From: Chloranthus sessilifolius
Taxonomy: Eukaryota; Streptophyta; Magnoliopsida; Chloranthales; Chloranthaceae
Direction of reading: 5' to 3'
Assembly: GCA_021018995.1 (NCBI GenBank)
Contig: CM037588.1
Coordinates: forward strand, 81,751,765 to 81,815,764
DNA length: 64,000 bases
In this document: piece by piece, positions 1-64,000 of the stretch
Layout: every line of letters starts with the position of its first letter
Numbering within the stretch: the first letter of the stretch is position 1
Translations under genes and position numbers: made by a program
The notes under the pieces: generated by a model
The model's input: only the letters and a program-made list of their open reading frames with translations
Databases searched by the model: none
What the model was told of the DNA's origin: nothing

Positions 1-139
1 TCTCAATCCTATCCGCTTTATCCATTGATAGTTTTCTTTTGGCTGAAGTTTTGGTTTTTCCTTTTGGGGTAGGTTTGCTAATTTTCTTAGCAGAAGATTT
101 TGGGAACATGGCAGCCAACGATTTTTCAGCTTTTCCCAT
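1..139 (-). CDS. E1 ORF2, N-terminal 46 codons only
   Basis: An ATG at 139 opens a minus-strand frame that stays open to the window edge. The 46 visible residues are very basic (many Lys, with Ser, Thr and Pro) and hold no hydrophobic stretch, so no signal peptide is visible. Position (after integrase, after a non-coding spacer) and composition match the Lys-rich N-termini of ORF2 in E2 (14974) and E3 (46343). The domain that would confirm the family is off the window, so the call rests on synteny and composition. Confidence 0.6.
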   Translation of the reverse strand, partial: MGKAEKSLAAMFPKSSAKKISKPTPKGKTKTSAKRKLSMDKADRIE

Positions 140-844
140 TCTAAATTTGTGTATGAAAATGCCCACAACAAATGCTGACACAAAATCAAATTTTGTAAAT
201 GATAAACAGAGGGAATGCACAGAAAAATACCGAGATCTAGGGTTTTTGATTGAACGTGTTGCTTGCTTGCTGAAATCCCCAAGACCAGAAGCTAAAATCC
301 TTCTCTGAAAGCTCAAATGATCGAACAAAGGTGAAGAAAAGTCTGGCTAAATTCTAAAATCACACAAGGAAAGAAAGAAATAGGGTTTCTGTGGAACAGG
401 ACATTCTCAGAAAGCTTTCGAATATGAAACCCTTACTTCGAAAGGGTTTAAATATGCTCAAAGTTAATTTTGGAAAGTCCTTTTTAAGTTTTCGAAAAGT
501 TCCAAAACAGACCTTTTTACAACTGAGAATGGCATCAGTACCATTCGAAAAGCTAATAGCTTCAGAAACAACTTTTCGAAAAGAAAGTGGCTTCAGAAAC
601 AACTTTTCGAAAAGAAAATGGCTTCAAAAACAACTATTCAAAAAGCAAATCCTTGCTTTCGAGCAGTTCGTTACAAATCCAGATTCTTTTCGAAAAGTAA
701 ATTTAACTTTGCGAAAAGACAATTTTTACTTTGCAACTTAACTTTTCACATATTTAGACCTTGCGAAAAGAGAACAATCAATAAAATAGAAACAAAGAAA
801 CTAAGCAAAACTATAAATAAAAATATATGTATGCTTGTATACCA
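140..844 (-). promoter_or_regulatory. E1 spacer between integrase and ORF2 with a TTTTCGAAAAG word cluster
   Basis: This is 0.7 kb without coding sequence. Between about 395 and 725 the word TTCGAAAAG or its near-palindrome TTTTCGAAAAG recurs roughly ten times with irregular spacing. One 31-bp stretch is a tandem pair (560-590 and 591-621). The same word is clustered in the E1 LTR at 7875-8085. A TATTTAAA-like box lies near 447-455 on the minus strand, between the cluster and the ORF2 start. I infer an internal promoter for ORF2; nothing here proves transcription. Confidence 0.55.
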
Positions 845-2235
845 TCAGATTTGGGGAGGCTCTTGAAGATAGATGGGCAGCACAGGCTCCTGGGTATTTT
901 CAATGCATGGTTTGAGCCTCTGACCATTTACTTTCAAAATTCTTCCATTACTTGGATCTAAAATGTCAACAGCTCCAGAAGGAGCTGCATGAATGACAGT
1001 ATATGGCCCTTCCCATATGGATCTCAGATTTCCAGGAAAAAACATAAGTTTTGAGTTAAATAACCATACCTTAGAGCCAGCTGTGAACTCTTTTCTCAAC
1101 AAATTTTTATCATGGAAGGCTTTGACTTTCTCTTTGTAAGATCTTGAATTTGTGTATGCATCCATTCTCAGCTCCTCCAACTCAGCAAGTTGCAATTTCC
1201 TGTGATTACCAGCAGTAGTCAGATCCATATTTGATGTTTTAATAGCCCAAAAGGCTTTATATTCTAACTCCACTGGTAAATGGCATGCTTTGCCATAGAC
1301 CAACCTGAATGGGGACATGCCAATTGGGGTTTTATAGGCTGTCCTATATGCCCATAATGCATCATTCAGCTTAAAGGACCAATCCTTTCTGTCCTTCTTC
1401 ACAGTCTTTTCCAGTATATGTTTGATTTCTCTATTGGAAATCTCCACTTGTCCACTGGTTTGTGGATGATATGGAGTAGCTACTCTATGAGTCACAGAGT
1501 ATTTTTTCAACAAAGTTTCAAAATGTTTATTACAAAAATGGCTTCCCCCATCACTGATAATAGCTCTGGGAAAACCAAACCTGGAAAAAATGTGATCCTT
1601 TAGAAATTTAAGAACCACTCTGTGATCATTGGTTTTAGTGGTTGTGGCTTCAACCCATTTGGATACATAATCCGCAGCTACTAAAATGAAATTATACCCC
1701 TTGGAAGGAGGAAAGGGATCCATGAAGTCTATCCCCCAAACATCAAACAATTCAACTACCAAAATAGGCTGTAAAGGCATTGAGTTTCTCTTGGAAATGC
1801 TGCCCAATTCGCGCTGCAAAGACTTCGGTCTGCAAAGCATCTTTGAAAAGTGTAGGCCAATAAAATCCTCACTGCAAAACCTTTGCAGCAGTTTTGTTTC
1901 CACTAAAATGACCTCCACAGGCCTGTTCATGACACATAGAAAGTATTCTATGAAATTCTTGGTCAGGGACACATTTTCTTATTATTTGGACTACACAACT
2001 CTTAAACAGATAAGGATCTTCCCAGATGAAATGTTTAACCTTTGAGAAGAAAAGATCTTTATCCATTTTATTCCAATGTTGAGGAATTCTTCCAGTAGCC
2101 AAAAAGTTAATTATGTTTGCAAACCAAGGAGTGTGTACACTAATAGCAAAAAGTTGCTCATTAGGGAAAGATTCATTGATAGGCAGCCTATCAATCTCAG
2201 CAGTTAAAACTCTAGACAGGTGATCAGCCACCACA
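845..2235 (-). CDS. E1 integrase (3' end of pol)
   Basis: This encodes the integrase that inserts element cDNA. The N-terminal zinc-binding part lies around 1870-2234 and changes frame near 1870-1970. The catalytic core then runs in one open frame of 375 codons to 845. The DDE residues sit in [15 protein letters not shown] and [10 protein letters not shown], all present. [16 protein letters not shown] block and a C-terminal GPY-like segment (IWEGPYTV) follow. No chromodomain is present, as expected for Athila. The frame change means the polyprotein is broken here, though the core looks intact. Confidence 0.9.
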
Positions 2236-2537
2236 TTCTCTACACCCTTTTTATCTTTGATCTGTAAATCAAATTCCTGTCATAGGAGAATCCACCTGAT
2301 TAATCTTGGTTTGGTGTCCTTCTTAGACAGAAGGTATTTCAAGGCAGAGTGGTCAGTGAACACCACTATTTGTGAACCCCAGACATATGACCTGAATTTC
2401 TCTAAAGCAAAAATAATTGCCAGCAGCTCCTTCTCAGTTGTTGTGTAATTGAGCTGTGCATCAATCATTGATCTACTGGCATAAGCTATGACATGAGGCA
2501 ACTTATCCATTATCTGTCCAAGGACAACTCCCAAAGA
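2236..2537 (-). CDS. E1 RNase H domain
   Basis: This is the gypsy RNase H that follows RT in pol. Visible motifs are a DASD start (split by a stop at the RT junction near 2535), [10 protein letters not shown] with the catalytic Glu, and [11 protein letters not shown] with the catalytic Asp. The domain continues into the VVADHLSR motif (2217-2240) shared with the integrase start. The frame changes near 2279 by a short break. Confidence 0.88.
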
Positions 2538-3764
2538 CTAATCTGATGCATCACACATCAGTTCAAAAGGTAGTGAATAATCTGGAGACTGCAATATTGG
2601 AGCTAAAATCAAACAATTTTTTAAAAATTCAAATGCCTTCATGCATTCATTATTGAAAACAAAAGGGACATCTTGGCACAATAAATGACAAAGAGGCTTG
2701 GTTATTTTACTGAAGTCCTTAATGAACCTTCTGTAAAATCCAGCATGTCCCAGAAAACTTCTGATTTGTTTAACAGTTTTGGGAGGTGGTAAATGTGCAA
2801 TTAAATCAATTTTTGCTCTGTCCACCTCAATGCCCTTGTGAGAAACAACATGGCCAAGGACAATGCCTTGAGTGACCATGAAATGACTCTTCTCCCAGCT
2901 CAAAACTAGATTGGTTTCTTCACATCTCTGTAACACCAATTTGAGATGATGTAAACACTGGGAAAAACTGTCTCCGTAGATTGAAAAATCATCCATAAAA
3001 ATTTCCATAAATTGGTCAATCATATCAGAGAAAATGGAGTACATGCATCTTTGAAAGGTAGCAGGAGCATTACAAAGACCAAAAGGCATTCTCCTATAGG
3101 TAAAAGTGCCAAAAGGGCAAGTGAATGTGGTCTTTTCCTGATCTTGTGGGTACACAGGAATCTGGTTGTAACCAGAGTAACCATCAAGAAAACAGTAATA
3201 AGCTTTTCCTGCTAGCTTATCTAAAATCTGATCAATGAATGGGAGAGGGAAATGGTCTTTTCTGGTCATTGAATTTAATTTTCTGTAATCAATACAGACC
3301 CTCCACCCAGTTCTTTGTCTGGTTGACATAAGCTCACCAGAATCTGAGGTTACTATAATGATCCCAGATTTCTTAGGTACCACCTGTGTAGGTGCCACCC
3401 AAGCTGAATCTGAAATGGGGTAAATGACCCCTGCATCCAACAACTTAACAACCTCTTTCTTGACCACTTCTTGCATATGACGGTTCAGCCTCTTTTGCAT
3501 TTCCCTAGAAGGCTTTGCATCTTCTTCCAAATGGATTTTATGCATGCAAACAGCTGGACTGATTCCTCCCAAATCAACAATAGTCCAGCCAATTGCCCTT
3601 CTATATTCTTTTAAAACAATCAATAGCTCTTCCTCCTGCTCCTTTGTGATGGAGGAAGAAATAATCGCAGGCAATGATTTATGATCTCCTAAAAACATAT
3701 ATTTCAAATTTTCTGGCAACTGCTTTAGTTCTAAATCAGGTGGGCTGAGAAAAGAAGGTAACAA
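2538..3764 (-). CDS. E1 reverse transcriptase
   Basis: A 408-codon open frame covers the whole RT domain, which copies element RNA into DNA. The conserved blocks appear in order: WVAPTQVVPKK, WRVCIDYRKLN, DGYSGYNQI, TFTCPFGTFTYRRMPFGLCNAP, then IFMDDFSIYG. The FMDD form of the YxDD catalytic box is usual in Athila. The thumb/connection (LGHVVSHKGIEVD, IRSFLGHAGFYRRFI) follows. It is the best preserved part of E1, with no internal stop. Confidence 0.95.
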   Translation of the reverse strand: MLPSFLSPPDLELKQLPENLKYMFLGDHKSLPAIISSSITKEQEEELLIVLKEYRRAIGWTIVDLGGISPAVCMHKIHLEEDAKPSREMQKRLNRHMQEVVKKEVVKLLDAGVIYPISDSAWVAPTQVVPKKSGIIIVTSDSGELMSTRQRTGWRVCIDYRKLNSMTRKDHFPLPFIDQILDKLAGKAYYCFLDGYSGYNQIPVYPQDQEKTTFTCPFGTFTYRRMPFGLCNAPATFQRCMYSIFSDMIDQFMEIFMDDFSIYGDSFSQCLHHLKLVLQRCEETNLVLSWEKSHFMVTQGIVLGHVVSHKGIEVDRAKIDLIAHLPPPKTVKQIRSFLGHAGFYRRFIKDFSKITKPLCHLLCQDVPFVFNNECMKAFEFLKNCLILAPILQSPDYSLPFELMCDASD

Positions 3765-4660
3765 AGGTACCTTAGCTGATTGTGGAAGGGGAAGAGTAGC
3801 AGGTTTCCAAGAAGAGAAACTGGCTGATTGATTATGAGTTCCTTATACAACATTTACTTCCTCAGACTTTGAGGTACAAACTGTTTCTTCCTCGAAATTT
3901 CCCCAAGCATGTTTAGAATCTGTGGTGAAATCTTCACACTGCAGAAACTGTTGTAAAGTCCCTTCTACCAGTTCATCCAATAGATCAACATGAAAACATT
4001 CCTCAGAGCTGAATTGAGGCTGTGTGACTGCATTACAAACATTTAATTTTACCTTCATGTTTCCAAAAGAGACTTCCATAATATCAGACCTGCATTGAAT
4101 GCAAGCATTTGCTGTAGCCAAGAATCCAAAATGACAGGGATGGAAGTTTTGCTTTTGGTAGGTTCCATGTCCAAAACTAGAAAATCAGCAGGATAGAAAA
4201 ATTTATCTACTCCCACCAATGCATCTTCAATCATCCCAAGCTTTCTTTCGGTCATCGCTAGTTGTAACACCACATGAGTGGGTTTTAATTCTCCCAAACC
4301 TAGTTTCTCATATACAGAATATGGAAGTAGGTTGACACTAGCACCCAAATCTAATAAAGCCTTTGCAATGGTATGTTCCCCAATAATGCAAGGGATTGTG
4401 GGGATTCCAGGATCTTGAATTTTAGGAGGTGTGGCAATAGACAACACCTGATTAACTCTTTCCACAGCAAAGACCTTCTTGGATAACTGTATCCTAGACT
4501 GTCTTTTGTGAGTGCAAACATCTTTCAAAAATTTTGCATATGCTGGAATTTGTTTGATTGCCTCAAGCAAAGGTAGATTTATCTTGACTTGCTTGAAAGT
4601 CACCATCATTTCATCTATTTTTGTGTTCCCTTTATCAAAAGGGGATACAGATTTCATTGC
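3765..4660 (-). pseudogene. E1 aspartic protease region
   Basis: The retroviral-type protease lies N-terminal to RT. The active-site loop reads LLDLGASVNLLPYSVYEKLGLG; DLGAS is the usual Athila variant of D-S/T-G. A second block (KFFYPADFLVLDME) follows. The frame shifts near 4055-4121, the next segment (MATANACIQCRSDIMEVSFGNMKV) continues the homology to 3843, and another break separates it from RT. E3 carries the homologue at 44409-45410. Confidence 0.85.
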
Positions 4661-6311
4661 ATGAGGAAATGGCTAATGAGGAACTAGTCCTTCATCTACA
4701 GCTTTAGAAGCATTATTAAATCTTTTGATTTTTTGTTTTTCATTTGTTTGATTTTTTGATCGCTAACATTATGCTGCTCTTGCTGCATATCTTTATCATT
4801 TTCTTCATTTTTTTCTTCTTCAGTACCCACTTTGTTATTTATAATTCTTCCACTTCTCAAAGTTGTGACAGTTTTTACTTCTTCATGTGAAATAGAAGCT
4901 TCTCCAACTATGAACTATCCTTTGGGATTGTTCAAAGGTTGGCTGGGTAACTTTCCTTCCTCTCTTTTGGCCAAAGTATTTGAAAGTTGTCCCAATGTTT
5001 CTTCAATCTTCTTTATGCTCCGTGAAAGTTCACTCGAGTTAAAGATCTAAATTCGGAGTGAATTTAGGACTTGATCTTCAAAAGAAGGGACCTCGAAGGA
5101 TTTGAACCGAGCTGATTGTCGCATGCAGTTGTTGTGGAATGGGTCAGAAAATTTGGCTTGGCATAAAAATTCTGCTGATAAGGCTGTGCAGTTTTGAAAG
5201 GTATTTGGTTCTTTGGTTGCTGCTGCTGTTGTGATTGATAATTCCCTTGGCTCCACCACAAATTGGGGTGCCCTCTCCATGGATATTCATTTGACTGCAT
5301 CTGTCCAAATGATTGGGCAGCATGAGCTTGTTCCACCACTAGATCTGGGAACTGTGGTGCAGTAGGACATTGGTCAATTGAATGAGTAGGGGACTAGCAT
5401 ATCAGACATGCCTCCTCTACTCTTGCAACCATTGGGTTTTTAAGTGAGTCCATCAATCTATCAAACTTTGTGGTTAAATTGTCCATCTTTCTTTCTAACT
5501 CATTTACCTCATAAATCTTTCCTTTGGTGGTTTGATGATTGTTCAACCTAGCAGGATTTTCAATATCTCTTGACAGAGATTCCTGTTGAGTTGAGTTTTC
5601 ACCAATTACTTCAAATAAGTCCCAAACCTCCTCAACTGTTTTTTGCAAGTAAGTGCCTCCACAGGAGGCATCCACCATATTTTTGCCTTTTTGATCAATT
5701 CCTTGATAGAAGCTTTGAACCAGCTGCCATCTGGAAATTTGATGATGAGGACATTGCCTTAAAAGTTTCTTAAATATTTCCCATGCTTCATGGAAAGTTT
5801 CAGTTGAGTGTTGTGAGAAGGAAATGATACTTTGTCTCAATTGACTTGTTTTAGACATTGGGAAGTATTTGGCTAAAAATTGACACTGCAAATCATTCCA
5901 AGAAGTGATACTATTTGGTGCTAACATAGACAACCATGCTCTAGCTTTGTCCTTTAATGAAAAAGGAAAAAGCCTAAGCTTGGTTGCCTCTAGACCAAGT
6001 CCAGCTATGTTGAATATGGTGCAAAGAGCCAAGAATTCATCCACATGTTTGTATGGATCTTCCTTACTCAACCCATGGAAGGAAGGAAGCATTTGGATAG
6101 TCGATGATTTGATCTCATAATTTCCTTCAACAGTAGGAAATTGAATGCAAAAGGGAGAATTATAAGCACCAGGTGCAAAGTAATCCCTCAAAAGTCGAGG
6201 TTCTTCACCCATAGTAGCAGAATTCTGTGTTGTTTGTCTGGTTCGTAATAGCCTTTCAACTTCTAAATTCAGAGGGACAATCTCAGGGCTGAGAGTCCTC
6301 CTACCAAATAT
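4661..6311 (-). pseudogene. E1 gag
   Basis: This is the capsid/nucleocapsid protein of the particle. The N-terminal part is open from 6212 to 5394 (272 codons) with the capsid-like core shared with E2 and E3 (for example PSFHGLSKEDPYKH, KLRLFPFSLKDKARAWL, FLAKYFPMSKTS). Homology to the E3 N-terminus extends upstream to 6311, where the expected ATG reads ATA. A stop at 5394 interrupts a knuckle-like C-x2-C-x7-H-x4-C, after which a Gln-rich segment continues in other frames to about 5047. A Lys/Glu-rich tail runs to 4661. Confidence 0.88.
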
Positions 6312-6485
6312 ACAACACAGAACAAAAAATCTGATTATTCACAGCAAACCTTCAGAATTCCTTTTTAAGTAGTTTCCCTCCTTCAAAAATGGATATGAAT
6401 AACTGCACATATATAAACAATAGAATAGTTTAGTACTGATATAAAAATAAAAATGAAAACTTAGGTCTACCTATTTTAAAACAAA
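6312..6485 (-). other. E1 5' leader between primer-binding site and gag
   Basis: This is a short AT-rich leader with no ORF of interest. It lies between the primer-binding site and the gag homology. Confidence 0.6.
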
Positions 6486-6504
6486 TTCCCCGGCAACGGT
6501 GCCA
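6486..6504 (-). promoter_or_regulatory. E1 primer-binding site (tRNA-Asp type)
   Basis: On the minus strand this reads TGGCACCGTTGCCGGGGAA. It is complementary to the 3' end of plant tRNA-Asp(GUC) except for one transition (GCGCC to GCACC). It lies a few bases inside the 5' LTR end, as required for priming minus-strand cDNA. Confidence 0.9.
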
Positions 6505-6510
6505 AAAACT

Positions 6511-8375
6511 TGTTGTTGCCTCTAAGTGTGCATGATTTATTTGTGTTTTGAAAACAAATGTGCAATTGCTAAGTTATATTGATTCTGGAATATAAAAAGG
6601 GGTAAAGAAATATCAGCACAAAGAGAAGTGAATTAGCCTGCAAGATCAGGGTCAATTGTAGCAAGTTTTAAATGTAAATGAGTAGAAGATCGTCCACAGA
6701 GAATTTGTTTAAAATGTAAGATAAACCTCCAGATCTGAGCTACCAGATCTGGCCTCTTATCCTATCTATAAAGCACATAAGACGGGAGGTTGAATTTGTC
6801 ACATTAACTAAATGATAAAAGTAAAAGTTAAACTAAATGATCCAGATCTGAGTTGGAGGAATTTTGAGGTAAACTTATAAAAATGGAGAAATACTATCTA
6901 ACTTTGATTTGGTCCTTGAAACACAATGAGAATGACTGCAGATCAAATGAGAAATGCTCTAATCTTCATCTGGCTATAAGCACAGATGTAAGAGAAATAA
7001 ATCTAACTCAAGGATTAGATTTAGGCTTATGGCTATGGTCTGTCCACTTTAATGGCCACAGATCATCCAATAGTCTTTAATCTAAACCCTTAATTCAGAA
7101 CAAGAAACATCACTACAAATGCTGTGAGAGATTAGGTTACAAACACTAATTCCCACAGGATTAATGAATCAAGGGAAATTGCATAAAAAATAGTAAATCT
7201 AAAGGAGTCTAATGCAATAAGGAGATCAGAGGGAACCCTTAACATGAGTCCAATTGAGAATGTACGGTTTACAGCATCCTTTTCAAATTCACCATTAGAA
7301 TTACAGAGCACAGGTTAAACAGCTCTCAGATTTGTATTCTTGAATACAACTCTCCTTTGAATTACAGAAGTATCTCACAGCTCTCAATTGCAAGTAAAAG
7401 TGAGGCTATTATAGGGATTTCAGACAAACTATCTGATTTGGAAATGGGGGAATAGGAATGAAACTCAAAATCTGGATACCCAAATTGGGCAAATGGTTCC
7501 TCTATTTATAGTTTTCCCAAGTCTAGCTTAGTAGATAAACCAATCAGAAGTGCTCAGATCTGTATCAACCAATGGTAGTCGAGCACAAGGATCCAGATCT
7601 GTTCTGGCCAATCAAAATGGCTCGATCTGGTTCAGCCAATCAGGCGACATAAGCATCAATTCTGTTATGCATTTTGAAAATCTGTTAGAGCTTCTAGAAG
7701 TTCCCACCAAGTTATTTCATCTCTGGGTGCTCACATGGGGTGGAATATGCCTTTGCTTCATGCTTAGAATCTTCTGGAATGTCCATAGGTTTTTAAATGC
7801 ATTGGGACACGTGAAAAAGATTACTGAATTACCCTTGTAAAAGCTGAGAATCTCCAGAATACCATTTCGCATAGTTTAGGGGACTTTTCGCAAGGTGCTG
7901 TGACTCCTGAAGCTCTTTTCGCAACATTGAGGTTCTGCTCGAAAGGAGTTTTCTTCTTTTCGAAAAGGTCAATCATCTCTTCGAAGAGTTCAGGTGCTCT
8001 TCGAAAACTAAGCCTGGAGTTTTTAGTTCTTTTTGCAGAGTTCAGGTTCTTTTCGAACAGTTCAGGTTCTTTTCGAAAAGCACTCTGTAGTGCATTTTTC
8101 TGTTTGAATTGCTCCACACTTCTTTTATGGGTTGAGACCAGGTCTTTGCCTCTTCATTTCAGACCTTTTAACAGCTAGTGAGGTTGTCCCTTCTCTTTCT
8201 TCCTTTAGATCGACATGGATTATCATCTTTTTGGCACTTTTAAGCTGCTTTCATGGTTAAGCCTGTCTTTATTGTTAGCTGTAACACAAGCACTTAAAAC
8301 ACTTATTTAGTTCTCTTAAAGGTCTATCAAGACCCAGGTTAAGGGTTGAAAAATGGTATTTTCTAGTTCTCAACA
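6511..8375 (-). repeat. E1 5' LTR
   Basis: The 1865-bp LTR is bounded by TGTTG and CAACA. It ends just before the primer-binding site and begins at 8375 on the minus strand with TGTTGAGAACTAG. A TATA box (TATAAATAGA, 7501-7510) lies inside. The CpG word cluster (7875-8085) is upstream of it in U3. The partner 3' LTR is outside the window, so the outer end rests on the TG/CA rule and on likeness to the starts of the E2-E4 LTRs. Confidence 0.82.
7875..8085 (-). promoter_or_regulatory. E1 U3 cluster of TTTTCGAAAAG words
   Basis: About nine variants of CTTTTCG(A/C)A occur in 210 bp, including full TTTTCGAAAAG at 7957 and 8070. The 17-mer TTCAGGTTCTTTTCGAA occurs twice, 20 bp apart (8041 and 8061). 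The cluster is 265-500 bp into the LTR and upstream of the TATA box. It matches the word set in the spacer before ORF2. Confidence 0.7.
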
Positions 8376-9219
8376 TGCTTCATAACCTTTTGACCCTCTG
8401 AAACACGCACTCCCATTTTGGCGCACAATTTGTTTATGCGCCCGAAGTGAAGCGCGCAATTCCCCAGAAACAAAAAAAATATATATATGCCTAGAACAGC
8501 AGGTTCATAGACCAAAATTAGAAAATTTTCGACCCTAATTAGCAACCTAAACTATGCCCATGTCAAGACCATCCAAAAACACTCCTGACTTAGAAAATAT
8601 ACACCCTAAACTAAACTAAAAAAAAATGCTCCCCAACATTATTTATACACTTCAACTAAAACCAAAAGAAGAGAGAAAATAAAAGAAAAAAATGCCCCCC
8701 ATCACTTACGCACGTGATGTTAGACTAAACTAAACTAAACTAAAAATGCTCCCAACATACCCCAAATTCGAAATAAAGGAACCAAATCGAACCAATATTA
8801 AATAAATAAGCGTCGCACTTGAAAGAAGTCAAATAAGCTACCAAATAAACCAAACCAAAATAGAAATTATCACAAATGAAATGAAATCATAATCACTTCA
8901 TAAATAGATAAAATAATTACAAAGTACACCAAGGGCATCCCCTCTAAATATCAACTTAAAACAAGGAACATAAAATCTGAATGTTCAGGCAATGCCCGAA
9001 TCCGGGTTTATTTGGGAAATAAGAAATCTCGGAAAAGCCCGGAGGAGGAATGCACCCTAAACGAATCCTAACAATGACAACCTTTCCCCACCCCAAGCCG
9101 GCAGAAAAGAAAGAGTGGCTCACGAAAAGCCACCCAAGATCTGCGGGATCCACCTTTGGAAGATCACCTTGGAAAGCATAACAAGGAGGAGTAACAAACA
9201 CTGAATCCGCAGAGGCTAC
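8376..9219. mobile_element. T1: left segment of a Tat/Retand-like element interrupted by E2
   Basis: This stretch joins directly to 22264 once E2 is removed: the flanks are GCTAC on the left and CCTAC on the right, and a minus-strand reading frame continues across the join. It shares with 22264-23100 runs such as AAAAATGCCCCCAACA. CpG words of the GCGCAATT kind occur at 8395-8460, similar to those in the T1 LTR. The rest of T1 to the left was split by E1 or lies off the window. Confidence 0.55.
8956..9219 (-). pseudogene. Fragment of the T1 antisense ORF, cut by the E2 insertion
   Basis: The minus strand is open from 9219 to 8956 (about 87 codons). With E2 removed, the same frame continues across the join into 22264-22290. 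I do not recognise the protein. It is Gly-, Pro- and Phe-rich with no clear domain. It lies downstream of the ORF at 23137-23415 on the same strand and may be its C-terminal part. Stops between the two make this a remnant at best. Confidence 0.35.
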
Positions 9220-9554
9220 TTTTATTCACTGAAAAGTACCACTTTTCATCTCTTAACCTAGCCTTTGCTGGACCTTGAAGCTCACTAATAATCATTTGTT
9301 AAGTGTGTTTTGTAATTAGTAATAAACTGTATAGCTAAATACAATATCCATGCTTATTGGTCCAAAGAAGAGAAAGAAAACATGCAAAGATGATAGTTGA
9401 GCTAAAGCCTAATGGAACACTCTGGTATGCTGACCATGGTGACTCATTTCCTGGTCATCATTGACCATAAGTTTAGCAGATGAAAGAAGTTAGATGAGAA
9501 TGGAGGAAGTTGCAACAGCAGCAAGTGCAATGCATCAAAAGATCAAAAGACTCA

Positions 9555-10110
9555 TCTCACAGAGTCGACGAACTCCCTTGCGGAGCTAAGGATGCAGCGG
9601 AAGCTGCCCTTGTGGAGATAGGGCATGCATTCAAGAGGAGAGCAGTAAAGAAATTGCAAAAATCTCACATCTTAGAACTCTTAGAATTTGTGCTCACAAA
9701 GCTCTTGTGGAGGTCAAGCCTTAAAGCAGCAGTGCGAAGAACATAGCAAATCCATATGCATAAAGGACAATTTGTCACCTCTCAGAGTTCTCGCGAAGCC
9801 CTGGAAGAGAGAGACACCCAAAATTTTCCTCGCGCAGCTCTCACGCACTTTCAAGCCTAACCAATTAATATGCAAGCGCAGGAGCCTACCTAGGTGAGTA
9901 TCCAACGAGAGAGTACTTCTGAAGCTCTACTGCATGAGAAATCCAGGCATTCCAAATCATCTCCGCGATAGCATTGCAGTGCAAAGTAGCTGCGTGATCA
10001 ACTGAGAATCTACCGCGCAAGTGAACAATCCTCCAAAGCCAAATGCTCCTCTGCGAAGGCTCTGCCACAGCGTGAGTGAATTAAGGCAGATGCTAGCCCC
10101 GCGAAGCTCT
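9555..10110 (+). promoter_or_regulatory. E2 U3 cluster of GCGAAG/GCGCAAG words (5' copy)
   Basis: There are many short CpG words: TCGCGAAGCCCTGG, CTCGCGCAGCTCTC, ACCGCGCAAGTG, CTCTGCGAAGG, CCCGCGAAGCTC and others. They stand 20-60 bp apart in otherwise AT-rich DNA, ending about 180 bp before the TATA box. The 3' LTR has the same array at 19965-20465. Several words differ between copies by C-to-T or G-to-A at the CpG. Confidence 0.7.
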
Positions 10111-10290
10111 GGCTCTCCACTTCTCAATTTTAACTTAAGGACCTTTTGGGAATTTTCCAAGGTTAGGGCACACTTCTCAAGGCATAGATTTAATGGTGCA
10201 CATCTCAAGGCATTCAAGGGCTATAATAGTGCCACGCCTGCTAAAAAAATTAGGGTTAATCTCTTTTGAGCTAAGGCCTTATGGACAGAG

Positions 10291-10297
10291 TATATAA
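10291..10297 (+). promoter_or_regulatory. E2 LTR TATA box
   Basis: TATATAA follows the word cluster and precedes a CT-rich stretch (10320-10420). The 3' LTR has the same box at 20637-20643, so it is conserved between copies. Confidence 0.6.
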
Positions 10298-11925
10298 CCT
10301 GTACTTAGAGTTTAGTTTTTCATCTTTCCTTCATCCTCTGTCGGCTAAGAGCTCCAGCAGGCTAGGATTAGGGTTTGATCATCTCTTTTTCTTATTTTTC
10401 TTCTCTCTTAGCCCAACATTGGCTGGCTAATCCTTTTGTAAGCAGCTAGGTTTAGTTTTATTTCAGTTTTGTAATAGGCTTTGTATACATTAAGATCTTT
10501 TGGATGAGCAGTTGTGTATAGGCTGCAGCCTTGAGACAGTTCATTGTAAGTTTTGCTTTTATCAATGGATTAATATTTTAATGACTAATTAAATCTACAG
10601 ATCTTATGGTTTCCTTAGATGTCTGTAGGATTCATATTTTTGGGACTAGCCCATTCAGTTTCTAGTAGATCTATTGTTTACCATCTGATTTCCCTTAGTT
10701 TATTAGACTCGTGGATAGCAAGCCAGATCTGTAGCTAGATCTAGAGAGCTCGTAGCCTTGGGACTCCATAGTGGCAGCAACAGTTTAAATGTTCTTTCTC
10801 AGATCTCTATGGTATGGACAGACCTATCAGATACCCTGTGACTATTTGAGTGGACATAGTATAACCTTAAGGTGGTGTCCAACCACAAGTCTGAGAAGGA
10901 TTCTTCTCCTCTGTACATGAGCTTCTAGAGCCTTGTGAGGATGTTTATGCATAAACTGGCTCCCCTCCGTTTTACTTGACCGATATCATATGTTAGATCT
11001 GATTTCCCTGTAGTAATTGTAGCTTGAGGCTGAGTCATTACAAGCCTTTTGTAGTAAGTACCAGCTGAATCTAAATCCTTATTCAACCTATTGCTAGTCC
11101 TTTGTGTAGGAACATTAAGCCGTTGGCCTTGACAAAGCACATAGGATTTTATGGGTTAGAATACCTATGGATATCAACCAATTATGTGCGCAGATCTGGG
11201 GAGCTTATAGCACTGACATTACATAGTGTCTGTAATAATATTCATGGCCTGATCTGGTCCATTGGTTGGGGAAATGATCAGATCACTCCTTTGGATTAGG
11301 TTAGCATTTCTGGTTTAATCAATGAGATTTGACAGACTCTATCGGATACTTTGTGATCATTTGAGTGGACAGAGTAGAGCCCTAAGAGCACCTCAAATGG
11401 CATGGGTTAAATTGGATTCTTCTACCTTGTTGAGGTTATTGATAGCATCTCAGCATGGATCACTGTAGAGATAGTGTAAATCTGAGTTACATTACTGCAT
11501 TAACTCTAGCTTAACCTGCTTACTTCCCATCATTTTTATATTTTATTTTGGCACATACCATCGCCATCTTCTTCTTAATCCTTTATCTAGGATAGGGTTA
11601 CACTTTATTTCTCTTTTGTTAGGGTTAATTTAGTGTAGTCGTGACACCCAACTCCCTTTCTTTAGAATTGTCAGATCTGTAGCTAGATCTGGAGGCCTAC
11701 TATTATAGCCCATTTTTTATTCTAAATCAATTTCTCTGTGGGACAAACTCTTACTTATCAAAACTTGCTACAATAGCCCTAGATCTTGCAGGCTTAGGAT
11801 GTTTTAGGATTGCTGTTTTCACCATATCACTTTTATCCTCTGTTTTACTTTGATTTTAATTTCCTTCCAGCACCACATAGTAAATCAGCACATCCTCTGA
11901 TAGACCCGAATGGACGACATGTTTT

Positions 11926-11944
11926 TGGCACCGTTGTCGGGGAT
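11926..11944 (+). promoter_or_regulatory. E2 primer-binding site (tRNA-Asp type)
   Basis: TGGCACCGTTGTCGGGGAT starts 7 bases after the LTR end. It differs from the tRNA-Asp complement by two transitions, both of the CpG-decay kind. Confidence 0.85.
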
Positions 11945-12263
11945 ATTGATCTTTTTAGTAGACCCAAGTTGTACTATAATTTAGACATCCAAATTCTTTA
12001 TAGCTATGCCTAATCTAGAATAAAGTACTAGTGATATTTTTTGAAAATTTGTAGAAATAGACAGCAGAAGAAGGGAAAAGCTGGAGTTGCAGCTGGAGTG
12101 TAGCTAGCTCTGTTTACACTTCCTTTCCCCTAAATCTCAGTCCATTTATGTTTAATTCCTTGTTATTTGTTTAGTGTAAATCTATGTAGTTATTAATTTT
12201 TATTTGAAAATATTTTTTGTGTGCTTGTGAACTTTCTCTTTACTTACTGTGGGTGTGAGTATA
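11945..12263 (+). other. E2 leader
   Basis: This is 0.3 kb of AT-rich non-coding DNA between the primer-binding site and gag. I see nothing else in it. Confidence 0.5.
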
Positions 12264-13735
12264 TGCTTAGTGGAAGGTCTTTAAATCCTGAGTTGGAACC
12301 TCCAAATCTAGAGGTTAAAACGATTCTTAGACCTAGACACCACACAGGGCCCAACTGTTGAAACTAAACCAGTTCTCATGGCTGAGAGGCAGAGAACATT
12401 AAAGGAGTACAATACACCTGGGGAGTACACCTCTCCGTTCTGCATTCCATTTTCCTCTGTTGAGGAAAATTATGAAATTAAATCCTCTACCATTAATATG
12501 CTGCCTTCATTTCATGGGCTTAGTAAAGAAAATCCCTACAAGCATATCGACCAATTTTTGACACTTTACACTACTTTCAATATTGTTGGCTTGGGACCTG
12601 AGGCCACCAAACTGAGACTTTTTCCTTTTTCACTAAAGGATAAAGTCAGCATATGGCTATCAAAGTTCCCAGCCAACAGCATACAGTCATGGAGTGACTT
12701 TCAAACTAAATTCCTGGCCAAATTCTTTCCCATGAATAAAACTAGCCAGATGAGGACAAATATTCTATCATTTAATCAGTCGTCAACTGAGGATTTTTAT
12801 GAAGCTTGAGAAAGATTCCAAGAGATGTTAAAACAATGCCCCCACCACCAAATTTCAATGTGGCAACTAGTGTAAGTATTCTACCAATGAATTAATCCCA
12901 AGAGTAGGGATATGGTGAATGCTTCTTATGGTGGTAGCTACCTCCACAAGACAGCTGAGGAAGCGTGGGAACTGTATGACATAATAGGGGAAAATTTCAT
13001 ACAGCAGGAGTCTCTATCACGCAATGACAGCTTGACCCCAGCTAAGATAGTGAAAGAGGCCATCCCTAGAGGTGGAATATATAAAGTTTAGGTGCAAGGT
13101 GATTTGGAGAAGTAGGTGAACAATTTGTGCTTAAAATTTGATAAATTAATGAATGTGATGCATCCCCGGATGGTTGCACAGGTGGAGGAAGCATGTCTGA
13201 AATGCTAATCTCCCACACATTCTATTCATGATTGTCCATCTGTCAATCAGTTTCCTAAGTTTGTTATGGAGCATGCCAATGCTGCTTAAACTTACGGGCA
13301 GCAGCTTACTGGGTATTCTTGGAGGAACCACCCAAACCTGAGGTAAAGACAAGATTCATATCCTCAACTCCAGCAGCAACAAGTGGTAGCTCCTTACAGA
13401 CCCCAACACCAATTTAACCAAGGGTACCCACCAAGGCAAAATTTTCTGCTACCTACCCCACAGTCTAACCAGTTGGCCCTGCCCCCACAACAGTCCAGAT
13501 CCTCTTCATTAGAAGAGCAGATGCTAGCTTCAATGCAAAATTTGGGGAACCTAGTACAGACTGTCAATTCTCATGGACAGAGCATTAAGAAGATTGAGGA
13601 TCAGTTGGGTCAAATTTATAATGCTTTGGAGAAAAGGGAGGAAGGAAAATTGCCTAGTCAACCCCTGACAAATCCAAAAGGGCAGTATATGATTGGAGAT
13701 GCATCCTCCACTTATGAGGAAGCTAGTGCTTAGTG
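12264..13735 (+). pseudogene. E2 gag, broken by stops
   Basis: Homologous to the E1 and E3 gag along its length. A start-like ATG is at 12264 (MLSGRSLNPELEPP) with a stop near 12360. The capsid core is open from 12378 to 12809 (TLKEYNTPGEYTSPFC, NMLPSFHGLSKENPYKH, FLAKFFPMNKTS). More stops follow, several of TGG-to-TAG/TGA type. A Gln/Pro-rich segment and the conserved tail (HGQSIKKIEDQLGQIYNAL, KLPSQPLTNPKGQY) are open from 13383 to 13735. The homology ends at STYEEASA. In E3 the same point continues into the protease, which marks the edge of the E2 deletion. Confidence 0.88.
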
Positions 13736-14973
13736 ATCCAAAGATTGATAATAAGTGTAACATATGTGTGAAAAGTTTATTTTGATATGTGTTGTTTCGA
13801 AATTTATCAATTTTTGTTGTCAGTGTGATATTGTTTTGTTTGTGTTGCTTCGTCTATTTTTGAATTTTGTATTAAATTTTGTGTTGAATACATGTGCATT
13901 TTTATCATTTGAATTTGCTATGTATGTTTGTTGATAAATGGTTGAGGTGCTCTCTTCATAATTGCCATGAACTTGATCTGAAAAACTATCTTTAAGATTC
14001 TGCAATTCTGATGAATTGATGTTGTTAAGGGGTACTTAATTATCATGTTGAAATGAAGTACATGTGAGAGGTTTGGTACTGATACTCTATGGTCAGGTGC
14101 ACAACAGCATGGATGCACTAACCTATGTGCAACACTGAGTTAAAAGATTAAAGGTTGAGCATACTGCTTTCTCACGGGCCTTAAAGGCTTCAATCAGCTG
14201 CGTGAGCCTATTTTTGGCTCTCCCGTGCACTAAAACGCCTGAAAAATGGCTGCAATAGAGCCTCATGGAGTTAATTTTGCTCCACAAGCCCAATCCACGT
14301 GAAAGGATTATCATATGTTTTGTTCTTTCCGAGAACATCGCGAGGTAAAATTCTGAAAGGTGAAATAGCTCTTACGCACCAAGGCAAAGCTTCAGCTCCG
14401 CGAAATGTATTGAAAGGCAGTTTTCTTCTGCGCGACATAACTTCTTGCGGGATTAAATGTTAACTGCGCAAGAAATATACCCCACGAGCACTTATTTTCA
14501 ACTCCGCAAACGGTGGGATTAGCTTTATAAACTCTGTGAAACCCTTCATTTGCTTTATTTTATCTTTCTGCCCTACCTTCTCCGCACCACAACCAAAATC
14601 CCCTTTCTCTACTGTCTTCTCTACAACTTAAGTCACTCCACCTAATGCATTTTCCTCCCACCATTTTGTTCCCCAACTACTCCTGGCCACTTTAAACAAG
14701 GTTTGGGGGAATTTGAGCCGCTGTGCAAGATTTTAGGTGGACCCCTAGCTCTCAATTGGTAAGCTCTCCAACTCTTGCTCTGTGCTTTGATTGGTTTAGT
14801 AAATTAGAGAGAAAGAAGGGAAAAATTTGGTGCTTCTGTGCATAGTAAGTGTGTTCTATATTTTCTAAGATTTGCGAGCCCTAAGTTTGATAATTTGAAT
14901 ACCTATGGCCGCTGGTTAAAAATTCATAGGTACCTTAACCGTCGTGCTGAATCATGCTGCTAGTGGCAGCGCT
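13736..14973 (+). promoter_or_regulatory. E2 spacer: pol-deletion junction, GCGCAAG word cluster and TATA box before ORF2
   Basis: There is no coding sequence here. At 13740-14140 lies AT-rich DNA. From about 14170 to 14515 some twelve CpG words appear (CAGCTCCGCGAAATG, CTTCTGCGCGACAT, ACTGCGCAAGAAAT, AACTCCGCAAACGG), the same word type as in the E2 LTR. TATAAA follows at 14526-14531, then a CT-rich leader (14560-14660) as in the LTR. ORF2 starts 440 bp after the box. I infer an internal promoter. Confidence 0.55.
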
Positions 14974-17841
14974 ATGGCCACTAGAAAATTCGTAAGGATT
15001 GCAGAGGCCTCCACATTTGAGACTTCTGAGGTGCCTCCACCTATTGTTGAGCCCCCAATCTAAAAAGAAAAGAAGAAATCAGCCCCAAAGAAGAGGGCCA
15101 GAGAGCACCCACCTGTTAAGAGCCTTGAAAAATTAAAGAAGAAACTGAAAAAGGGCAAAGCTATGGCCCCTGAGGTCCCAAAGGTTGAGGAGGAGGAGAC
15201 TACTGAATACCTCAAGGTCCCTTCTGAATTTGTGCAAATAATCCAGCTGGAGGCTGAAACTATTTTTGACAAAGTCTATTTTGAGGAGCTACTAGAGACC
15301 TCTGCCTCTATTGAGTATCTGACCAAGGCATCTTTGTCGCCCCTATTGTGGCCCCCGATGCTGCTGGTTTTCCCAAGACTAGTGAGAATATTTTGTCAGA
15401 ATATGAGGTTGAAAATTGGTGATGATGGGAACCCAACACTGCTGGTATTGATTGATAACTTTGAGATGCTTTTCAACCAGTCTGACATTGCAAGAATATT
15501 GGGGATACTAGCCATGTATAACCCTGAATGGGGCTTGGGTCCTCCTTTGACTGCCACCATCACTGAGATAGCAAGGGAGTTAACTGGAGGAATCACTGCC
15601 TCAGGTGACTCAACCAGGAAGATGGACTTGCACCCCAACATCAGATTCATGGATGGAGTGTTAAGGAAAAATATTTATTGATCTGGTCATGAGCAAGAGA
15701 GGAGGACCCCCATAGCCGATGCCCTCTTCTCATATCACAGGAATCATTACTTAGATGCAACCAAGTAGATTTTTGAAGAGATTAAGGACCTATGTGAAAA
15801 GGTGAAAATCAAGAAGAAATCTCATGCCCTTTCGTACTGTTGGTTTATTACTGCATTATTGAAGTTTGGGAAATACTCCTTTCAAAGAGAGGAGGAGACA
15901 GTGACCCTGAACTCTAAAAAGAGTAGAAAGAAATAGTGGGGAATCAGTAGCAGAGGGAGGAGTTACTAAGAGAAGCAGCCTCCACCATTCATGAAGTTGC
16001 TATTGCAACTGCTGCTGTTGCTACTGCAAATGCTACTGCATCCTCCACCTAACATGTGCCAGCCAGCACAGCCATTACCTCCCCAGCCATTACCTCTACC
16101 TCCATGCCAGCCCTAAATCCCTTAACACCACCTTTAAGTACACTCACTGCCACACCACCTCCACTGTCATCCCAGACCTCACAACCCCACACAAGTCCAC
16201 TACCCTTACCTGATCCTATATCGCCAATTACCACAGCCATAGCCACCTCAATCTCACCACCATCCATCATAGCCAGTGATACCCTACCCATTTCTGCACT
16301 CTTACCTATGTTTCCAACTCATCCTAGGCCACCTATTAAGACCCCATAACAGAAGAAAAGAAAAGTTGTCAAAACCCCCACTGAACCCCATCCAACCTAT
16401 ATGTCCAAAACCATTATAATCCTTGAAACCACAACCATTCAAGACCCCATACCCACACTCTATGAACCTAAACCCATACCTTTGAAACCCCACATTATTC
16501 CACTAAGACCTCCCCACCCTTTGTACCTAGCACATGTGAACCCCTAGACCAATCCATTCCATTATCCCATGACCATGACCCATTTACAAGAGAAATTCTA
16601 CTATGATGTCCACTATCCTAGGAGACATCAACCTCGAGTATACCCCTCTCCTAGACTCACCTCACCCTCACATTGACCCTCCACATCATACACCACCACA
16701 GGCCACTACCTTCACTCATAGACCCACTTCCCCCTTTCAACTAGTTTCACCTATCCAACCCATAGCCACTACCATACTTGACCTCTTACCCCAAATCCTG
16801 AACCTCTAACTCTCCCTTCATTCCCAAATATTTGCCAATATTCAAACCCAAGCCACCATTGAGGCCAATCTTTATTCAATTCACTCCACCCTACCAAACC
16901 CTACATCCATCCCAACCATTTTACAATCCATCCAAGCAACTTTAACCACTCTAACCCTACCTTCTGAACACTCACCTCTCCCTAAATCAATCCATAATCC
17001 CCCACCTGCTCCTACACCCATTGTACCTCTCCTAGAAACTTTGCCCATCACCTCCAAAGATGCGTCCACCCAAACAGACTGAACCTCAGCTACAACCCAA
17101 ACCTACATCTACCCTTAATGTCCCTAACCCTCTACCCTCCACCCCACCCCTATCTTCATCCTGTCTCTTTCCATTGCTGGCTAGCACTTCTTCCATTGCT
17201 GCTCAGCCCATAATTCCTGCCTCTTGTAATCCCCATACTCCTTACTACACCCTCCTCCAAGTCATACAAGCCAATGCTTACTTAAAGAGGGATGTAGTTC
17301 AAGGCATGGCTGACTTGAAAGCTACAGTGTGGCAGCCTCTTCGTGATAAAATTAAACTCTTGATGCTTACTCATAAGGTTGAGAAAAAAGAAATCAAGCA
17401 AGGATGGAGAGAGATTATGGTCCAATACAATCAGGAAATGAGAAGAGTGAGAGTCATGAAGATGTGATGAAGGAACTAAAAGAGAGACTGAGACTGACTG
17501 AGGAGAGGGCTTATGATTATGGGGTGACTATTGCAGCTTTGGAGAAGTCTGTAAATGCACAAACTGACAGAGAGTTGGCAGAAGCTCTTTTTGAAAACTT
17601 TAACCCAGATGTACCACTCCAGCAAACAGCTCTAGTTTCAAAGGAACCTAGCCAAGTCAAACCTAGACTCATATTCAAGGACCCTACCCCAAAGCCATCA
17701 CCCACTCCAAAAAGAAAAAGCACTACCAGGACAAGAACAACTACTTCCCAAAAGCCACAGTCCAAGGCTGTTGCTTTGAAGCAAGCACAGGGCAAAGGAA
17801 TCCAGGAACCACCTGCTGAAGCCAAAGACTCAGATGATTAA
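14974..17841 (+). pseudogene. E2 ORF2 (additional ORF; 'putative plant transposon protein' family)
   Basis: ATG at 14974 opens an ORF of about 950 codons, now broken by roughly ten stops. In order: a basic N-terminus (KKRAREHPPVKS, LKKKLKKGKAM), a folded region at about residues 80-310 (FPRLVRIFCQN, RELTGGI, MDLHPNIRFMDGVLRK, PIADALFSYH), a long Pro/Thr/Ser-rich stretch (16000-17200), a charged helical part (17300-17560) and a basic tail (TPKRKSTTRTRTT) ending at TGA/TAA near 17841. The folded region is shared with E3 and E5. No signal peptide or membrane segment is visible, so an envelope role is unlikely for this copy. Molecular function is unknown. Confidence 0.75.
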
Positions 17842-19569
17842 TTTTTGCACATGTATTTAATTAGGAAGTAGTGTATAATATTGTAGTGTACTTTCCCTTA
17901 CTTTGTACATACTTTTGCTGTTATACTAAAATTTCTTTTTGTTATGTGTTGACTAGTTTACTGTCTTTCTTTATTTTTATTTGTCTATTTGTTGATTGTT
18001 CTGTTGTTGTCTGTTTTTCTTCCCTGCTGTTTCTTTTCTTTTAATATCTCATTTTGACCCTGCTGCACATCCACATCTACCTTTGAATCAGTAAGGCCAC
18101 TGCTTCTCATAGGTTTGGGGTGTGGCAAGGTTTACCAATGAAATAGTTAACCTAAATGTAATAGAATCAAGTGAGTAAGATAGAAATGGAGCCATGCTCA
18201 CTTAAGAATCTTAAAAAATGAGAAATTTAAAAATTTTGCAAACCTTTAGGTATTACAACCTTTTAAATTTTAACTTTTCCATGATGTGAACACCTAGAAG
18301 ATAGGTGTTCACATCATGACACCTAGGAAAGGACCAAGGCCTTCTCTTAGACAGTTTGAGCTTAAACAGACCAAACCCTAATCAAATGTCCTTGTGCACA
18401 TACCTTTTGAGCCTTAATTTTTAATTTTCTTCAAAATACACCTGAGTACTTGTACCTGAACCTATGGACTTGATTCAAACTTACCCTCACTCTGAGAATT
18501 TAGAAGGTAAAGGAGAAGGAGCTGAAGATGGACAAGATAGGGTCAACATTGGGTAAATGGAGAAGAGATACCTAAAGCATAGCGGTGTAGCAACTGAGAA
18601 AAGAGGTAGCAAGTCAGAAAAATATAAACAAAAATAAAAACAAAAACAAAAAGAAAAATGCATCTAAAAGAAAGAAAAATAATAATGAAGAGGAATAAGA
18701 GAGGAGTCAAGAGGAAAAGTTCATTGAAAAAATCGAAAACAAGAGGAGAAGCTGGCCACTTCAAGTCTGAAGAATTTGAAAGAAAATTAACGGTGTTGAA
18801 CTAAAGAAGGTGAAGTCATGAATCACCTCCTTCACCTATGGATTTCTCAATTTTGAATCCCTTTTCAACCTTTCACTCTTTATAACCTATCCCATAAGCC
18901 ACATTACAACCCAGTCAAAAGACCCTGTGATCCAAAATTGAATGAGTTGTCTTGCACAGACAAAGAGTTATCCAATCTATGCTGAGGATTACCCAATGAT
19001 GCCAAAACTTAGGTGCTTTGCCTATGCTCATGCTTACAGACCCATTTGGGGCCTGTAACTGCTCTTGAGCTTGAGAGAAAATGAAAACCCTCAAAGTTCC
19101 TTATGAGAGTCTGCCCTGGTGAGCATTGGGTCTGATTTAAATGTATTGGGCATGGCCTATAACCTAATTTTTGAATTAATGATGAGCTCAGTACTGGTCT
19201 ACACGTGATGTTTTCCCTTGTTGTGAGCTAATTGGAAATGATGTGCATCTATGTAAAAGTTCTGGTGACTAAATGTCTATGCATATCATATGTTCAAATT
19301 CCTCACATTTTTGTTGAATCAAACGTGAACTAATGCTCTGTTTCTTGACAGTTGACTTGATAATTTTACACTTTTGTTAACTGTTTTATTGAGTAGTTTG
19401 TGGGTATCTTCACTGAAAACCCTCAAGAGACTTCACTCCTCCACCAGGGATCACATAGGGGTTTAAAAGGCTTGATGCATAAGCTAAATGCATATGTGTT
19501 CCCTACAAGAGTGGCATTTAAATTCTTATACTAGTTGTTTTAATTTTTCCTTTGCTCGGGGACTAGCAA
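17842..19569 (+). other. E2 3' non-coding region
   Basis: This is 1.7 kb without a convincing gene. It has a T-rich stretch (17880-18060), a perfect hairpin (18280-18318), an A-rich stretch (18600-18740) and ordinary sequence up to the polypurine tract. Confidence 0.6.
18280..18318 (+). other. Perfect 16-bp inverted repeat with 7-nt loop
   Basis: The arms are CATGATGTGAACACCT (18280-18295) and its exact complement (18303-18318). The loop is AGAAGAT. In element RNA it could form a stable hairpin in the 3' region. Its role is unknown. Confidence 0.85.
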
Positions 19570-19587
19570 AAATTAGGTTTGAGGGTG
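19570..19587 (+). promoter_or_regulatory. E2 polypurine tract region
   Basis: AATTAGGTTTGAGGGTG lies directly before the 3' LTR. It is the expected site of plus-strand priming, with pyrimidine interruptions. Confidence 0.65.
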
Positions 19588-22263
19588 TGCTATTCACTGA
19601 AAAGTACCACTTTTCACTTCTTAACCTAGCCTTTGATGGACCTTGAAGCTCACTAATAATCATTTGTTAAGTGTGTTTTGTAGTTAGTAATAAACAGTGT
19701 AGCTAAATACAATATCCCTGCTTATTAGTCCAAAGAAGAGAAAGAAAACATGCAAAGATGACAGCTGAGCTAAAGCCTAATAGAACACCCTGGTATGCTC
19801 ACGATGGTGACTCATTTACTGGTCATTATTGACCAAAAGCCTAACAGATGAAAGAAGTTAGGTGAGAATGAAGGAAGCTGCAACAGCAGCAAGTGCAATG
19901 CATTAGAGGATCAAAATACTCATCTCATAGAATTGAGGATGCAGTAGCTAAGGATGCAGTAGAAGCTGCCCTCGCGCAAAAAGGACGTGCAATCAAGAGA
20001 AGAGCAATAAAGAAATCGCAAAGATCTCGCATCTTAAAACCCTCAAAATTTGTGCTCGCAAAGATCGAGCCTTAAAGTAGCCGCACGTAGAACATAGCGA
20101 ATCCATATGCATAAAGGATAATTTGTCACCTCGTGGAGTTCTCGCAAAGCCCTGGAAGAGAGAGATGCCCAGAATTTTTCTCGCGTAGCTCTCCCGCACT
20201 CTAAAGCCTAACCAATTACTATGCTAGTGCAGGAGCCTACCTGTTCGAGTATCCAGCGAGAGAGAACTTCTGAAGCTCTACTGCGCGAGAAATCCAGGCA
20301 TTCCAAATCACCTCTGTGATAGCATTGCAGCGCAAAGTAGCTACGCAATCAACTGAGAATCTTCCATGCGAGTGAACAATCCTCTTAAGCCAAATGCTCC
20401 TCCGCAAAGGCTCTTCCACTGCACGAGTGAATTAATGCAGATACTAGCCCCGCGAAGCTCGGGCTCTCCACTTCTTAGTTTTAACTCAAAGACCTTTGGG
20501 AATTTCTCAATGTTAGGGCACACTTCCTGAGGCACGAATTTTGAGGCACACATCTCAAGGCATTCAAGGGTTGTAACAGTGCCACGTTTGTTGGAAAAGT
20601 TAGGGTCTCTTTTGAGCCAAGGCCTTAGGGACAGAATATATAAGTTATACTTAGAGTTTAGTTTTTTCATCTTTCATTCATCCTCTGTCGACTGAGGGCT
20701 CCAGCAGGCTAGGATTAGGGTTTGATCATCTCCTTTTCTTATTTTTCTTCTCTCTTAGCCCAACATTGGCTGGCTAATCCTTTTATAAGCAGCTAGGTTT
20801 AGTTTTATTTTACTTTTGTAATAGGCTTTGTAAACATTAGGACATTTTGGATGAGCAGTTATGTACAGGCTGTAGCCTTGAGATAGTTCATTATAAGTTT
20901 TGTTTTTATCAATGGATTGTTGTTTTAATGACTAATTAAATCTACAGATCTTATGGTTTTCTAAGATATCTATAGGATCCATGTTTTTACGATTAGCCCA
21001 TTCAGTTTCTAGTAGATCTATTATTTACCATCTAATTTTTCTTGGTTTAATAGACCCATGGATAGCAAGCTAGATCTGTAGCTAGATCTGGAGAGCTCGT
21101 AGCCCTGGGACTCCATGGTGGCAGCAGTAGTTTATATGTTCTTTCTCAGATCTCTGTAGTATGAACAGACCTATCGGATACCCTGTGGCCATTTGAGTGG
21201 ATAGAGTATAACCCTAAGGTGGTGTCCAACCACATATCTGAGAAGGATTCTTCTCCTCTGCACATGAACTTCTAGAGCCTTGTGAGGAGGTTTGTATAGT
21301 AACTGGCTCCCCTCTGTTTTACTTCACCGCTATCAGATGTTAGATCTGATTTCTTTGTAGTAATTGCAGCTTGAGGTTGAGTCATTGTAGGCCTTTTGTA
21401 GCAATGACCAGCTGAATCTAAATCCTTAATCAACCTGTTGCTGGTCCTTTGTGGGGACACATTGAGCCATTGGACTTAGCAAAGTACATAGGATTTTATG
21501 GGTTGGGATACCTATGAATGTTAGCTAGATCTGTGCGCAGATCTGGGGAGCTTGTAGCACTGGCATTACATAGTATCTGCAATAATATTCATGGCCTGAT
21601 TTGGTTTATTGGTTGGGGAAAGGATCAATCCACTCCTTTGGATTAGATTAGCATTTTTGGTTTAATCAATGCGATTTGACAAACTCTATCGAATACTTTG
21701 TGACCATTTGAGTGGATAGAGGATAGCCCTAAGAGCACCCCAAATGGTATGAGTTAAATTGGATTCTTCTACCTTGTTGAGGTTATTGATAGCATCTCAG
21801 CACGGACCACTGCAGAGATAGTCTAAATCTGAGTTACATTGTTGTATTAACTCTAGCTTAACCTGTTTATTTTCCATTATTTTTATATTTTACTTAGGCA
21901 CACACCATCACCATCTTCTTAATCCTTTCTCTAGGATAGGGCTGCACTTTATTTCACTTTTGTTAGGGTTAATTTAGTGTAGTCATGACACCCAACTCCC
22001 TTTCTTTAGAATTGTCAGATCTATAGCCAGATCTGGAGGCCTACTATTATAGCCTATTTTGGGTTCTAGATCAATTTCTCTGTGGGACAAACTCTTACTT
22101 ATCAAAACTTGCTACAATAGCCCTGGATCTTGCAAGCTTAGGATGTTTTAGGATTATTGTTTTCACCATATCACTTTTATCCTTTGTTTTACTTTGATTT
22201 TAATTTCCGTCCAACACCACATAATAAATCAGCACATCCTTTGACAGACCGGAATAGACGACA
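19588..22263 (+). repeat. E2 3' LTR
   Basis: The LTR starts TGCTATTCACTG and ends GACGACA. It is about 2.68 kb and aligns with the 5' LTR with scattered substitutions and small indels. TATATAA is at 20637-20643. It keeps more intact CpG words than the 5' copy (for example AATCGCAAAGATCTCGCATC at 20014-20032, where the 5' copy has TG and CA). Confidence 0.9.
19965..20465 (+). promoter_or_regulatory. E2 U3 word cluster (3' copy)
   Basis: This has the same layout as 9555-10110. Words include CCCTCGCGCAAAAAGG, GCTCGCAAAGATCGAG, CTGCGCGAGAAATCC, GCAGCGCAAAGTAG and CCCGCGAAGCTCGG. It ends about 170 bp before the TATA box. Confidence 0.65.
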
Positions 22264-23136
22264 CCTACCGAGGAAAAATCGGCATCGGTGACGAGAACTC
22301 TGATCCCACCTTATCCTTGGGTTTCCTTTCTACCACATTTTACTCTTCCACCTCTTCCCCTAGCATGGTAGCAATTCGACTGCTACCTTGCATTCCCAAT
22401 AATCCTCAGTAATCACAACTCTTCAGGTTCAATACCCGGGATACAAAACAAAAAGGAAGAAAAGACATTAATGAAACAAAAATGCCCAAAATCACAAATG
22501 AAAAAAAACACCCCAAAACTTCTAATCCTAAGCTTGAAATAAAATTCAAAACAAAAACCCCAAAGCCTTTGGCTTACACTTATATAAATTATACCTCCTA
22601 AATCACTGAGTGACAAGTGTCACATGTTTAAACCCTCTCAATCTATTTAAATCTAAACCAAACACATACCCTCTTTAAAAAAAAAAAAAAAAACACAATC
22701 CATAACAAACCTAGATAAGCCAATAGGATTCAAACGCTTAACACTCACCTAGAAATTCAAAGATCACGCATTTCCAATGAGTATCATCTCAAATCAAATA
22801 AAAGGACTAAAACAAAACACCTGAAACTTTAAAAGAAACAAAAACTCCCTACAAAAGAAAACTCTCTAAGGTAAGACCTTGACTTGTTTGGACCACAAAA
22901 TAAAAAAAAATGCCCCCAACAAACCCAACAGAACCAAGTAAACCCTCTAAAAAAAACTCAATAAAGCAAATTAATCTCGGGATAAACCCTGAATAAATCC
23001 GGAATGAATCCCAAAACTCTAAGCTAAGTTAATGCTCAAACCAAATCAAACAAATTAGATAGACTAATCCATAAATAAATTTAAAGAAATTAATAAACAC
23101 AATAAACAAAAAAAACAGCACCTTTTTATTAATAAC
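22264..23136. other. T1 internal non-coding DNA
   Basis: AT-rich DNA with repeated AAAAATGCCCCCAACA-like blocks (22480-22930). I see no gene. Confidence 0.5.
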
Positions 23137-23415
23137 TTAAGAAAAAAAATTTACAAGTATCAACGGAGGCATACCTTCTGAACTTACAACCCAAAACGAA
23201 AACCTAGAACCTAACTTACAGCCCAAAACAAAAGTTGGAAACCCAAAATCAACACAAAGTGAGGAGCAGAGCATCCAATCAAAGGCTTCAGGAAGGATTG
23301 GTTGGGTAATACCTCCCTCCACTTGTAACTCCTCTTCCGCCATCTTCACCTCCTTCGCCGTCGCCTCCTCAACGATGCCTTCACTGCTCCCTAAATGTGA
23401 TTGATGTGAAGACAA
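23137..23415 (-). CDS. T1 antisense extra ORF (hypothetical)
   Basis: A 92-codon minus-strand frame starts at 23415. The first 50 residues are acidic (SSEGIVEEATAKEVKMAEEELQ), the rest more hydrophobic. I do not recognise it. It sits in antisense between the body of T1 and its 3' LTR, where Tat-lineage elements are known to carry antisense extra ORFs. A TATA box lies 230 bp upstream on the same strand. Another small frame at 23420-23480 (LEDDIILRMGGIGNEDD) looks protein-like and may be an upstream part lost by frameshift. Confidence 0.4.
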   Translation of the reverse strand: MSSHQSHLGSSEGIVEEATAKEVKMAEEELQVEGGITQPILPEAFDWMLCSSLCVDFGFPTFVLGCKLGSRFSFWVVSSEGMPPLILVNFFS

Positions 23416-23641
23416 TCGTCCTCATTCCCAATACCGCCCATTCTCAGAATAATGTCATCCTCGAGCATCACCTTAGGGCGAAGATCATGTAAAATCACGA
23501 ACATAGGAAGGAGCGACATCCCAATCGGACGGTTAGATCACCCGATATCACCAAAACATGAATTTTAGAACACAAGAGATCTAGGAAATGTAAAACTCGA
23601 GACTAAACCGAGGAATGAAAAGAAAATGAAGGCTCTCTCAC

Positions 23642-24740
23642 TTATATAGAGTGCGGACTTAATCATGCACCCAGACACGTGCGCTTTACTCGATCACGCA
23701 TAACACACACTGCGCTCAATCCAGAACACGTGCTCCAACCCTAGCACACAATGAAATCATCGCTCACGCCAACGGCGCAACGCTCCTATCGCATGGTCAT
23801 TGTGAATAGCGCAATCCCATCAAATGACCACCTCACACCACGTGATACGAAAGGTCGCCCGCACAGTGACCTAGTGACGCCTCAATCATGCGCAATGATT
23901 AGAGGGCATAATACAATCACTCGCACACTCAGACACACATAAACATCCCTTCAAACCTGCGATCGCAGGCCGACAAATAGGCGCGCAATCATATTGAGCG
24001 ACCTAAAATAGGCATGCAATGCCTGACTTTGGACAAATTCTCTACATTCATATCTTTTTATCCCATCTCAATCAAAATCCAATCCGATCGCATAGCCTCA
24101 CAGGCTGTTCAAAAAAAAAAAAAAAAAAGGGACAGCCACTCACGCACGTCCCATCACGATAAATTAATCACGCCACCATACATCCCCTCGAGAGAAGATA
24201 AAAACAAAGCCAATCATGACACAACCACAACGTGATCTTGTACAACCCAGGATCTGCTAAAGAAAGAAACGAGACACACCTATCGCGCAAATATCCTACT
24301 TGTGTCCCCTCATTTGGTCCTCTCATCACGAAATAGCGCATGGAGTAAAGCTTTCTGAAAATCCCATCACTAACTATGCTCAGCCAACGTCCCAAAGCTA
24401 AAGCAAGGAGCCCTCTTCCTGAATTGCTCGTTGCGTAATAGTCGCCAGACACCACTGCCATAACAGAAATACATGAAGATCCGGGACTCCTCCCATGTCC
24501 CATCGCATCCGACCAATGCCAGGTTCCAGTGCGAACATCCTGTCAGAATCCGCACGTCCCACCAAGACTCATCCATCCCAAGTCCCATCGCAACATCACA
24601 TCACACCGGCGACCACCAAGCTCTATCATAGCGGACATAAATAAAAAAGAGAAGAAATCTCCAAAGTCCCATCACAGCATCACCCCAACAACCCATCAAT
24701 CTCATCACGAACTATGCAAGCTACGCACAATTCAGGTAAG
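23642..24740 (-). promoter_or_regulatory. Antisense promoter-like region of T1: TATA box and CpG words
   Basis: On the minus strand TATATAA (23642-23648) is preceded by more than 1 kb full of CpG words: GCGCAATC, CATGCGCAATGATT, GGCGCGCAATCATATTGAG, ATCACGC, CACGTGCG. One of them (23978-24002) closely matches a stretch of the T1 LTR (26511-26532, ACGCGCGATCAGATTGAGCG). The arrangement mirrors the LTR promoter but faces the antisense ORF. Confidence 0.5.
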
Positions 24741-25449
24741 TATCACCCTCAGGTAAGTACCACCTTTCTCTTTTACTCGATATTATAAAATATATAGTTA
24801 GCTATGATTAAGTTAAAATATTTTCAAAACTCATCTCTCTCGACTCGCAAATCACTGTAGTCCTCCCATAAGAAATAATCATCAGTATTCACCGAGAAGG
24901 TTAGACGGAGTATCTTGCATGCCATGTGTTGTCTTGACAACCACACAAACAGTCGGGTCCACAAATCCCGTACCGGTGGATTTGCTCAGCGACATCTCGG
25001 AAGTCACGTTTTCCACTGTTTTATCACCGAATTGATCTTAAGTTAAAAATCTCAAATTTTCAAAACACCTTACTTCTAAAAAAAAAAATCTCTTTTACCT
25101 CCAAAACAAAGCAAAAAAAAAAGGAAACACTAAAAAAGAAAAAGAAACCAAATAATAATAAACAAAGAGACTTTACTTACCAAAATTCACCAAAATTTCA
25201 CCTCAATTACCAGCCCAAACCGGCCATTGCCCCGGGAAACCGAACAATGAGTATATTTAATCTAAGAACTTACAAATGCCTATTGGAAAAGAAACTCCTG
25301 ACGCGCATTGGTGTGAGCAATGACGCGCCCGGTCTGACATGACCTACAAAGCCTTCGACATTATATTATATTTTATTATTGGTCCCTAGACCTTATATAT
25401 GGATATTTGTATGATGCCCCCGGTACCTCGACTGCATCATATTCTTTTG
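24741..25449. other. T1 internal DNA without genes
   Basis: AT-rich sequence with A-runs at 25075-25160. No ORF or RNA gene is recognised. Confidence 0.5.
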
Positions 25450-25705
25450 TTTGACTGCCCCTTACAGCAGGTCACGACATGCGGCAGGATGCCCCTTGCA
25501 TCCACAGATTAGGATATGATGATTCTCCTTTTCGTTTGACTATCACTAGCAGCAGGTCGTACCACGAGACAGGATGCCCCTTCCACTTGTAGAATAGAAT
25601 ACGCTGACTTCCCCCATCAGCTATCTATGACAGTGGGTCGTGATACGCGATGGGATTGCCCCTGGGCATCCACAATATGGAACACGCCTTTTGACAACTA
25701 CCACT
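25450..25705 (+). repeat. Three 85-bp degenerate tandem units before the T1 3' LTR
   Basis: Units start near 25450, 25535 and 25619. Shared landmarks are TTTGACT, AGCAGGTCG and GATGCCCCTT. Such tandem repeats between pol and the 3' LTR are a known Tat-lineage trait. Confidence 0.75.
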
Positions 25706-25868
25706 GGGGCCCCGAATGCTCCATTTTAGCTTTCGCTGATAGATAAAAAAGTCAAGCATGTCATGTTAGCATCCCCAATTCACATTTGTGATTTCCTAAG
25801 AGAAATGAGAAGACACCTCGAATGAGGAGTGTTTTCTTCTTCGACGCATTCTTACTTAGCAAGAGCGA

Positions 25869-25884
25869 GCCGAAGAGGGGCATC
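25869..25884 (+). promoter_or_regulatory. T1 polypurine tract
   Basis: GCCGAAGAGGGGCATC stands directly before the LTR start, in the usual Tat form. Confidence 0.7.
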
Positions 25885-25947
25885 TATAGACACCTCCATT
25901 TTTCCCTCTCAGAATATACAAATCTATTTGGTTAACCTTTGACCTCA

Positions 25948-26360
25948 TAACCCTAATTGGGACCATATGCTAAAACAATAGTATATGGCTGAACATAGGC
26001 TGAAAGAATAGCTCTGTGGCTCAGGCCCCATGACCCTAAATTGGGAACCATATATTGAAAGAATAGTATATGGTTGGACACAGGCTGAAACAATATCTCT
26101 GTGGCTCAAGTCCCAGCGTAGGGAGACTATATATTAAAATAATAATATATAGTTGAAATGCAGACTGAAATAATAACTTGACATTTTAGACCCCCTAACC
26201 CTAACATGGGAACCATGCACTGAAATAATAGTACATGGCGGAACACAGGATAAACAATAGCTCTGTAGCTCAGATCCCAATGTAGGGAAACTATATATTA
26301 AAATAATAGTATATAATCGAAATACAAGCTAAAACAATAGTCTCGCATTTCAGACCCGAC
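25948..26360 (+). repeat. Five ~82-bp tandem units in T1 U3
   Basis: Each unit has an ACCATATA-type start, AAATAATAGTATATGG, then AGGCTGAAACAATAG and CTCTGTGGCTCAG. Units begin near 25950, 26033, 26117, 26197 and 26281. Alternate units resemble each other more closely, hinting at growth by dimers. Confidence 0.75.
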
Positions 26361-26379
26361 CCGAACCTGAACAGCCCCG

Positions 26380-26760
26380 AATTACGTGCCTAAACCCATG
26401 CACGTAATTTGATTGCACGTAAAACCACACACGTACAATCAGTCCCCCTTTCATATCAGTCTTTCTCTCCTAGACCACTCCGAGACTCGATTATGCGCCT
26501 AACATGAGACGCGCGATCAGATTGAGCGCCCCACCACCAACGCGCAATTGGCCTACGCCCGACCTAGTCATACAGTCCTTGACCCCTAAGCCTCCTCGAT
26601 TAAACACTTCAAATGACACGCTTAATCGAATTGCGTACCCTATAATAAGCATGCAATTAGTCCTAACTTTGTTAGAACTAGGAAACTCCCTGGGCAAGTC
26701 AGCCGGTCACTCACTGAGTCTGTGACCGACTCAAAGCGATTAACCACCGAGAAACTAGCA
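26380..26760 (+). promoter_or_regulatory. T1 U3 cluster of GCGCAATT/CACGTAATT words
   Basis: Words include GCACGTAATTTGATTGCACG, TATGCGCC, ACGCGCGATCAGATTGAGCG, ACGCGCAATTGG and AATTGCGTACC. They stop 50 bp before TATAAAAG. They match the words upstream of the antisense ORF at 23655-24010. Confidence 0.6.
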
Positions 26761-27589
26761 TGTAATTCGATTAAATGCTTGAAATAGAGCGTTTAATTAG
26801 AAAAAAAACTATAAAAGATTTGTTTAATTCGACCCACAAAAAAAATACAAAGGAGAGAGGAGAACGAACTTTTTTGGGATTTTGAGACCAGAGAATTCCG
26901 AGAACTAACCCATAGAGAAACATAGCCATGATTTCGAGATTCAAGCTTCGAATTTTCAAGATTCGTCTCCGCATCCCCGACCTTAGGTAAAATCTAATTT
27001 TTAGTTTTCGATTATAGTTTTTTTAGTTCTTAGATCTAGGATTTCTCTTAGTCTTAATTGTTGATATTAAATTTTCAGTCCTAGACCGTAGCACCTTTTT
27101 TTAGACCGTAAGTTTTAATCTCTGGTTCTAGTCCTCCGTTTCTAAAACCAGTCCTTAATTTGACGGCCTAATTCACCAACCATGGACTTTAATTCTGTTC
27201 TAAAATCTTAATTTCCAGTTCTATCATTAATCTCAGGTTCTAGTTCTTAGTTTCTAGAACCAGTTCTTAATCATACAGTCTGATTTTCTGATTTCGAACC
27301 CGAATTCAGTCCTTTGATTTTGAAGTTCTAGTTTTAATTCCTTAATTTAATATTTCTAAAATCTCAAATATTAATTTAGTTTTCTATAATTCTAGTTTCA
27401 TAATTTAATTCATAATTATAATCCAAAATTGACTCCAAAAATCTAAAAATACTATCTTATAATCCAAAATTTTAATTTGCTTTAACTTCAGCCACCCAAT
27501 TTGCCTAAGGGAGCTTACGGAGGGTACTCGAGAATGAGGCCAATCCTCCTTAGCATAGCGGGCCCAAAACCCCTTTCCTAGTATTCTAG

Positions 27590-28320
27590 TATAATTAATT
27601 TATTGCTTTCATTAGAACTCGTAAACGTTAGTTCCATTATCTCAATTAAATTTAGTATTGTTAATTCATTATTTTAATTAGATCCATAGTACTTAATTAG
27701 AAAATTAGTAAAATTAGTTCCTTTATTTTAATCAGATTTCTGGTATAATTAATCCATTGTTTTAATTAGATTTTGATTTCATTGCTTTAATCAGAATTTT
27801 AGCAAAATTAGTTTATTTGCTTTAATTAGAAGTTTAATAAAATTATAGTATATTTGCTTTAATTAGAGTTCTAGTAAAATCAGTCTTCTATTTCAATTAG
27901 AATTTCAGTAGGACTATTATATTTGCTTTAATTAGAATTTTGGTCAAATTAGTATACTTGCTTCAAATAGAATTTCAATACAATTAGTATATTTACTTTA
28001 ATTTGAGTTATAGTAGAACTAGTATACTTGCTTTATTTAGAATTTCAGTATAATTAGTATGCTTGATTTAATTAGAGTTTCATTAGAATTAACATATTTG
28101 CATTCCTAGTATAATTAGGAGACTAATATTAATTAGACTTCTAATAACATTAGGAAACTAAATTAATTAGACTTCTAATGGGACCACAACACCTAAAATT
28201 AATTAGACTTCTAATAGGATTAGAATATTAGATTAGAAAACTATAATAAATTCACATAACTAGACTCACAATAGAATTAGGAAATTTAAACTAATTAGAA
28301 TTATAGCAACAATCACAGGG
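27590..28320 (+). repeat. Degenerate AT-rich tandem array in the T1 LTR
   Basis: About fifteen units of 35-42 bp follow a pattern close to TTGCTTTAATTAGAATTT plus AGTAAAATTAGTATA. Spacing and sequence drift along the array. Confidence 0.75.
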
Positions 28321-28359
28321 AAAGAAAAGAAAACTAAACTATCTAAATTATTAGGAAGA

Positions 28360-29618
28360 GCCATAGCTGCTGACGTTCATAGGCGGATGATTCAGTAAAG
28401 AAGTAACTCACACCCGCTCTAAAGCGTGATCACTGATGTGTTGCAGCGTCGATAAATATCTGCAGCTGGCAATCGGAATAAAGTAGGAATCTTCCTAGAA
28501 ATCCTTTTTTTATTTCCAATATTTCAAACACCGCATTGCCAGAGTCCACTTGGACAGAATTGGGCCACTGATTGAACAGGGACCAAGAGGAACCCAGAAA
28601 AAGTGCGCACCAACAATTACGTGTTTCGTTTGTGGCATACCTTTTGGTGGACTCAGGGTTATGATGATGCCGAACATGTGTCGGCGACGATTTTGTAGAG
28701 CTCATGCACTATTTGTCAAAGCTCGGATCAATGGTTCATCTGCCAAAACTCTCGCAACCAAATCGTAGGGTCGCTTTGTAACTCATGGGTTCGAATCCAA
28801 GGTTTGAAGAGATTAAATGGAGAAATGGGTTTGAAAAGCTAGCAGCAAAGTTTCTTCTCTCTGAGATTTGCTTTAATGACTATGTTTTAATGTATATGCA
28901 GGGTCTGCTTGCTAAGGGGATTTTATTTCTTCAAGAGTTGAAGCAGGAAGAAGCAAGTTTTGTAGTGAGTTTTTCCCACTTTGCGTGCATGGAGTCGAAA
29001 CATGACTCTTGCATGCGATGGAGTTCTCTTGGCGAATTTAGGATTATAAGCTCTTAAGGGATAGAATCCCGTGCAGTGCCTATATTGGTGTTTCACTGTA
29101 GATGTATATAAGCCAAAGAGGCCTGGCCTTCCTACAAGGCTAATACACTGGGTCTGTATATATAAGCCTTATAAGGCTTGGTTATAGTGTAAAGCTAATA
29201 CACTAATTAAAATATATATATGGCTGGGTACTAGATTCAAGTATATTCCTGCTATACCATAGTAAGTGTATGGGTAGTGCTTGGCTCCGGTATAATTCTG
29301 CTATACCCAAACTCTATATATGAGTTAGCTTCAAGTTTAGTGTAACTCCAATACACTATTTCTATATATATAAGAATATAAAACTTGAGTGTATTATCTA
29401 ATACACCACTATAAATATATGGGCAATACTCTATATTTTAGTGTATTGAGGGCCGGGGTTTTACTACAAAAATTTCTTGGGCCACTAAGGGCCTTACATT
29501 TGTATCAGTGTTGAACATCAAATTAAATAGGTCTTTTGTGTCCCGTGTTAGGCACACACCTGACCTGACCTGTGTCCATATCGAATATTGTAGTTTTCAA
29601 AATATGGCAGTTGTTACA
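28360..29618 (-). repeat. C1 3' LTR (left limit approximate)
   Basis: On the minus strand the LTR begins TGTAACAACTGCC at 29618, next to a chromovirus polypurine tract. From 29460 to 29085 it holds many AGTGTATTAG and GGTATAGCAG-type words, then TTATATAC near 29105. Short frames at 28430-28705 (minus) and 28785-29057 (plus) are not recognised. The other LTR is missing, so the left end is a guess. Confidence 0.5.
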
Positions 29619-29640
29619 CCCTCCCCTCCTTAAGGGATTT
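29619..29640 (-). promoter_or_regulatory. C1 polypurine tract
   Basis: The minus strand reads TTAAGGAGGGGAGGG before TGTAACA. An upstream TTTTCGAGGACGAAAAT is the usual end of chromovirus pol. Confidence 0.8.
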
Positions 29641-29876
29641 TCGTCCTCGAAAATAAACGAAGACGGGGAAAGTGAGAGCAAGGCATGGTGGATACACTGT
29701 TGGAATGCTAAGTGAGTCTCATGTCATTGGCATGATTAGTTGTAAGTGCATCACATGACAAGTCAGAATCAATAGGAAAATCAATCCAATGTTACTTGGG
29801 TCACTTTTGAAAGCAAGGTAGAAACACATACATAGGTAAAAAAAATTATTACTATAAGAAAAATCAAGTGCAGGAA
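29641..29876 (-). other. Non-coding DNA between E5 ORF2 and C1 polypurine tract
   Basis: No gene is recognised. A GT-type splice-donor-like GGTGAGTATAAAA lies at the end of the ORF2 homology (near 29950). Confidence 0.4.
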
Positions 29877-30783
29877 TCATACAACAGGTTTACAATTATG
29901 GCATGATATATGAACAAACGATAAAACTATATCAAAGTGAGTTTTATACTCACCAGGCTGTGAGCTATGTTGACGTTGACCCGCTGAGGATGGTCCTGCA
30001 TCATTCCGAGCAAGCTCCGACACTAAAGTGGCTGCGTTGCGGGTGTACGCAGACTCGTAATTTCGTGCTCGACCAATGTAATGGGTTGAGGCAGTCTTGA
30101 AGGTGTGTTCCATCAAAAGAGTGGTGGCCTCTTCAATGTAGTTGACACGTTGATGAAGTATATAACTGTTCCGGTAGAGGTTGTCGAATTGTTGGAGGGT
30201 TTGTTCAAGATTTTCTCTCATTTGCCGAACAAGGTCGGCAATGGTAAAGGTCTCTTCAGTAGAGGGAATTGGTTCGGCTTTAGAGGGAATTAGGGCTTCT
30301 TGCGTTGGTGCCGATGGTGTGGCTTGGGGCTGTTGTTGGGTAGGATGTACTTGTCGTGCTTTTCGGGTTTGCTCCGCCACTTGAGACCGTTGGTAAACGT
30401 GTTTCCATTTTGCGAGGATAAACACCCGAATATGGTCGATGTGTAGCTCCTCAGCAGGAGGTACTTGATAGGGTTCCCAATTATGGGCATCTTGATGACC
30501 CTCTAGAAGTCGAGAGATCAAACGCGGATAAGGGCATGCAGGCATGGGTGTGGCTACGTTACTACATAGATGGATACTGGCATACTTAATGCCCTCCTAA
30601 ACGAACTTTAGAGCATTAATCTAGCGAGTCTCATGCACAGGAAACAAGGCTTGTAATAGAGCGTCACGCCGCTCGCGGTTATGCTGTATAGGGTATAGAT
30701 TACATCTAAAAACACAATCTAGAAACCACATTTTTTGTGGTAATTGGCTACGTCAAACAGAGAGACCTAGAGCGGTCTGTCCC
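29877..30783 (-). pseudogene. E5 ORF2, C-terminal part
   Basis: Continuation of the ORF at 34689-35123 after removal of E4. From 30783 it reads through three stops (TGA and two TAG) to an open frame of 222 codons (30545-29877). RERRDALLQALF aligns with QERRTPIADALF of E2. A polar, Gln/Thr-rich stretch and a possible coiled coil (VRQMRENLEQTLQQFDNLYR) follow. Same family as E2 and E3 ORF2; function unknown. Confidence 0.7.
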
Positions 30784-31611
30784 TGTTAAGCACTGATTTT
30801 TGCCACATTCTACACCTTTAAACCTGGCTTTTGCTAGGACTTAGAGTATTTAATATTTGTTTTTAGTGTTGTTTTGCAGCAAGGAGATAATTTTTTCGTT
30901 AGTGCAGTTTTCCAGTAAAAAAGGCCATTTAGAGGAGTTTTGGGATCGAGCAATAGCTGGGAATGAGATGGTGCTATGTCTGATGATGAGGAAGCAAAAA
31001 CAACAACTCGAGATAAAAGGGAAGTTGCAGCAAACAGCTCAGCAGCACATGGGATCAAGCAACCGTGCGCATATTAGAACAATGGAAGGAAGGAAGCCTT
31101 CAACCTAGCAATCTTGTGCACTCCAAAGCTGTCAAATTGCACCACCAAGCTGCAGCCCAAGTCTTGCAAAGTGCAGCAAACCAGCAACCTATAGACAGCA
31201 TCATTGCAGCCATCAGTATTTAGAACTACTTCAGCCCTGCACTTTCAGTCTTCAAAGCTTCAGAACATGCTGAGTAGAGTTGCACCCATGCAGCAATAAT
31301 GCAGCCATGTAGTTCAACCCTCCATGTTGCATTTATATATACTTACATATATATCGAACGCACACTTCAGCAATACATGGCAATGTGCACACTAGCTGCA
31401 GTTGCAAAGCACAAGTGGTCTACATTCAGCAAGTTGACATTCCATCCTATTAAATAGTTGCAGCAGCAATATGGTCAGGCATGTGAGTTAAAGGAGAGCT
31501 ACAGCAGTGGACCTTGTGCACATTAAATGGCTGGGTGCACACTGAAGAAGAGCTGGTTGCAGTCAAAGGGGTGTTGTAATTCTTAAAGCAGTTCAGTAGG
31601 ACCAGTCCAGC

Positions 31612-32768
31612 ACCCCTCGAATGGAGCTGATATTAAAGACAAGAACTTGTCGAATGGTCCTTCACTTATTCAGCCAACCTGACGAGAAATAGTTTCTATT
31701 GCAGCTCTCTACCTCTCGATCAGCAAGGTTTTCCCTCCATACCAGCATCCATCCACCTATCGAGCAGATCAAAGGGATGGAACCTATTGACAGCTTTACA
31801 CCTTAAGTCCCCAACCTGAATCTATTGACTTCTTTATAAGGAGCATAGCAAGACCTATCGACAACTCCATTTAGATGCAAGATAATCTTGTCGACAGCTT
31901 GGGGCTGTAGCTAGCCCATCCTCATGATAGCTTCACCATGCAGCCAGCCAACCTCACGACTTGTATTCCTCATCAAACCTGTCGAAGAGTAGCTGCTTCA
32001 ACATTCCATCCTATCGAATACTTCAACTCAGCTACAACCTTGCATCTCTTCAATCCTATCGAATTCTGCATCCTTCAAACCTGTCGAATGGATGAGCTAC
32101 ACATCTTCCAATCCTGTCGAAAGGATCCCTTAAAGCTGCAGCAATGCAGCTGCCATCCTATCGAATGGTTCAAGATTAGAGCAGCAGCTTCCTAGCTTCC
32201 CTGCATGCAAAGCTCTAGCTACAAGACAGACCATAGCAGCTGTTGACCGCTTAAATGTCCGAATCTGTCGAGATGCCCAACCTGCAGCACTCCTCTAACC
32301 TCTTGATGCGCATTCAAGATCCTATCCGACCATCTAGACCAGCAGAACCCTTGCTGAAATCCCACACATTCCGACACCTGGTCTTGTACCCGTCATCTTC
32401 AACCTCATGACAGTAATGGCAGCAACCCTTACTTGTGAAGCAGATGCAGCCTCCAAGCTGCAATCCATCAAGTTGCACACAGCCCATCCCCACGAGAAAC
32501 ATGGTGGAGCTCCCAAGCCTTGCAGCCCATAATCCTATCAAACTGCAGCAGCCCATATTCAACCTTCGACATCTTCAAAGCTATAGCCATGCAGAGTTTC
32601 AGCTGCAATTCACACCATAAAGCCCTTTGACCGACTAAATATCTCAATCCGTTGAGATGCCCAACCTTCGGCTTTCTCCAATCTGTCGATGTGCAATCAA
32701 GATACTATCCAACCGTCGATTTCTCAGAAAGCCCTTCAAATCTGGCGCCTTATGTGCAGCTGCATACA

Positions 32769-32800
<32 letters not shown>

Positions 32801-33130
32801 CTCCTTGCAAGTTTCAGCTGCAAAATCAGGCCATAAAGCCTGTTGACCGCCTAGATATTTCAACCTATCGGGAAGCCCAACCTCCAGCCTGCTCCAAACT
32901 TGTCCAGATGCAGTCAAGATCCTATCCAACCATTGAATTCTCGGAAAACCCTCAAACCTGGCATCTTAAGTGCAGCTTTAGATATATATATATATATATA
33001 TATACTTCTTATTTCAGCCTCCCATTGCAACCTGTCGAAGGGTTCTTTGGACTGCAAATTAGAACCCATCGAATGGGTCATGTGGCTGCAGCTCCACCTA
33101 TCGAAATACTTCAAGCCTATTATTTCAAGC
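31612..33130 (+). promoter_or_regulatory. E4 U3 cluster of CCTATCGAA words, strongly expanded
   Basis: More than twenty CCT(A/G)TCGAA(T/A)GG variants are spread over 1.5 kb, for example CATCCTATCGAATAC, AACCTGTCGAATGG, AATCCTGTCGAAAGG. The word is that of E3. Within it three degenerate units of about 200 bp (near 32235, 32612, 32826) share TTGACCG, GATGCCCAACCT, CAAGAT(C/A)CTATCC; two carry (TA)n. Confidence 0.75.
32773..32800. repeat. (TA)n microsatellite
   Basis: Fourteen TA units. A second run (32982-33004) sits at the matching place of the next internal repeat unit. Confidence 0.95.
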
Positions 33131-34688
33131 TGCAACCATGAGATCTAACATCAGTAGTTTAGTAAAACAGGGCCCATTCGGGCCTGTTTTGGTGACAAAC
33201 AGTAGAGGTACATTGGGCTATTTTTGAAAATAATTACAGCAGGGGCATTTTGGGGCAGCCAAGAATAATTTGTGGGCAATCACTTGAGGTGTGCAACTAG
33301 AAAAAGGGGCAGCATGGGACCATTTTTCGGACAGCAAGTTGAGCAGCATGTATTTTTGGTAAACAAGGGCAAATTGGGAACTCCAATGCACAGGAAACCT
33401 TGCACATGGGTATGAGCTAATTTTTGGCGGGAATGCAAGTTAGCTTCAGCTGGGCACAAACAAAATCAGATCCTTATCTCTTCTCTGATTGGTCGAAACT
33501 CTTAAATAGGGAGTAAGCTTAAACTGAAATCCTCTCCTCTGATTGGCAACAATCTAAAGCACAAGGATCAATGCACACTTATAAACACCCATCTATTTTG
33601 CTGTTTTTCTTCAGGAAGGAAAGTAAGAACAAAGGAATAGCCTGAGTTTTCCTTAGCTCATTTAGGTTTAGTTTAGGTTTTTATTTTCCTTTTTCTCTTC
33701 CCCCTTCTCTCTCTAATCCAACCTGTTGGATTAGATCTAGATAACAACTTAGATCTGGTTTGTAATTGTAATTTTGGCAGGAAGAAATGTGAATCGATAC
33801 ACAGACTACAGATCTAGGAACAAATTTATTGTAAGTTTTTTTACTTGAAGCAATAAATTGTTGATTTTAAAGCTTAGTTAAATCAAAGATCTTGTGGTCC
33901 CATTAGATTCTCAATCGGATTTGTGTAGAGGAGTTTGTTAATCAGCTCACCCACTTAACTAGTAGATCTCTTGATGACCATCTGATTTCCCTAGGTTTGA
34001 CATGCCTGTGGGTGTCTGTGCCTGTGACCTTGCATCCACAGCATCTGTAGTGATTATCTTGTTCTAATCAAAGCCATCGGAATGGAGGAAATCTATTGGA
34101 TGATCTATGACCATTTAAGTGGACAGATCATAGCCATAAGATCAATCCAAACCGGGGATGGAGGAAATATATTGGATGGTCTGTGATCATTGAAGTGGAC
34201 AGATCATAGCCATAAGATCAATCCAAACTGCCGGTCTAAATTAGATTCTTATACCTTACATTTGTGCTTGTAGCCAAATGGAGGATGGCTGCATATCCTC
34301 AGATCTTGATCTGTTTTGCAATGAAAACCATGCCCTGGCTGTCTATTTCTCACCATTTGATCTTTATTTTTCCATCCATCTTCCTCCATCTTTTAGTTTA
34401 GTTTTATTTCAGTTTGGTAGAATTAGATCTAGTGACACCCGAAAAGCTCTCTTTCTCCTTAGAATTACTAAATCTATAGTTATATCTGGAGGTCTACTAT
34501 AAACCTCTTAGGTTTAGATCACTACTCCCTGTGGAACAAACTCTTACTTATTAAAACTTGCTACAAAGGACCTTGTATCTTGCAGATCTAGGATATTTTA
34601 GATGTGTTGATTCTACCCTCTGTTTTAATTTATTTTTATTTTGCCTTTATCATTACACAATAATCAGCACACTAGAAATCCTACAATA

Positions 34689-35123
34689 GTCCCCCAGTCA
34701 TCTTGGTGGCAATGTGATGGAATTTCACATTCTTGGAGCATGCGACTCGCAAACCTAAGCTCTCATCAAAGGTCGCACTACAATCCATAGCCTTAGCTAT
34801 GTCTTGCAATTCAAAATGAAATTTTCGGCCATCAATTTCATTATCTAATTGGCCAAAAAACTCAATAGGTTTTAAATATTGGTAAAATAATTTGACAAGG
34901 CGGGGATAAAAGTGTGTATGTATGGGCTGAAATAGGGCTTGTAAATGTGCCTGTTCAAGGTATTGTAATGACCATGCAGTCAGATCTGTCGCTACAAGTA
35001 ATGATTCCTCAATCAACCAATCAGGTTCCATGGCTTTCGCGTCCCATCTGGGACGTAGATGGGGCGTTGCCCTTATCTTTTGCCGTAGCCTTTGGCCGAA
35101 CGAGTAGAATTTTAGAAGCCATG
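34689..35123 (-). pseudogene. E5 ORF2, N-terminal part
   Basis: ATG at 35123 opens a short basic stretch (MASKILLVRPKATAKDKG) that shifts frame near 35031. The next frame (35031-34681) has HFYPRLVKLFYQYLKP, matching FPRLVRIFCQN of E2, and HHIATKMTGG at the E4 insertion site. No signal peptide. Upstream is a CpG word cluster with a TATA-like box. Confidence 0.7.
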
Positions 35124-35289
35124 GCCTTCCTTGGAGGCATGGTAGTTCAAAAGCTTGAAAAGAAACAACAAGAACTGAAATTAGGATTTTACCTCAAAGA
35201 TGCAGGCCAAGCTTGATTCTCCGACATGCAATAAATTTCAGCGTAAAATCGGAGAGTTTTGAACTAAAATGAGTTGAGTGTATCTCGAG

Positions 35290-35446
35290 AGGGAAAAATA
35301 TAGAGACCCCACCACAACAGAACAATAAAAATGACAATTTGGGGGTTTCAGCCCCACTTACATTTGTGGTGGTTGCCGCGGCAACCTAGGATGCTTCCCG
35401 CGGCAAGCTGCTTGCCGCGGCTAGCCTATACCTTGTCGCGGCAAAG
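35290..35446 (-). promoter_or_regulatory. E5 promoter-like region: TTGCCGCGGCAA words and TATA-like box
   Basis: Four copies of a GCCGCGGCAAG palindrome variant stand in 75 bp (35373, 35397, 35411, 35433). On the minus strand they precede TATATTT (35296-35302) and then the ORF2 start. Confidence 0.55.
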
Positions 35447-35859
35447 CCATCAGGCCTTGGTTTGGTCCAGTCACTGCATGCTGACTAGCTTTGGATCAAA
35501 ACTGTGACACACATATGTGTCAAACACCAGTAGGTATCATCTAAAAATCTTCGATAATAAATTTTATATGTTTACAAATTCCAAATATTTTTATTTCTAC
35601 AAACATATTTAACCACGTTTGTTTAACTAATCCATTAGTTAATATTAAAGCATAAATTTGGGTATAATGTGACTATTTTTAAGTTAAACTGTTTATTTAT
35701 ATTTAATAGAAGTTCATATATGGTGCATCAAAAATTATTTTCCCTTTAAGTTTCGACTTGGAAAACTTAATTTATATACATATATAATAGCAATGCATAC
35801 GATAAATTTTTATATCATATGCAATAATTCATTCTAATGAATGCAATAAGAGACGTACC
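35447..35859 (-). other. AT-rich non-coding DNA downstream of the C1 chromodomain
   Basis: No ORF. It starts at the stop codon with a splice-donor-like AAGGTACGT and has an acceptor-like GTCACAG near 35505. The boundary between C1 and E5 probably lies here. Confidence 0.4.
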
Positions 35860-37135
35860 TTAGGAAAATAAGTGGGGATACTGAGTGCGAATATCAGCTT
35901 TGTGTTCCCAGGTAGCCTCATGAGAACTGTGATTCTTCCATTGGACCAATACCAGAGGAATATGCTTTATTCTCAAGATTTGGTCTCTGCAGTCCAATAT
36001 CTGAATTGGTTCTTCCGTCATTGTCAAATCCTCGTGAATATCAAGTGGTTGATAATCCAACACGTGTGTTGGATCACTGGCATACTTCCTCAGCATAGAC
36101 ACGTGGAATACGTCGTGTACGCTGGCTAATGTGGAGGTAACGCAACTTGGTATGCTACCTCACCCACTGTGCCCAAAACTAGGAATGGTCCAAAATAATG
36201 AGGACTTAACTTGCCTCATTTTCCAAATCGCATCACGCCCTTTCTCGGAGATATTTTGATAAAGACGTGATCGCCTATCTGTACGGCATACGTTAGATAT
36301 ACAATATACATAATTCACGTAACAAGTATACTTATAGGTGTGTTTAGTTACCTAAAAATCAACACTGGTTCGCTTGAGAACGACATAACTCTTTTGCCCA
36401 CTCTGAGCACTCTTCAGTCTCTCCCGAATAATATGAACAACTGTATTGGTGCTTTCTATCAAGTCAGGGCCCAAAATAAGACGCTCGCCAGCTTCTTTCC
36501 AATTAATCAAAGATTTAAATCGTCGTCCATATAGTGCTTCGAATGGTGCCATGCCGATGCTCTATTGGAAGCTGTTATTGTATGCGAATTCGATTAGGGG
36601 TAAGTGCTTAACCCATGATCCTTGGAAATCTAGCATATAGGCCCATAACATGTCTTCTATCACCTGATTCACCCTTTTCGTTTGTCCGTTGGTCTGAGGA
36701 TGAAATGCAGAACTTAATTCCAACTTGGAACCCAATCCTTCTTGAAAACTCTGCCAGAACTGTGAAGTATATAAAAGATCACAATCTGACATGATACTCA
36801 TAGGTATTCCATGTAGTTAGACTATCTCTCTTAGATAAACTTTGACTAGTTTCCATGTTGTATATTGTGTGCTGTAGGGTAAGAAATGTGCTGATTTGGT
36901 GAGACGATCAACTATCACCCAAATCACATTATAGCCCTTTTGCGTATTGGGCAAGCCAAGGATAATATCTATGGAAATGTTCTCCCATTTCCACTCTGGG
37001 ATGAGCAGTGGCTGTAACAAACTAGCAGGATGCTTGTGTTTGACCTTCACTTGCTGGCAGGTCAAACATTTCGCAACATGTTCTGCCACTTCTCACTTTA
37101 ATCCGTTCCACCAAAACGTCTTCTTCAAATCCTGA
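35860..37135 (-). pseudogene. C1 integrase and chromodomain
   Basis: HHCC remnant (CLTCQQVKVKHK), core (ISIDIILGLP; MSDCD; AFHPQTNGQTKRVNQ) and a C-terminal chromodomain (VSMLRKY-like start, IPLVLVQWKNHSSHEATWE, ending QYPHLFS). The third catalytic residue is Lys where Glu is expected (GQTKRVNQ). Three stops interrupt the core. A 73-bp GT-AG insertion (36279-36351) splits the segment between core and chromodomain. The chromodomain would direct integration to marked chromatin. Confidence 0.88.
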
Positions 37136-38664
37136 TACATTTTCGTGCTACCAGGATGAATGACATAAGCTAACCTATGAGCCTCTTCAAGAATCTCATG
37201 ATGCAAGGCACTATCATTTGGTACGCAAACACGGCCTCGAAATAATAAGGTCCCATCGCCCTTAATAAAAAAGTCTGGCTGGAGCCCACTGAGTACTCCC
37301 TGTCTGATGGCAATAAACTCTGCATCATGCATCTGGAGTTCTCTGATCCTATCGAAGAGTGTAGATAAGATCGTCACTGTCACAAGCAATCCTCTAGTTG
37401 ATGTTGCCCTAAGAGTAGCATTGAATGACACTATGTCATTGAGTAATTTCCATCTTTGTAGCCGTGTTACAAGATGGGATAGCTGAGCAGACGCTTTTCG
37501 ACTCAGCGCATCAGCCACTACATTGGCTTTGCCAGGATGGCACTGAATTGAACAGTCATAGTTCTTTAAGAACTCCATCCATCTTCTCTGCCTCAAATTT
37601 AGCTCTTTCTGGGTAAAGAGATACTTGAGACTTTTATGATCGGTGAAAATCTCGAAGGTTTCACCATACAGGTAGTGCCTCCAAAATTTTAATGAAAAAA
37701 TGATCGCTTGTAGTTGCAGGTCATGAATGGGGTAGTTCTTCTCGTGATCATTCAACTGCCAGGAACCATACGCAATCACACATTCCCTCTGATTTAATAC
37801 ACAACCTAACCCTCTATACGAGGCATCACTGAAGACAACAAAGCCACCACTGCCTAATGGTAGTGCTAGTACGAGGGTGGAGGTGAGTTTCCTTTTCAAC
37901 TCTTGGAAACTTTGCTCACATGCCTCAGTCCACTCGAATTTTACATTCTTATGCATGAGCTGCATGAGTGGTCCAACAAGCTTTGAAAACCCTTCTACAA
38001 AATATCAACAATACCTTGCGAGACCTAGAAAGATTCAAATCTCGGTTAGTACTACACCTCTATCTTTGTAGGATCTACGGTAATATTGGCTTTAGAGATG
38101 ATATGGCCCAGAAAACTGACTTGATTCAACCAGAAGCCACATTTATTGAACTTGGTATACAACTGTGACTCTCTCAATGTCTGCAAAGCAAGATGTAGAT
38201 GATCTTTGTGCTCTGATCTCATTTTTGAGTAGATGAGTATATCGTCGATGAATACTATTACACTGATCTAAATAAGGTTTGAAGACTTGGTTCATTAAGT
38301 CCATAAATTCTACAGGTTCATTGGTCAACCCGAAGGGCATGACGAGAATCTTGTACTGACCATATCGTGTGTGGAAAGCTGTCTTCGGAATATCTTCCTC
38401 TTTCACCTTCATCTGGTGATATCTTGATCGTAAATCGATCTTTGAAAAACACTGTGCTCCTTATAACTGATCAAAGAGATCGTCGATTCTGGGGAGCGGA
38501 TAACAATTATTGATTGTCAGCTTAATTAATTGATGGTAGTCAATGTAGAGGTGCATCGAACCGTCCATCTTCATGAACAACACCGGTACACCCCACAGAG
38601 ACACACTCGATCTGATAAAGCCTTTGTCAAGAAGATCTTGCAACTTCTCCTTGAGTTCCTTCAA
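37136..38664 (-). pseudogene. C1 reverse transcriptase and RNase H
   Basis: RT blocks [50 protein letters not shown] are readable. The catalytic box region is frameshifted (SIHRRYTH from a [10 protein letters not shown]-like stretch). RNase H is open at 37965-37093: VFSDASYRGLGCVL, LQLQAIIFSLKFWRHYLYG, IFTDHKSLKYLF, KANVVADALSRKA. It runs into the integrase N-terminus. Confidence 0.88.
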
Positions 38665-39300
38665 CTATACTGGTGTCATTCAATACGGTGCCTTTGATAC
38701 TGGCTCGGTGCCCAGGGCTAAATCAATAGCGAATTCCACTTCCCTGTCAGGCGGTAATCCTGGCTACTCATAAGGGAAAATGTCAGGGAATTCGTAGGTA
38801 ATTGGCACATCTGAAAGTGTGACTTTCTTTTTTCCCGATCTTGACTTTGTATAAAAGCGATATACCCTTGAGAACCATCATCGAGTAATCGTCGTGCTCG
38901 GATCGCTAAAATGAAAGGGAGTATAGTTGATTGTACATCAAAAAATTTAGCTGATTTCCTCCCTTGGGGAAGGAAAGTGACAATCTTCTTTTGACAGTCG
39001 ACATTTGCATGGTGATAAAACAATCAATCCATGTTAAGGATTATGTCAAATCCTTGCATCTCAAGCAATATCAAAAAGGCTATTTCTTCGTATTCTCAGT
39101 AGTCTTTGATCAGAACAAAAATGGATCGATACACCATGTCTGTAGTGACAGATTGTCCGGTTGGAACTACCACTTCTAAAATAAAGTCGAGAGGTTCTGG
39201 AGTGGCTCCCAACCTTTCCATCTTATCAGTAAACTCAGGTGCAACAAACGAGTGTGTAGATCCAAGATCTATCAAAACTCGCATCTCATAACTCAAGTAA
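38665..39300 (-). pseudogene. C1 protease and linker to RT
   Basis: MRVLIDLGSTHSFVAPEF is the chromovirus protease active site. A frame change near 38960-39100 separates it from a segment that leads into RT. Confidence 0.8.
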
Positions 39301-39509
39301 GCACCCTCCGGATACAGTAGTAATGTACATATTGCACATGTATTATATAATTAACTTGAACTAATGGAATTTATACACTATCAAATCTAAGACTAGTAGA
39401 AAATAATGTGTACAAAGTGTCTATATATCTAAATTTTAACTTGATGCACCTACTTCATATAAAAGATCATTAATAAACTTATGATAAAATAATACTTATC
39501 AAACATACC
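39301..39509 (-). other. Intron-like AT-rich insertion between C1 gag and protease
   Basis: About 200 bp without homology separates gag (ends ...TSNDIIQ) from the protease. On the minus strand it begins CAAG-GTATGTTT, a good splice donor. No clean in-frame acceptor is found. Confidence 0.45.
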
Positions 39510-40497
39510 TTGAATAATATCATTGCTAGTTTAGGCACCTTGTGCCGACACAGCATAAGCTCGACCTTGTATCGTAGGCCATACAGATCGTAGAGCCGGT
39601 CTCGTCTTTGATGTCGTTCCTGCCATCTCTGGACAATCCTTGATCCGATGTCCCATCTTTCTACAATGAAAGCAGGCACTAGACGCTTTACGACATCTGT
39701 CTGTCTTGTGTGCCTTTCCACACTTCGCACATATATCGATTGAAGCTGTCGATGAAACTATATAAGATCCCGTACAAGAAACTGCCGGTCGTGCTTGTGA
39801 AATGCGAGATACAAACTGTGCAGGCTAGTTTAAAACACGTGGAACTTGAGGTTGTAATGGTGGTAGATTTATGGGATTGCAGGGTCGCGTGTAGGCTACT
39901 GCAGCAGGTTGGAATGCTGGCTGCATGGTATATCACGGTCTCTTAATTGCTTGCCCGGGACTAAAAGCCTGACCCTGAGCTTTTCTGCCTTTATTTTGTT
40001 CCTCTCTCCATTTTAGCATATTCTTGACATCGGTCTTAGCTATAAGGGCCAACTTCATCACATGTGAATAAGTTGTTCCTTTATCATGGGATTCAAATTG
40101 TGCTCAAACTTCTGTGTCTTCATGAGCTCGATGGCTACTAGCAATCGCACAAACCGAAAGAGGCGAGTGAATTTTGCCTCATACTCTCTAACCGTCATCT
40201 GACCCTGTACTAGGGTCGTAAATTGGACCTCCATCCAATATCTCTTGGGCACTGGAAAATACTTCTCATTAAAGGCTTTAGTGAAAGCTGCCCATGTCCA
40301 AGGTTCTTCGGGTAGTGTTGTCGGTTCTACAGACTGCCACCAGGGCTCTGCTTCACCTTCTAGTTTATATGCTGCCCAACTGACTTTCTCAACCTCGATG
40401 CATATAACCCTCTGAAGCACCTTCTCGATCTGTGCTAGCCATTTTTCAGCCTTAATTAGATCGTGTTGACCATAGAAACTCGGCGGTCGGAGGTGTA
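39510..40497 (-). pseudogene. C1 gag, N-terminus lost at the E3 insertion
   Basis: Capsid core: PPSFYGQHDLIKAEKWLAQIEK, AAYKLEGEAEPWW, FNEKYFPVPKRYW, TVREYEAKFTRL (40495-40058). Frameshifts follow. Two zinc knuckles are readable at 39640-39740 (C-x2-C-KAHKTDRC and CFHCRKMGHRIKDC). Homology stops exactly at 40497, where the E3 LTR begins. Confidence 0.88.
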
Positions 40498-42489
40498 TGT
40501 TAAGTGATGAGAAATGCCACTTTTCACCCTTTAACCTGACCATTGATAGACCTATGAGCACACTAATAAGCTTCTATCAAGTGCATGTTGTAGACAGCAA
40601 TAAAAGAGGACACTAATGCAGAAAACCACTCAAGAATGCCCAAAAAGGGGCTCTCTCTCAGCACAGGACAAACCCAGCAACAGCACACCCGAGGGTAGCA
40701 CATCACTCGACCCTTGGAGCGTGTGGCTGCAGCAAGGTAAGGCGAAGGAAGTGAAAACAGGCTGAAAACATCCTATCGATTGGTCACCTAAAGACTTCGA
40801 CAGGAGCTGAAAGCAAAGAAAGGAAGAATTCATGCAGTTGAAGAGGTTTTCGATAGGATCTAAAGGCAGAAGAAGGATGAATTTGTGTGAATTGAGGAGT
40901 TCGATAGGATCCAAGAACCTACCAAGCAGCTGAAAGGAAGGAAGAAATCATCCTATCGAAAACCTGCCTGAGGCGTCAAGGGAACCTATCGAATGGTTTC
41001 TTCAAACCTATCGAGATGAAGGCGCTGGAACAGAACCTATCGAAGGGAACTTGAGCCTTTCTATAGGAGCGAGAGCAACCCTATCGAAATGGTGGCATGC
41101 AGAGTGGAGCCTGTCGAAATGGTTCTCCAACCTGTCGAATACTCCAGGCTGAGGGCTGAGAATGCTAAAACTCTAAGAGAAGGCTCATCCTATCGGAACC
41201 TATCGAAGAGATCTGAGAGCCTAACGACTGGCACGACGGTTCCAGAAGATGCCTTAGGAAACCCTGACTGACCCACGTGCTCTAACAGAACTCTAACAAA
41301 CTCTGAGGACCTTCTAGAAGGGATTTTTGGCAGGAAAAATAGAGGAGAAAGCTATATATTGAGACCCCCAATTGCGATTGCGGGGGGATCGAGATCTAAG
41401 CCAAATTCTGGAGATTAGAGCTTGCAGAGAAATTCTATTTTCCCTCCTTTAGCCCAACCATGGTTGGCTAATTCCCTTGGAGTAGCGAGGAGAGAGGTTA
41501 GATTTGTAATTGGGTAAGGTTAAGAGTGTTATTGTAGGTTCCTAACTGCACAGACTCCAGATCTGAGAGTATTTCTATTGTAGAGTGACTTTGATTGCAA
41601 TGATTAATGTTATTTTTAATGCTTTAATTAGATCTAAAGTTCCTTTGGTTCCATTTGGTGATCGATCGGATTTGTGTAGAGGAGTCTGTAGATCAGCTCA
41701 CCCACTTAACAGGTAGGCCTCTTGGATACCACCCGATCTCCCTAGATCTGATACTCCTGTGATTCCTTGAGTCTGTGACCTAGGAATTGCAGCATCTATA
41801 GTGGTTTTAATTAGTCTAATTGAAGCCTTAGCTTTGGAGGAGATCCTTAGGATGGTTTGTGACCATTAAAGTGGACAGATCATAACCTTAAGATTAGTCC
41901 AAGCTCAGGCTCCAATTAGATTCGTCTGTTGCAAATCCATGGATTCGATAAAATCTATAGGATTGTCTGTGACCTTCAAAGTGGACAGATCATAGCCTTA
42001 AGACCAGGTGGATCCTGCGATCTGAAGTGGAGTTTATACCCTGCAGCTACGCTTATAGCCAGTTGAGGGAATTGTGTGCTCTGAACCTCTATAGCATAAT
42101 TAATTGAATCTAATTTCAGTGAAAACCAATCTCCAAGCAACTCTTCTCCATTTTCTGCTTTTTACCTCTTTCCCCTACAAGATATAAGATCCTAAACTTG
42201 ATCAAAGTTAGTCTATGTTTAATTTTAGCTTAGCTTAAGTGACAATCCATTTTAAACCTCTCCCCTGTCTTCTAGCTAACATAGCACTAGTTAGGGTGTC
42301 AGATCTAATATAGATCTGAAGATTTATCATATTTTTAAACCAACCTCCCTGTGGACATTCCCTTACTCACAATCTTTGTAAAACTTGCTACAACAAACCC
42401 TGATTACTTACAGGTCTGTGTGACCGTGTTCTGCCTAGTTTTATTGATGATTTTAGACCCTCATTTGAGGGAAGGCAAACACTCCAACA
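40498..42489 (+). repeat. E3 5' LTR
   Basis: 1992 bp from TGTTAAGTGATG to CCAACA, ending 7 bases before the primer-binding site. CpG words at 40770-41225, TATATAT at 41353-41359, then repeated GTGGACAGATCATA blocks (41870-42010). Confidence 0.85.
40770..41225 (+). promoter_or_regulatory. E3 U3 cluster of CCTATCGAA words
   Basis: About fifteen words on both strands: CATCCTATCGAAAACC, GAACCTATCGAATGG, ACCCTATCGAAATGG, GTTTTCGATAGGATC, and others. The cluster ends 130 bp before the TATA box. The spacer before ORF2 (45675-46035) carries the same set. Confidence 0.75.
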
Positions 42490-42495
42490 AGTTTT

Positions 42496-42514
42496 TGGCG
42501 CCGCTGTCGGGGAG
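42496..42514 (+). promoter_or_regulatory. E3 primer-binding site (tRNA-Asp type)
   Basis: TGGCGCCGCTGTCGGGGAG, two or three changes from the tRNA-Asp complement. Confidence 0.85.
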
Positions 42515-42809
42515 GTGTGTTTAGAAATTGATAGATCTAAGTTTTGATCATAGATCTGTAGTTTTTGTTTGATTTTTACTATCCACATTTGCAAGTTTTG
42601 TTGTTTTTTAGTATTTTATGTGCATTTCATCAGATCTAAGGCACCAGTGAGAGGAGAATCATGCTGGAGACTGCTCTGTAGTTTACATCCCTCTACTCCT
42701 CTGTTATTTTTCAGATCTGTTGATAATTTTTGTTAGAGTAGTTAGAAAATTTGGTTGATTCTGCTTGTTATGTTGAGGATCTGTTCTGCATTCAGATTTT
42801 GAGTGTCGT

Positions 42810-44400
42810 ATGTTTGGTAGGAGAACCCTCCAACCTCAGATTATTCCACTAAATCCAGAGGTTGAAAGACTTTTTAGATCTAGACCAACTACACCCACAT
42901 TTGTTGCATTTGATTCTGTAGAAATCGGTGAGCAACAGCAGCCGAGAACCCTTAAGGAGTTTAATGCACCAGGGGTCCATAATTCCCCCTTTTGCATTCA
43001 ATTCTCAACTGCTCAGGGAAACTATGAGATAAAATCATCCATCATTCAAATGCTGCCCTCATTTCATGGCCTGACCAAAGAAGACCCCTACAAGCACATT
43101 GATGAGTTCTTGGGACTGTGCACTACATTTAATATCACAGGTTTGGGGGAGGAAGCCACCAGCATGAGACTCTTTCCTTTTTCATTAAAGGACAGAGCCA
43201 AGACCTAGTTGTCCTTGCTTCCACCCAACAACATTTAGTCCTGGAGTGATCTCCAATATCAATTTCTGGCCAAGTTCTTCCCTATGTCAAAAACCAGCTA
43301 GTTGAGGAAGGGTATCATATTTTTTACCCAAGATTCAACTGATGATTTTTATCAATCATGGGAGAGATTTAAGGAACTCCTAAAGAAATGCCCCCACCAT
43401 CAAATCCCTTAATGACAATTGGTTCAAAGCTTTTATCAGAGAATTGATCCTAAAAGCAGAGATATGATAGATGCTTCCTATGGTGGCACCTATCTCCATA
43501 AAACTGCTGAAGAGGCATGGGAGCTCTTTGATATTATTAGTGAGAACTCTATGCAAAGGAAAACCTTAGAAAGATATCAAGAGCCTCCTAAATTGGTGAA
43601 GGAGAATACCTCAAGAGGGAAGATATATGAAGTGAGTGTGCCAAGTGAGTTGAAAAGGAAAGTGGACAGCCTAGCCCTAAAATTTCATAGGCTGATGGGA
43701 GCAATGCAGTCACCTGTGACTGCCAGGGTGGAGGAGGCATGTGCCAAATTCCAGTCCCCTGCTCATCCCCTTGAAGAATGCCCATCTACTGACACGTTTC
43801 CTGATTTTATAATAGAGCATGTGGCTGCAGCTCAATCTTATGGACAGCAGCCTATTGCTGGGTATCAATGGAGGAACCACCCCAATCTGAGGTCACGACA
43901 AGATGCATACCCCAGCCAGCAGCAGCAGCCCCAGTAGCTCATGCCCTACAGAAATTCTCAGCCCTATCGAGAAAATTATGTCCCAAGGCCTCAGTATCAG
44001 CAACCCATGGCCCAACCTGTAGCTCCTCTTGTGTAACAATCTGCACCCCCTGCAGCTGTGAGAGCACCATCCTTTGGGGAACAAGTTCTATCTTCACTGT
44101 GGAGCTTGAACACCGTATCCCAAACTATGCATTCTCACAACCAGAGCATCAAAAAGATAGAGAACCAACTTGGTCAGCTGTCTGATGCTCTGACTAGGAG
44201 AAAGGGAGGAAGGTTGCCTAGCCAACCACAGGACAATCCACGAAGGCAGTTTGTAGTGGGTGGAGTTTCCTCCACCTATGAGAAAGTCAAATTTGTTACA
44301 ACTTTGAGAAGTGGTAAGCTAGTGGACAACCAAGTGGGTTGTGAGCCTGTGAGGAAATTGGAGGAAGAAAATGAAGTGATTTCTACTAGCACACAATAAA
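42810..44400 (+). pseudogene. E3 gag
   Basis: ATG at 42810 (MFGRRTLQPQIIPLNPEVERL) opens 132 codons to a TAG at 43208, then continues through several stops (mostly Trp or Gln codons turned to TAG/TAA). Further open parts are 43419-43937 and 44058-44399. Capsid core and a Gln-rich tail match E1 and E2. A knuckle-like AKFQSPAHPLEEC has lost its Cys pair. Confidence 0.88.
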
Positions 44401-44408
44401 GACCACCA

Positions 44409-45410
44409 GTGGTGGACTTGAAGGAACAATCAGCTATGAATAAAGAGGATAATGAGGATCCTCAAGAAAAGAAAAAAATAAAAAAGAAAGAGGCCCCATT
44501 AGTTAAGGCTGCAAGTGAGGGAGAAATCCCATATTTGCCATTTCCTAAGGCACTACAAGCACCTTCCCCTTTTGATAAAGGGCAAGAAAAAATTGAGGAA
44601 ATGATTGAGACTTTCAAGCAAGTAAAGATCAATTTGCCTTTACTTGATGCCATTAAACAAGTCCCAGCCTATGCCATGTTTTTAAAAGAACTATGCACCC
44701 ATAAAAGACAATTCAAGATACACCTATCCAAGAAAGTCTTTTCAGCAGAGAAAGTGAAACAAATTTTGTCGATTGCAACCCCAACCAAATTCCAAGACCC
44801 TAGAACCCCCACAATCCCCTGCATCATTGGGAATCACATCATTGACAAAGCCTTATTAGATCTGGAAACCAGTGTAAATTTGCTTCCATATTTAGTATAT
44901 GAGAAGCTGGGCTTAGGCAAATTAAAGCCCACACATGTGGTCCTCCATCTGGCTGACGGATCTGAAAGGAAACCTGTGGGAATAATTGAGGATGTTTTTG
45001 TTGGAGTTGACAAATTCTTCTATCCTACTGACTTTTTGGTATTAGACATGGAACCAAGCAAATGTGCTTCTTCCATACCTGTGATTCTAGGCAGGCCCTT
45101 TTTAGCCACTGCCAATGCTCACGTACAATGCAGGTATGGGATCATGGAAGTGTCATTTGGAAACATGAAGGTTAAGTTGAATGTGTATAACACTGGCTAT
45201 CAACCCTCTCCTGAAGAGGCTTGCTTTTCCATTAATGCCCAAAAGAATGTGATGCATGATAATCCACATTGGCTGGTGCAGGACAATGCTTGGTTCACAG
45301 ATGGAAAACTGCACCCAGGGAATGGACACTGGCTGAGGAAAAGATCTATGAAAGGTGCCAAGATTGATGAGCCTGACGAGATCATGAACCTTTCAGACTC
45401 TCCAGATTAG
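44409..45410 (+). CDS. E3 aspartic protease region
   Basis: 333 codons, open. KALLDLETSVNLLPYLVYEKLGLG replaces the E1 DLGAS loop by DLETS, so the conserved Gly is lost and activity is doubtful. KFFYPTDFLVLDME and RPFLATANAHVQC follow. After EEACFSINAQ the tail (NPHWLVQDNAWF...NLSDSPD) has no counterpart at that point in E1; this marks the edge of the missing RT-integrase part. Confidence 0.85.
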   Translation: MVDLKEQSAMNKEDNEDPQEKKKIKKKEAPLVKAASEGEIPYLPFPKALQAPSPFDKGQEKIEEMIETFKQVKINLPLLDAIKQVPAYAMFLKELCTHKRQFKIHLSKKVFSAEKVKQILSIATPTKFQDPRTPTIPCIIGNHIIDKALLDLETSVNLLPYLVYEKLGLGKLKPTHVVLHLADGSERKPVGIIEDVFVGVDKFFYPTDFLVLDMEPSKCASSIPVILGRPFLATANAHVQCRYGIMEVSFGNMKVKLNVYNTGYQPSPEEACFSINAQKNVMHDNPHWLVQDNAWFTDGKLHPGNGHWLRKRSMKGAKIDEPDEIMNLSDSPD

Positions 45411-46342
45411 CCCCTGAAGCCAGTATGTATCATATGTACCATACTTTGTTTTTAGGTGTTTACTTAGTTGTTACTTGATTCATTTTATTTCCTTGCAATA
45501 ATAAAAAGAAAACAACAAAACTGTCATGCTCAATACTAGACCATCATTCCCAGTTGTCCTGAGGTAATGGGAGTTGCTCACAAGTGAATCAAATCATGGG
45601 GCACCACATCAACAGAGCCTGCTCAGAACTGAGACTGTGAGTGCCAAAAAATACAGCCTTATTTGGTTTTTAGAAGTCTTCGACAAGTCAAGTTCACCTT
45701 TCGATAGGCCACATGGTGATTTCAGCAGGATGTTCGATGGTTTCAATAGGCACTGAACTTCTTGACAAGTGAAACTAACTTTTCGATCGGCTAAAAAGAG
45801 CAAAATGGAGATTTCGATAGGTTCTAGATACCAATCGGGAACCTATCGAAATGATGACTCAGCTGCCATTTAAGCTAATCAAAAGGATAGTTCCACCTAT
45901 CGGGATCCTATCGAACCATCCCCTTTTGAGGTTTTGTATGCTATGCTTTCGACAGGTTGCATGAACCTATCGAGACCATCCAGTTCATCCTATCAGAATC
46001 GTATTCCACCCCTTATATACCTGTCGATAGGACATTTGTGCCTCATTCCATACCTTATGCAAAACCCTAGCTCTTTTGCTCTCTCTTTCGCCTCCCTCTT
46101 TCTCCACTAAATCCTCACAGAACCTTTAGCTATTCAATCTGCCATTTTGTCAGTACATTCAGCTTGCACAAAGGAGCATTTTGCGCTTGACTTTGAAAAA
46201 CTTGAAGCTGTGTATTGCAATTTTTGTTAAACCCTAGGCATTTCGAGGTTAGTTCCCTTTCCACCATCAATCTGTCGTTTCTCTAATTTTTAACCTTCAA
46301 GCTCCACTCCCTGTTGGTGAGTGACTAGTCTCCGAGAGAAAA
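45411..46342 (+). promoter_or_regulatory. E3 spacer with CCTATCGAA words and TATA box before ORF2
   Basis: No gene. From 45675 to 46035 at least twelve words: TTTCGATAGGCC, TTTCGATAGGTTCTAG, AACCTATCGAAATG, CACCTATCGGGATCC, TTTCGACAGGTTGC. TATATAC is at 46014-46020, then a CT-rich leader and the ORF2 ATG at 46343. The layout repeats that of the LTR. Confidence 0.6.
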
Positions 46343-47300
46343 ATGAATGAGCCGGAGGAAACTCTAGCAAACATACACCGGAGAGCAACTACTTCCACCC
46401 CCAAATCTTTCGCGAGGTCGAAGCTAGTTGACAAACTTCTTGTCAAGAGGAAGCTCACTGATATGACACCCAAAAAGGCTCCTAAAGTTAAGAAAGCCAA
46501 AGCTATTGCGAGTTAGGAGCCTATAATGGAAGAAACCTTAGCGAGAGCTACTCCTCCAGTAGAACTGCCAGTAGGGTTAACTACCCCCAATGAGTTTGTA
46601 GAAAAATTGAGTCTTGTTCCTGAGACGGATTTTGATCTGGCATATTTTTCTAACATTGGGGAGTGCCAGGGGACGTTGGAATATTTGAAGTAAGAAGGTC
46701 TCCTACCCTGCTTTCACCCTTAAAGGAAAATGTCTACCCCAGGTTGGTCAAATTGTGGTACCAAAACCTGACAAAGAAAGTGGTACTTGGGGCTGAGGAT
46801 ATACTAGAAATCTTGATTGATGACTGGTAGCTGACTGTCGACTGCAGATATATTGGGATGGCTTTGGGAGTCCCATATCAATTTGACTCCATCAGAGCTG
46901 AGAGAGCACCTATAGGGGCTACATTTCGGGAAATGGCTAAACAGCTTACTAATGGAATCGTGGGCTCTGGTGAATCCTTGATGAGAAGAGACCTCCATCC
47001 TACCCTCAGACTCATTGATACCATTCTGAGGAAAAATGTCTATGTCTCTGGCCATTTGCAAGAGAGAAAGGCCCCTTTAGTAGATGCACTATACTTCTGT
47101 TCAAAGGGGCAATTTGTGAATGCACCTAAGCTGATTTTTGAAACAATGGTGGACATCAATGACAAGGTGCTAAAGAGGCAAGCTTTTGCTAAAGGAGGAG
47201 GTCTGCCTTTTTATAGACTCATCACATATCTGCTCAAGACTAGAAAATATGTGAACAAGCAAAATGAACTAAAGGAGAAGCTGACCTTTAAATTGTATGG
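46343..47300 (+). pseudogene. E3 ORF2, 3' truncated
   Basis: ATG at 46343. Basic N-terminus (SKLVDKLLVKRKLTD, PKKAPKVKKAKAIAS), stop at 46514, then frameshifts, then an open part at 46858-47300: REMAKQLTNGIVGSGES, RRDLHPTLRLIDTILRKNVYVSGH, KAPLVDALYF. It aligns with E2 ORF2. The homology stops near 47285 at a short direct repeat. No signal peptide or membrane segment. Confidence 0.75.
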
Positions 47301-48989
47301 AAAGCGAGAATGGTCAACCAGCCTCACCTTGATTAAATTGTATGGAAAGCGAAAAGTACTTCTGCTACTTGATTATGGTGCTGATGTTCTTCATCTAACT
47401 CAAGTCTATTTGCAGAATAATAGTTATGATAGAAGATTATTTCATTATAATTAATATAGTGGTACAATAGTAAATGGGGCAGAAATTATATAAATAATTG
47501 GGGGGGGGGGCTGATTTATAGCTTCCATCAGAGTGACTGTTATTGCAAGTTTAACACAAAATCTGAATCTAATTATTGCAGATCAGGGTCTATTAATAGT
47601 GTTTTGACTTTGTGAGAGAATATTCCCACTACTCATAAAATTGTCGAATTTTAGCACCCCAGATATCTATTGCAGCAGCAATAGAAGATGTACAACATAC
47701 AGGCAACATTACCATCGAGTTTAAGGTTTTAGATATAACAACCAAAGCTAAGATTCTTCAAGATCTGAATGAAAATTTCGAGAGGATGATGAGAGCAAAA
47801 ATATCAAATCTCCTTTTTTCCCTAAAAAAAAAACAACCTGTTCTATCATAAAGTTTCGACCAGCAGTAAATATAAAGAAAAGTCCTACTTTTATTCCTGG
47901 TTTCTATTCTAAATAGGCTCAAAATTTAAATAAAAAATAAGCTCTTCTATACTATGCATATCTCGACTACCACAATTCCTCTATTTATGCTCCTAGTCAC
48001 AATAAAACTCTAGTAGATTAAAACAATAACAGCCAGGACTTACTGTTCTAAATTTTAGGGTCTTGAAATCTTCATCTTGCAGAAGATTTAAAAAGCTTAA
48101 GATAAGACTTCCTACAATGAAACTCTCAATCCCCTCTTTTCATGTGACCACATTTAGGTAACTACGTGACTCAAGATCTCAAGAAGTTTCTCATTTTATT
48201 TTCTCTACTTCATGTGACCACTTAAAGTGGTCACATCACTCTTAATGCCCACTTGACCTTCTTCATTAAGGCCCATTGGGTTTTTAAATAAAAACCCCAG
48301 TTAGCTTTAATCTCTGGCCTCTCATGAGGCTGATTTCTGGGCTGACTTTGCCCTTTGTCCCTTTTTAACCTCTGTTATGGCCTTCAAACTGTCTCAAATC
48401 TACCCTTTGTGGACTGTATCAATTTATTTTTGTTTTTTAGATTAGGATTAGATTGCATACGAATTTCTATTGGCTTCTATACATGTTGGTTTACAAGTTT
48501 TATTTTGGGTTCTAGTCCTGAATGCCCAAGAGTTGTCACCTTGTAAGTTGATTCCATGTAATTTGTTCATGTGGGCTCTCTCATTGTAGGTGATCTTGAA
48601 GAAAGATTGGGCTGGTTTCAGAATTATTGGCCACGAAACACAGAAATCAAGCTTGTCATACTTATAATAGACTTAAAACTCAGGGGTGAGCAAATAGGCT
48701 TAATGGGCTTAACTACTTAACATAAAAAATATTAGGCCTTTAAAACAGTCATACTGTAATTATACTTGGACGTTAAGCTGGCCATTAGAGAGCACTTGTA
48801 GGGTCTTCATCATATGGTAATTTTGAGTTGAGTCCCATCTATTGATGGCCTGCCACTTGGGCATCTCAATTGATGAACTAGATGTTCCCAGTTGTATTAA
48901 ATTCAATAACCAATGCATAACAATGGTGCACAGCCTGTGCACCTTTACAAATTCATGATTGCTTACCTGCGTTTACGGTTCTGCATGCA
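47301..48989. other. Intergenic DNA without a recognised gene
   Basis: Holds an 11-G run (47500-47510), an A-run near 47830 and a perfect 12-bp palindrome with 1-nt centre (48212-48236). The fragment GDLEERLGWFQNYWPRN after an acceptor-like TTGTAG (48590) looks protein-like but is not identified. Confidence 0.4.
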
Positions 48990-49072
48990 GAGAATTTCAT
49001 GACTGGCCAACATGTCATTTTTGATCAAGAGAGGAATGTTCTGGGATGAAAGAACTTTAACTCTAGGTGCAT
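48990..49072 (+). pseudogene. Aspartic protease exon fragment
   Basis: Reads ENFMTGQHVIFDQERNVLG then a stop where Trp is expected, then K.FN. This matches the conserved C-terminal block of plant pepsin-like (A1) proteases, NFMTGxxVVFDREkxxLGWk. An acceptor-like ATGCAG precedes it. No catalytic exon is nearby, so it is a lone, non-functional exon. Confidence 0.65.
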
Positions 49073-49537
49073 TTCGATCACTCATGTAAGTTGTGGAAGC
49101 TTTTTGAGTAATGGAAAATATAATTACTTTGACCTATAGGTTACAATACTAAGGATGTCGGTTCTTTACCGAGGTAGTGTACTCTTTCACCATCACAGTC
49201 ATTTCTCACTAACTTTTGTTGTTATATTCCGGATTTTCTTCATTTTAAAAAAAAATTCATGTTGTATAAACTCCTTTTCTGCTCTATATATAATTTAGTT
49301 GTATACATGTTTACACATGTAGACAAATTGTTAGAAGGCATTAATTTTGGGATGCTGGGAATTCTCGATTTGCAACAAACCAAACCATTTTTTTTTTTTG
49401 CTGAAATATTTTATTTTATGGAAAAATTGTGGTCTTATTTCTAATGGGAATCATTTATTGCCTGTGTTTTCTTTGTCAATCCAATTTATTTCTTGTTTCC
49501 ATTGTAGTTTTCATTTGTTTATTTTCTGATTGACAAA

Positions 49538-49738
49538 CAAAATTCCCTTTTGGAGTTTGCAAAAGTGAAGGCAGAAGAGCAGGTGGTTGCGGGTACTCTG
49601 CACCATCTTACTATCAAAGTGATGGTTGATGGTAAAAAGAAGATCTATGAGGCAAAGGTTTGGGTCAAACCATGGATGAATTTCAAGGAGCTGTAGGAAT
49701 TTAAGCCTGTTGGGGATGGCTCGGAAACCAGTGCTTAG
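49538..49738 (+). pseudogene. Phytocystatin exon with an in-frame stop
   Basis: 67 codons of a plant cysteine-protease inhibitor. QVVAG, the protease-binding loop, is at residues 15-19. [16 protein letters not shown] carries the conserved Trp loop. TAG at 49694 replaces the Gln codon of KELQEF; the frame then continues to its natural end at 49738. The first exon with the N-terminal Gly and LARF block is not found upstream. Nonfunctional as it stands. Confidence 0.9.
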
Positions 49739-50060
49739 TAAGGTAAATTACTCCCATCCCAATTACCGTGTAGTATGTGTTCCCTTCGATCTTTTTTTTT
49801 CCCAATTTTTTCTTACTTGTACCAATTTTTGCCGATTTTTCCTTACTTATCAGACCCTTGCCGATTTATTGCCGAGTGACGACTACTAACTTTGTGACTA
49901 TGATTTTGAGCTTCCCTTGTTTTCAACTGATTAGGGTTTAATCCTTTCTTTTTGTCCTGCTACATATGAATGCACGTTATTTCTATTGGCCATCCTCCAC
50001 CTTCTGAGGTTTCTTTTCAGCTGATTAAGGCTTAATCCTTTGTTTTATGTTCTTCTCTAG

Positions 50061-50165
50061 GATGACAAAAAAATTTCGCATAGAGGGTTTGGTTTTATGA
50101 TATTTGCTGAGGAAATTTCAGCTGAATATGCTTCTTACAAAATTTATAGGATTCTTGGCTTGAAG
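50061..50165 (+). pseudogene. RRM-protein exon fragment
   Basis: A 105-bp exon, 35 codons in phase, between acceptor TTCTCTAG and donor AAG-GTGAGC. KISHRGFGFMIFAEE holds the RNP1 motif of a Musashi/hnRNP-like RRM (expected RGFGFVTF). The second half has diverged. No neighbouring RRM exon is seen. Confidence 0.75.
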
Positions 50166-52348
50166 GTGAGCTTCAACTTCCAACATTTTTTAGCTATTCT
50201 TTTAGGAGAAATATGATATCATAATGCATTGTTGTTTATATCCATTGTTCTCTCCATCTTTTTAGCTGTATCGTTACAGTGATCATCGGCATGGGACATT
50301 TTATCAAATTAACACATGTTAGATGGATCATGGCCTCAAAATAGAACCAATCACCTATCAGATGATCCAAACCCTTTGATTTGTGGAATTTTGAGTGGAC
50401 TATTAATTGTATCTTTATTCCCTCCAAAAGTAAAGGATTGATCAGATGGCTCTGAACATTCAGTCGGTTGGGTTGTGCTATAGTGAAATTTTGACTCCTT
50501 TTCTCTCCTCTCTTCTAAATTTTCTCCCCAGTTCCTATTTACCATATTCTCTTGCTCTCTCTCTCTCTCTCACACACACACATTATCACTTTCTCCCTCT
50601 GTACCTTCTATAATTCTTCCTCTCTCTTCTTTCTTTTACGTTAGTTTATATCTTATGAATCCCTTACATAACTAACAAGTTTATTGAGTACTCACAAATT
50701 ATCCCCTAACTTGTCCTAGTCTTGAAGTATGTTAAGCCAACTAGCAAGCTCTACGATATTTGATTGACCTTTAAATTGTCACCCGAAGGTTAGGTTAGAT
50801 GTCTCGCGTCCAACCAACGGGTCAAATTAAGTGCCCAACCCGGCCCGACCCCAGCTAATGGGTCAAATTTAAAATGCCCAACCTGGTAAATTTTTTGGTC
50901 GCTTCAGGTCGACACGACCTGTTGACAACCCTACCTACACGGAAATCCCATTGACTCCTTTGAATCATACAATGGAGGTTGGTTTTCATCTCAATCTTTC
51001 ACATAATGAATCTTGAGACTTTGGGCATACTAACGGTCAATTTTTTATTCCACATGGCATAGATCTCGAAAATTCCATTTGATTTTTGAGTCACTTTAAT
51101 GATCTGCCTAATACAGTGACCTCTCTCAACTCTGTGGAATGGTAAAACTACCCCTAAGTGGTCTTCTTCATAGTGCCCAGATATTTCCCATGTGTTTCTT
51201 ATAGTATCCAAACGCCAGATTCTTTGATTTCTTGTGAATTCCAGCCAGATGGAAATCCATTGGATGCATAATTCCATTTTAAACTTTTTTCTATGAAACA
51301 TCCAAACAGAGCCTTAGGGTATGTGATCTCACTTCCCAACTGTTATGTTTTGAATTTCTGATGACAAAACAATTGTCGTTTTTATACAACAGGACACATG
51401 GTGAGATTGGATAAAATTTGTTATTGTGATGTTTCTTCTCTCTTTTCACCCATGCAACTTACAAATCTTTCCACCCACTTTATGAATCATGATTGCTAAG
51501 AATTCTCTGTTTGCAATAGGTTTTCTGTGGTTTGTGTGACAACTTGCGGGGCATGTTCTTTGTCTTCTTTTCACTTAAAGGCTTTCACCCATGTCGTTGT
51601 CTCTCTCTCTCTCTCTCTCTCTCTCCCTCTTCGATTAATGCAAGCAAAAGTTTTCATCCTCTACACCCAGGATTAATGATACAATAGTTCCCATGCCTTC
51701 TAAACTAGTCCTGCTGAATTCAAACATGGTTCGAGCAAAACTTTTTGGGAAGTAATTGGTATGATTAAATTTCCCTCGAACACTCTTTGTTGGAAATAGG
51801 TTTTCTATTTTTTTCATGAAAGGTTGTCAAACATACTATTTGATGCAATGCAAGAAAGGGCGCGAAGTGGGAGCTGTTTTAGTCCAGAAATCATGTGAAA
51901 GAGAGTTTAATAGGGGTTAATTGGGCTTTAAACCTGGCCTAAAATAGGGCCTTGATGAGGTCTAAATTTTTGCCCACCTGACTAGTTACATGGTCACCTG
52001 AACCACTTAAAGTCTTGGAGTTGGTGATTAAAAGGCCATAACCATTTTTAATTTTGGGAAGTCTCGAGTCCAAGAAAGTAGAAATCTTAGTGATTATATT
52101 TTTTGTCTCGGAATTTGTGTTTACTTTTCTTATTTCAAGTGATTTTGGAGCCCAAGTAAATTGGAGATTAGTAGGAGAGTTTCTTTATCTGCTAGTGTAA
52201 ACTGCACGAGATATATTGTGAGCATGAGATTTTTGTTTTTATTTTTTACATTTATTTATTTATTTATGAAATAGAAAGGAGAACATTGAGTTCTGGGAAG
52301 GAAGAGAGCCGTTTTGAACTTTAATAGTCGATAGTAAGGTGCGCCAGT
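50166..52348. other. Intergenic DNA without a recognised gene
   Basis: Holds (CT)n/(CA)n near 50553-50582, a (CT)n run at 51600-51624, and AT-rich unique DNA. The 100-codon minus frame at 50999-51301 is not recognised. Confidence 0.5.
51600..51624. repeat. (CT)n microsatellite
   Basis: Twelve CT units. Confidence 0.95.
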
Positions 52349-52590
52349 CACTACGTGAAAAAGCCAAAAAAACCACTGCCTTAAACAGTGATTTTTTCAA
52401 AAAACCACTGTCTTTGACAATGGTGTTTTTTCAAAAAACCACTACCCTAAACAGTTGTAAAAAAAGGAGTGGTTTTTTTTTACCACTATACAAAATAGTG
52501 GTTTATGAAGTTCATAAACCACTGTCTTGTATAGTGGTAAAAAAAAACCACTCCTTTTTTTACAACTGTTTAGGATAGTAATTTTTTTAT
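52349..52590. mobile_element. CACTA-like terminus with fold-back subterminal repeats
   Basis: Begins CACTACGTGAAAAAGCC, like plant CACTA/EnSpm ends. Short ACCACTG/CAGTGGT repeats follow in both orientations. At about 52440-52583 lies a long near-perfect inverted repeat, arms about 70 bp, centred at 52512. A reversed end candidate is TTTTGACGTAGTG at 55143-55155, but the flanking trinucleotides differ. Confidence 0.5.
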
Positions 52591-53241
52591 GCAAATTTTT
52601 TTTAAAAATATATATATATTTAAAAAAAAAAAATTACGTCGACAAATTTTTATGCAAATTTGTTTAAAATAATATTTTTTTTATGCTTTTTTTTTAATGC
52701 AATTTTTTTTATGCTTTTTGTAATACTTTTTTTTAATATAATTTTTTAATGCTTTTTTTTAATGCTTTAAAAAAAATTATATAAAGAAAAAAAGATATTA
52801 ATTTCATATTTCAACACATCCATTCAACTCAAATACAAATCATTCAATGTCATTAATAAAAAAAATAGATGCCCAATTCTTTTATTCAAACAAAATATTG
52901 CATCTCAACCTATCATCCAACCTTTCAAATCAACCAAATATTTTAAACTTTACATGCTTAATCCTTTTATTCAAACAAAAATAAATAAATAAATAAAGAG
53001 AGTTAACAATCTAAGGACCCCATGACCTATTTTCATAATTTAAAAAAAAAAAATGTGCTTCGCCTCTCCTGCCAAGTATCTCCGTCCCCTAGTGATTCGT
53101 TTGAGGTGAGCTTCAAATCGGAAAGCTTCGCCTGAAATCAAAAGGACAACATCATTAAAAGATCAACATCATGACTTGGTGACTTGATACATGCAAAGGG
53201 AGAAGTAAACTATATATATATATATATATATATAAACTTAC
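52591..53241. other. AT-rich low-complexity DNA
   Basis: Long A and T runs (52590-52800), (AAAT)n near 52978 and a (TA)n run at 53211-53234. No gene. Confidence 0.7.
53211..53234. repeat. (TA)n microsatellite
   Basis: About twelve TA units next to the unidentified exon fragment. Confidence 0.95.
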
Positions 53242-53418
53242 ATGCAGCACTCAACTCTGGTTCCATGGTTGCAGAAAGGGCAGCTGAATCACATCCATGC
53301 TGAAGAGAGTGCAAATACTCCCAACATGTTAGGCCAAGTGTCAAGCGCCTTGGGATGAAGGCAATTACAGATTCAACGCCCAAAGATTGCCTAGACGATA
53401 AACTTTGGGATCGACTCT
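53242..53418 (-). pseudogene. Exon-like fragment, unidentified
   Basis: Minus-strand frame SLGVESVIAFIPRRL...WEYLHSLQHGCD, ending in a good donor (GCAT-GTAAGT). It reads like protein and is unlike any retroelement part here. I do not recognise the family. Confidence 0.35.
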
Positions 53419-53859
53419 TCTTTTTTTTTTTTATCAATAATGCAAATATATTGAAACCAATCTAAATAGAAAACTCAAAAGCCAAAAAATAGATTGCAGC
53501 CAAAAACTGGCTACAGTCCTTATTACAAGATGACATCCAAATCCCTCCCTAGCGGGATCCTTGAATATCGTCCACCCTTGATGAGTAAGATCTATAGACG
53601 ATGTAATTTTCTAAGGATCAAGATTATTCTCAGTATTAGGTAAGATGAGTAAGATCTATAAACTTAAGTTAGATTCCTTTCTCAATGGCCTTGAACATCA
53701 AGCTCTGTAACATGAAATTTACTTTTTATTTATTTATTTTAATTATGAAATATCACAAAAGATATAGCTAGAAATGACATAAGATCTAACGAAATATATC
53801 TGAGTTTGCAAACTCATCAAAGAAACCAAATAGCAAGCAAATAGATTCCATTGCTCGGG

Positions 53860-54020
53860 ATTTGCAACCTGGGCAAACATCTGCTTGAAATACTCAAAAT
53901 ATAAGCTTCTCTCCGTTTGACCTCACAGTCAAGAGAGTATCATTTCCCATTGAGCCAAGAGCCTTTGTAGCATCTTTTGCCATGGGTAGCAATGGCATCT
54001 CTAAGGCTTCTACAATATAG
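53860..54020 (-). pseudogene. Glutamate synthase (GOGAT) exon fragment, frameshifted
   Basis: After an acceptor TTGTGCAG the minus strand reads [27 protein letters not shown], then after a 1-bp insertion EYFKQMFAQVANP. This is the conserved [30 protein letters not shown] region of plant glutamate synthase. A single exon only; dead. Confidence 0.85.
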
Positions 54021-55344
54021 CTGCACAATAAATAAATGAATACATAAATCATTGATTTATTCTCCTATGTGAAAAAAAAAGAACATGATGAATAAGTTCC
54101 ATCGTTACTTGCCCAAAGGCTTTTAGTGGAGCCAACAATCGCTAATCTAGCCATATTTCATTTGAAAATTTTTCGAGCGGTTTCATGATCTTTCTGCAAT
54201 AAGTAGCAGGTTTCCTATAGCACACCGCATGCCAAGCAAGACTTCAAAAGATTAAAAGAAGAAATGTAGTAAATAATTTTATGAAAAGCCAAGCAAGACT
54301 TCAAATGATTTCAAATGATTCGATGCAAAGGAACATGTTTTTTGCAAATAGATAAATCACTCAAGTAATTGCAAGGAGCGGAAGTTCCTCGATAAGTATG
54401 AATAAAAATTGAACATTATAGAAGCTGGGTGACACACGATAACTCCATAAAAACATATATCGCTAACCCTAGACATTATATATATATCCTTATTAGGTGC
54501 ACAAAGGATGGCATTGGTCAATCTTTCTCTGCCAAGCTAGTCAACCCTCTACAGTGAGCCTAACTTGTAGGTGGCCTTTTCCTAAGTCAAGTAATTTTTT
54601 TGCCCTAAGAAAGAAGTCACTATCAAACTGTTCACCCTCTTGAATTATCAAAGGTACGCCATCCTAGTCTCCGCCTGTTGATTTGGTTGTATCTCTGTAG
54701 CCTTCCATGAACGAAAATATTTTGTAACGAGTCAATCTCCATCCATAACTTAATGTAATTGTAAAAATAATTTGGAAATCAAATCAATGAAAGGTCAAAA
54801 ACATACTCTTGACTCATTGTGTTCGTAAACATTCTCGGCCGTGTTTGAGTTAGCTCTTATAAGTACAAAAGTAACTCTTTGTTCGGCTCTATGTCATAGC
54901 AGATAAAATTTCTCTGACATAAAACAGACAGAAAACTGTTTTATCACTTAAGACAACTCCCCGCTAATGAGGCGAGGAGCTGTGTTACCAAACATGAAAA
55001 AGTTCTATGTCGGAGCGAAAGAACAACATATCTGCTCTTTGCCCTGAAAATGCTAACCCAAACGCAGCCTATAGCATCTATAAAAGTATAAAAGTAAAAC
55101 ATATTTTGACCGAGGGAGATTTGACACACACCACTTTTTTATGATTTTGACGTAGTGGCTGGTTTACCAAATGCACTTGAGGTGTAAGAGTGTCAAGCCC
55201 AAGAGTCACTCATAGGCCGCCCTAGGGGTTGAAACAAACACAGGTCTCTTTCTAGCATACTCTTGTGCCTCTGTGTGTGGTGGTGGGAGAGAGCTTATAT
55301 GCATTTTCGTAAGGCTTCTTGGCTACTCTTGCTCATAAATTGTC
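54021..55344. other. Intergenic DNA without a recognised gene
   Basis: AT-rich sequence. Nothing supported apart from a possible CACTA end at 55143-55155. Confidence 0.5.
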
Positions 55345-56593
55345 TGCGCTTCAGATGCTCGGACCCAACAATGGGCACCGAAAGCTTTTGGGAACTCCAT
55401 TGGTGACTTATTTACCGTAAGGCGGTCAAACTGGTGCAACATTCAAGCTGCGAAGTACCACGCTTGCACCATTGTTATGAGGAAAATCATTTCTTCCTTG
55501 AATCATGTCAAAACCGGGAAAGAAAATGGCTCGCAATGGATTTGATCTCGAATTACGATCCTGCTCGTACCTAATGACTCTTCCGGATCCGACATGGAAC
55601 TTGAACAAATATCCAATGTGGATTCATCATTTCAACTTTCATTGGTGATGAAAATTGCTTGAGCAGAATCTCCATTGAAAATGATTCCCTCATAAAACCA
55701 GGACTAGATACATGCACAAGGGTTATGGTTGATTGGTCCGACAGAGAACATGAATTATATGATGCCACTACCTTGAGAACCTACCGAAGTTTTCAAGTCC
55801 GGGCTTTATGGTGAAGAAAACATGGTGAAGCGATCACTTTATTTTCATGCTTGGAAGCATTCTTGAAGGAGGAACCTTTAGGACCGGATGATATGTGGTT
55901 AGTAGTCTCTGCTTTAGGCTGCGGGTTATTTTCAAAACGCAATGTCTTTTTATTAAGTTCATTGTACTTTCTTTTGTTTGTTTCTGTTTTGGCAATATCA
56001 CATTTTATTACGGTTATGGTATTGCCCTACATGTAAGGAGCATAGACAAGCCACTAAGAAAGCGAACTTGTGGAGGTTGCCGGAGATTCTAGTGGTTCAT
56101 TTGAAACGATTTTCTTATAGCCGGTTTCTGAAGAACAAACTTGACACTTTTGTTAGTTTTCCTCTTCATAATCTTGATTTAAGCAAGTATGTAAAGCACA
56201 AGGCTGCTACTCCTCAGTCCCATGTTTACAAACTTTATGCTGTGAGCAACCACTATGGTGGTTTAGGTGGCGGTCACTACTCTGCACACAAAGGTAAGAT
56301 TCCTTAGCCATACTTATTATTTGCATTTTCTTTAGGCCTATGCCATAACCACTAAGTGACATCTAAATGAACTCCACGAGAACAAATTAGAGTCTGTTTC
56401 AATTTGCATTATTTTCTAGAACATCAATACCATGTTATTGAAAAATCCGCAATTTTATGTGTTGGGCGGCAGCTAATAGAAGAGAACAGATGGTACCATT
56501 TTGATGATCCATGTTTCTTCAGGTTGAGGAGGCGATTAAAACATCGCAGCTTACGTGTTGTTTTACTGAAGAGTTGAGAGTTGAAACAGGAAG
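55345..56593 (+). pseudogene. Ubiquitin-specific protease (UBP5/8/9/10/11-like) C-terminal pseudogene
   Basis: Three exons with introns still visible. Exon A (55345-55897): LLGTPLVTYL, VMVDWSDREHELYD, LFSCLEAFLKEEPLGPDDMW, with several frame changes. Intron 55898-56018 has lost its acceptor AG. Exon B (56019-56293) is open: [51 protein letters not shown] with the catalytic His. Exon C (56473-56593): LIEENRWYHFDD, then a 1-bp loss and CGA-to-TGA in IKTSAAYVLFYRR. The Cys box and N-terminal half are missing. Confidence 0.9.
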
Positions 56594-58673
56594 GGAATTG
56601 GAAAACCATCTCGGATCAAACCTCCGAGTAATTAAAGGTTATTCTCGGTGGTACTACTACCTATTGCGAATGCAGCCTGCTTTAAGGGGTTGTGATTGGA
56701 GGTCTTCCCAGATAACACCTATATGTAAGAGAACTCAGATTAATCGGAGAAATTGTGTTGAAGAATGCAAGTATTATGAGGAGGAAACCCAAGTAAATAG
56801 CTGCTGCAAATTGGGAAGAGTTTTTGTTTTTAAATCCAAATTTTGAGATGATTGTAGAGGGGCATATATAAAACATTTGAGTGATACCTCCTTCGCATTG
56901 CCTACATTTTTAATTTTGTGTGTTAGTTATTTTGCCTTTTTCTCGTACCTTTACCCTTTTCTCTTTGCACTTTATTTTCTTTTCTATACGGCTTTTAGTT
57001 CATGTGGAAAATGTGTTGTAGGAATGATCAAATAGCTAGTCAAAAAGGTTGCAGAGGACTTAGCCGCATCTATAGATGATTTTTTTTTCTTTGTTTGGAA
57101 TACAGTGGAATATGTTTTGGTCCTATACCATGCCTTGGTAAGGTTATGAATTGGTGGTCATTGAATGAATGTGTTTTAATGGGACAAAACAAAAATATGA
57201 AACCCACTTATTTGTGATTACTTGCATTTTTAATCATTCAAAGCTACATTTACATGATTAAATTGCTACTTCGGTTTTATTTTTTCAAATTTTATTTGGT
57301 TTATATAATTTTAAAATGGAAACTATGAATTACTCCCGTTATTGCAGTTGTTGCTTCCAAGGTTCAAAATTTCTGCCGAAACCACTGAAATCCAAAATTG
57401 ATTTTGGTTTTGGTCATGCCTGAAACCGAAATTTTGATCCTTGGTCGCTTCTAAATATACCATTGTTAATGAAGCTCTAATGGGGAATCCCATTATAAGT
57501 TGCCAAACATATGAAGAGTTTTACTTGAATTTCTGTCAAGTCAAAAGCTAACATCGACAGAGGTTAGAGCCCTCAAAACGTAAATGTAAGCGTGCTTCTG
57601 AGAGCCAATAGGGTGTTAATCATGGTTATAAATCTTGGAAATCCGAGACATTTCAAAATAATGGGCCCAGCCAATACTGAGACAAGACATTTCGAATTGA
57701 GGAAACATCAGCTAATCCGAGACATCAATCAATTCTATGTGCAAGCCAAATAATAAAAATCATATGCACACCTATTAACGAAATTATTGAGGAAACATCA
57801 GCTAATGCTAGGCAAAGCCCAATAAATACAAGCCTCGTTTTCTAATTGCAATTAATAGATGAAGTCTAGCAGTAGCAGCTATATAAAAAAACAGATATAG
57901 ATATCTTTGGAACAACAAAAAATAGAAGTTTCCATTTCCTAAAAATAAGGGGAATATATCATGCTTTGAAAAGTTATTAAGCCATGCAGAAATTAACTAT
58001 TGTTATCAGTCCACAATTTTAGTATATTAGCACTTATTTAAAAACTGATTAACCATTGCTATCACTCTAACATCTAACTGAAAAGGAGTAATAATGGAAG
58101 GATGACACAGACATCTAGACCTAGCAGACTAAGACATTGTATGCCATAAACCTATTCAAAATCCCAACCTTTGTTTCTTGATTTGAACCTTACCAGCCTT
58201 AACCCGATTCCCTCCCTTATATTTGAGCCTAGTTTACCCAACATGACCTGAGTTTTTGCTAAACGGGTCTGGTCGGGTTCAAGTAGAGGGTTTCAAAAAA
58301 TGGGTCGGATCGGGTTCCGGTTGAGGGTTTCAATAAATGAGTTGGATAGGGTTCCAGTTGAGGGTTTCAATAAATGAGTTTGAACTCACTCTAACCTATC
58401 ACACTACCTATATCAGTATTGTATAGATATTGGCCAATACCTAACTGTATTAGTAGGCATCGGAAAATACATATTGGTTTTCAGCTAATTTTTTAATTAT
58501 TATAAATGTTTAATTTAACTAATTTTATTTGATGTTGTATTATATTACTTATTTATTTTATTTTACCTCATCAACCCCCTATTGGCTGATACGTATTAGT
58601 ATCGGTGATATCATGTCAGTCTGAAGAGTGATTGATAATAAATTTGCAAGCTTAGCATAACTTGATTGCATAC
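56594..58673. other. Intergenic DNA with small repeats
   Basis: A MITE-like fold-back (57357-57444) and a 60-bp direct repeat (GGGTTCCGGTTGAGGGTTTC-type units, 58300-58380). No gene. Confidence 0.5.
57357..57444. mobile_element. MITE-like fold-back, low confidence
   Basis: Ends CCAAGGTTCAAAATTTC and the complement of CCAAGGATCAAAATTTC face each other over 88 bp. No clear target duplication. Confidence 0.4.
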
Positions 58674-58769
58674 CTGATGCGTAAGAGTAGCCAAACTCTT
58701 TGTATGCATTGGTGACTGTGGGATAACACCATTTAATGGAGGGATTCCAAGAAGACCACACAATATGCC
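58674..58769 (-). pseudogene. Boron transporter (BOR, HCO3-cotransporter family) exon
   Basis: A clean 96-bp, 32-codon exon between acceptor ATGGCAG and donor CAG-GTATGC. GILCGLLGIPPLNGVIPQSP then MHTKSLATL matches the highly conserved GLxGxPPxNGVxPQSPMHTKSL motif of BOR-type anion exchangers. No other BOR exon is recognised nearby, so I treat it as a captured or relict exon, although its frame is intact. Confidence 0.85.
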
Positions 58770-59826
58770 CTGCCATGCAAAAAAAAAATAGCTTTAATCG
58801 AAGTTACCCAATTCACTCATTAGCTAGTTCGAATTGTTTCTCTCAATTTCAGCCGAACATAGATTGAACCATAGGACTAAACTGACGACAAAGCTGGTAA
58901 ATTAATCGTAGAATATAATTGGAGATTAAGTGCCATTTATCACAACAGATCAAAACTATGACTTTCCTGATCAAAATATCGGCACAGATTGATATCAAGA
59001 ATATAATCCTTAGTTGAACCAAATGACAGTTTTCATGGTCTTCAAAGAACTAGTTCTAAAAATATGCTAATATATGCTCCTACATTACTATAAGTAAGCA
59101 AAAGGAAAATGAAAGGGAACACAGAGAGTACACTTGCATGTCATAAATCCCAAAAGAAGTAAATCATAATGAAATGAAGGTGGCTTTCTCAAATTAGTGG
59201 AGGGAGGACTAACAATGAGCTAAGGAAAAAACCCGAGCCCATGAAGATTGGAATTCTTACCACCCAAATTCTTAAAGATAAGACCTTTGGAATAACTTTG
59301 TAATAAATACCAATTAAGCTTATCTGAGTCCTACAATTCTGCTCCACCCACTTATTCTGACATTGAAGTGACAACCATTGTGTTCAGTCAATCATGATAA
59401 AAAACTCTTGTTGATCTACCAGTTTGGTCCAAGTGAAAACCATTAATCTAAGGTCATACAGCACACGACAACAAAATTCTCATCTCTAGGTATACATATT
59501 AATATAATTTGTAGTCTTCCCTACTGGACCACATGTGATATTCTACCAGGTCTAATTAAGACACAGACTAGCAACTCAAACTGCAAAAGAAAATTACTGA
59601 GCAGATTATAAGAAAGTGCTGAGCACCATCATAAATATAAACATAAATTGCCTATCAAATGCAAATGAATACGCAAAGAAATCAACATTATTCAAAATCA
59701 ACATAATCAAAACACCCTAAGCTACGAAAAAAAACTAAAATTTGCAATTCTAAAGCAATATCAACTGCAGAGAGACCAAATTAATTATTAAAAAATAACA
59801 CATAAAATAGGTAGCGATCTGATCAC
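58770..59826. other. DNA between two minus-strand exons, no gene seen
   Basis: AT-rich; could be an intron or intergenic. Nothing else supported. Confidence 0.4.
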
Positions 59827-60010
59827 CGAGCCCCGTCTTCACGAACCCTCGGCTAGGTGCCTTTGTGTCCCTACCATAAATAAATATATAAATCCAACCC
59901 ATGAATCTTTGAAGCGAATGATCTCTCAAGGTATCAAACAACGAACTCAATTCAAACTGAGTGAACGGTGTAGCATCAATTCGGGCACTAATTTCATAAA
60001 AGATTAACAA
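59827..60010 (-). pseudogene. Exon-like fragment, unidentified
   Basis: Between acceptor CTAGCAG and donor CTCG-GTGATC the minus strand is open for 61 codons: FYEISARIDATPFTQFELSS, LFDTLRDHSLQRFMGWIYIF, KAPSRGFVKTGLG. It reads as real protein but I cannot name it. Confidence 0.4.
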
Positions 60011-60233
60011 CTGCTAGCTACCACCGATGATAGAATCGAGAGCAAAAGCTAGTTTGAAGGTACTATTTAACAAAAGCAGTTCTTCACGAAAATTGTTCCT
60101 ATGATTTGATTGAGATGAAGTTTTCTAATAACAACACGATAAATAAGACGATGTAATTTTCTAAGGATCAAGATCATTCTCAGTATTAGGTAAGATGAAT
60201 AAGATCTATAGATTTAAGTTAGATTCCTGCAAA

Positions 60234-60490
60234 AGCAAGTGAACTCTACTAAGGGAAGGGCTAGCAGAGAGCTATGTCACACAACCTATAGCAGTTCAGG
60301 AGCAGCACTTAGGGAATAAATCCTACAACAAAACACTCACGTTGAGTGACACATAGGAGAATAAATCTCACCCAATAACCAACGCCTAATTAATATAAGG
60401 GAGGAAGCAAACGTGGAGTTTAGAACCCACGACCTCAAGCCTCACAAAGGAGGGAGGATACCAATTGACCTACCACTAGCACATTTTATT
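60234..60490 (-). repeat. tRNA-derived SINE candidate
   Basis: On the minus strand TAGTGGTAGGTCAATTGG (60461-60478) resembles a pol III A box and GTGGGTTCTAAAC (60418-60430) a B box, at tRNA-like spacing of about 35 nt. A non-tRNA body follows to about 60234. Ends and target duplications not resolved. Confidence 0.5.
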
Positions 60491-60639
60491 ACAGTTGATG
60501 GTTTCGCTATGGCAGTGGTGGTGATGATGATGATTGAGATATCCATTGCATTTAAAACTTTGAGGAGTGTCATCATTCACGGAAAATCAACATAAATACT
60601 CACAAAATCTTATAGATTTAGTTTTGACCATAGTCACCA

Positions 60640-61080
60640 AGTCGGGGGTCAGGAATATGTCGGCAAGAAGAAAATTTGGAAAAAAATCTATAGCAGATTG
60701 GAAAGTCTAGGAAAAAAAAAAAAAAAAATTAAAATTTAACAATAAAAAGTATGAAAATTTTAAAAATTTTAAAAATTTTAAAAATGGAAATTACTCAGAA
60801 AATTTTTAACTTTCACAAAAAGTCACCATTTTTTGAAACATTCGTGAATAATTCCTGATTTATTCAATAAACAAAAAATCGTGATTTAGGACTTTTTTTT
60901 AAAAAATCAGCAATTTTAGGGACCATGGTTTTTGGAATTTAACTTAAAATAAGCATTCTAGCTAGTAATCCTCTCGTCTATTGCAACATATCACTTTTGT
61001 TAACAATCGGCCTCTTCCATTTATCCAACACAATCTCAAGTATCAAATGAACTCAAATGAATATTTTAAATGTTTAAAAT
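60640..61080. other. AT-rich DNA, no gene
   Basis: A-run at 60711-60728 and AAATTTT repeats to 60790. Confidence 0.6.
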
Positions 61081-61198
61081 CTTGATCGTAGACCTTGCTT
61101 ATTGCGCTTCTATAGAATTTCTCAGTATATTAACTTTTTGATATATTTGTTCTATAATAGTGCATTGAGGAATAAAAATAAAAGAAAAGAAAACTAAC

Positions 61199-61310
61199 TT
61201 GAAACCCGGGATGTATATGGTTTGGATAGCACGGATGACAAGCTCACTGTTGTTTTTGAAGTTGAAATATCCGTCTACCTTCTTCATAGCTGCTACCGAA
61301 GGCCGTCCAT
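61199..61310 (-). pseudogene. Exon-like fragment, unidentified
   Basis: Minus strand YGRPSVAAMKKVDGYFNFK then NNSELVIRAIQTIYIPGF, before a GTTAGT donor. Protein-like composition; family unknown. Confidence 0.3.
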
Positions 61311-61384
61311 AACCCTAGCGATTTTTAAACATGCATGCACATCAACGAATCAGACAAATATTTAACGAATCAATGAATCAACCA

Positions 61385-61480
61385 AAAAATTGGAAAATCA
61401 ACGAATCAGTGAATCAAACAAAAAATTGGAAAATCAACGCTTCAACGAATCAAACAATAAATTGAAAAAATTGGAAAACC
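61385..61480 (+). repeat. Short degenerate tandem repeat
   Basis: Units close to GAAAATCAACGAATCA with AAACAA(A)AAATT spacers, about five copies. Confidence 0.7.
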
Positions 61481-61759
61481 AACGAATCAACCAATCCATC
61501 TCAAATCCTACTCAAAATCAACCAAAATGTAACAAAAACCATATAACATACCTACATCTGCATTCACCAGCTTCTAATCCATCTCAAATCCTCCGCTCCA
61601 CAAGATCAAAACCATATAACATACCTAGATCAGCATTCACCGCTTCCCGATCCATCATAAAAACGATCGGTTGATCGAAGCTGCCTAGAGTTCCGTGTAA
61701 CGCATTGTTGGAAAGATCCAACTGTTGCAAGATCGAAGACTCAACAAGTTTTAGGAACC

Positions 61760-64000
61760 TGTAATAACCCGAAAAATCATGTCAAACGAGGACCTCGGGA
61801 TCCGTGCCCGATTGGTCTTAGGTTGACCATGAGATAGTTCATTGATGAACTTATGGTGAGATGAGCGGATGTGATGTGTGAACCAGGGTAGAAGAGTGGA
61901 GAGATAGAGGAGTGTGTAGAGTAACATACACCGAGGAGTGTGTATGTGCTCCACACCGAGAAAAGAGATAAGATAAAAAAGGGTTGAAAACCCTAAATTT
62001 CATATTTTGGTGGTTAAGAGGAGTAAAGAAGAGAGAGAGAGAGGAAGAGAGAAGTAAAGGAGCTAGTGAGAAGTGATTGCAAGTAGTTGGAAGGGGATTT
62101 CTTGCGATCAAAGCGCCGGATTCGACGCGGGGGATCTGTTCAGACAAAAGCTGGAAACCCTAACCTTCCAACCCTACATTTAAATCAAATTGAGGTTGAT
62201 TTAAGGTGAGATTCTTATAAATAAATGGTGTAGATTTATAGAATAAATTGTGGTTAAAATGAGTGGAAATTGTAGGAATATTGCTTAGAAAATAACTGAG
62301 AAAAGATTGGGAAGAAACGACCAAAGAAGGTGAATCTGGGGATTCGACTAATCGAAATTGGGATTCGATTAATCGAAATTCCCGTGAAGTTGAAAAGTCG
62401 ATGACCACGAATTTGACTAATCGAATTGAATTTCGTTTAGTCGACTTTGAATTTCGGCTAGTCGAGTTGGGTGTGGACTAGTCATTGAGAGCCTCGGAGG
62501 AGTAAAATGGGTTAAGGAAATCGACCGATCGAAATTGGATTTCGACTAGTCGAGTAAGGATTCGACTAATCGAATTGGACTCGGTTAGTCGATTTTGTAT
62601 GTCCAATCATTTTAGGGAAAACTGGACAGTTAGAACAGCGGATTTCGACTAATCGATTTGGAGAATCGATTAATCGAATTGGACCTCGACTAATCGATTT
62701 TGAGAATCGACTAGTCGAGTTGATTCGACTAGTCGAACCAGAACTCGACTAGAATAGTCGTGACTTAGTTTTTGTTGACTTTTGATTCTTACTTCAAGAC
62801 TCTGGGGGTCTTGAGACTTATTCATTACATCTTTGTGACGTTTGAGTGTGTTTAATGGTATCATAGGTGATACGTATGAAAGTGGGCACAAGGAGCAGTG
62901 GGACCTTGATGCATTGAATCGATAGAGACCTAAGGTAGGGAACACCTTGAACATGTACCTTATTTTACAAGAGCATGTATGTAGTGATATAAATTTCCAT
63001 TCAAATATTTTCGCTTAAAGAATTGTGAAAAGTGTGTGTGTGTGATATTCATAAGAGTAACTAATGAGCCATCCCTGGGATGAAGAAGTAAGAGATAAGA
63101 GCATCGTGTGATGTAAGTAAATGGATACATCCTGGGATGTATCCAAAGATTGAATCATGTTTGATAGGGCCTAAGCGATATAAGATAGCACACTTACACG
63201 GTGAATAACTATATGTAAGGCAATCATATTTTGTTATTTGAGGTTTGATAGGTTACCCCACCGACGTATGGCGGATATCCACGATCGACACGGCAGGATA
63301 TCCGTGACTGATACGGCGAAACCGTAGGCTGCCATGAGGCTTATCCATATAGTAAGCACACCCTGTGGGTGTTGATTGAGACAAGTGAAACCGCCACCAA
63401 TCCCTGGGAAAGGGGCTTGGTACTATATGGTATTCCTGTGAATACATTAAAACTATCTATATAGATGACGATGAAGGGTATCTCATCTCGATGCTATATA
63501 TTGCTCGGGGATTACTTAAGTTGAAAGTTTAAGTTTTGCTTTAGGCCTTTTCAGCATCATTCATGAGTAAATGAAAATACAAGTAATTACAAGAAACGAA
63601 ATGCTTTTAACTGCTTCCATTAACAATTGCATAGATCCATCATGCATGGCATATCATAGAATATATGAGTTATAATTTATATGTTCAAACTGTTTGTTTC
63701 CCTATTGAGCTAGGATGTAGCTCACCACAGAACTATCGTGCAGTCCACTATTAGTCTGAGGCTTGACGCTGATCCCGGCGAGTCAGACCTTGCGGTCGGT
63801 GACGAGTTGGAGCCACCTCCAGAGGACTTCTTCTAGAGGACTCCGCTGTGCCACTTTGAGGGATTTTACAGAGAGTTTTGTACGGCTTGGTATGTCAAGC
63901 CTTGATTTTGTGAAAACCATGTATATAAGGTTTTGGATTAGTCTTTGGGACGAACCATCCGTGATGATTTTCTATCATCGATGGTTCGGATCGGTTCTCC
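61760..64000 (+). repeat. 5' part of an LTR, chromovirus-like start
   Basis: TGTAATAACCCGAAAAATC at 61760 is a common start of plant chromovirus (Tekay/Del) LTRs. A CpG word cluster (62335-62765) is followed by TATAAAT (62980-62986). The LTR appears to run off the right edge; no primer-binding site is seen. Confidence 0.6.
62335..62765 (+). promoter_or_regulatory. Cluster of AATCGATT/ACTAGTCGA words in the 61760 LTR
   Basis: More than twenty near-palindromic words: GATTCGACTAATCGAAATT, GATTCGATTAATCGAAATT, TTCGACTAGTCGAG, AGAATCGACTAGTCGAG. They end about 215 bp before the TATA-like box. Confidence 0.75.

Follow-up and report, generated by a model that had tools for sequence, protein, structure and literature searches.

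A family-specific CpG-centred word recurs in the LTR and ahead of the extra ORF in Ty3/gypsy-type retrotransposons of Chloranthus sessilifolius

According to the available text of PMC7264820, no function has yet been agreed for the extra ORFs that Athila-like elements and other plant LTR elements carry. The window (the whole stretch of 64,000 nucleotides of Chloranthus sessilifolius DNA analysed here) raises the question of whether such an ORF and the LTR of the element that carries it answer to one factor. An earlier note on this DNA had proposed this for four elements, E1, E2, E3 and T1, in each of which one short CpG-centred word was said to be clustered in the U3 region of the LTR and again ahead of the extra ORF. 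Matches to Retrotrans_gag, Ty3_capsid (in C1, described below), RT_RNaseH and integrase indicate LTR retrotransposons of the Ty3/gypsy type. We find that the sharing of a word holds for E1 and E3 and, more loosely, for E2, and that it is not supported for T1.

The word of E1, CTTTTCGAAAAG, is a CpG-centred dyad that is clustered in the LTR U3 (7863..8082, minus strand) and, together with variants, before ORF2 (415..771, minus strand), where a TATA-like TTTAAA lies near 452. The LTR TATA box, CTATAAATAG, was read in the sequence at 7503..7510 (minus strand). ORF2 is represented in the window by its N-terminal basic part (1..139, minus strand) and continues past the window edge into L030, where the 3' LTR of the same E1 copy was read and carries the words; a deleted E1-like copy, L032, retains them in its LTRs only. 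When up to one mismatch was allowed and both strands were scored, so that a full dyad counts twice, TTTTCGAAAAG matched the window 18 times against 2.9 expected, with 17 of the 18 matches at 488-718 and 7956-8080. The sum statistic for 7-mers common to U3 and spacer was 64, the largest value in 500 shuffles being 31, and 3 of 500 shuffles matched the count of the best individual 7-mer in common. The word of E3, CCTRTCGA, often followed by WWGG, is likewise a CpG-centred dyad, found in both orientations in the U3 (40777..41204, plus strand; TATA near 41353) and again before ORF2 (45681..46025, plus strand), where the end of the array is marked by a TATA-like box near 46014; the ORF2 itself is broken (46343..47454, plus strand). 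CCTATCGAA was seen 52 times against 9.6 expected (up to one mismatch), and shared U3/spacer 7-mers reached 67 against a largest value of 7 in 500 shuffles. The LTR cluster precedes the TATA box in all four E3 copies, and the same order was read in E1 and E2. Downstream clusters of E1 and E3 copies sit in sequence matching the LTRs of their own family; no match to the E3 LTR was found in L038. The E3 word is also present in the LTR of a further element, E4 (31756..33105, plus strand).

For E2, the words named in the earlier note, GCGAAG and GCGCAAG, showed no enrichment as exact words, and exact 7- and 8-mers shared between U3 and spacer were at chance level. We replaced these tests with CpG-context matrices and with copies of the family. 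A matrix trained on the E2 U3 picks out the CpG sites of its own spacer (AUC 0.77, p 1.3e-6) and scores 0.62-0.72 on the spacers of other families, a little above control. Further copies of the family point to a CTYCGCGRAG-like dyad, a loose one, as 5 of the 16 spacers and 2 of the 16 U3s lack any match to the strict pattern. The clusters lie in the 5' LTR U3 (9735..10102; TATA near 10292), before ORF2 (14175..14511; TATA at about 14525, CTTTATAAAC) and in the 3' LTR U3 (19973..20460), all on the plus strand, as is the stop-broken ORF2 (14974..17841), which comprises a basic stretch, a PF20167-like domain and a P/S/T-rich part and has relatives in L013 and L024. A TATA-like box stands directly behind the pre-ORF2 array in 15 of 17 E2-family rows (offset 510-537 of a 600-base stretch), and the earlier note's placing of TATA-like boxes near the clusters is borne out in the Athila-like families.

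In E2 copies, CpGs persist mainly within the two clusters. CpG retention is 0.54 and 0.50 there, compared with 0.04-0.38 elsewhere, and alignment columns with CG number 31 and 42, compared with none in positions 0-1200 of ORF2. Non-CG cells at the CG columns are TG or CA in 85% of cases; at GC columns, transitions make up 65% and 71%. Spacer and ORF2 counts used 17 of 21 rows (L014, L022, L025 and L028 were left out) and U3 counts 16 of 21, after removal of L011, L013 and L022 (no LTR match), L021 (LTR match beginning at base 1332) and L028 (match jumping across the cluster). The family-specificity and shuffle counts described below used the same 16; in this set the spacers of L014 and L025 are shifted and the LTR match of L027 contains a gap.

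T1, a Tat element with an antisense ORF, gave a different picture. GCGCAATT was seen 32 times against 36 expected, and a matrix trained on the T1 U3 did not recognise the antisense-ORF promoter (AUC 0.52). Word enrichment, shared k-mers and the CpG matrix were all negative across the T1 sites (23805..26549, no strand assigned), and we reject sharing between the T1 LTR and antisense promoter; the claim that the pattern spans two lineages, Athila and Tat, accordingly fails as it was put.

A second lineage is nonetheless present in the form of a chromovirus-like element that the earlier note did not name, C1 (40573-29877, minus strand). Its extra ORF, related to the ORF2 of the Athila-like elements, is interrupted by E4 and lies in two pieces (34681..35193, minus strand, and 30596-29877). 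Within the window the word TTGCCGCGGCAA occurs only before this ORF (35373..35444, minus strand), a search of the window itself for a C1 LTR word finding none; it is present, however, in the LTR of all four C1 relatives that could be reached, and in this family the word is still recognisable at 56-89% ORF identity. Copies differ in quality: the words in the spacers of L045 and L046 are all imperfect, as are those in the LTR of L046; the DNA downstream of L042 has no match to the L041 LTR and is uninformative on sharing; and the sequence of L044 ends before the point where an LTR was expected. Among the C1 copies LTRs were not seen in pairs, and no TATA-like box was found behind the pre-ORF arrays. 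The clearest TATA box of L041 stands about 640 bp ahead of its LTR array. The gag-pol region of C1 is not CpG-poor (0.65).

Are these words private to each family, or would any two CpG-rich regions look alike? Passive CpG islands, chance words or a copied piece of U3 could in principle account for the resemblance, since in the Athila-like elements U3 and spacer alike are richer in CpG than the remaining parts, and the chance-level exact words of E2 fit such an account. Against it, word counts in a family's own spacer and own LTR exceed the largest of 100 dinucleotide shuffles (in brackets): 14 (3) and 17 (3) for E1, 18 (3) and 29 (6) for E2, 34 (5) and 47 (4) for E3, and 10 (2) and 12 (2) for C1. 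Reversed-word controls gave 0-4 matches. Each word is largely confined to the two sites of its own family and those of other families are rare there; the claim that the words differ by family is supported. Some crossing between families runs counter to this: the CpG-context matrices of E1 and E3 weakly recognise each other's spacers (0.72 and 0.70), and one from the E4 U3 scores higher on the E1 spacer (0.87) than on that of E3 (0.81). For C1, the specificity count used LTR segments cut around words already found; the shuffle count covered these four copies over their complete LTR stretches, whose starts are approximate in L045 and L046, and four of six spacers. Identity between LTR and spacer ends at 13-14 bp, at the edges of the word; we therefore reject the idea that the spacer received a copied piece of LTR, and conclude that the two sites arose or were retained independently. 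A passive or copied origin is thus largely contradicted already and we regard it as very improbable. Further copies in the same 2.17-Gb genome show the sharing again.

The extra ORFs are related to one another (24-49% identical between families) and share a PF20167-like domain, with a basic, K/R-rich N-terminal stretch in those of E1 and E2. PF20167 (Transposase_32) matched three genomic frames at 33.3-39.8 bits (E 5.7e-8 to 5.8e-10), below the curated cut-off of 45 bits; among the window pieces, that of E3 matched at 20.1 bits and those of E2 and C1 did not match. As a simple guide to any membrane-spanning segment of the retroviral env kind, the largest 19-residue hydropathy was 1.24 and 1.38 in two frames of the E2 family and 1.97 close to the C-terminus of the C1 frame L043; values of 2.01 (L044) and 1.77 (L030) lie upstream of the point where the ORF has its first ATG. 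A protein database queried with the E2 piece yielded no relatives, viral contigs gave none, and a PDB sequence search returned one match, at E 0.5; AlphaFold modelling of the window ORF2 pieces reached a pLDDT of 41 and was set aside. The highest identity between families, 49%, is that of the E1 and E3 ORF2s, and both their words are centred on TCGA, whereas those of E2 and C1 are centred on CGCG. Likeness of word thus tracks likeness of ORF for the closest pair, a co-variation that is suggestive given the sample of four families from one genome.

What might a protein that binds such words do? It may strip silencing marks rather than activate transcription, as VANC proteins do for VANDAL elements. 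The words are CpG-centred, their losses in E2 copies are mostly to TG/CA, the change expected of methylated CpGs, and VANC targets, in the available text of PMC5735166, are short, often tandem repeats that vary between related transposons, recognised by a transposon-encoded protein. VANDALs, however, are DNA transposons in which the effect described there is loss of methylation, whereas the elements here encode gag, RT and integrase, and their dyads are dispersed over two promoter-like places, which in the Athila-like families have TATA-like boxes nearby; PF20167 was the sole match in the three longest extra-ORF frames scanned. We consider a purely anti-silencing role unlikely. VANC, which the earlier note took as the nearest analogy, remains a fair one functionally, and Tas of foamy viruses is closer in anatomy, being a single accessory product that acts on both the LTR and an internal promoter (PMC4929722, as far as its available text goes); for Tas this action was shown by experiment, whereas in the plant elements it is suggested by the shared words.

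The nearest precedent for the layout is found in the Sireviruses (Ty1/copia), and the retrotransposon version is thus less new than the earlier note supposed. The accessible portion of PMC2829016 describes, in 2010, element-specific palindromic CpG boxes that are repeated many times in the LTR before the TATA box. Of the 13 elements with such repeated motifs (RM), nine bear ENV, and in these the boxes recur immediately before the env-like gene. In most elements the clusters make up CpG islands, and the boxes share a CGG-CCG core except in Tnd-1, where the centre is TCGA. E1, E2 and E3, and C1 with fewer copies, resemble these in having an element-specific, palindromic, repeated word in the LTR and before the ORF. 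The place of the LTR cluster relative to the TATA box varies, being ahead of it in E1, E2 and E3 and behind the clearest one in the C1-type L041. They differ in being Ty3/gypsy-type, in their TCGA or CGCG centres in place of a CGG-CCG core, and in their PF20167-like ORF. For Grande gene23 (own promoter, nuclear product), Retand TRP28 (predicted DNA binding, suggested regulatory role) and the sunflower Athila and Tekay aORFs (a PF20167-like Athila aORF with a nuclear signal), the sections available of PMC7264820, PMC11963269 and PMC11728184 report no motif common to the LTR and the aORF promoter, such as is present here.

LTR enhancers made of repeated host-factor sites are common. It is possible, though in our view rather doubtful, that the words are bound by host transcription factors, each family having recruited a different one to its LTR and employed it a second time ahead of the extra ORF, with a common cue switching on the two sites. 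In the part of PMC2829016 at hand, the authors look to nuclear factors, find mainly stress-factor sites in the Sirevirus boxes and make no mention of the env product as the binding protein; Sireviruses without ENV retain the LTR boxes, which implies that the boxes do not need a factor encoded in cis by the element. A host factor would nevertheless have to be recruited separately in each family, and always at both places, and the words differ between families of one genome, yet survive the ORF divergence seen within the C1 family.

We favour instead, with a probability of about one half, the reading in which one family-specific regulator serves both promoters and is quite possibly the ORF product, in the manner of Tas. 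The presence of the same mirror-symmetric word at two places suggests one matching regulator at both, and the idea of a single factor fits the family-specific words at LTR and pre-ORF spacer, which recur, as it predicts, in other copies and in another lineage. Each family would have two promoters, that of the LTR and one before the extra ORF, with arrays of the same dyad operator, on which a sequence-specific, probably dimeric factor would act. The candidate that demands the fewest assumptions is the extra-ORF protein, which would be made from its own promoter and return to activate, or keep unsilenced, that promoter and the LTRs of its family. From the shared, largely private words, their persistence against CpG decay in the E2 family, the TATA-like boxes of the Athila-like families and the relatedness of the extra ORFs we infer promoter activity, a single factor and its identity, and activation over repression or anti-silencing. 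Counting against this reading are the looseness of the E2 word, the cross-recognition by the CpG-context matrices, the lack of paired LTRs and of TATA-like boxes behind the pre-ORF arrays in C1, and the boxes of Sireviruses without ENV. The broader proposition, which we advance tentatively and at a little under even odds, is that in Athila-like and chromovirus-like elements the extra ORFs, for a long time labelled env-like or unknown, encode a family of fast-diverging dimeric DNA-binding regulators. Each would recognise a CpG dyad peculiar to it, both at the promoter of its gene and at the LTR of its family, in a self-activating or anti-silencing circuit.

Shared private words thus reach beyond the window and occur in Ty3/gypsy-type elements, in a layout already known from Sireviruses, whose boxes would be a convergent case if the extra ORFs do form such a regulator family. 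Private operators common to the LTR and the ORF promoter offer a direct and cheap test of one ORF function, the binding of its own word. Taken with the Sirevirus boxes, they suggest that this layout has been reached more than once in plant retroelements with an extra ORF, and regulation by private words would explain how element families within one genome are separately controlled.

The window comes from a 2.17-Gb genome in 32 contigs, evidently that of a plant judging by its elements, and holds nested LTR elements, to which we give the lineage names Athila, Tat and Tekay presumptively. The Athila-like element E1, on the minus strand, has its LTR start near 8376, its PBS near 6508, gag at 6338-5394, reverse transcriptase (RT) and integrase reaching 845, a spacer to 140, and its extra ORF (ORF2) from 139 leftwards. 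E2, on the plus strand, has LTRs at 9223-11919 and 19591-22263 that are 88% alike, enclosing a gag-like ORF, a spacer and an ORF2 with stops (14974-17841); no pol was found in E2 within the window. E3, also on the plus strand, has an LTR from about 40506 and gag and protease-region ORFs, then a spacer ahead of ORF2, which starts at 46343; neither RT nor integrase was found in E3 within the window. The chromovirus-like element C1 (minus strand; gag-pol at 40573-35860) has, downstream of integrase and in sense with gag-pol, an extra ORF that is a relative of ORF2 in the Athila-like elements and is split into two pieces (35193-34681 and 30596-29877) by E4, an Athila-like LTR at 30790 to about 34680. 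Elsewhere in the window, 52433-52587 forms an inverted repeat of 77 bases whose arms are 94% complementary and separated by one base.

The earlier note held that E1, E2, E3 and the Tat element T1 each have a CpG-centred word of their own that is common to the U3 (the LTR part upstream of the TATA box) and the spacer before the extra ORF, a claim that stands for E1 and E3, is borne out for E2 by CpG context, and is not supported for T1. Specifically, 7-mers common to U3 and spacer give a sum statistic of 64 in E1 and 67 in E3, against largest values of 31 and 7 in 500 shuffles; in E2 it is at chance (4, largest of 500 shuffles 16). The best single shared word of E1 is less striking, being matched by 35, 3 and 1 of 500 shuffles (k = 6, 7 and 8). 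Crossed pairs of U3 and spacer among E1-E3 give 1-9, and we group E4 with E3 because the E4 U3 scores 65 with the E3 spacer. Matrices of CpG context trained on U3 recognize the element's own spacer with AUCs of 0.89 (E1), 0.77 (E2) and 0.87 (E3). Cross-recognition is weaker, yet present (E1 matrix on E3, 0.72; E3 matrix on E1, 0.70; E2 matrix on other families, 0.62-0.72), and the E4 matrix ranks the E1 spacer (0.87) above that of E3 (0.81), which argues against the E3/E4 word being strictly private; this word and that of E1 are both TCGA-centred. The antisense-ORF promoter and U3 of T1 are CpG-rich (observed/expected 1.02 and 0.84; 23430-24700 and 25900-26810), but we detected no word common to the two, and the U3-trained matrix gave an AUC of 0.52 on the antisense promoter.

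The words are largely confined to their own two sites, and counts in shuffled sequence and for reversed words are small. Per kb, the element's own spacer, its LTR site and the remainder of it have 10.4, 6.6 and 0 hits for E1, 1.7, 2.3 and 0.02 for E2, 8.2, 13.3 and 0.12 for E3, and 6.4, 15.0 (in a segment cut around the words) and 0 for C1. Counts in other families' sites are mostly 0, the exceptions coming chiefly from the E3 pattern, the loosest of the set (E1 spacer 1.5; E1 U3 0.4; rest of E2 0.37, 36 hits); in E4 this pattern reaches 5.4 per kb, as expected. In E1, E3 and two copies of C1, LTR and spacer are identical over no more than 13-14 bp, and no match at all was found between the E2 LTR and spacer.

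A genome query with a piece of E2 ORF2 reported 151 matches, from the best 150 of 40,331 candidates, and those listed are 74-100% identical. Twenty loci were fetched, and 17 carry E2-type LTR sequence downstream; 15 of these LTRs were usable from their first bases and, with E2 itself, gave 16 rows. Copies with an E2-type LTR show two CpG peaks, one before ORF2 and one in U3. A TATA-like box stands directly behind the pre-ORF2 cluster in 15 of 17 rows. Between copies, CpG is retained at 0.54 in the cluster before ORF2 (17 rows) and at 0.50 in that of U3 (16 rows), compared with 0.17 both upstream and in the leader, 0.08 in ORF2, 0.04 and 0.38 in U3 1-330 and 900-1060, and 0.23 and 0.32 in R/U5; other dinucleotides counted are kept at 0.39-0.77. 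Columns with CG in at least 40% of rows number 31 in the pre-ORF2 cluster, 42 in the U3 cluster and none in ORF2 0-1200. Non-CG cells at these columns are TG or CA in 174/205 and 229/271 cases (about 85%), against 184/283 and 231/327 (65% and 71%) for the matching transitions at GC columns. These columns and replacements suggest that silent copies decay somewhat like methylated DNA and that the source elements evidently had CG at the cluster columns; selection in the active lineage would be the simplest reading of the kept CGs. Other words occur near two fetched copies. At L011, dense TCGATTAA/ATTAATCG repeats (52 places listed) lie downstream of an E2-family ORF2 without an E2-type LTR; they form two groups some 3 kb from each other (relative to the ORF2 hit, about +4134 to +4574 and +7361 to +7943) and may belong to a further element that has a word of its own. 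At L025, TGGCGCAACTA-like words flank an E2-family copy (on the same scale, about -1575 to -1439 and +7828 to +7928) and may be remnants of an element that the copy inserted into.

Spacers and downstream parts of four E3 relatives were compared. CC[TC][AG]TCGA has 7, 7, 7 and 4 matches in the spacers and 13, 13 and 10 in the U3 of three, which are 80-94% identical to the E3 LTR across most of its length; the fourth has no U3-site match, and its downstream part does not match the E3 LTR. The E1 word recurs in E1's own 3' LTR (96%), in the 3' LTR of a second copy, L031 (87%), and in both spacers. An E1-like element with an internal deletion, L032 (G000:C1:28935500-28943499; about 6 kb), has LTRs about 70% similar to those of E1; both contain the word, and the stretch between them contains none. 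When L032 was queried with gag, RT, integrase and ORF2, the sole match was to the C-terminal end of ORF2, and the element may rely on a factor provided in trans.

The C1 spacer contains four TTGCCGCGGCAA-like dyads (35373-35444), and no further copy of TTGCCGCGGCAA with at most one mismatch was found in the window. If the layout is general, C1 relatives should have this word in their LTRs. Among six fetched (L041-L046), five have pre-ORF words with at most one mismatch and L042 has a single such match beside decayed ones. The word is present in all four in which the LTR site was reached; it lies some 1.07-1.38 kb into the putative LTR and is perfect in L041, L043 and L045 and one mismatch away in L046. 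These stretches were assigned to the LTR from a polypurine tract and TG start (L041, L043) and homology between copies; neither an LTR end nor a paired LTR was seen. The L041 array in this stretch has a TATA box upstream and another TATA-like string about 130 bp behind. In the window itself, the LTR of C1 appears to be cut before the word position.

The extra ORFs are 49% (E1-E3), 34-38% (E1-E2) and 39-41% (E2-E3) identical, with E1 represented by one copy and E3 by 169 residues; that of C1 is 24-39% identical to other families and 56-89% within its own. Word centres are TCGA in E1 and E3 and CGCG in E2 and C1. Matches to PF20167 (Putative plant transposon protein) in L013, L024 and L031 (E = 4.3e-9, 5.8e-10 and 5.7e-8) are all below the curated cut-off. 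Basic N-terminal stretches in E1 and E2 ORF2, and an acidic P/S/T-rich part in that of E1 (41%, pI 4.5), are present, and from its sequence the product resembles a nuclear regulator more than it does an envelope; against this, the C1-family frame in L043 ends in a hydrophobic stretch.

PMC2829016 describes 13 Sirevirus elements with palindromic boxes particular to each element, which stand in the 3' LTR of all 13 and before ENV in all nine that bear it; it offers support for an internal promoter, and terms the motif Sirevirus-specific and not in classic retrotransposons. The layout is the same as here, in another superfamily. A passage of PMC12844716 asks whether Athila ORFs modulate their own epigenetic landscape like VANC, the VANDAL-transposon anti-silencing protein, and gives no data there. 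In the open-access full text covered, we found neither this layout described for Athila-like or chromovirus elements nor binding of the boxes by the env-like product. A later Sirevirus paper reportedly treats LTR palindromes.

We consider it highly probable (roughly 85%) that the shared words are functional operators. The most likely arrangement would be two promoters that carry one operator type and answer to one factor. Because the words are palindromic, this factor may bind as a dimer and, because the words of a family withstand decay and follow its ORF family, it may be encoded by the element itself. The candidate is the extra ORF, to whose product we give even odds of being the protein that binds the words.
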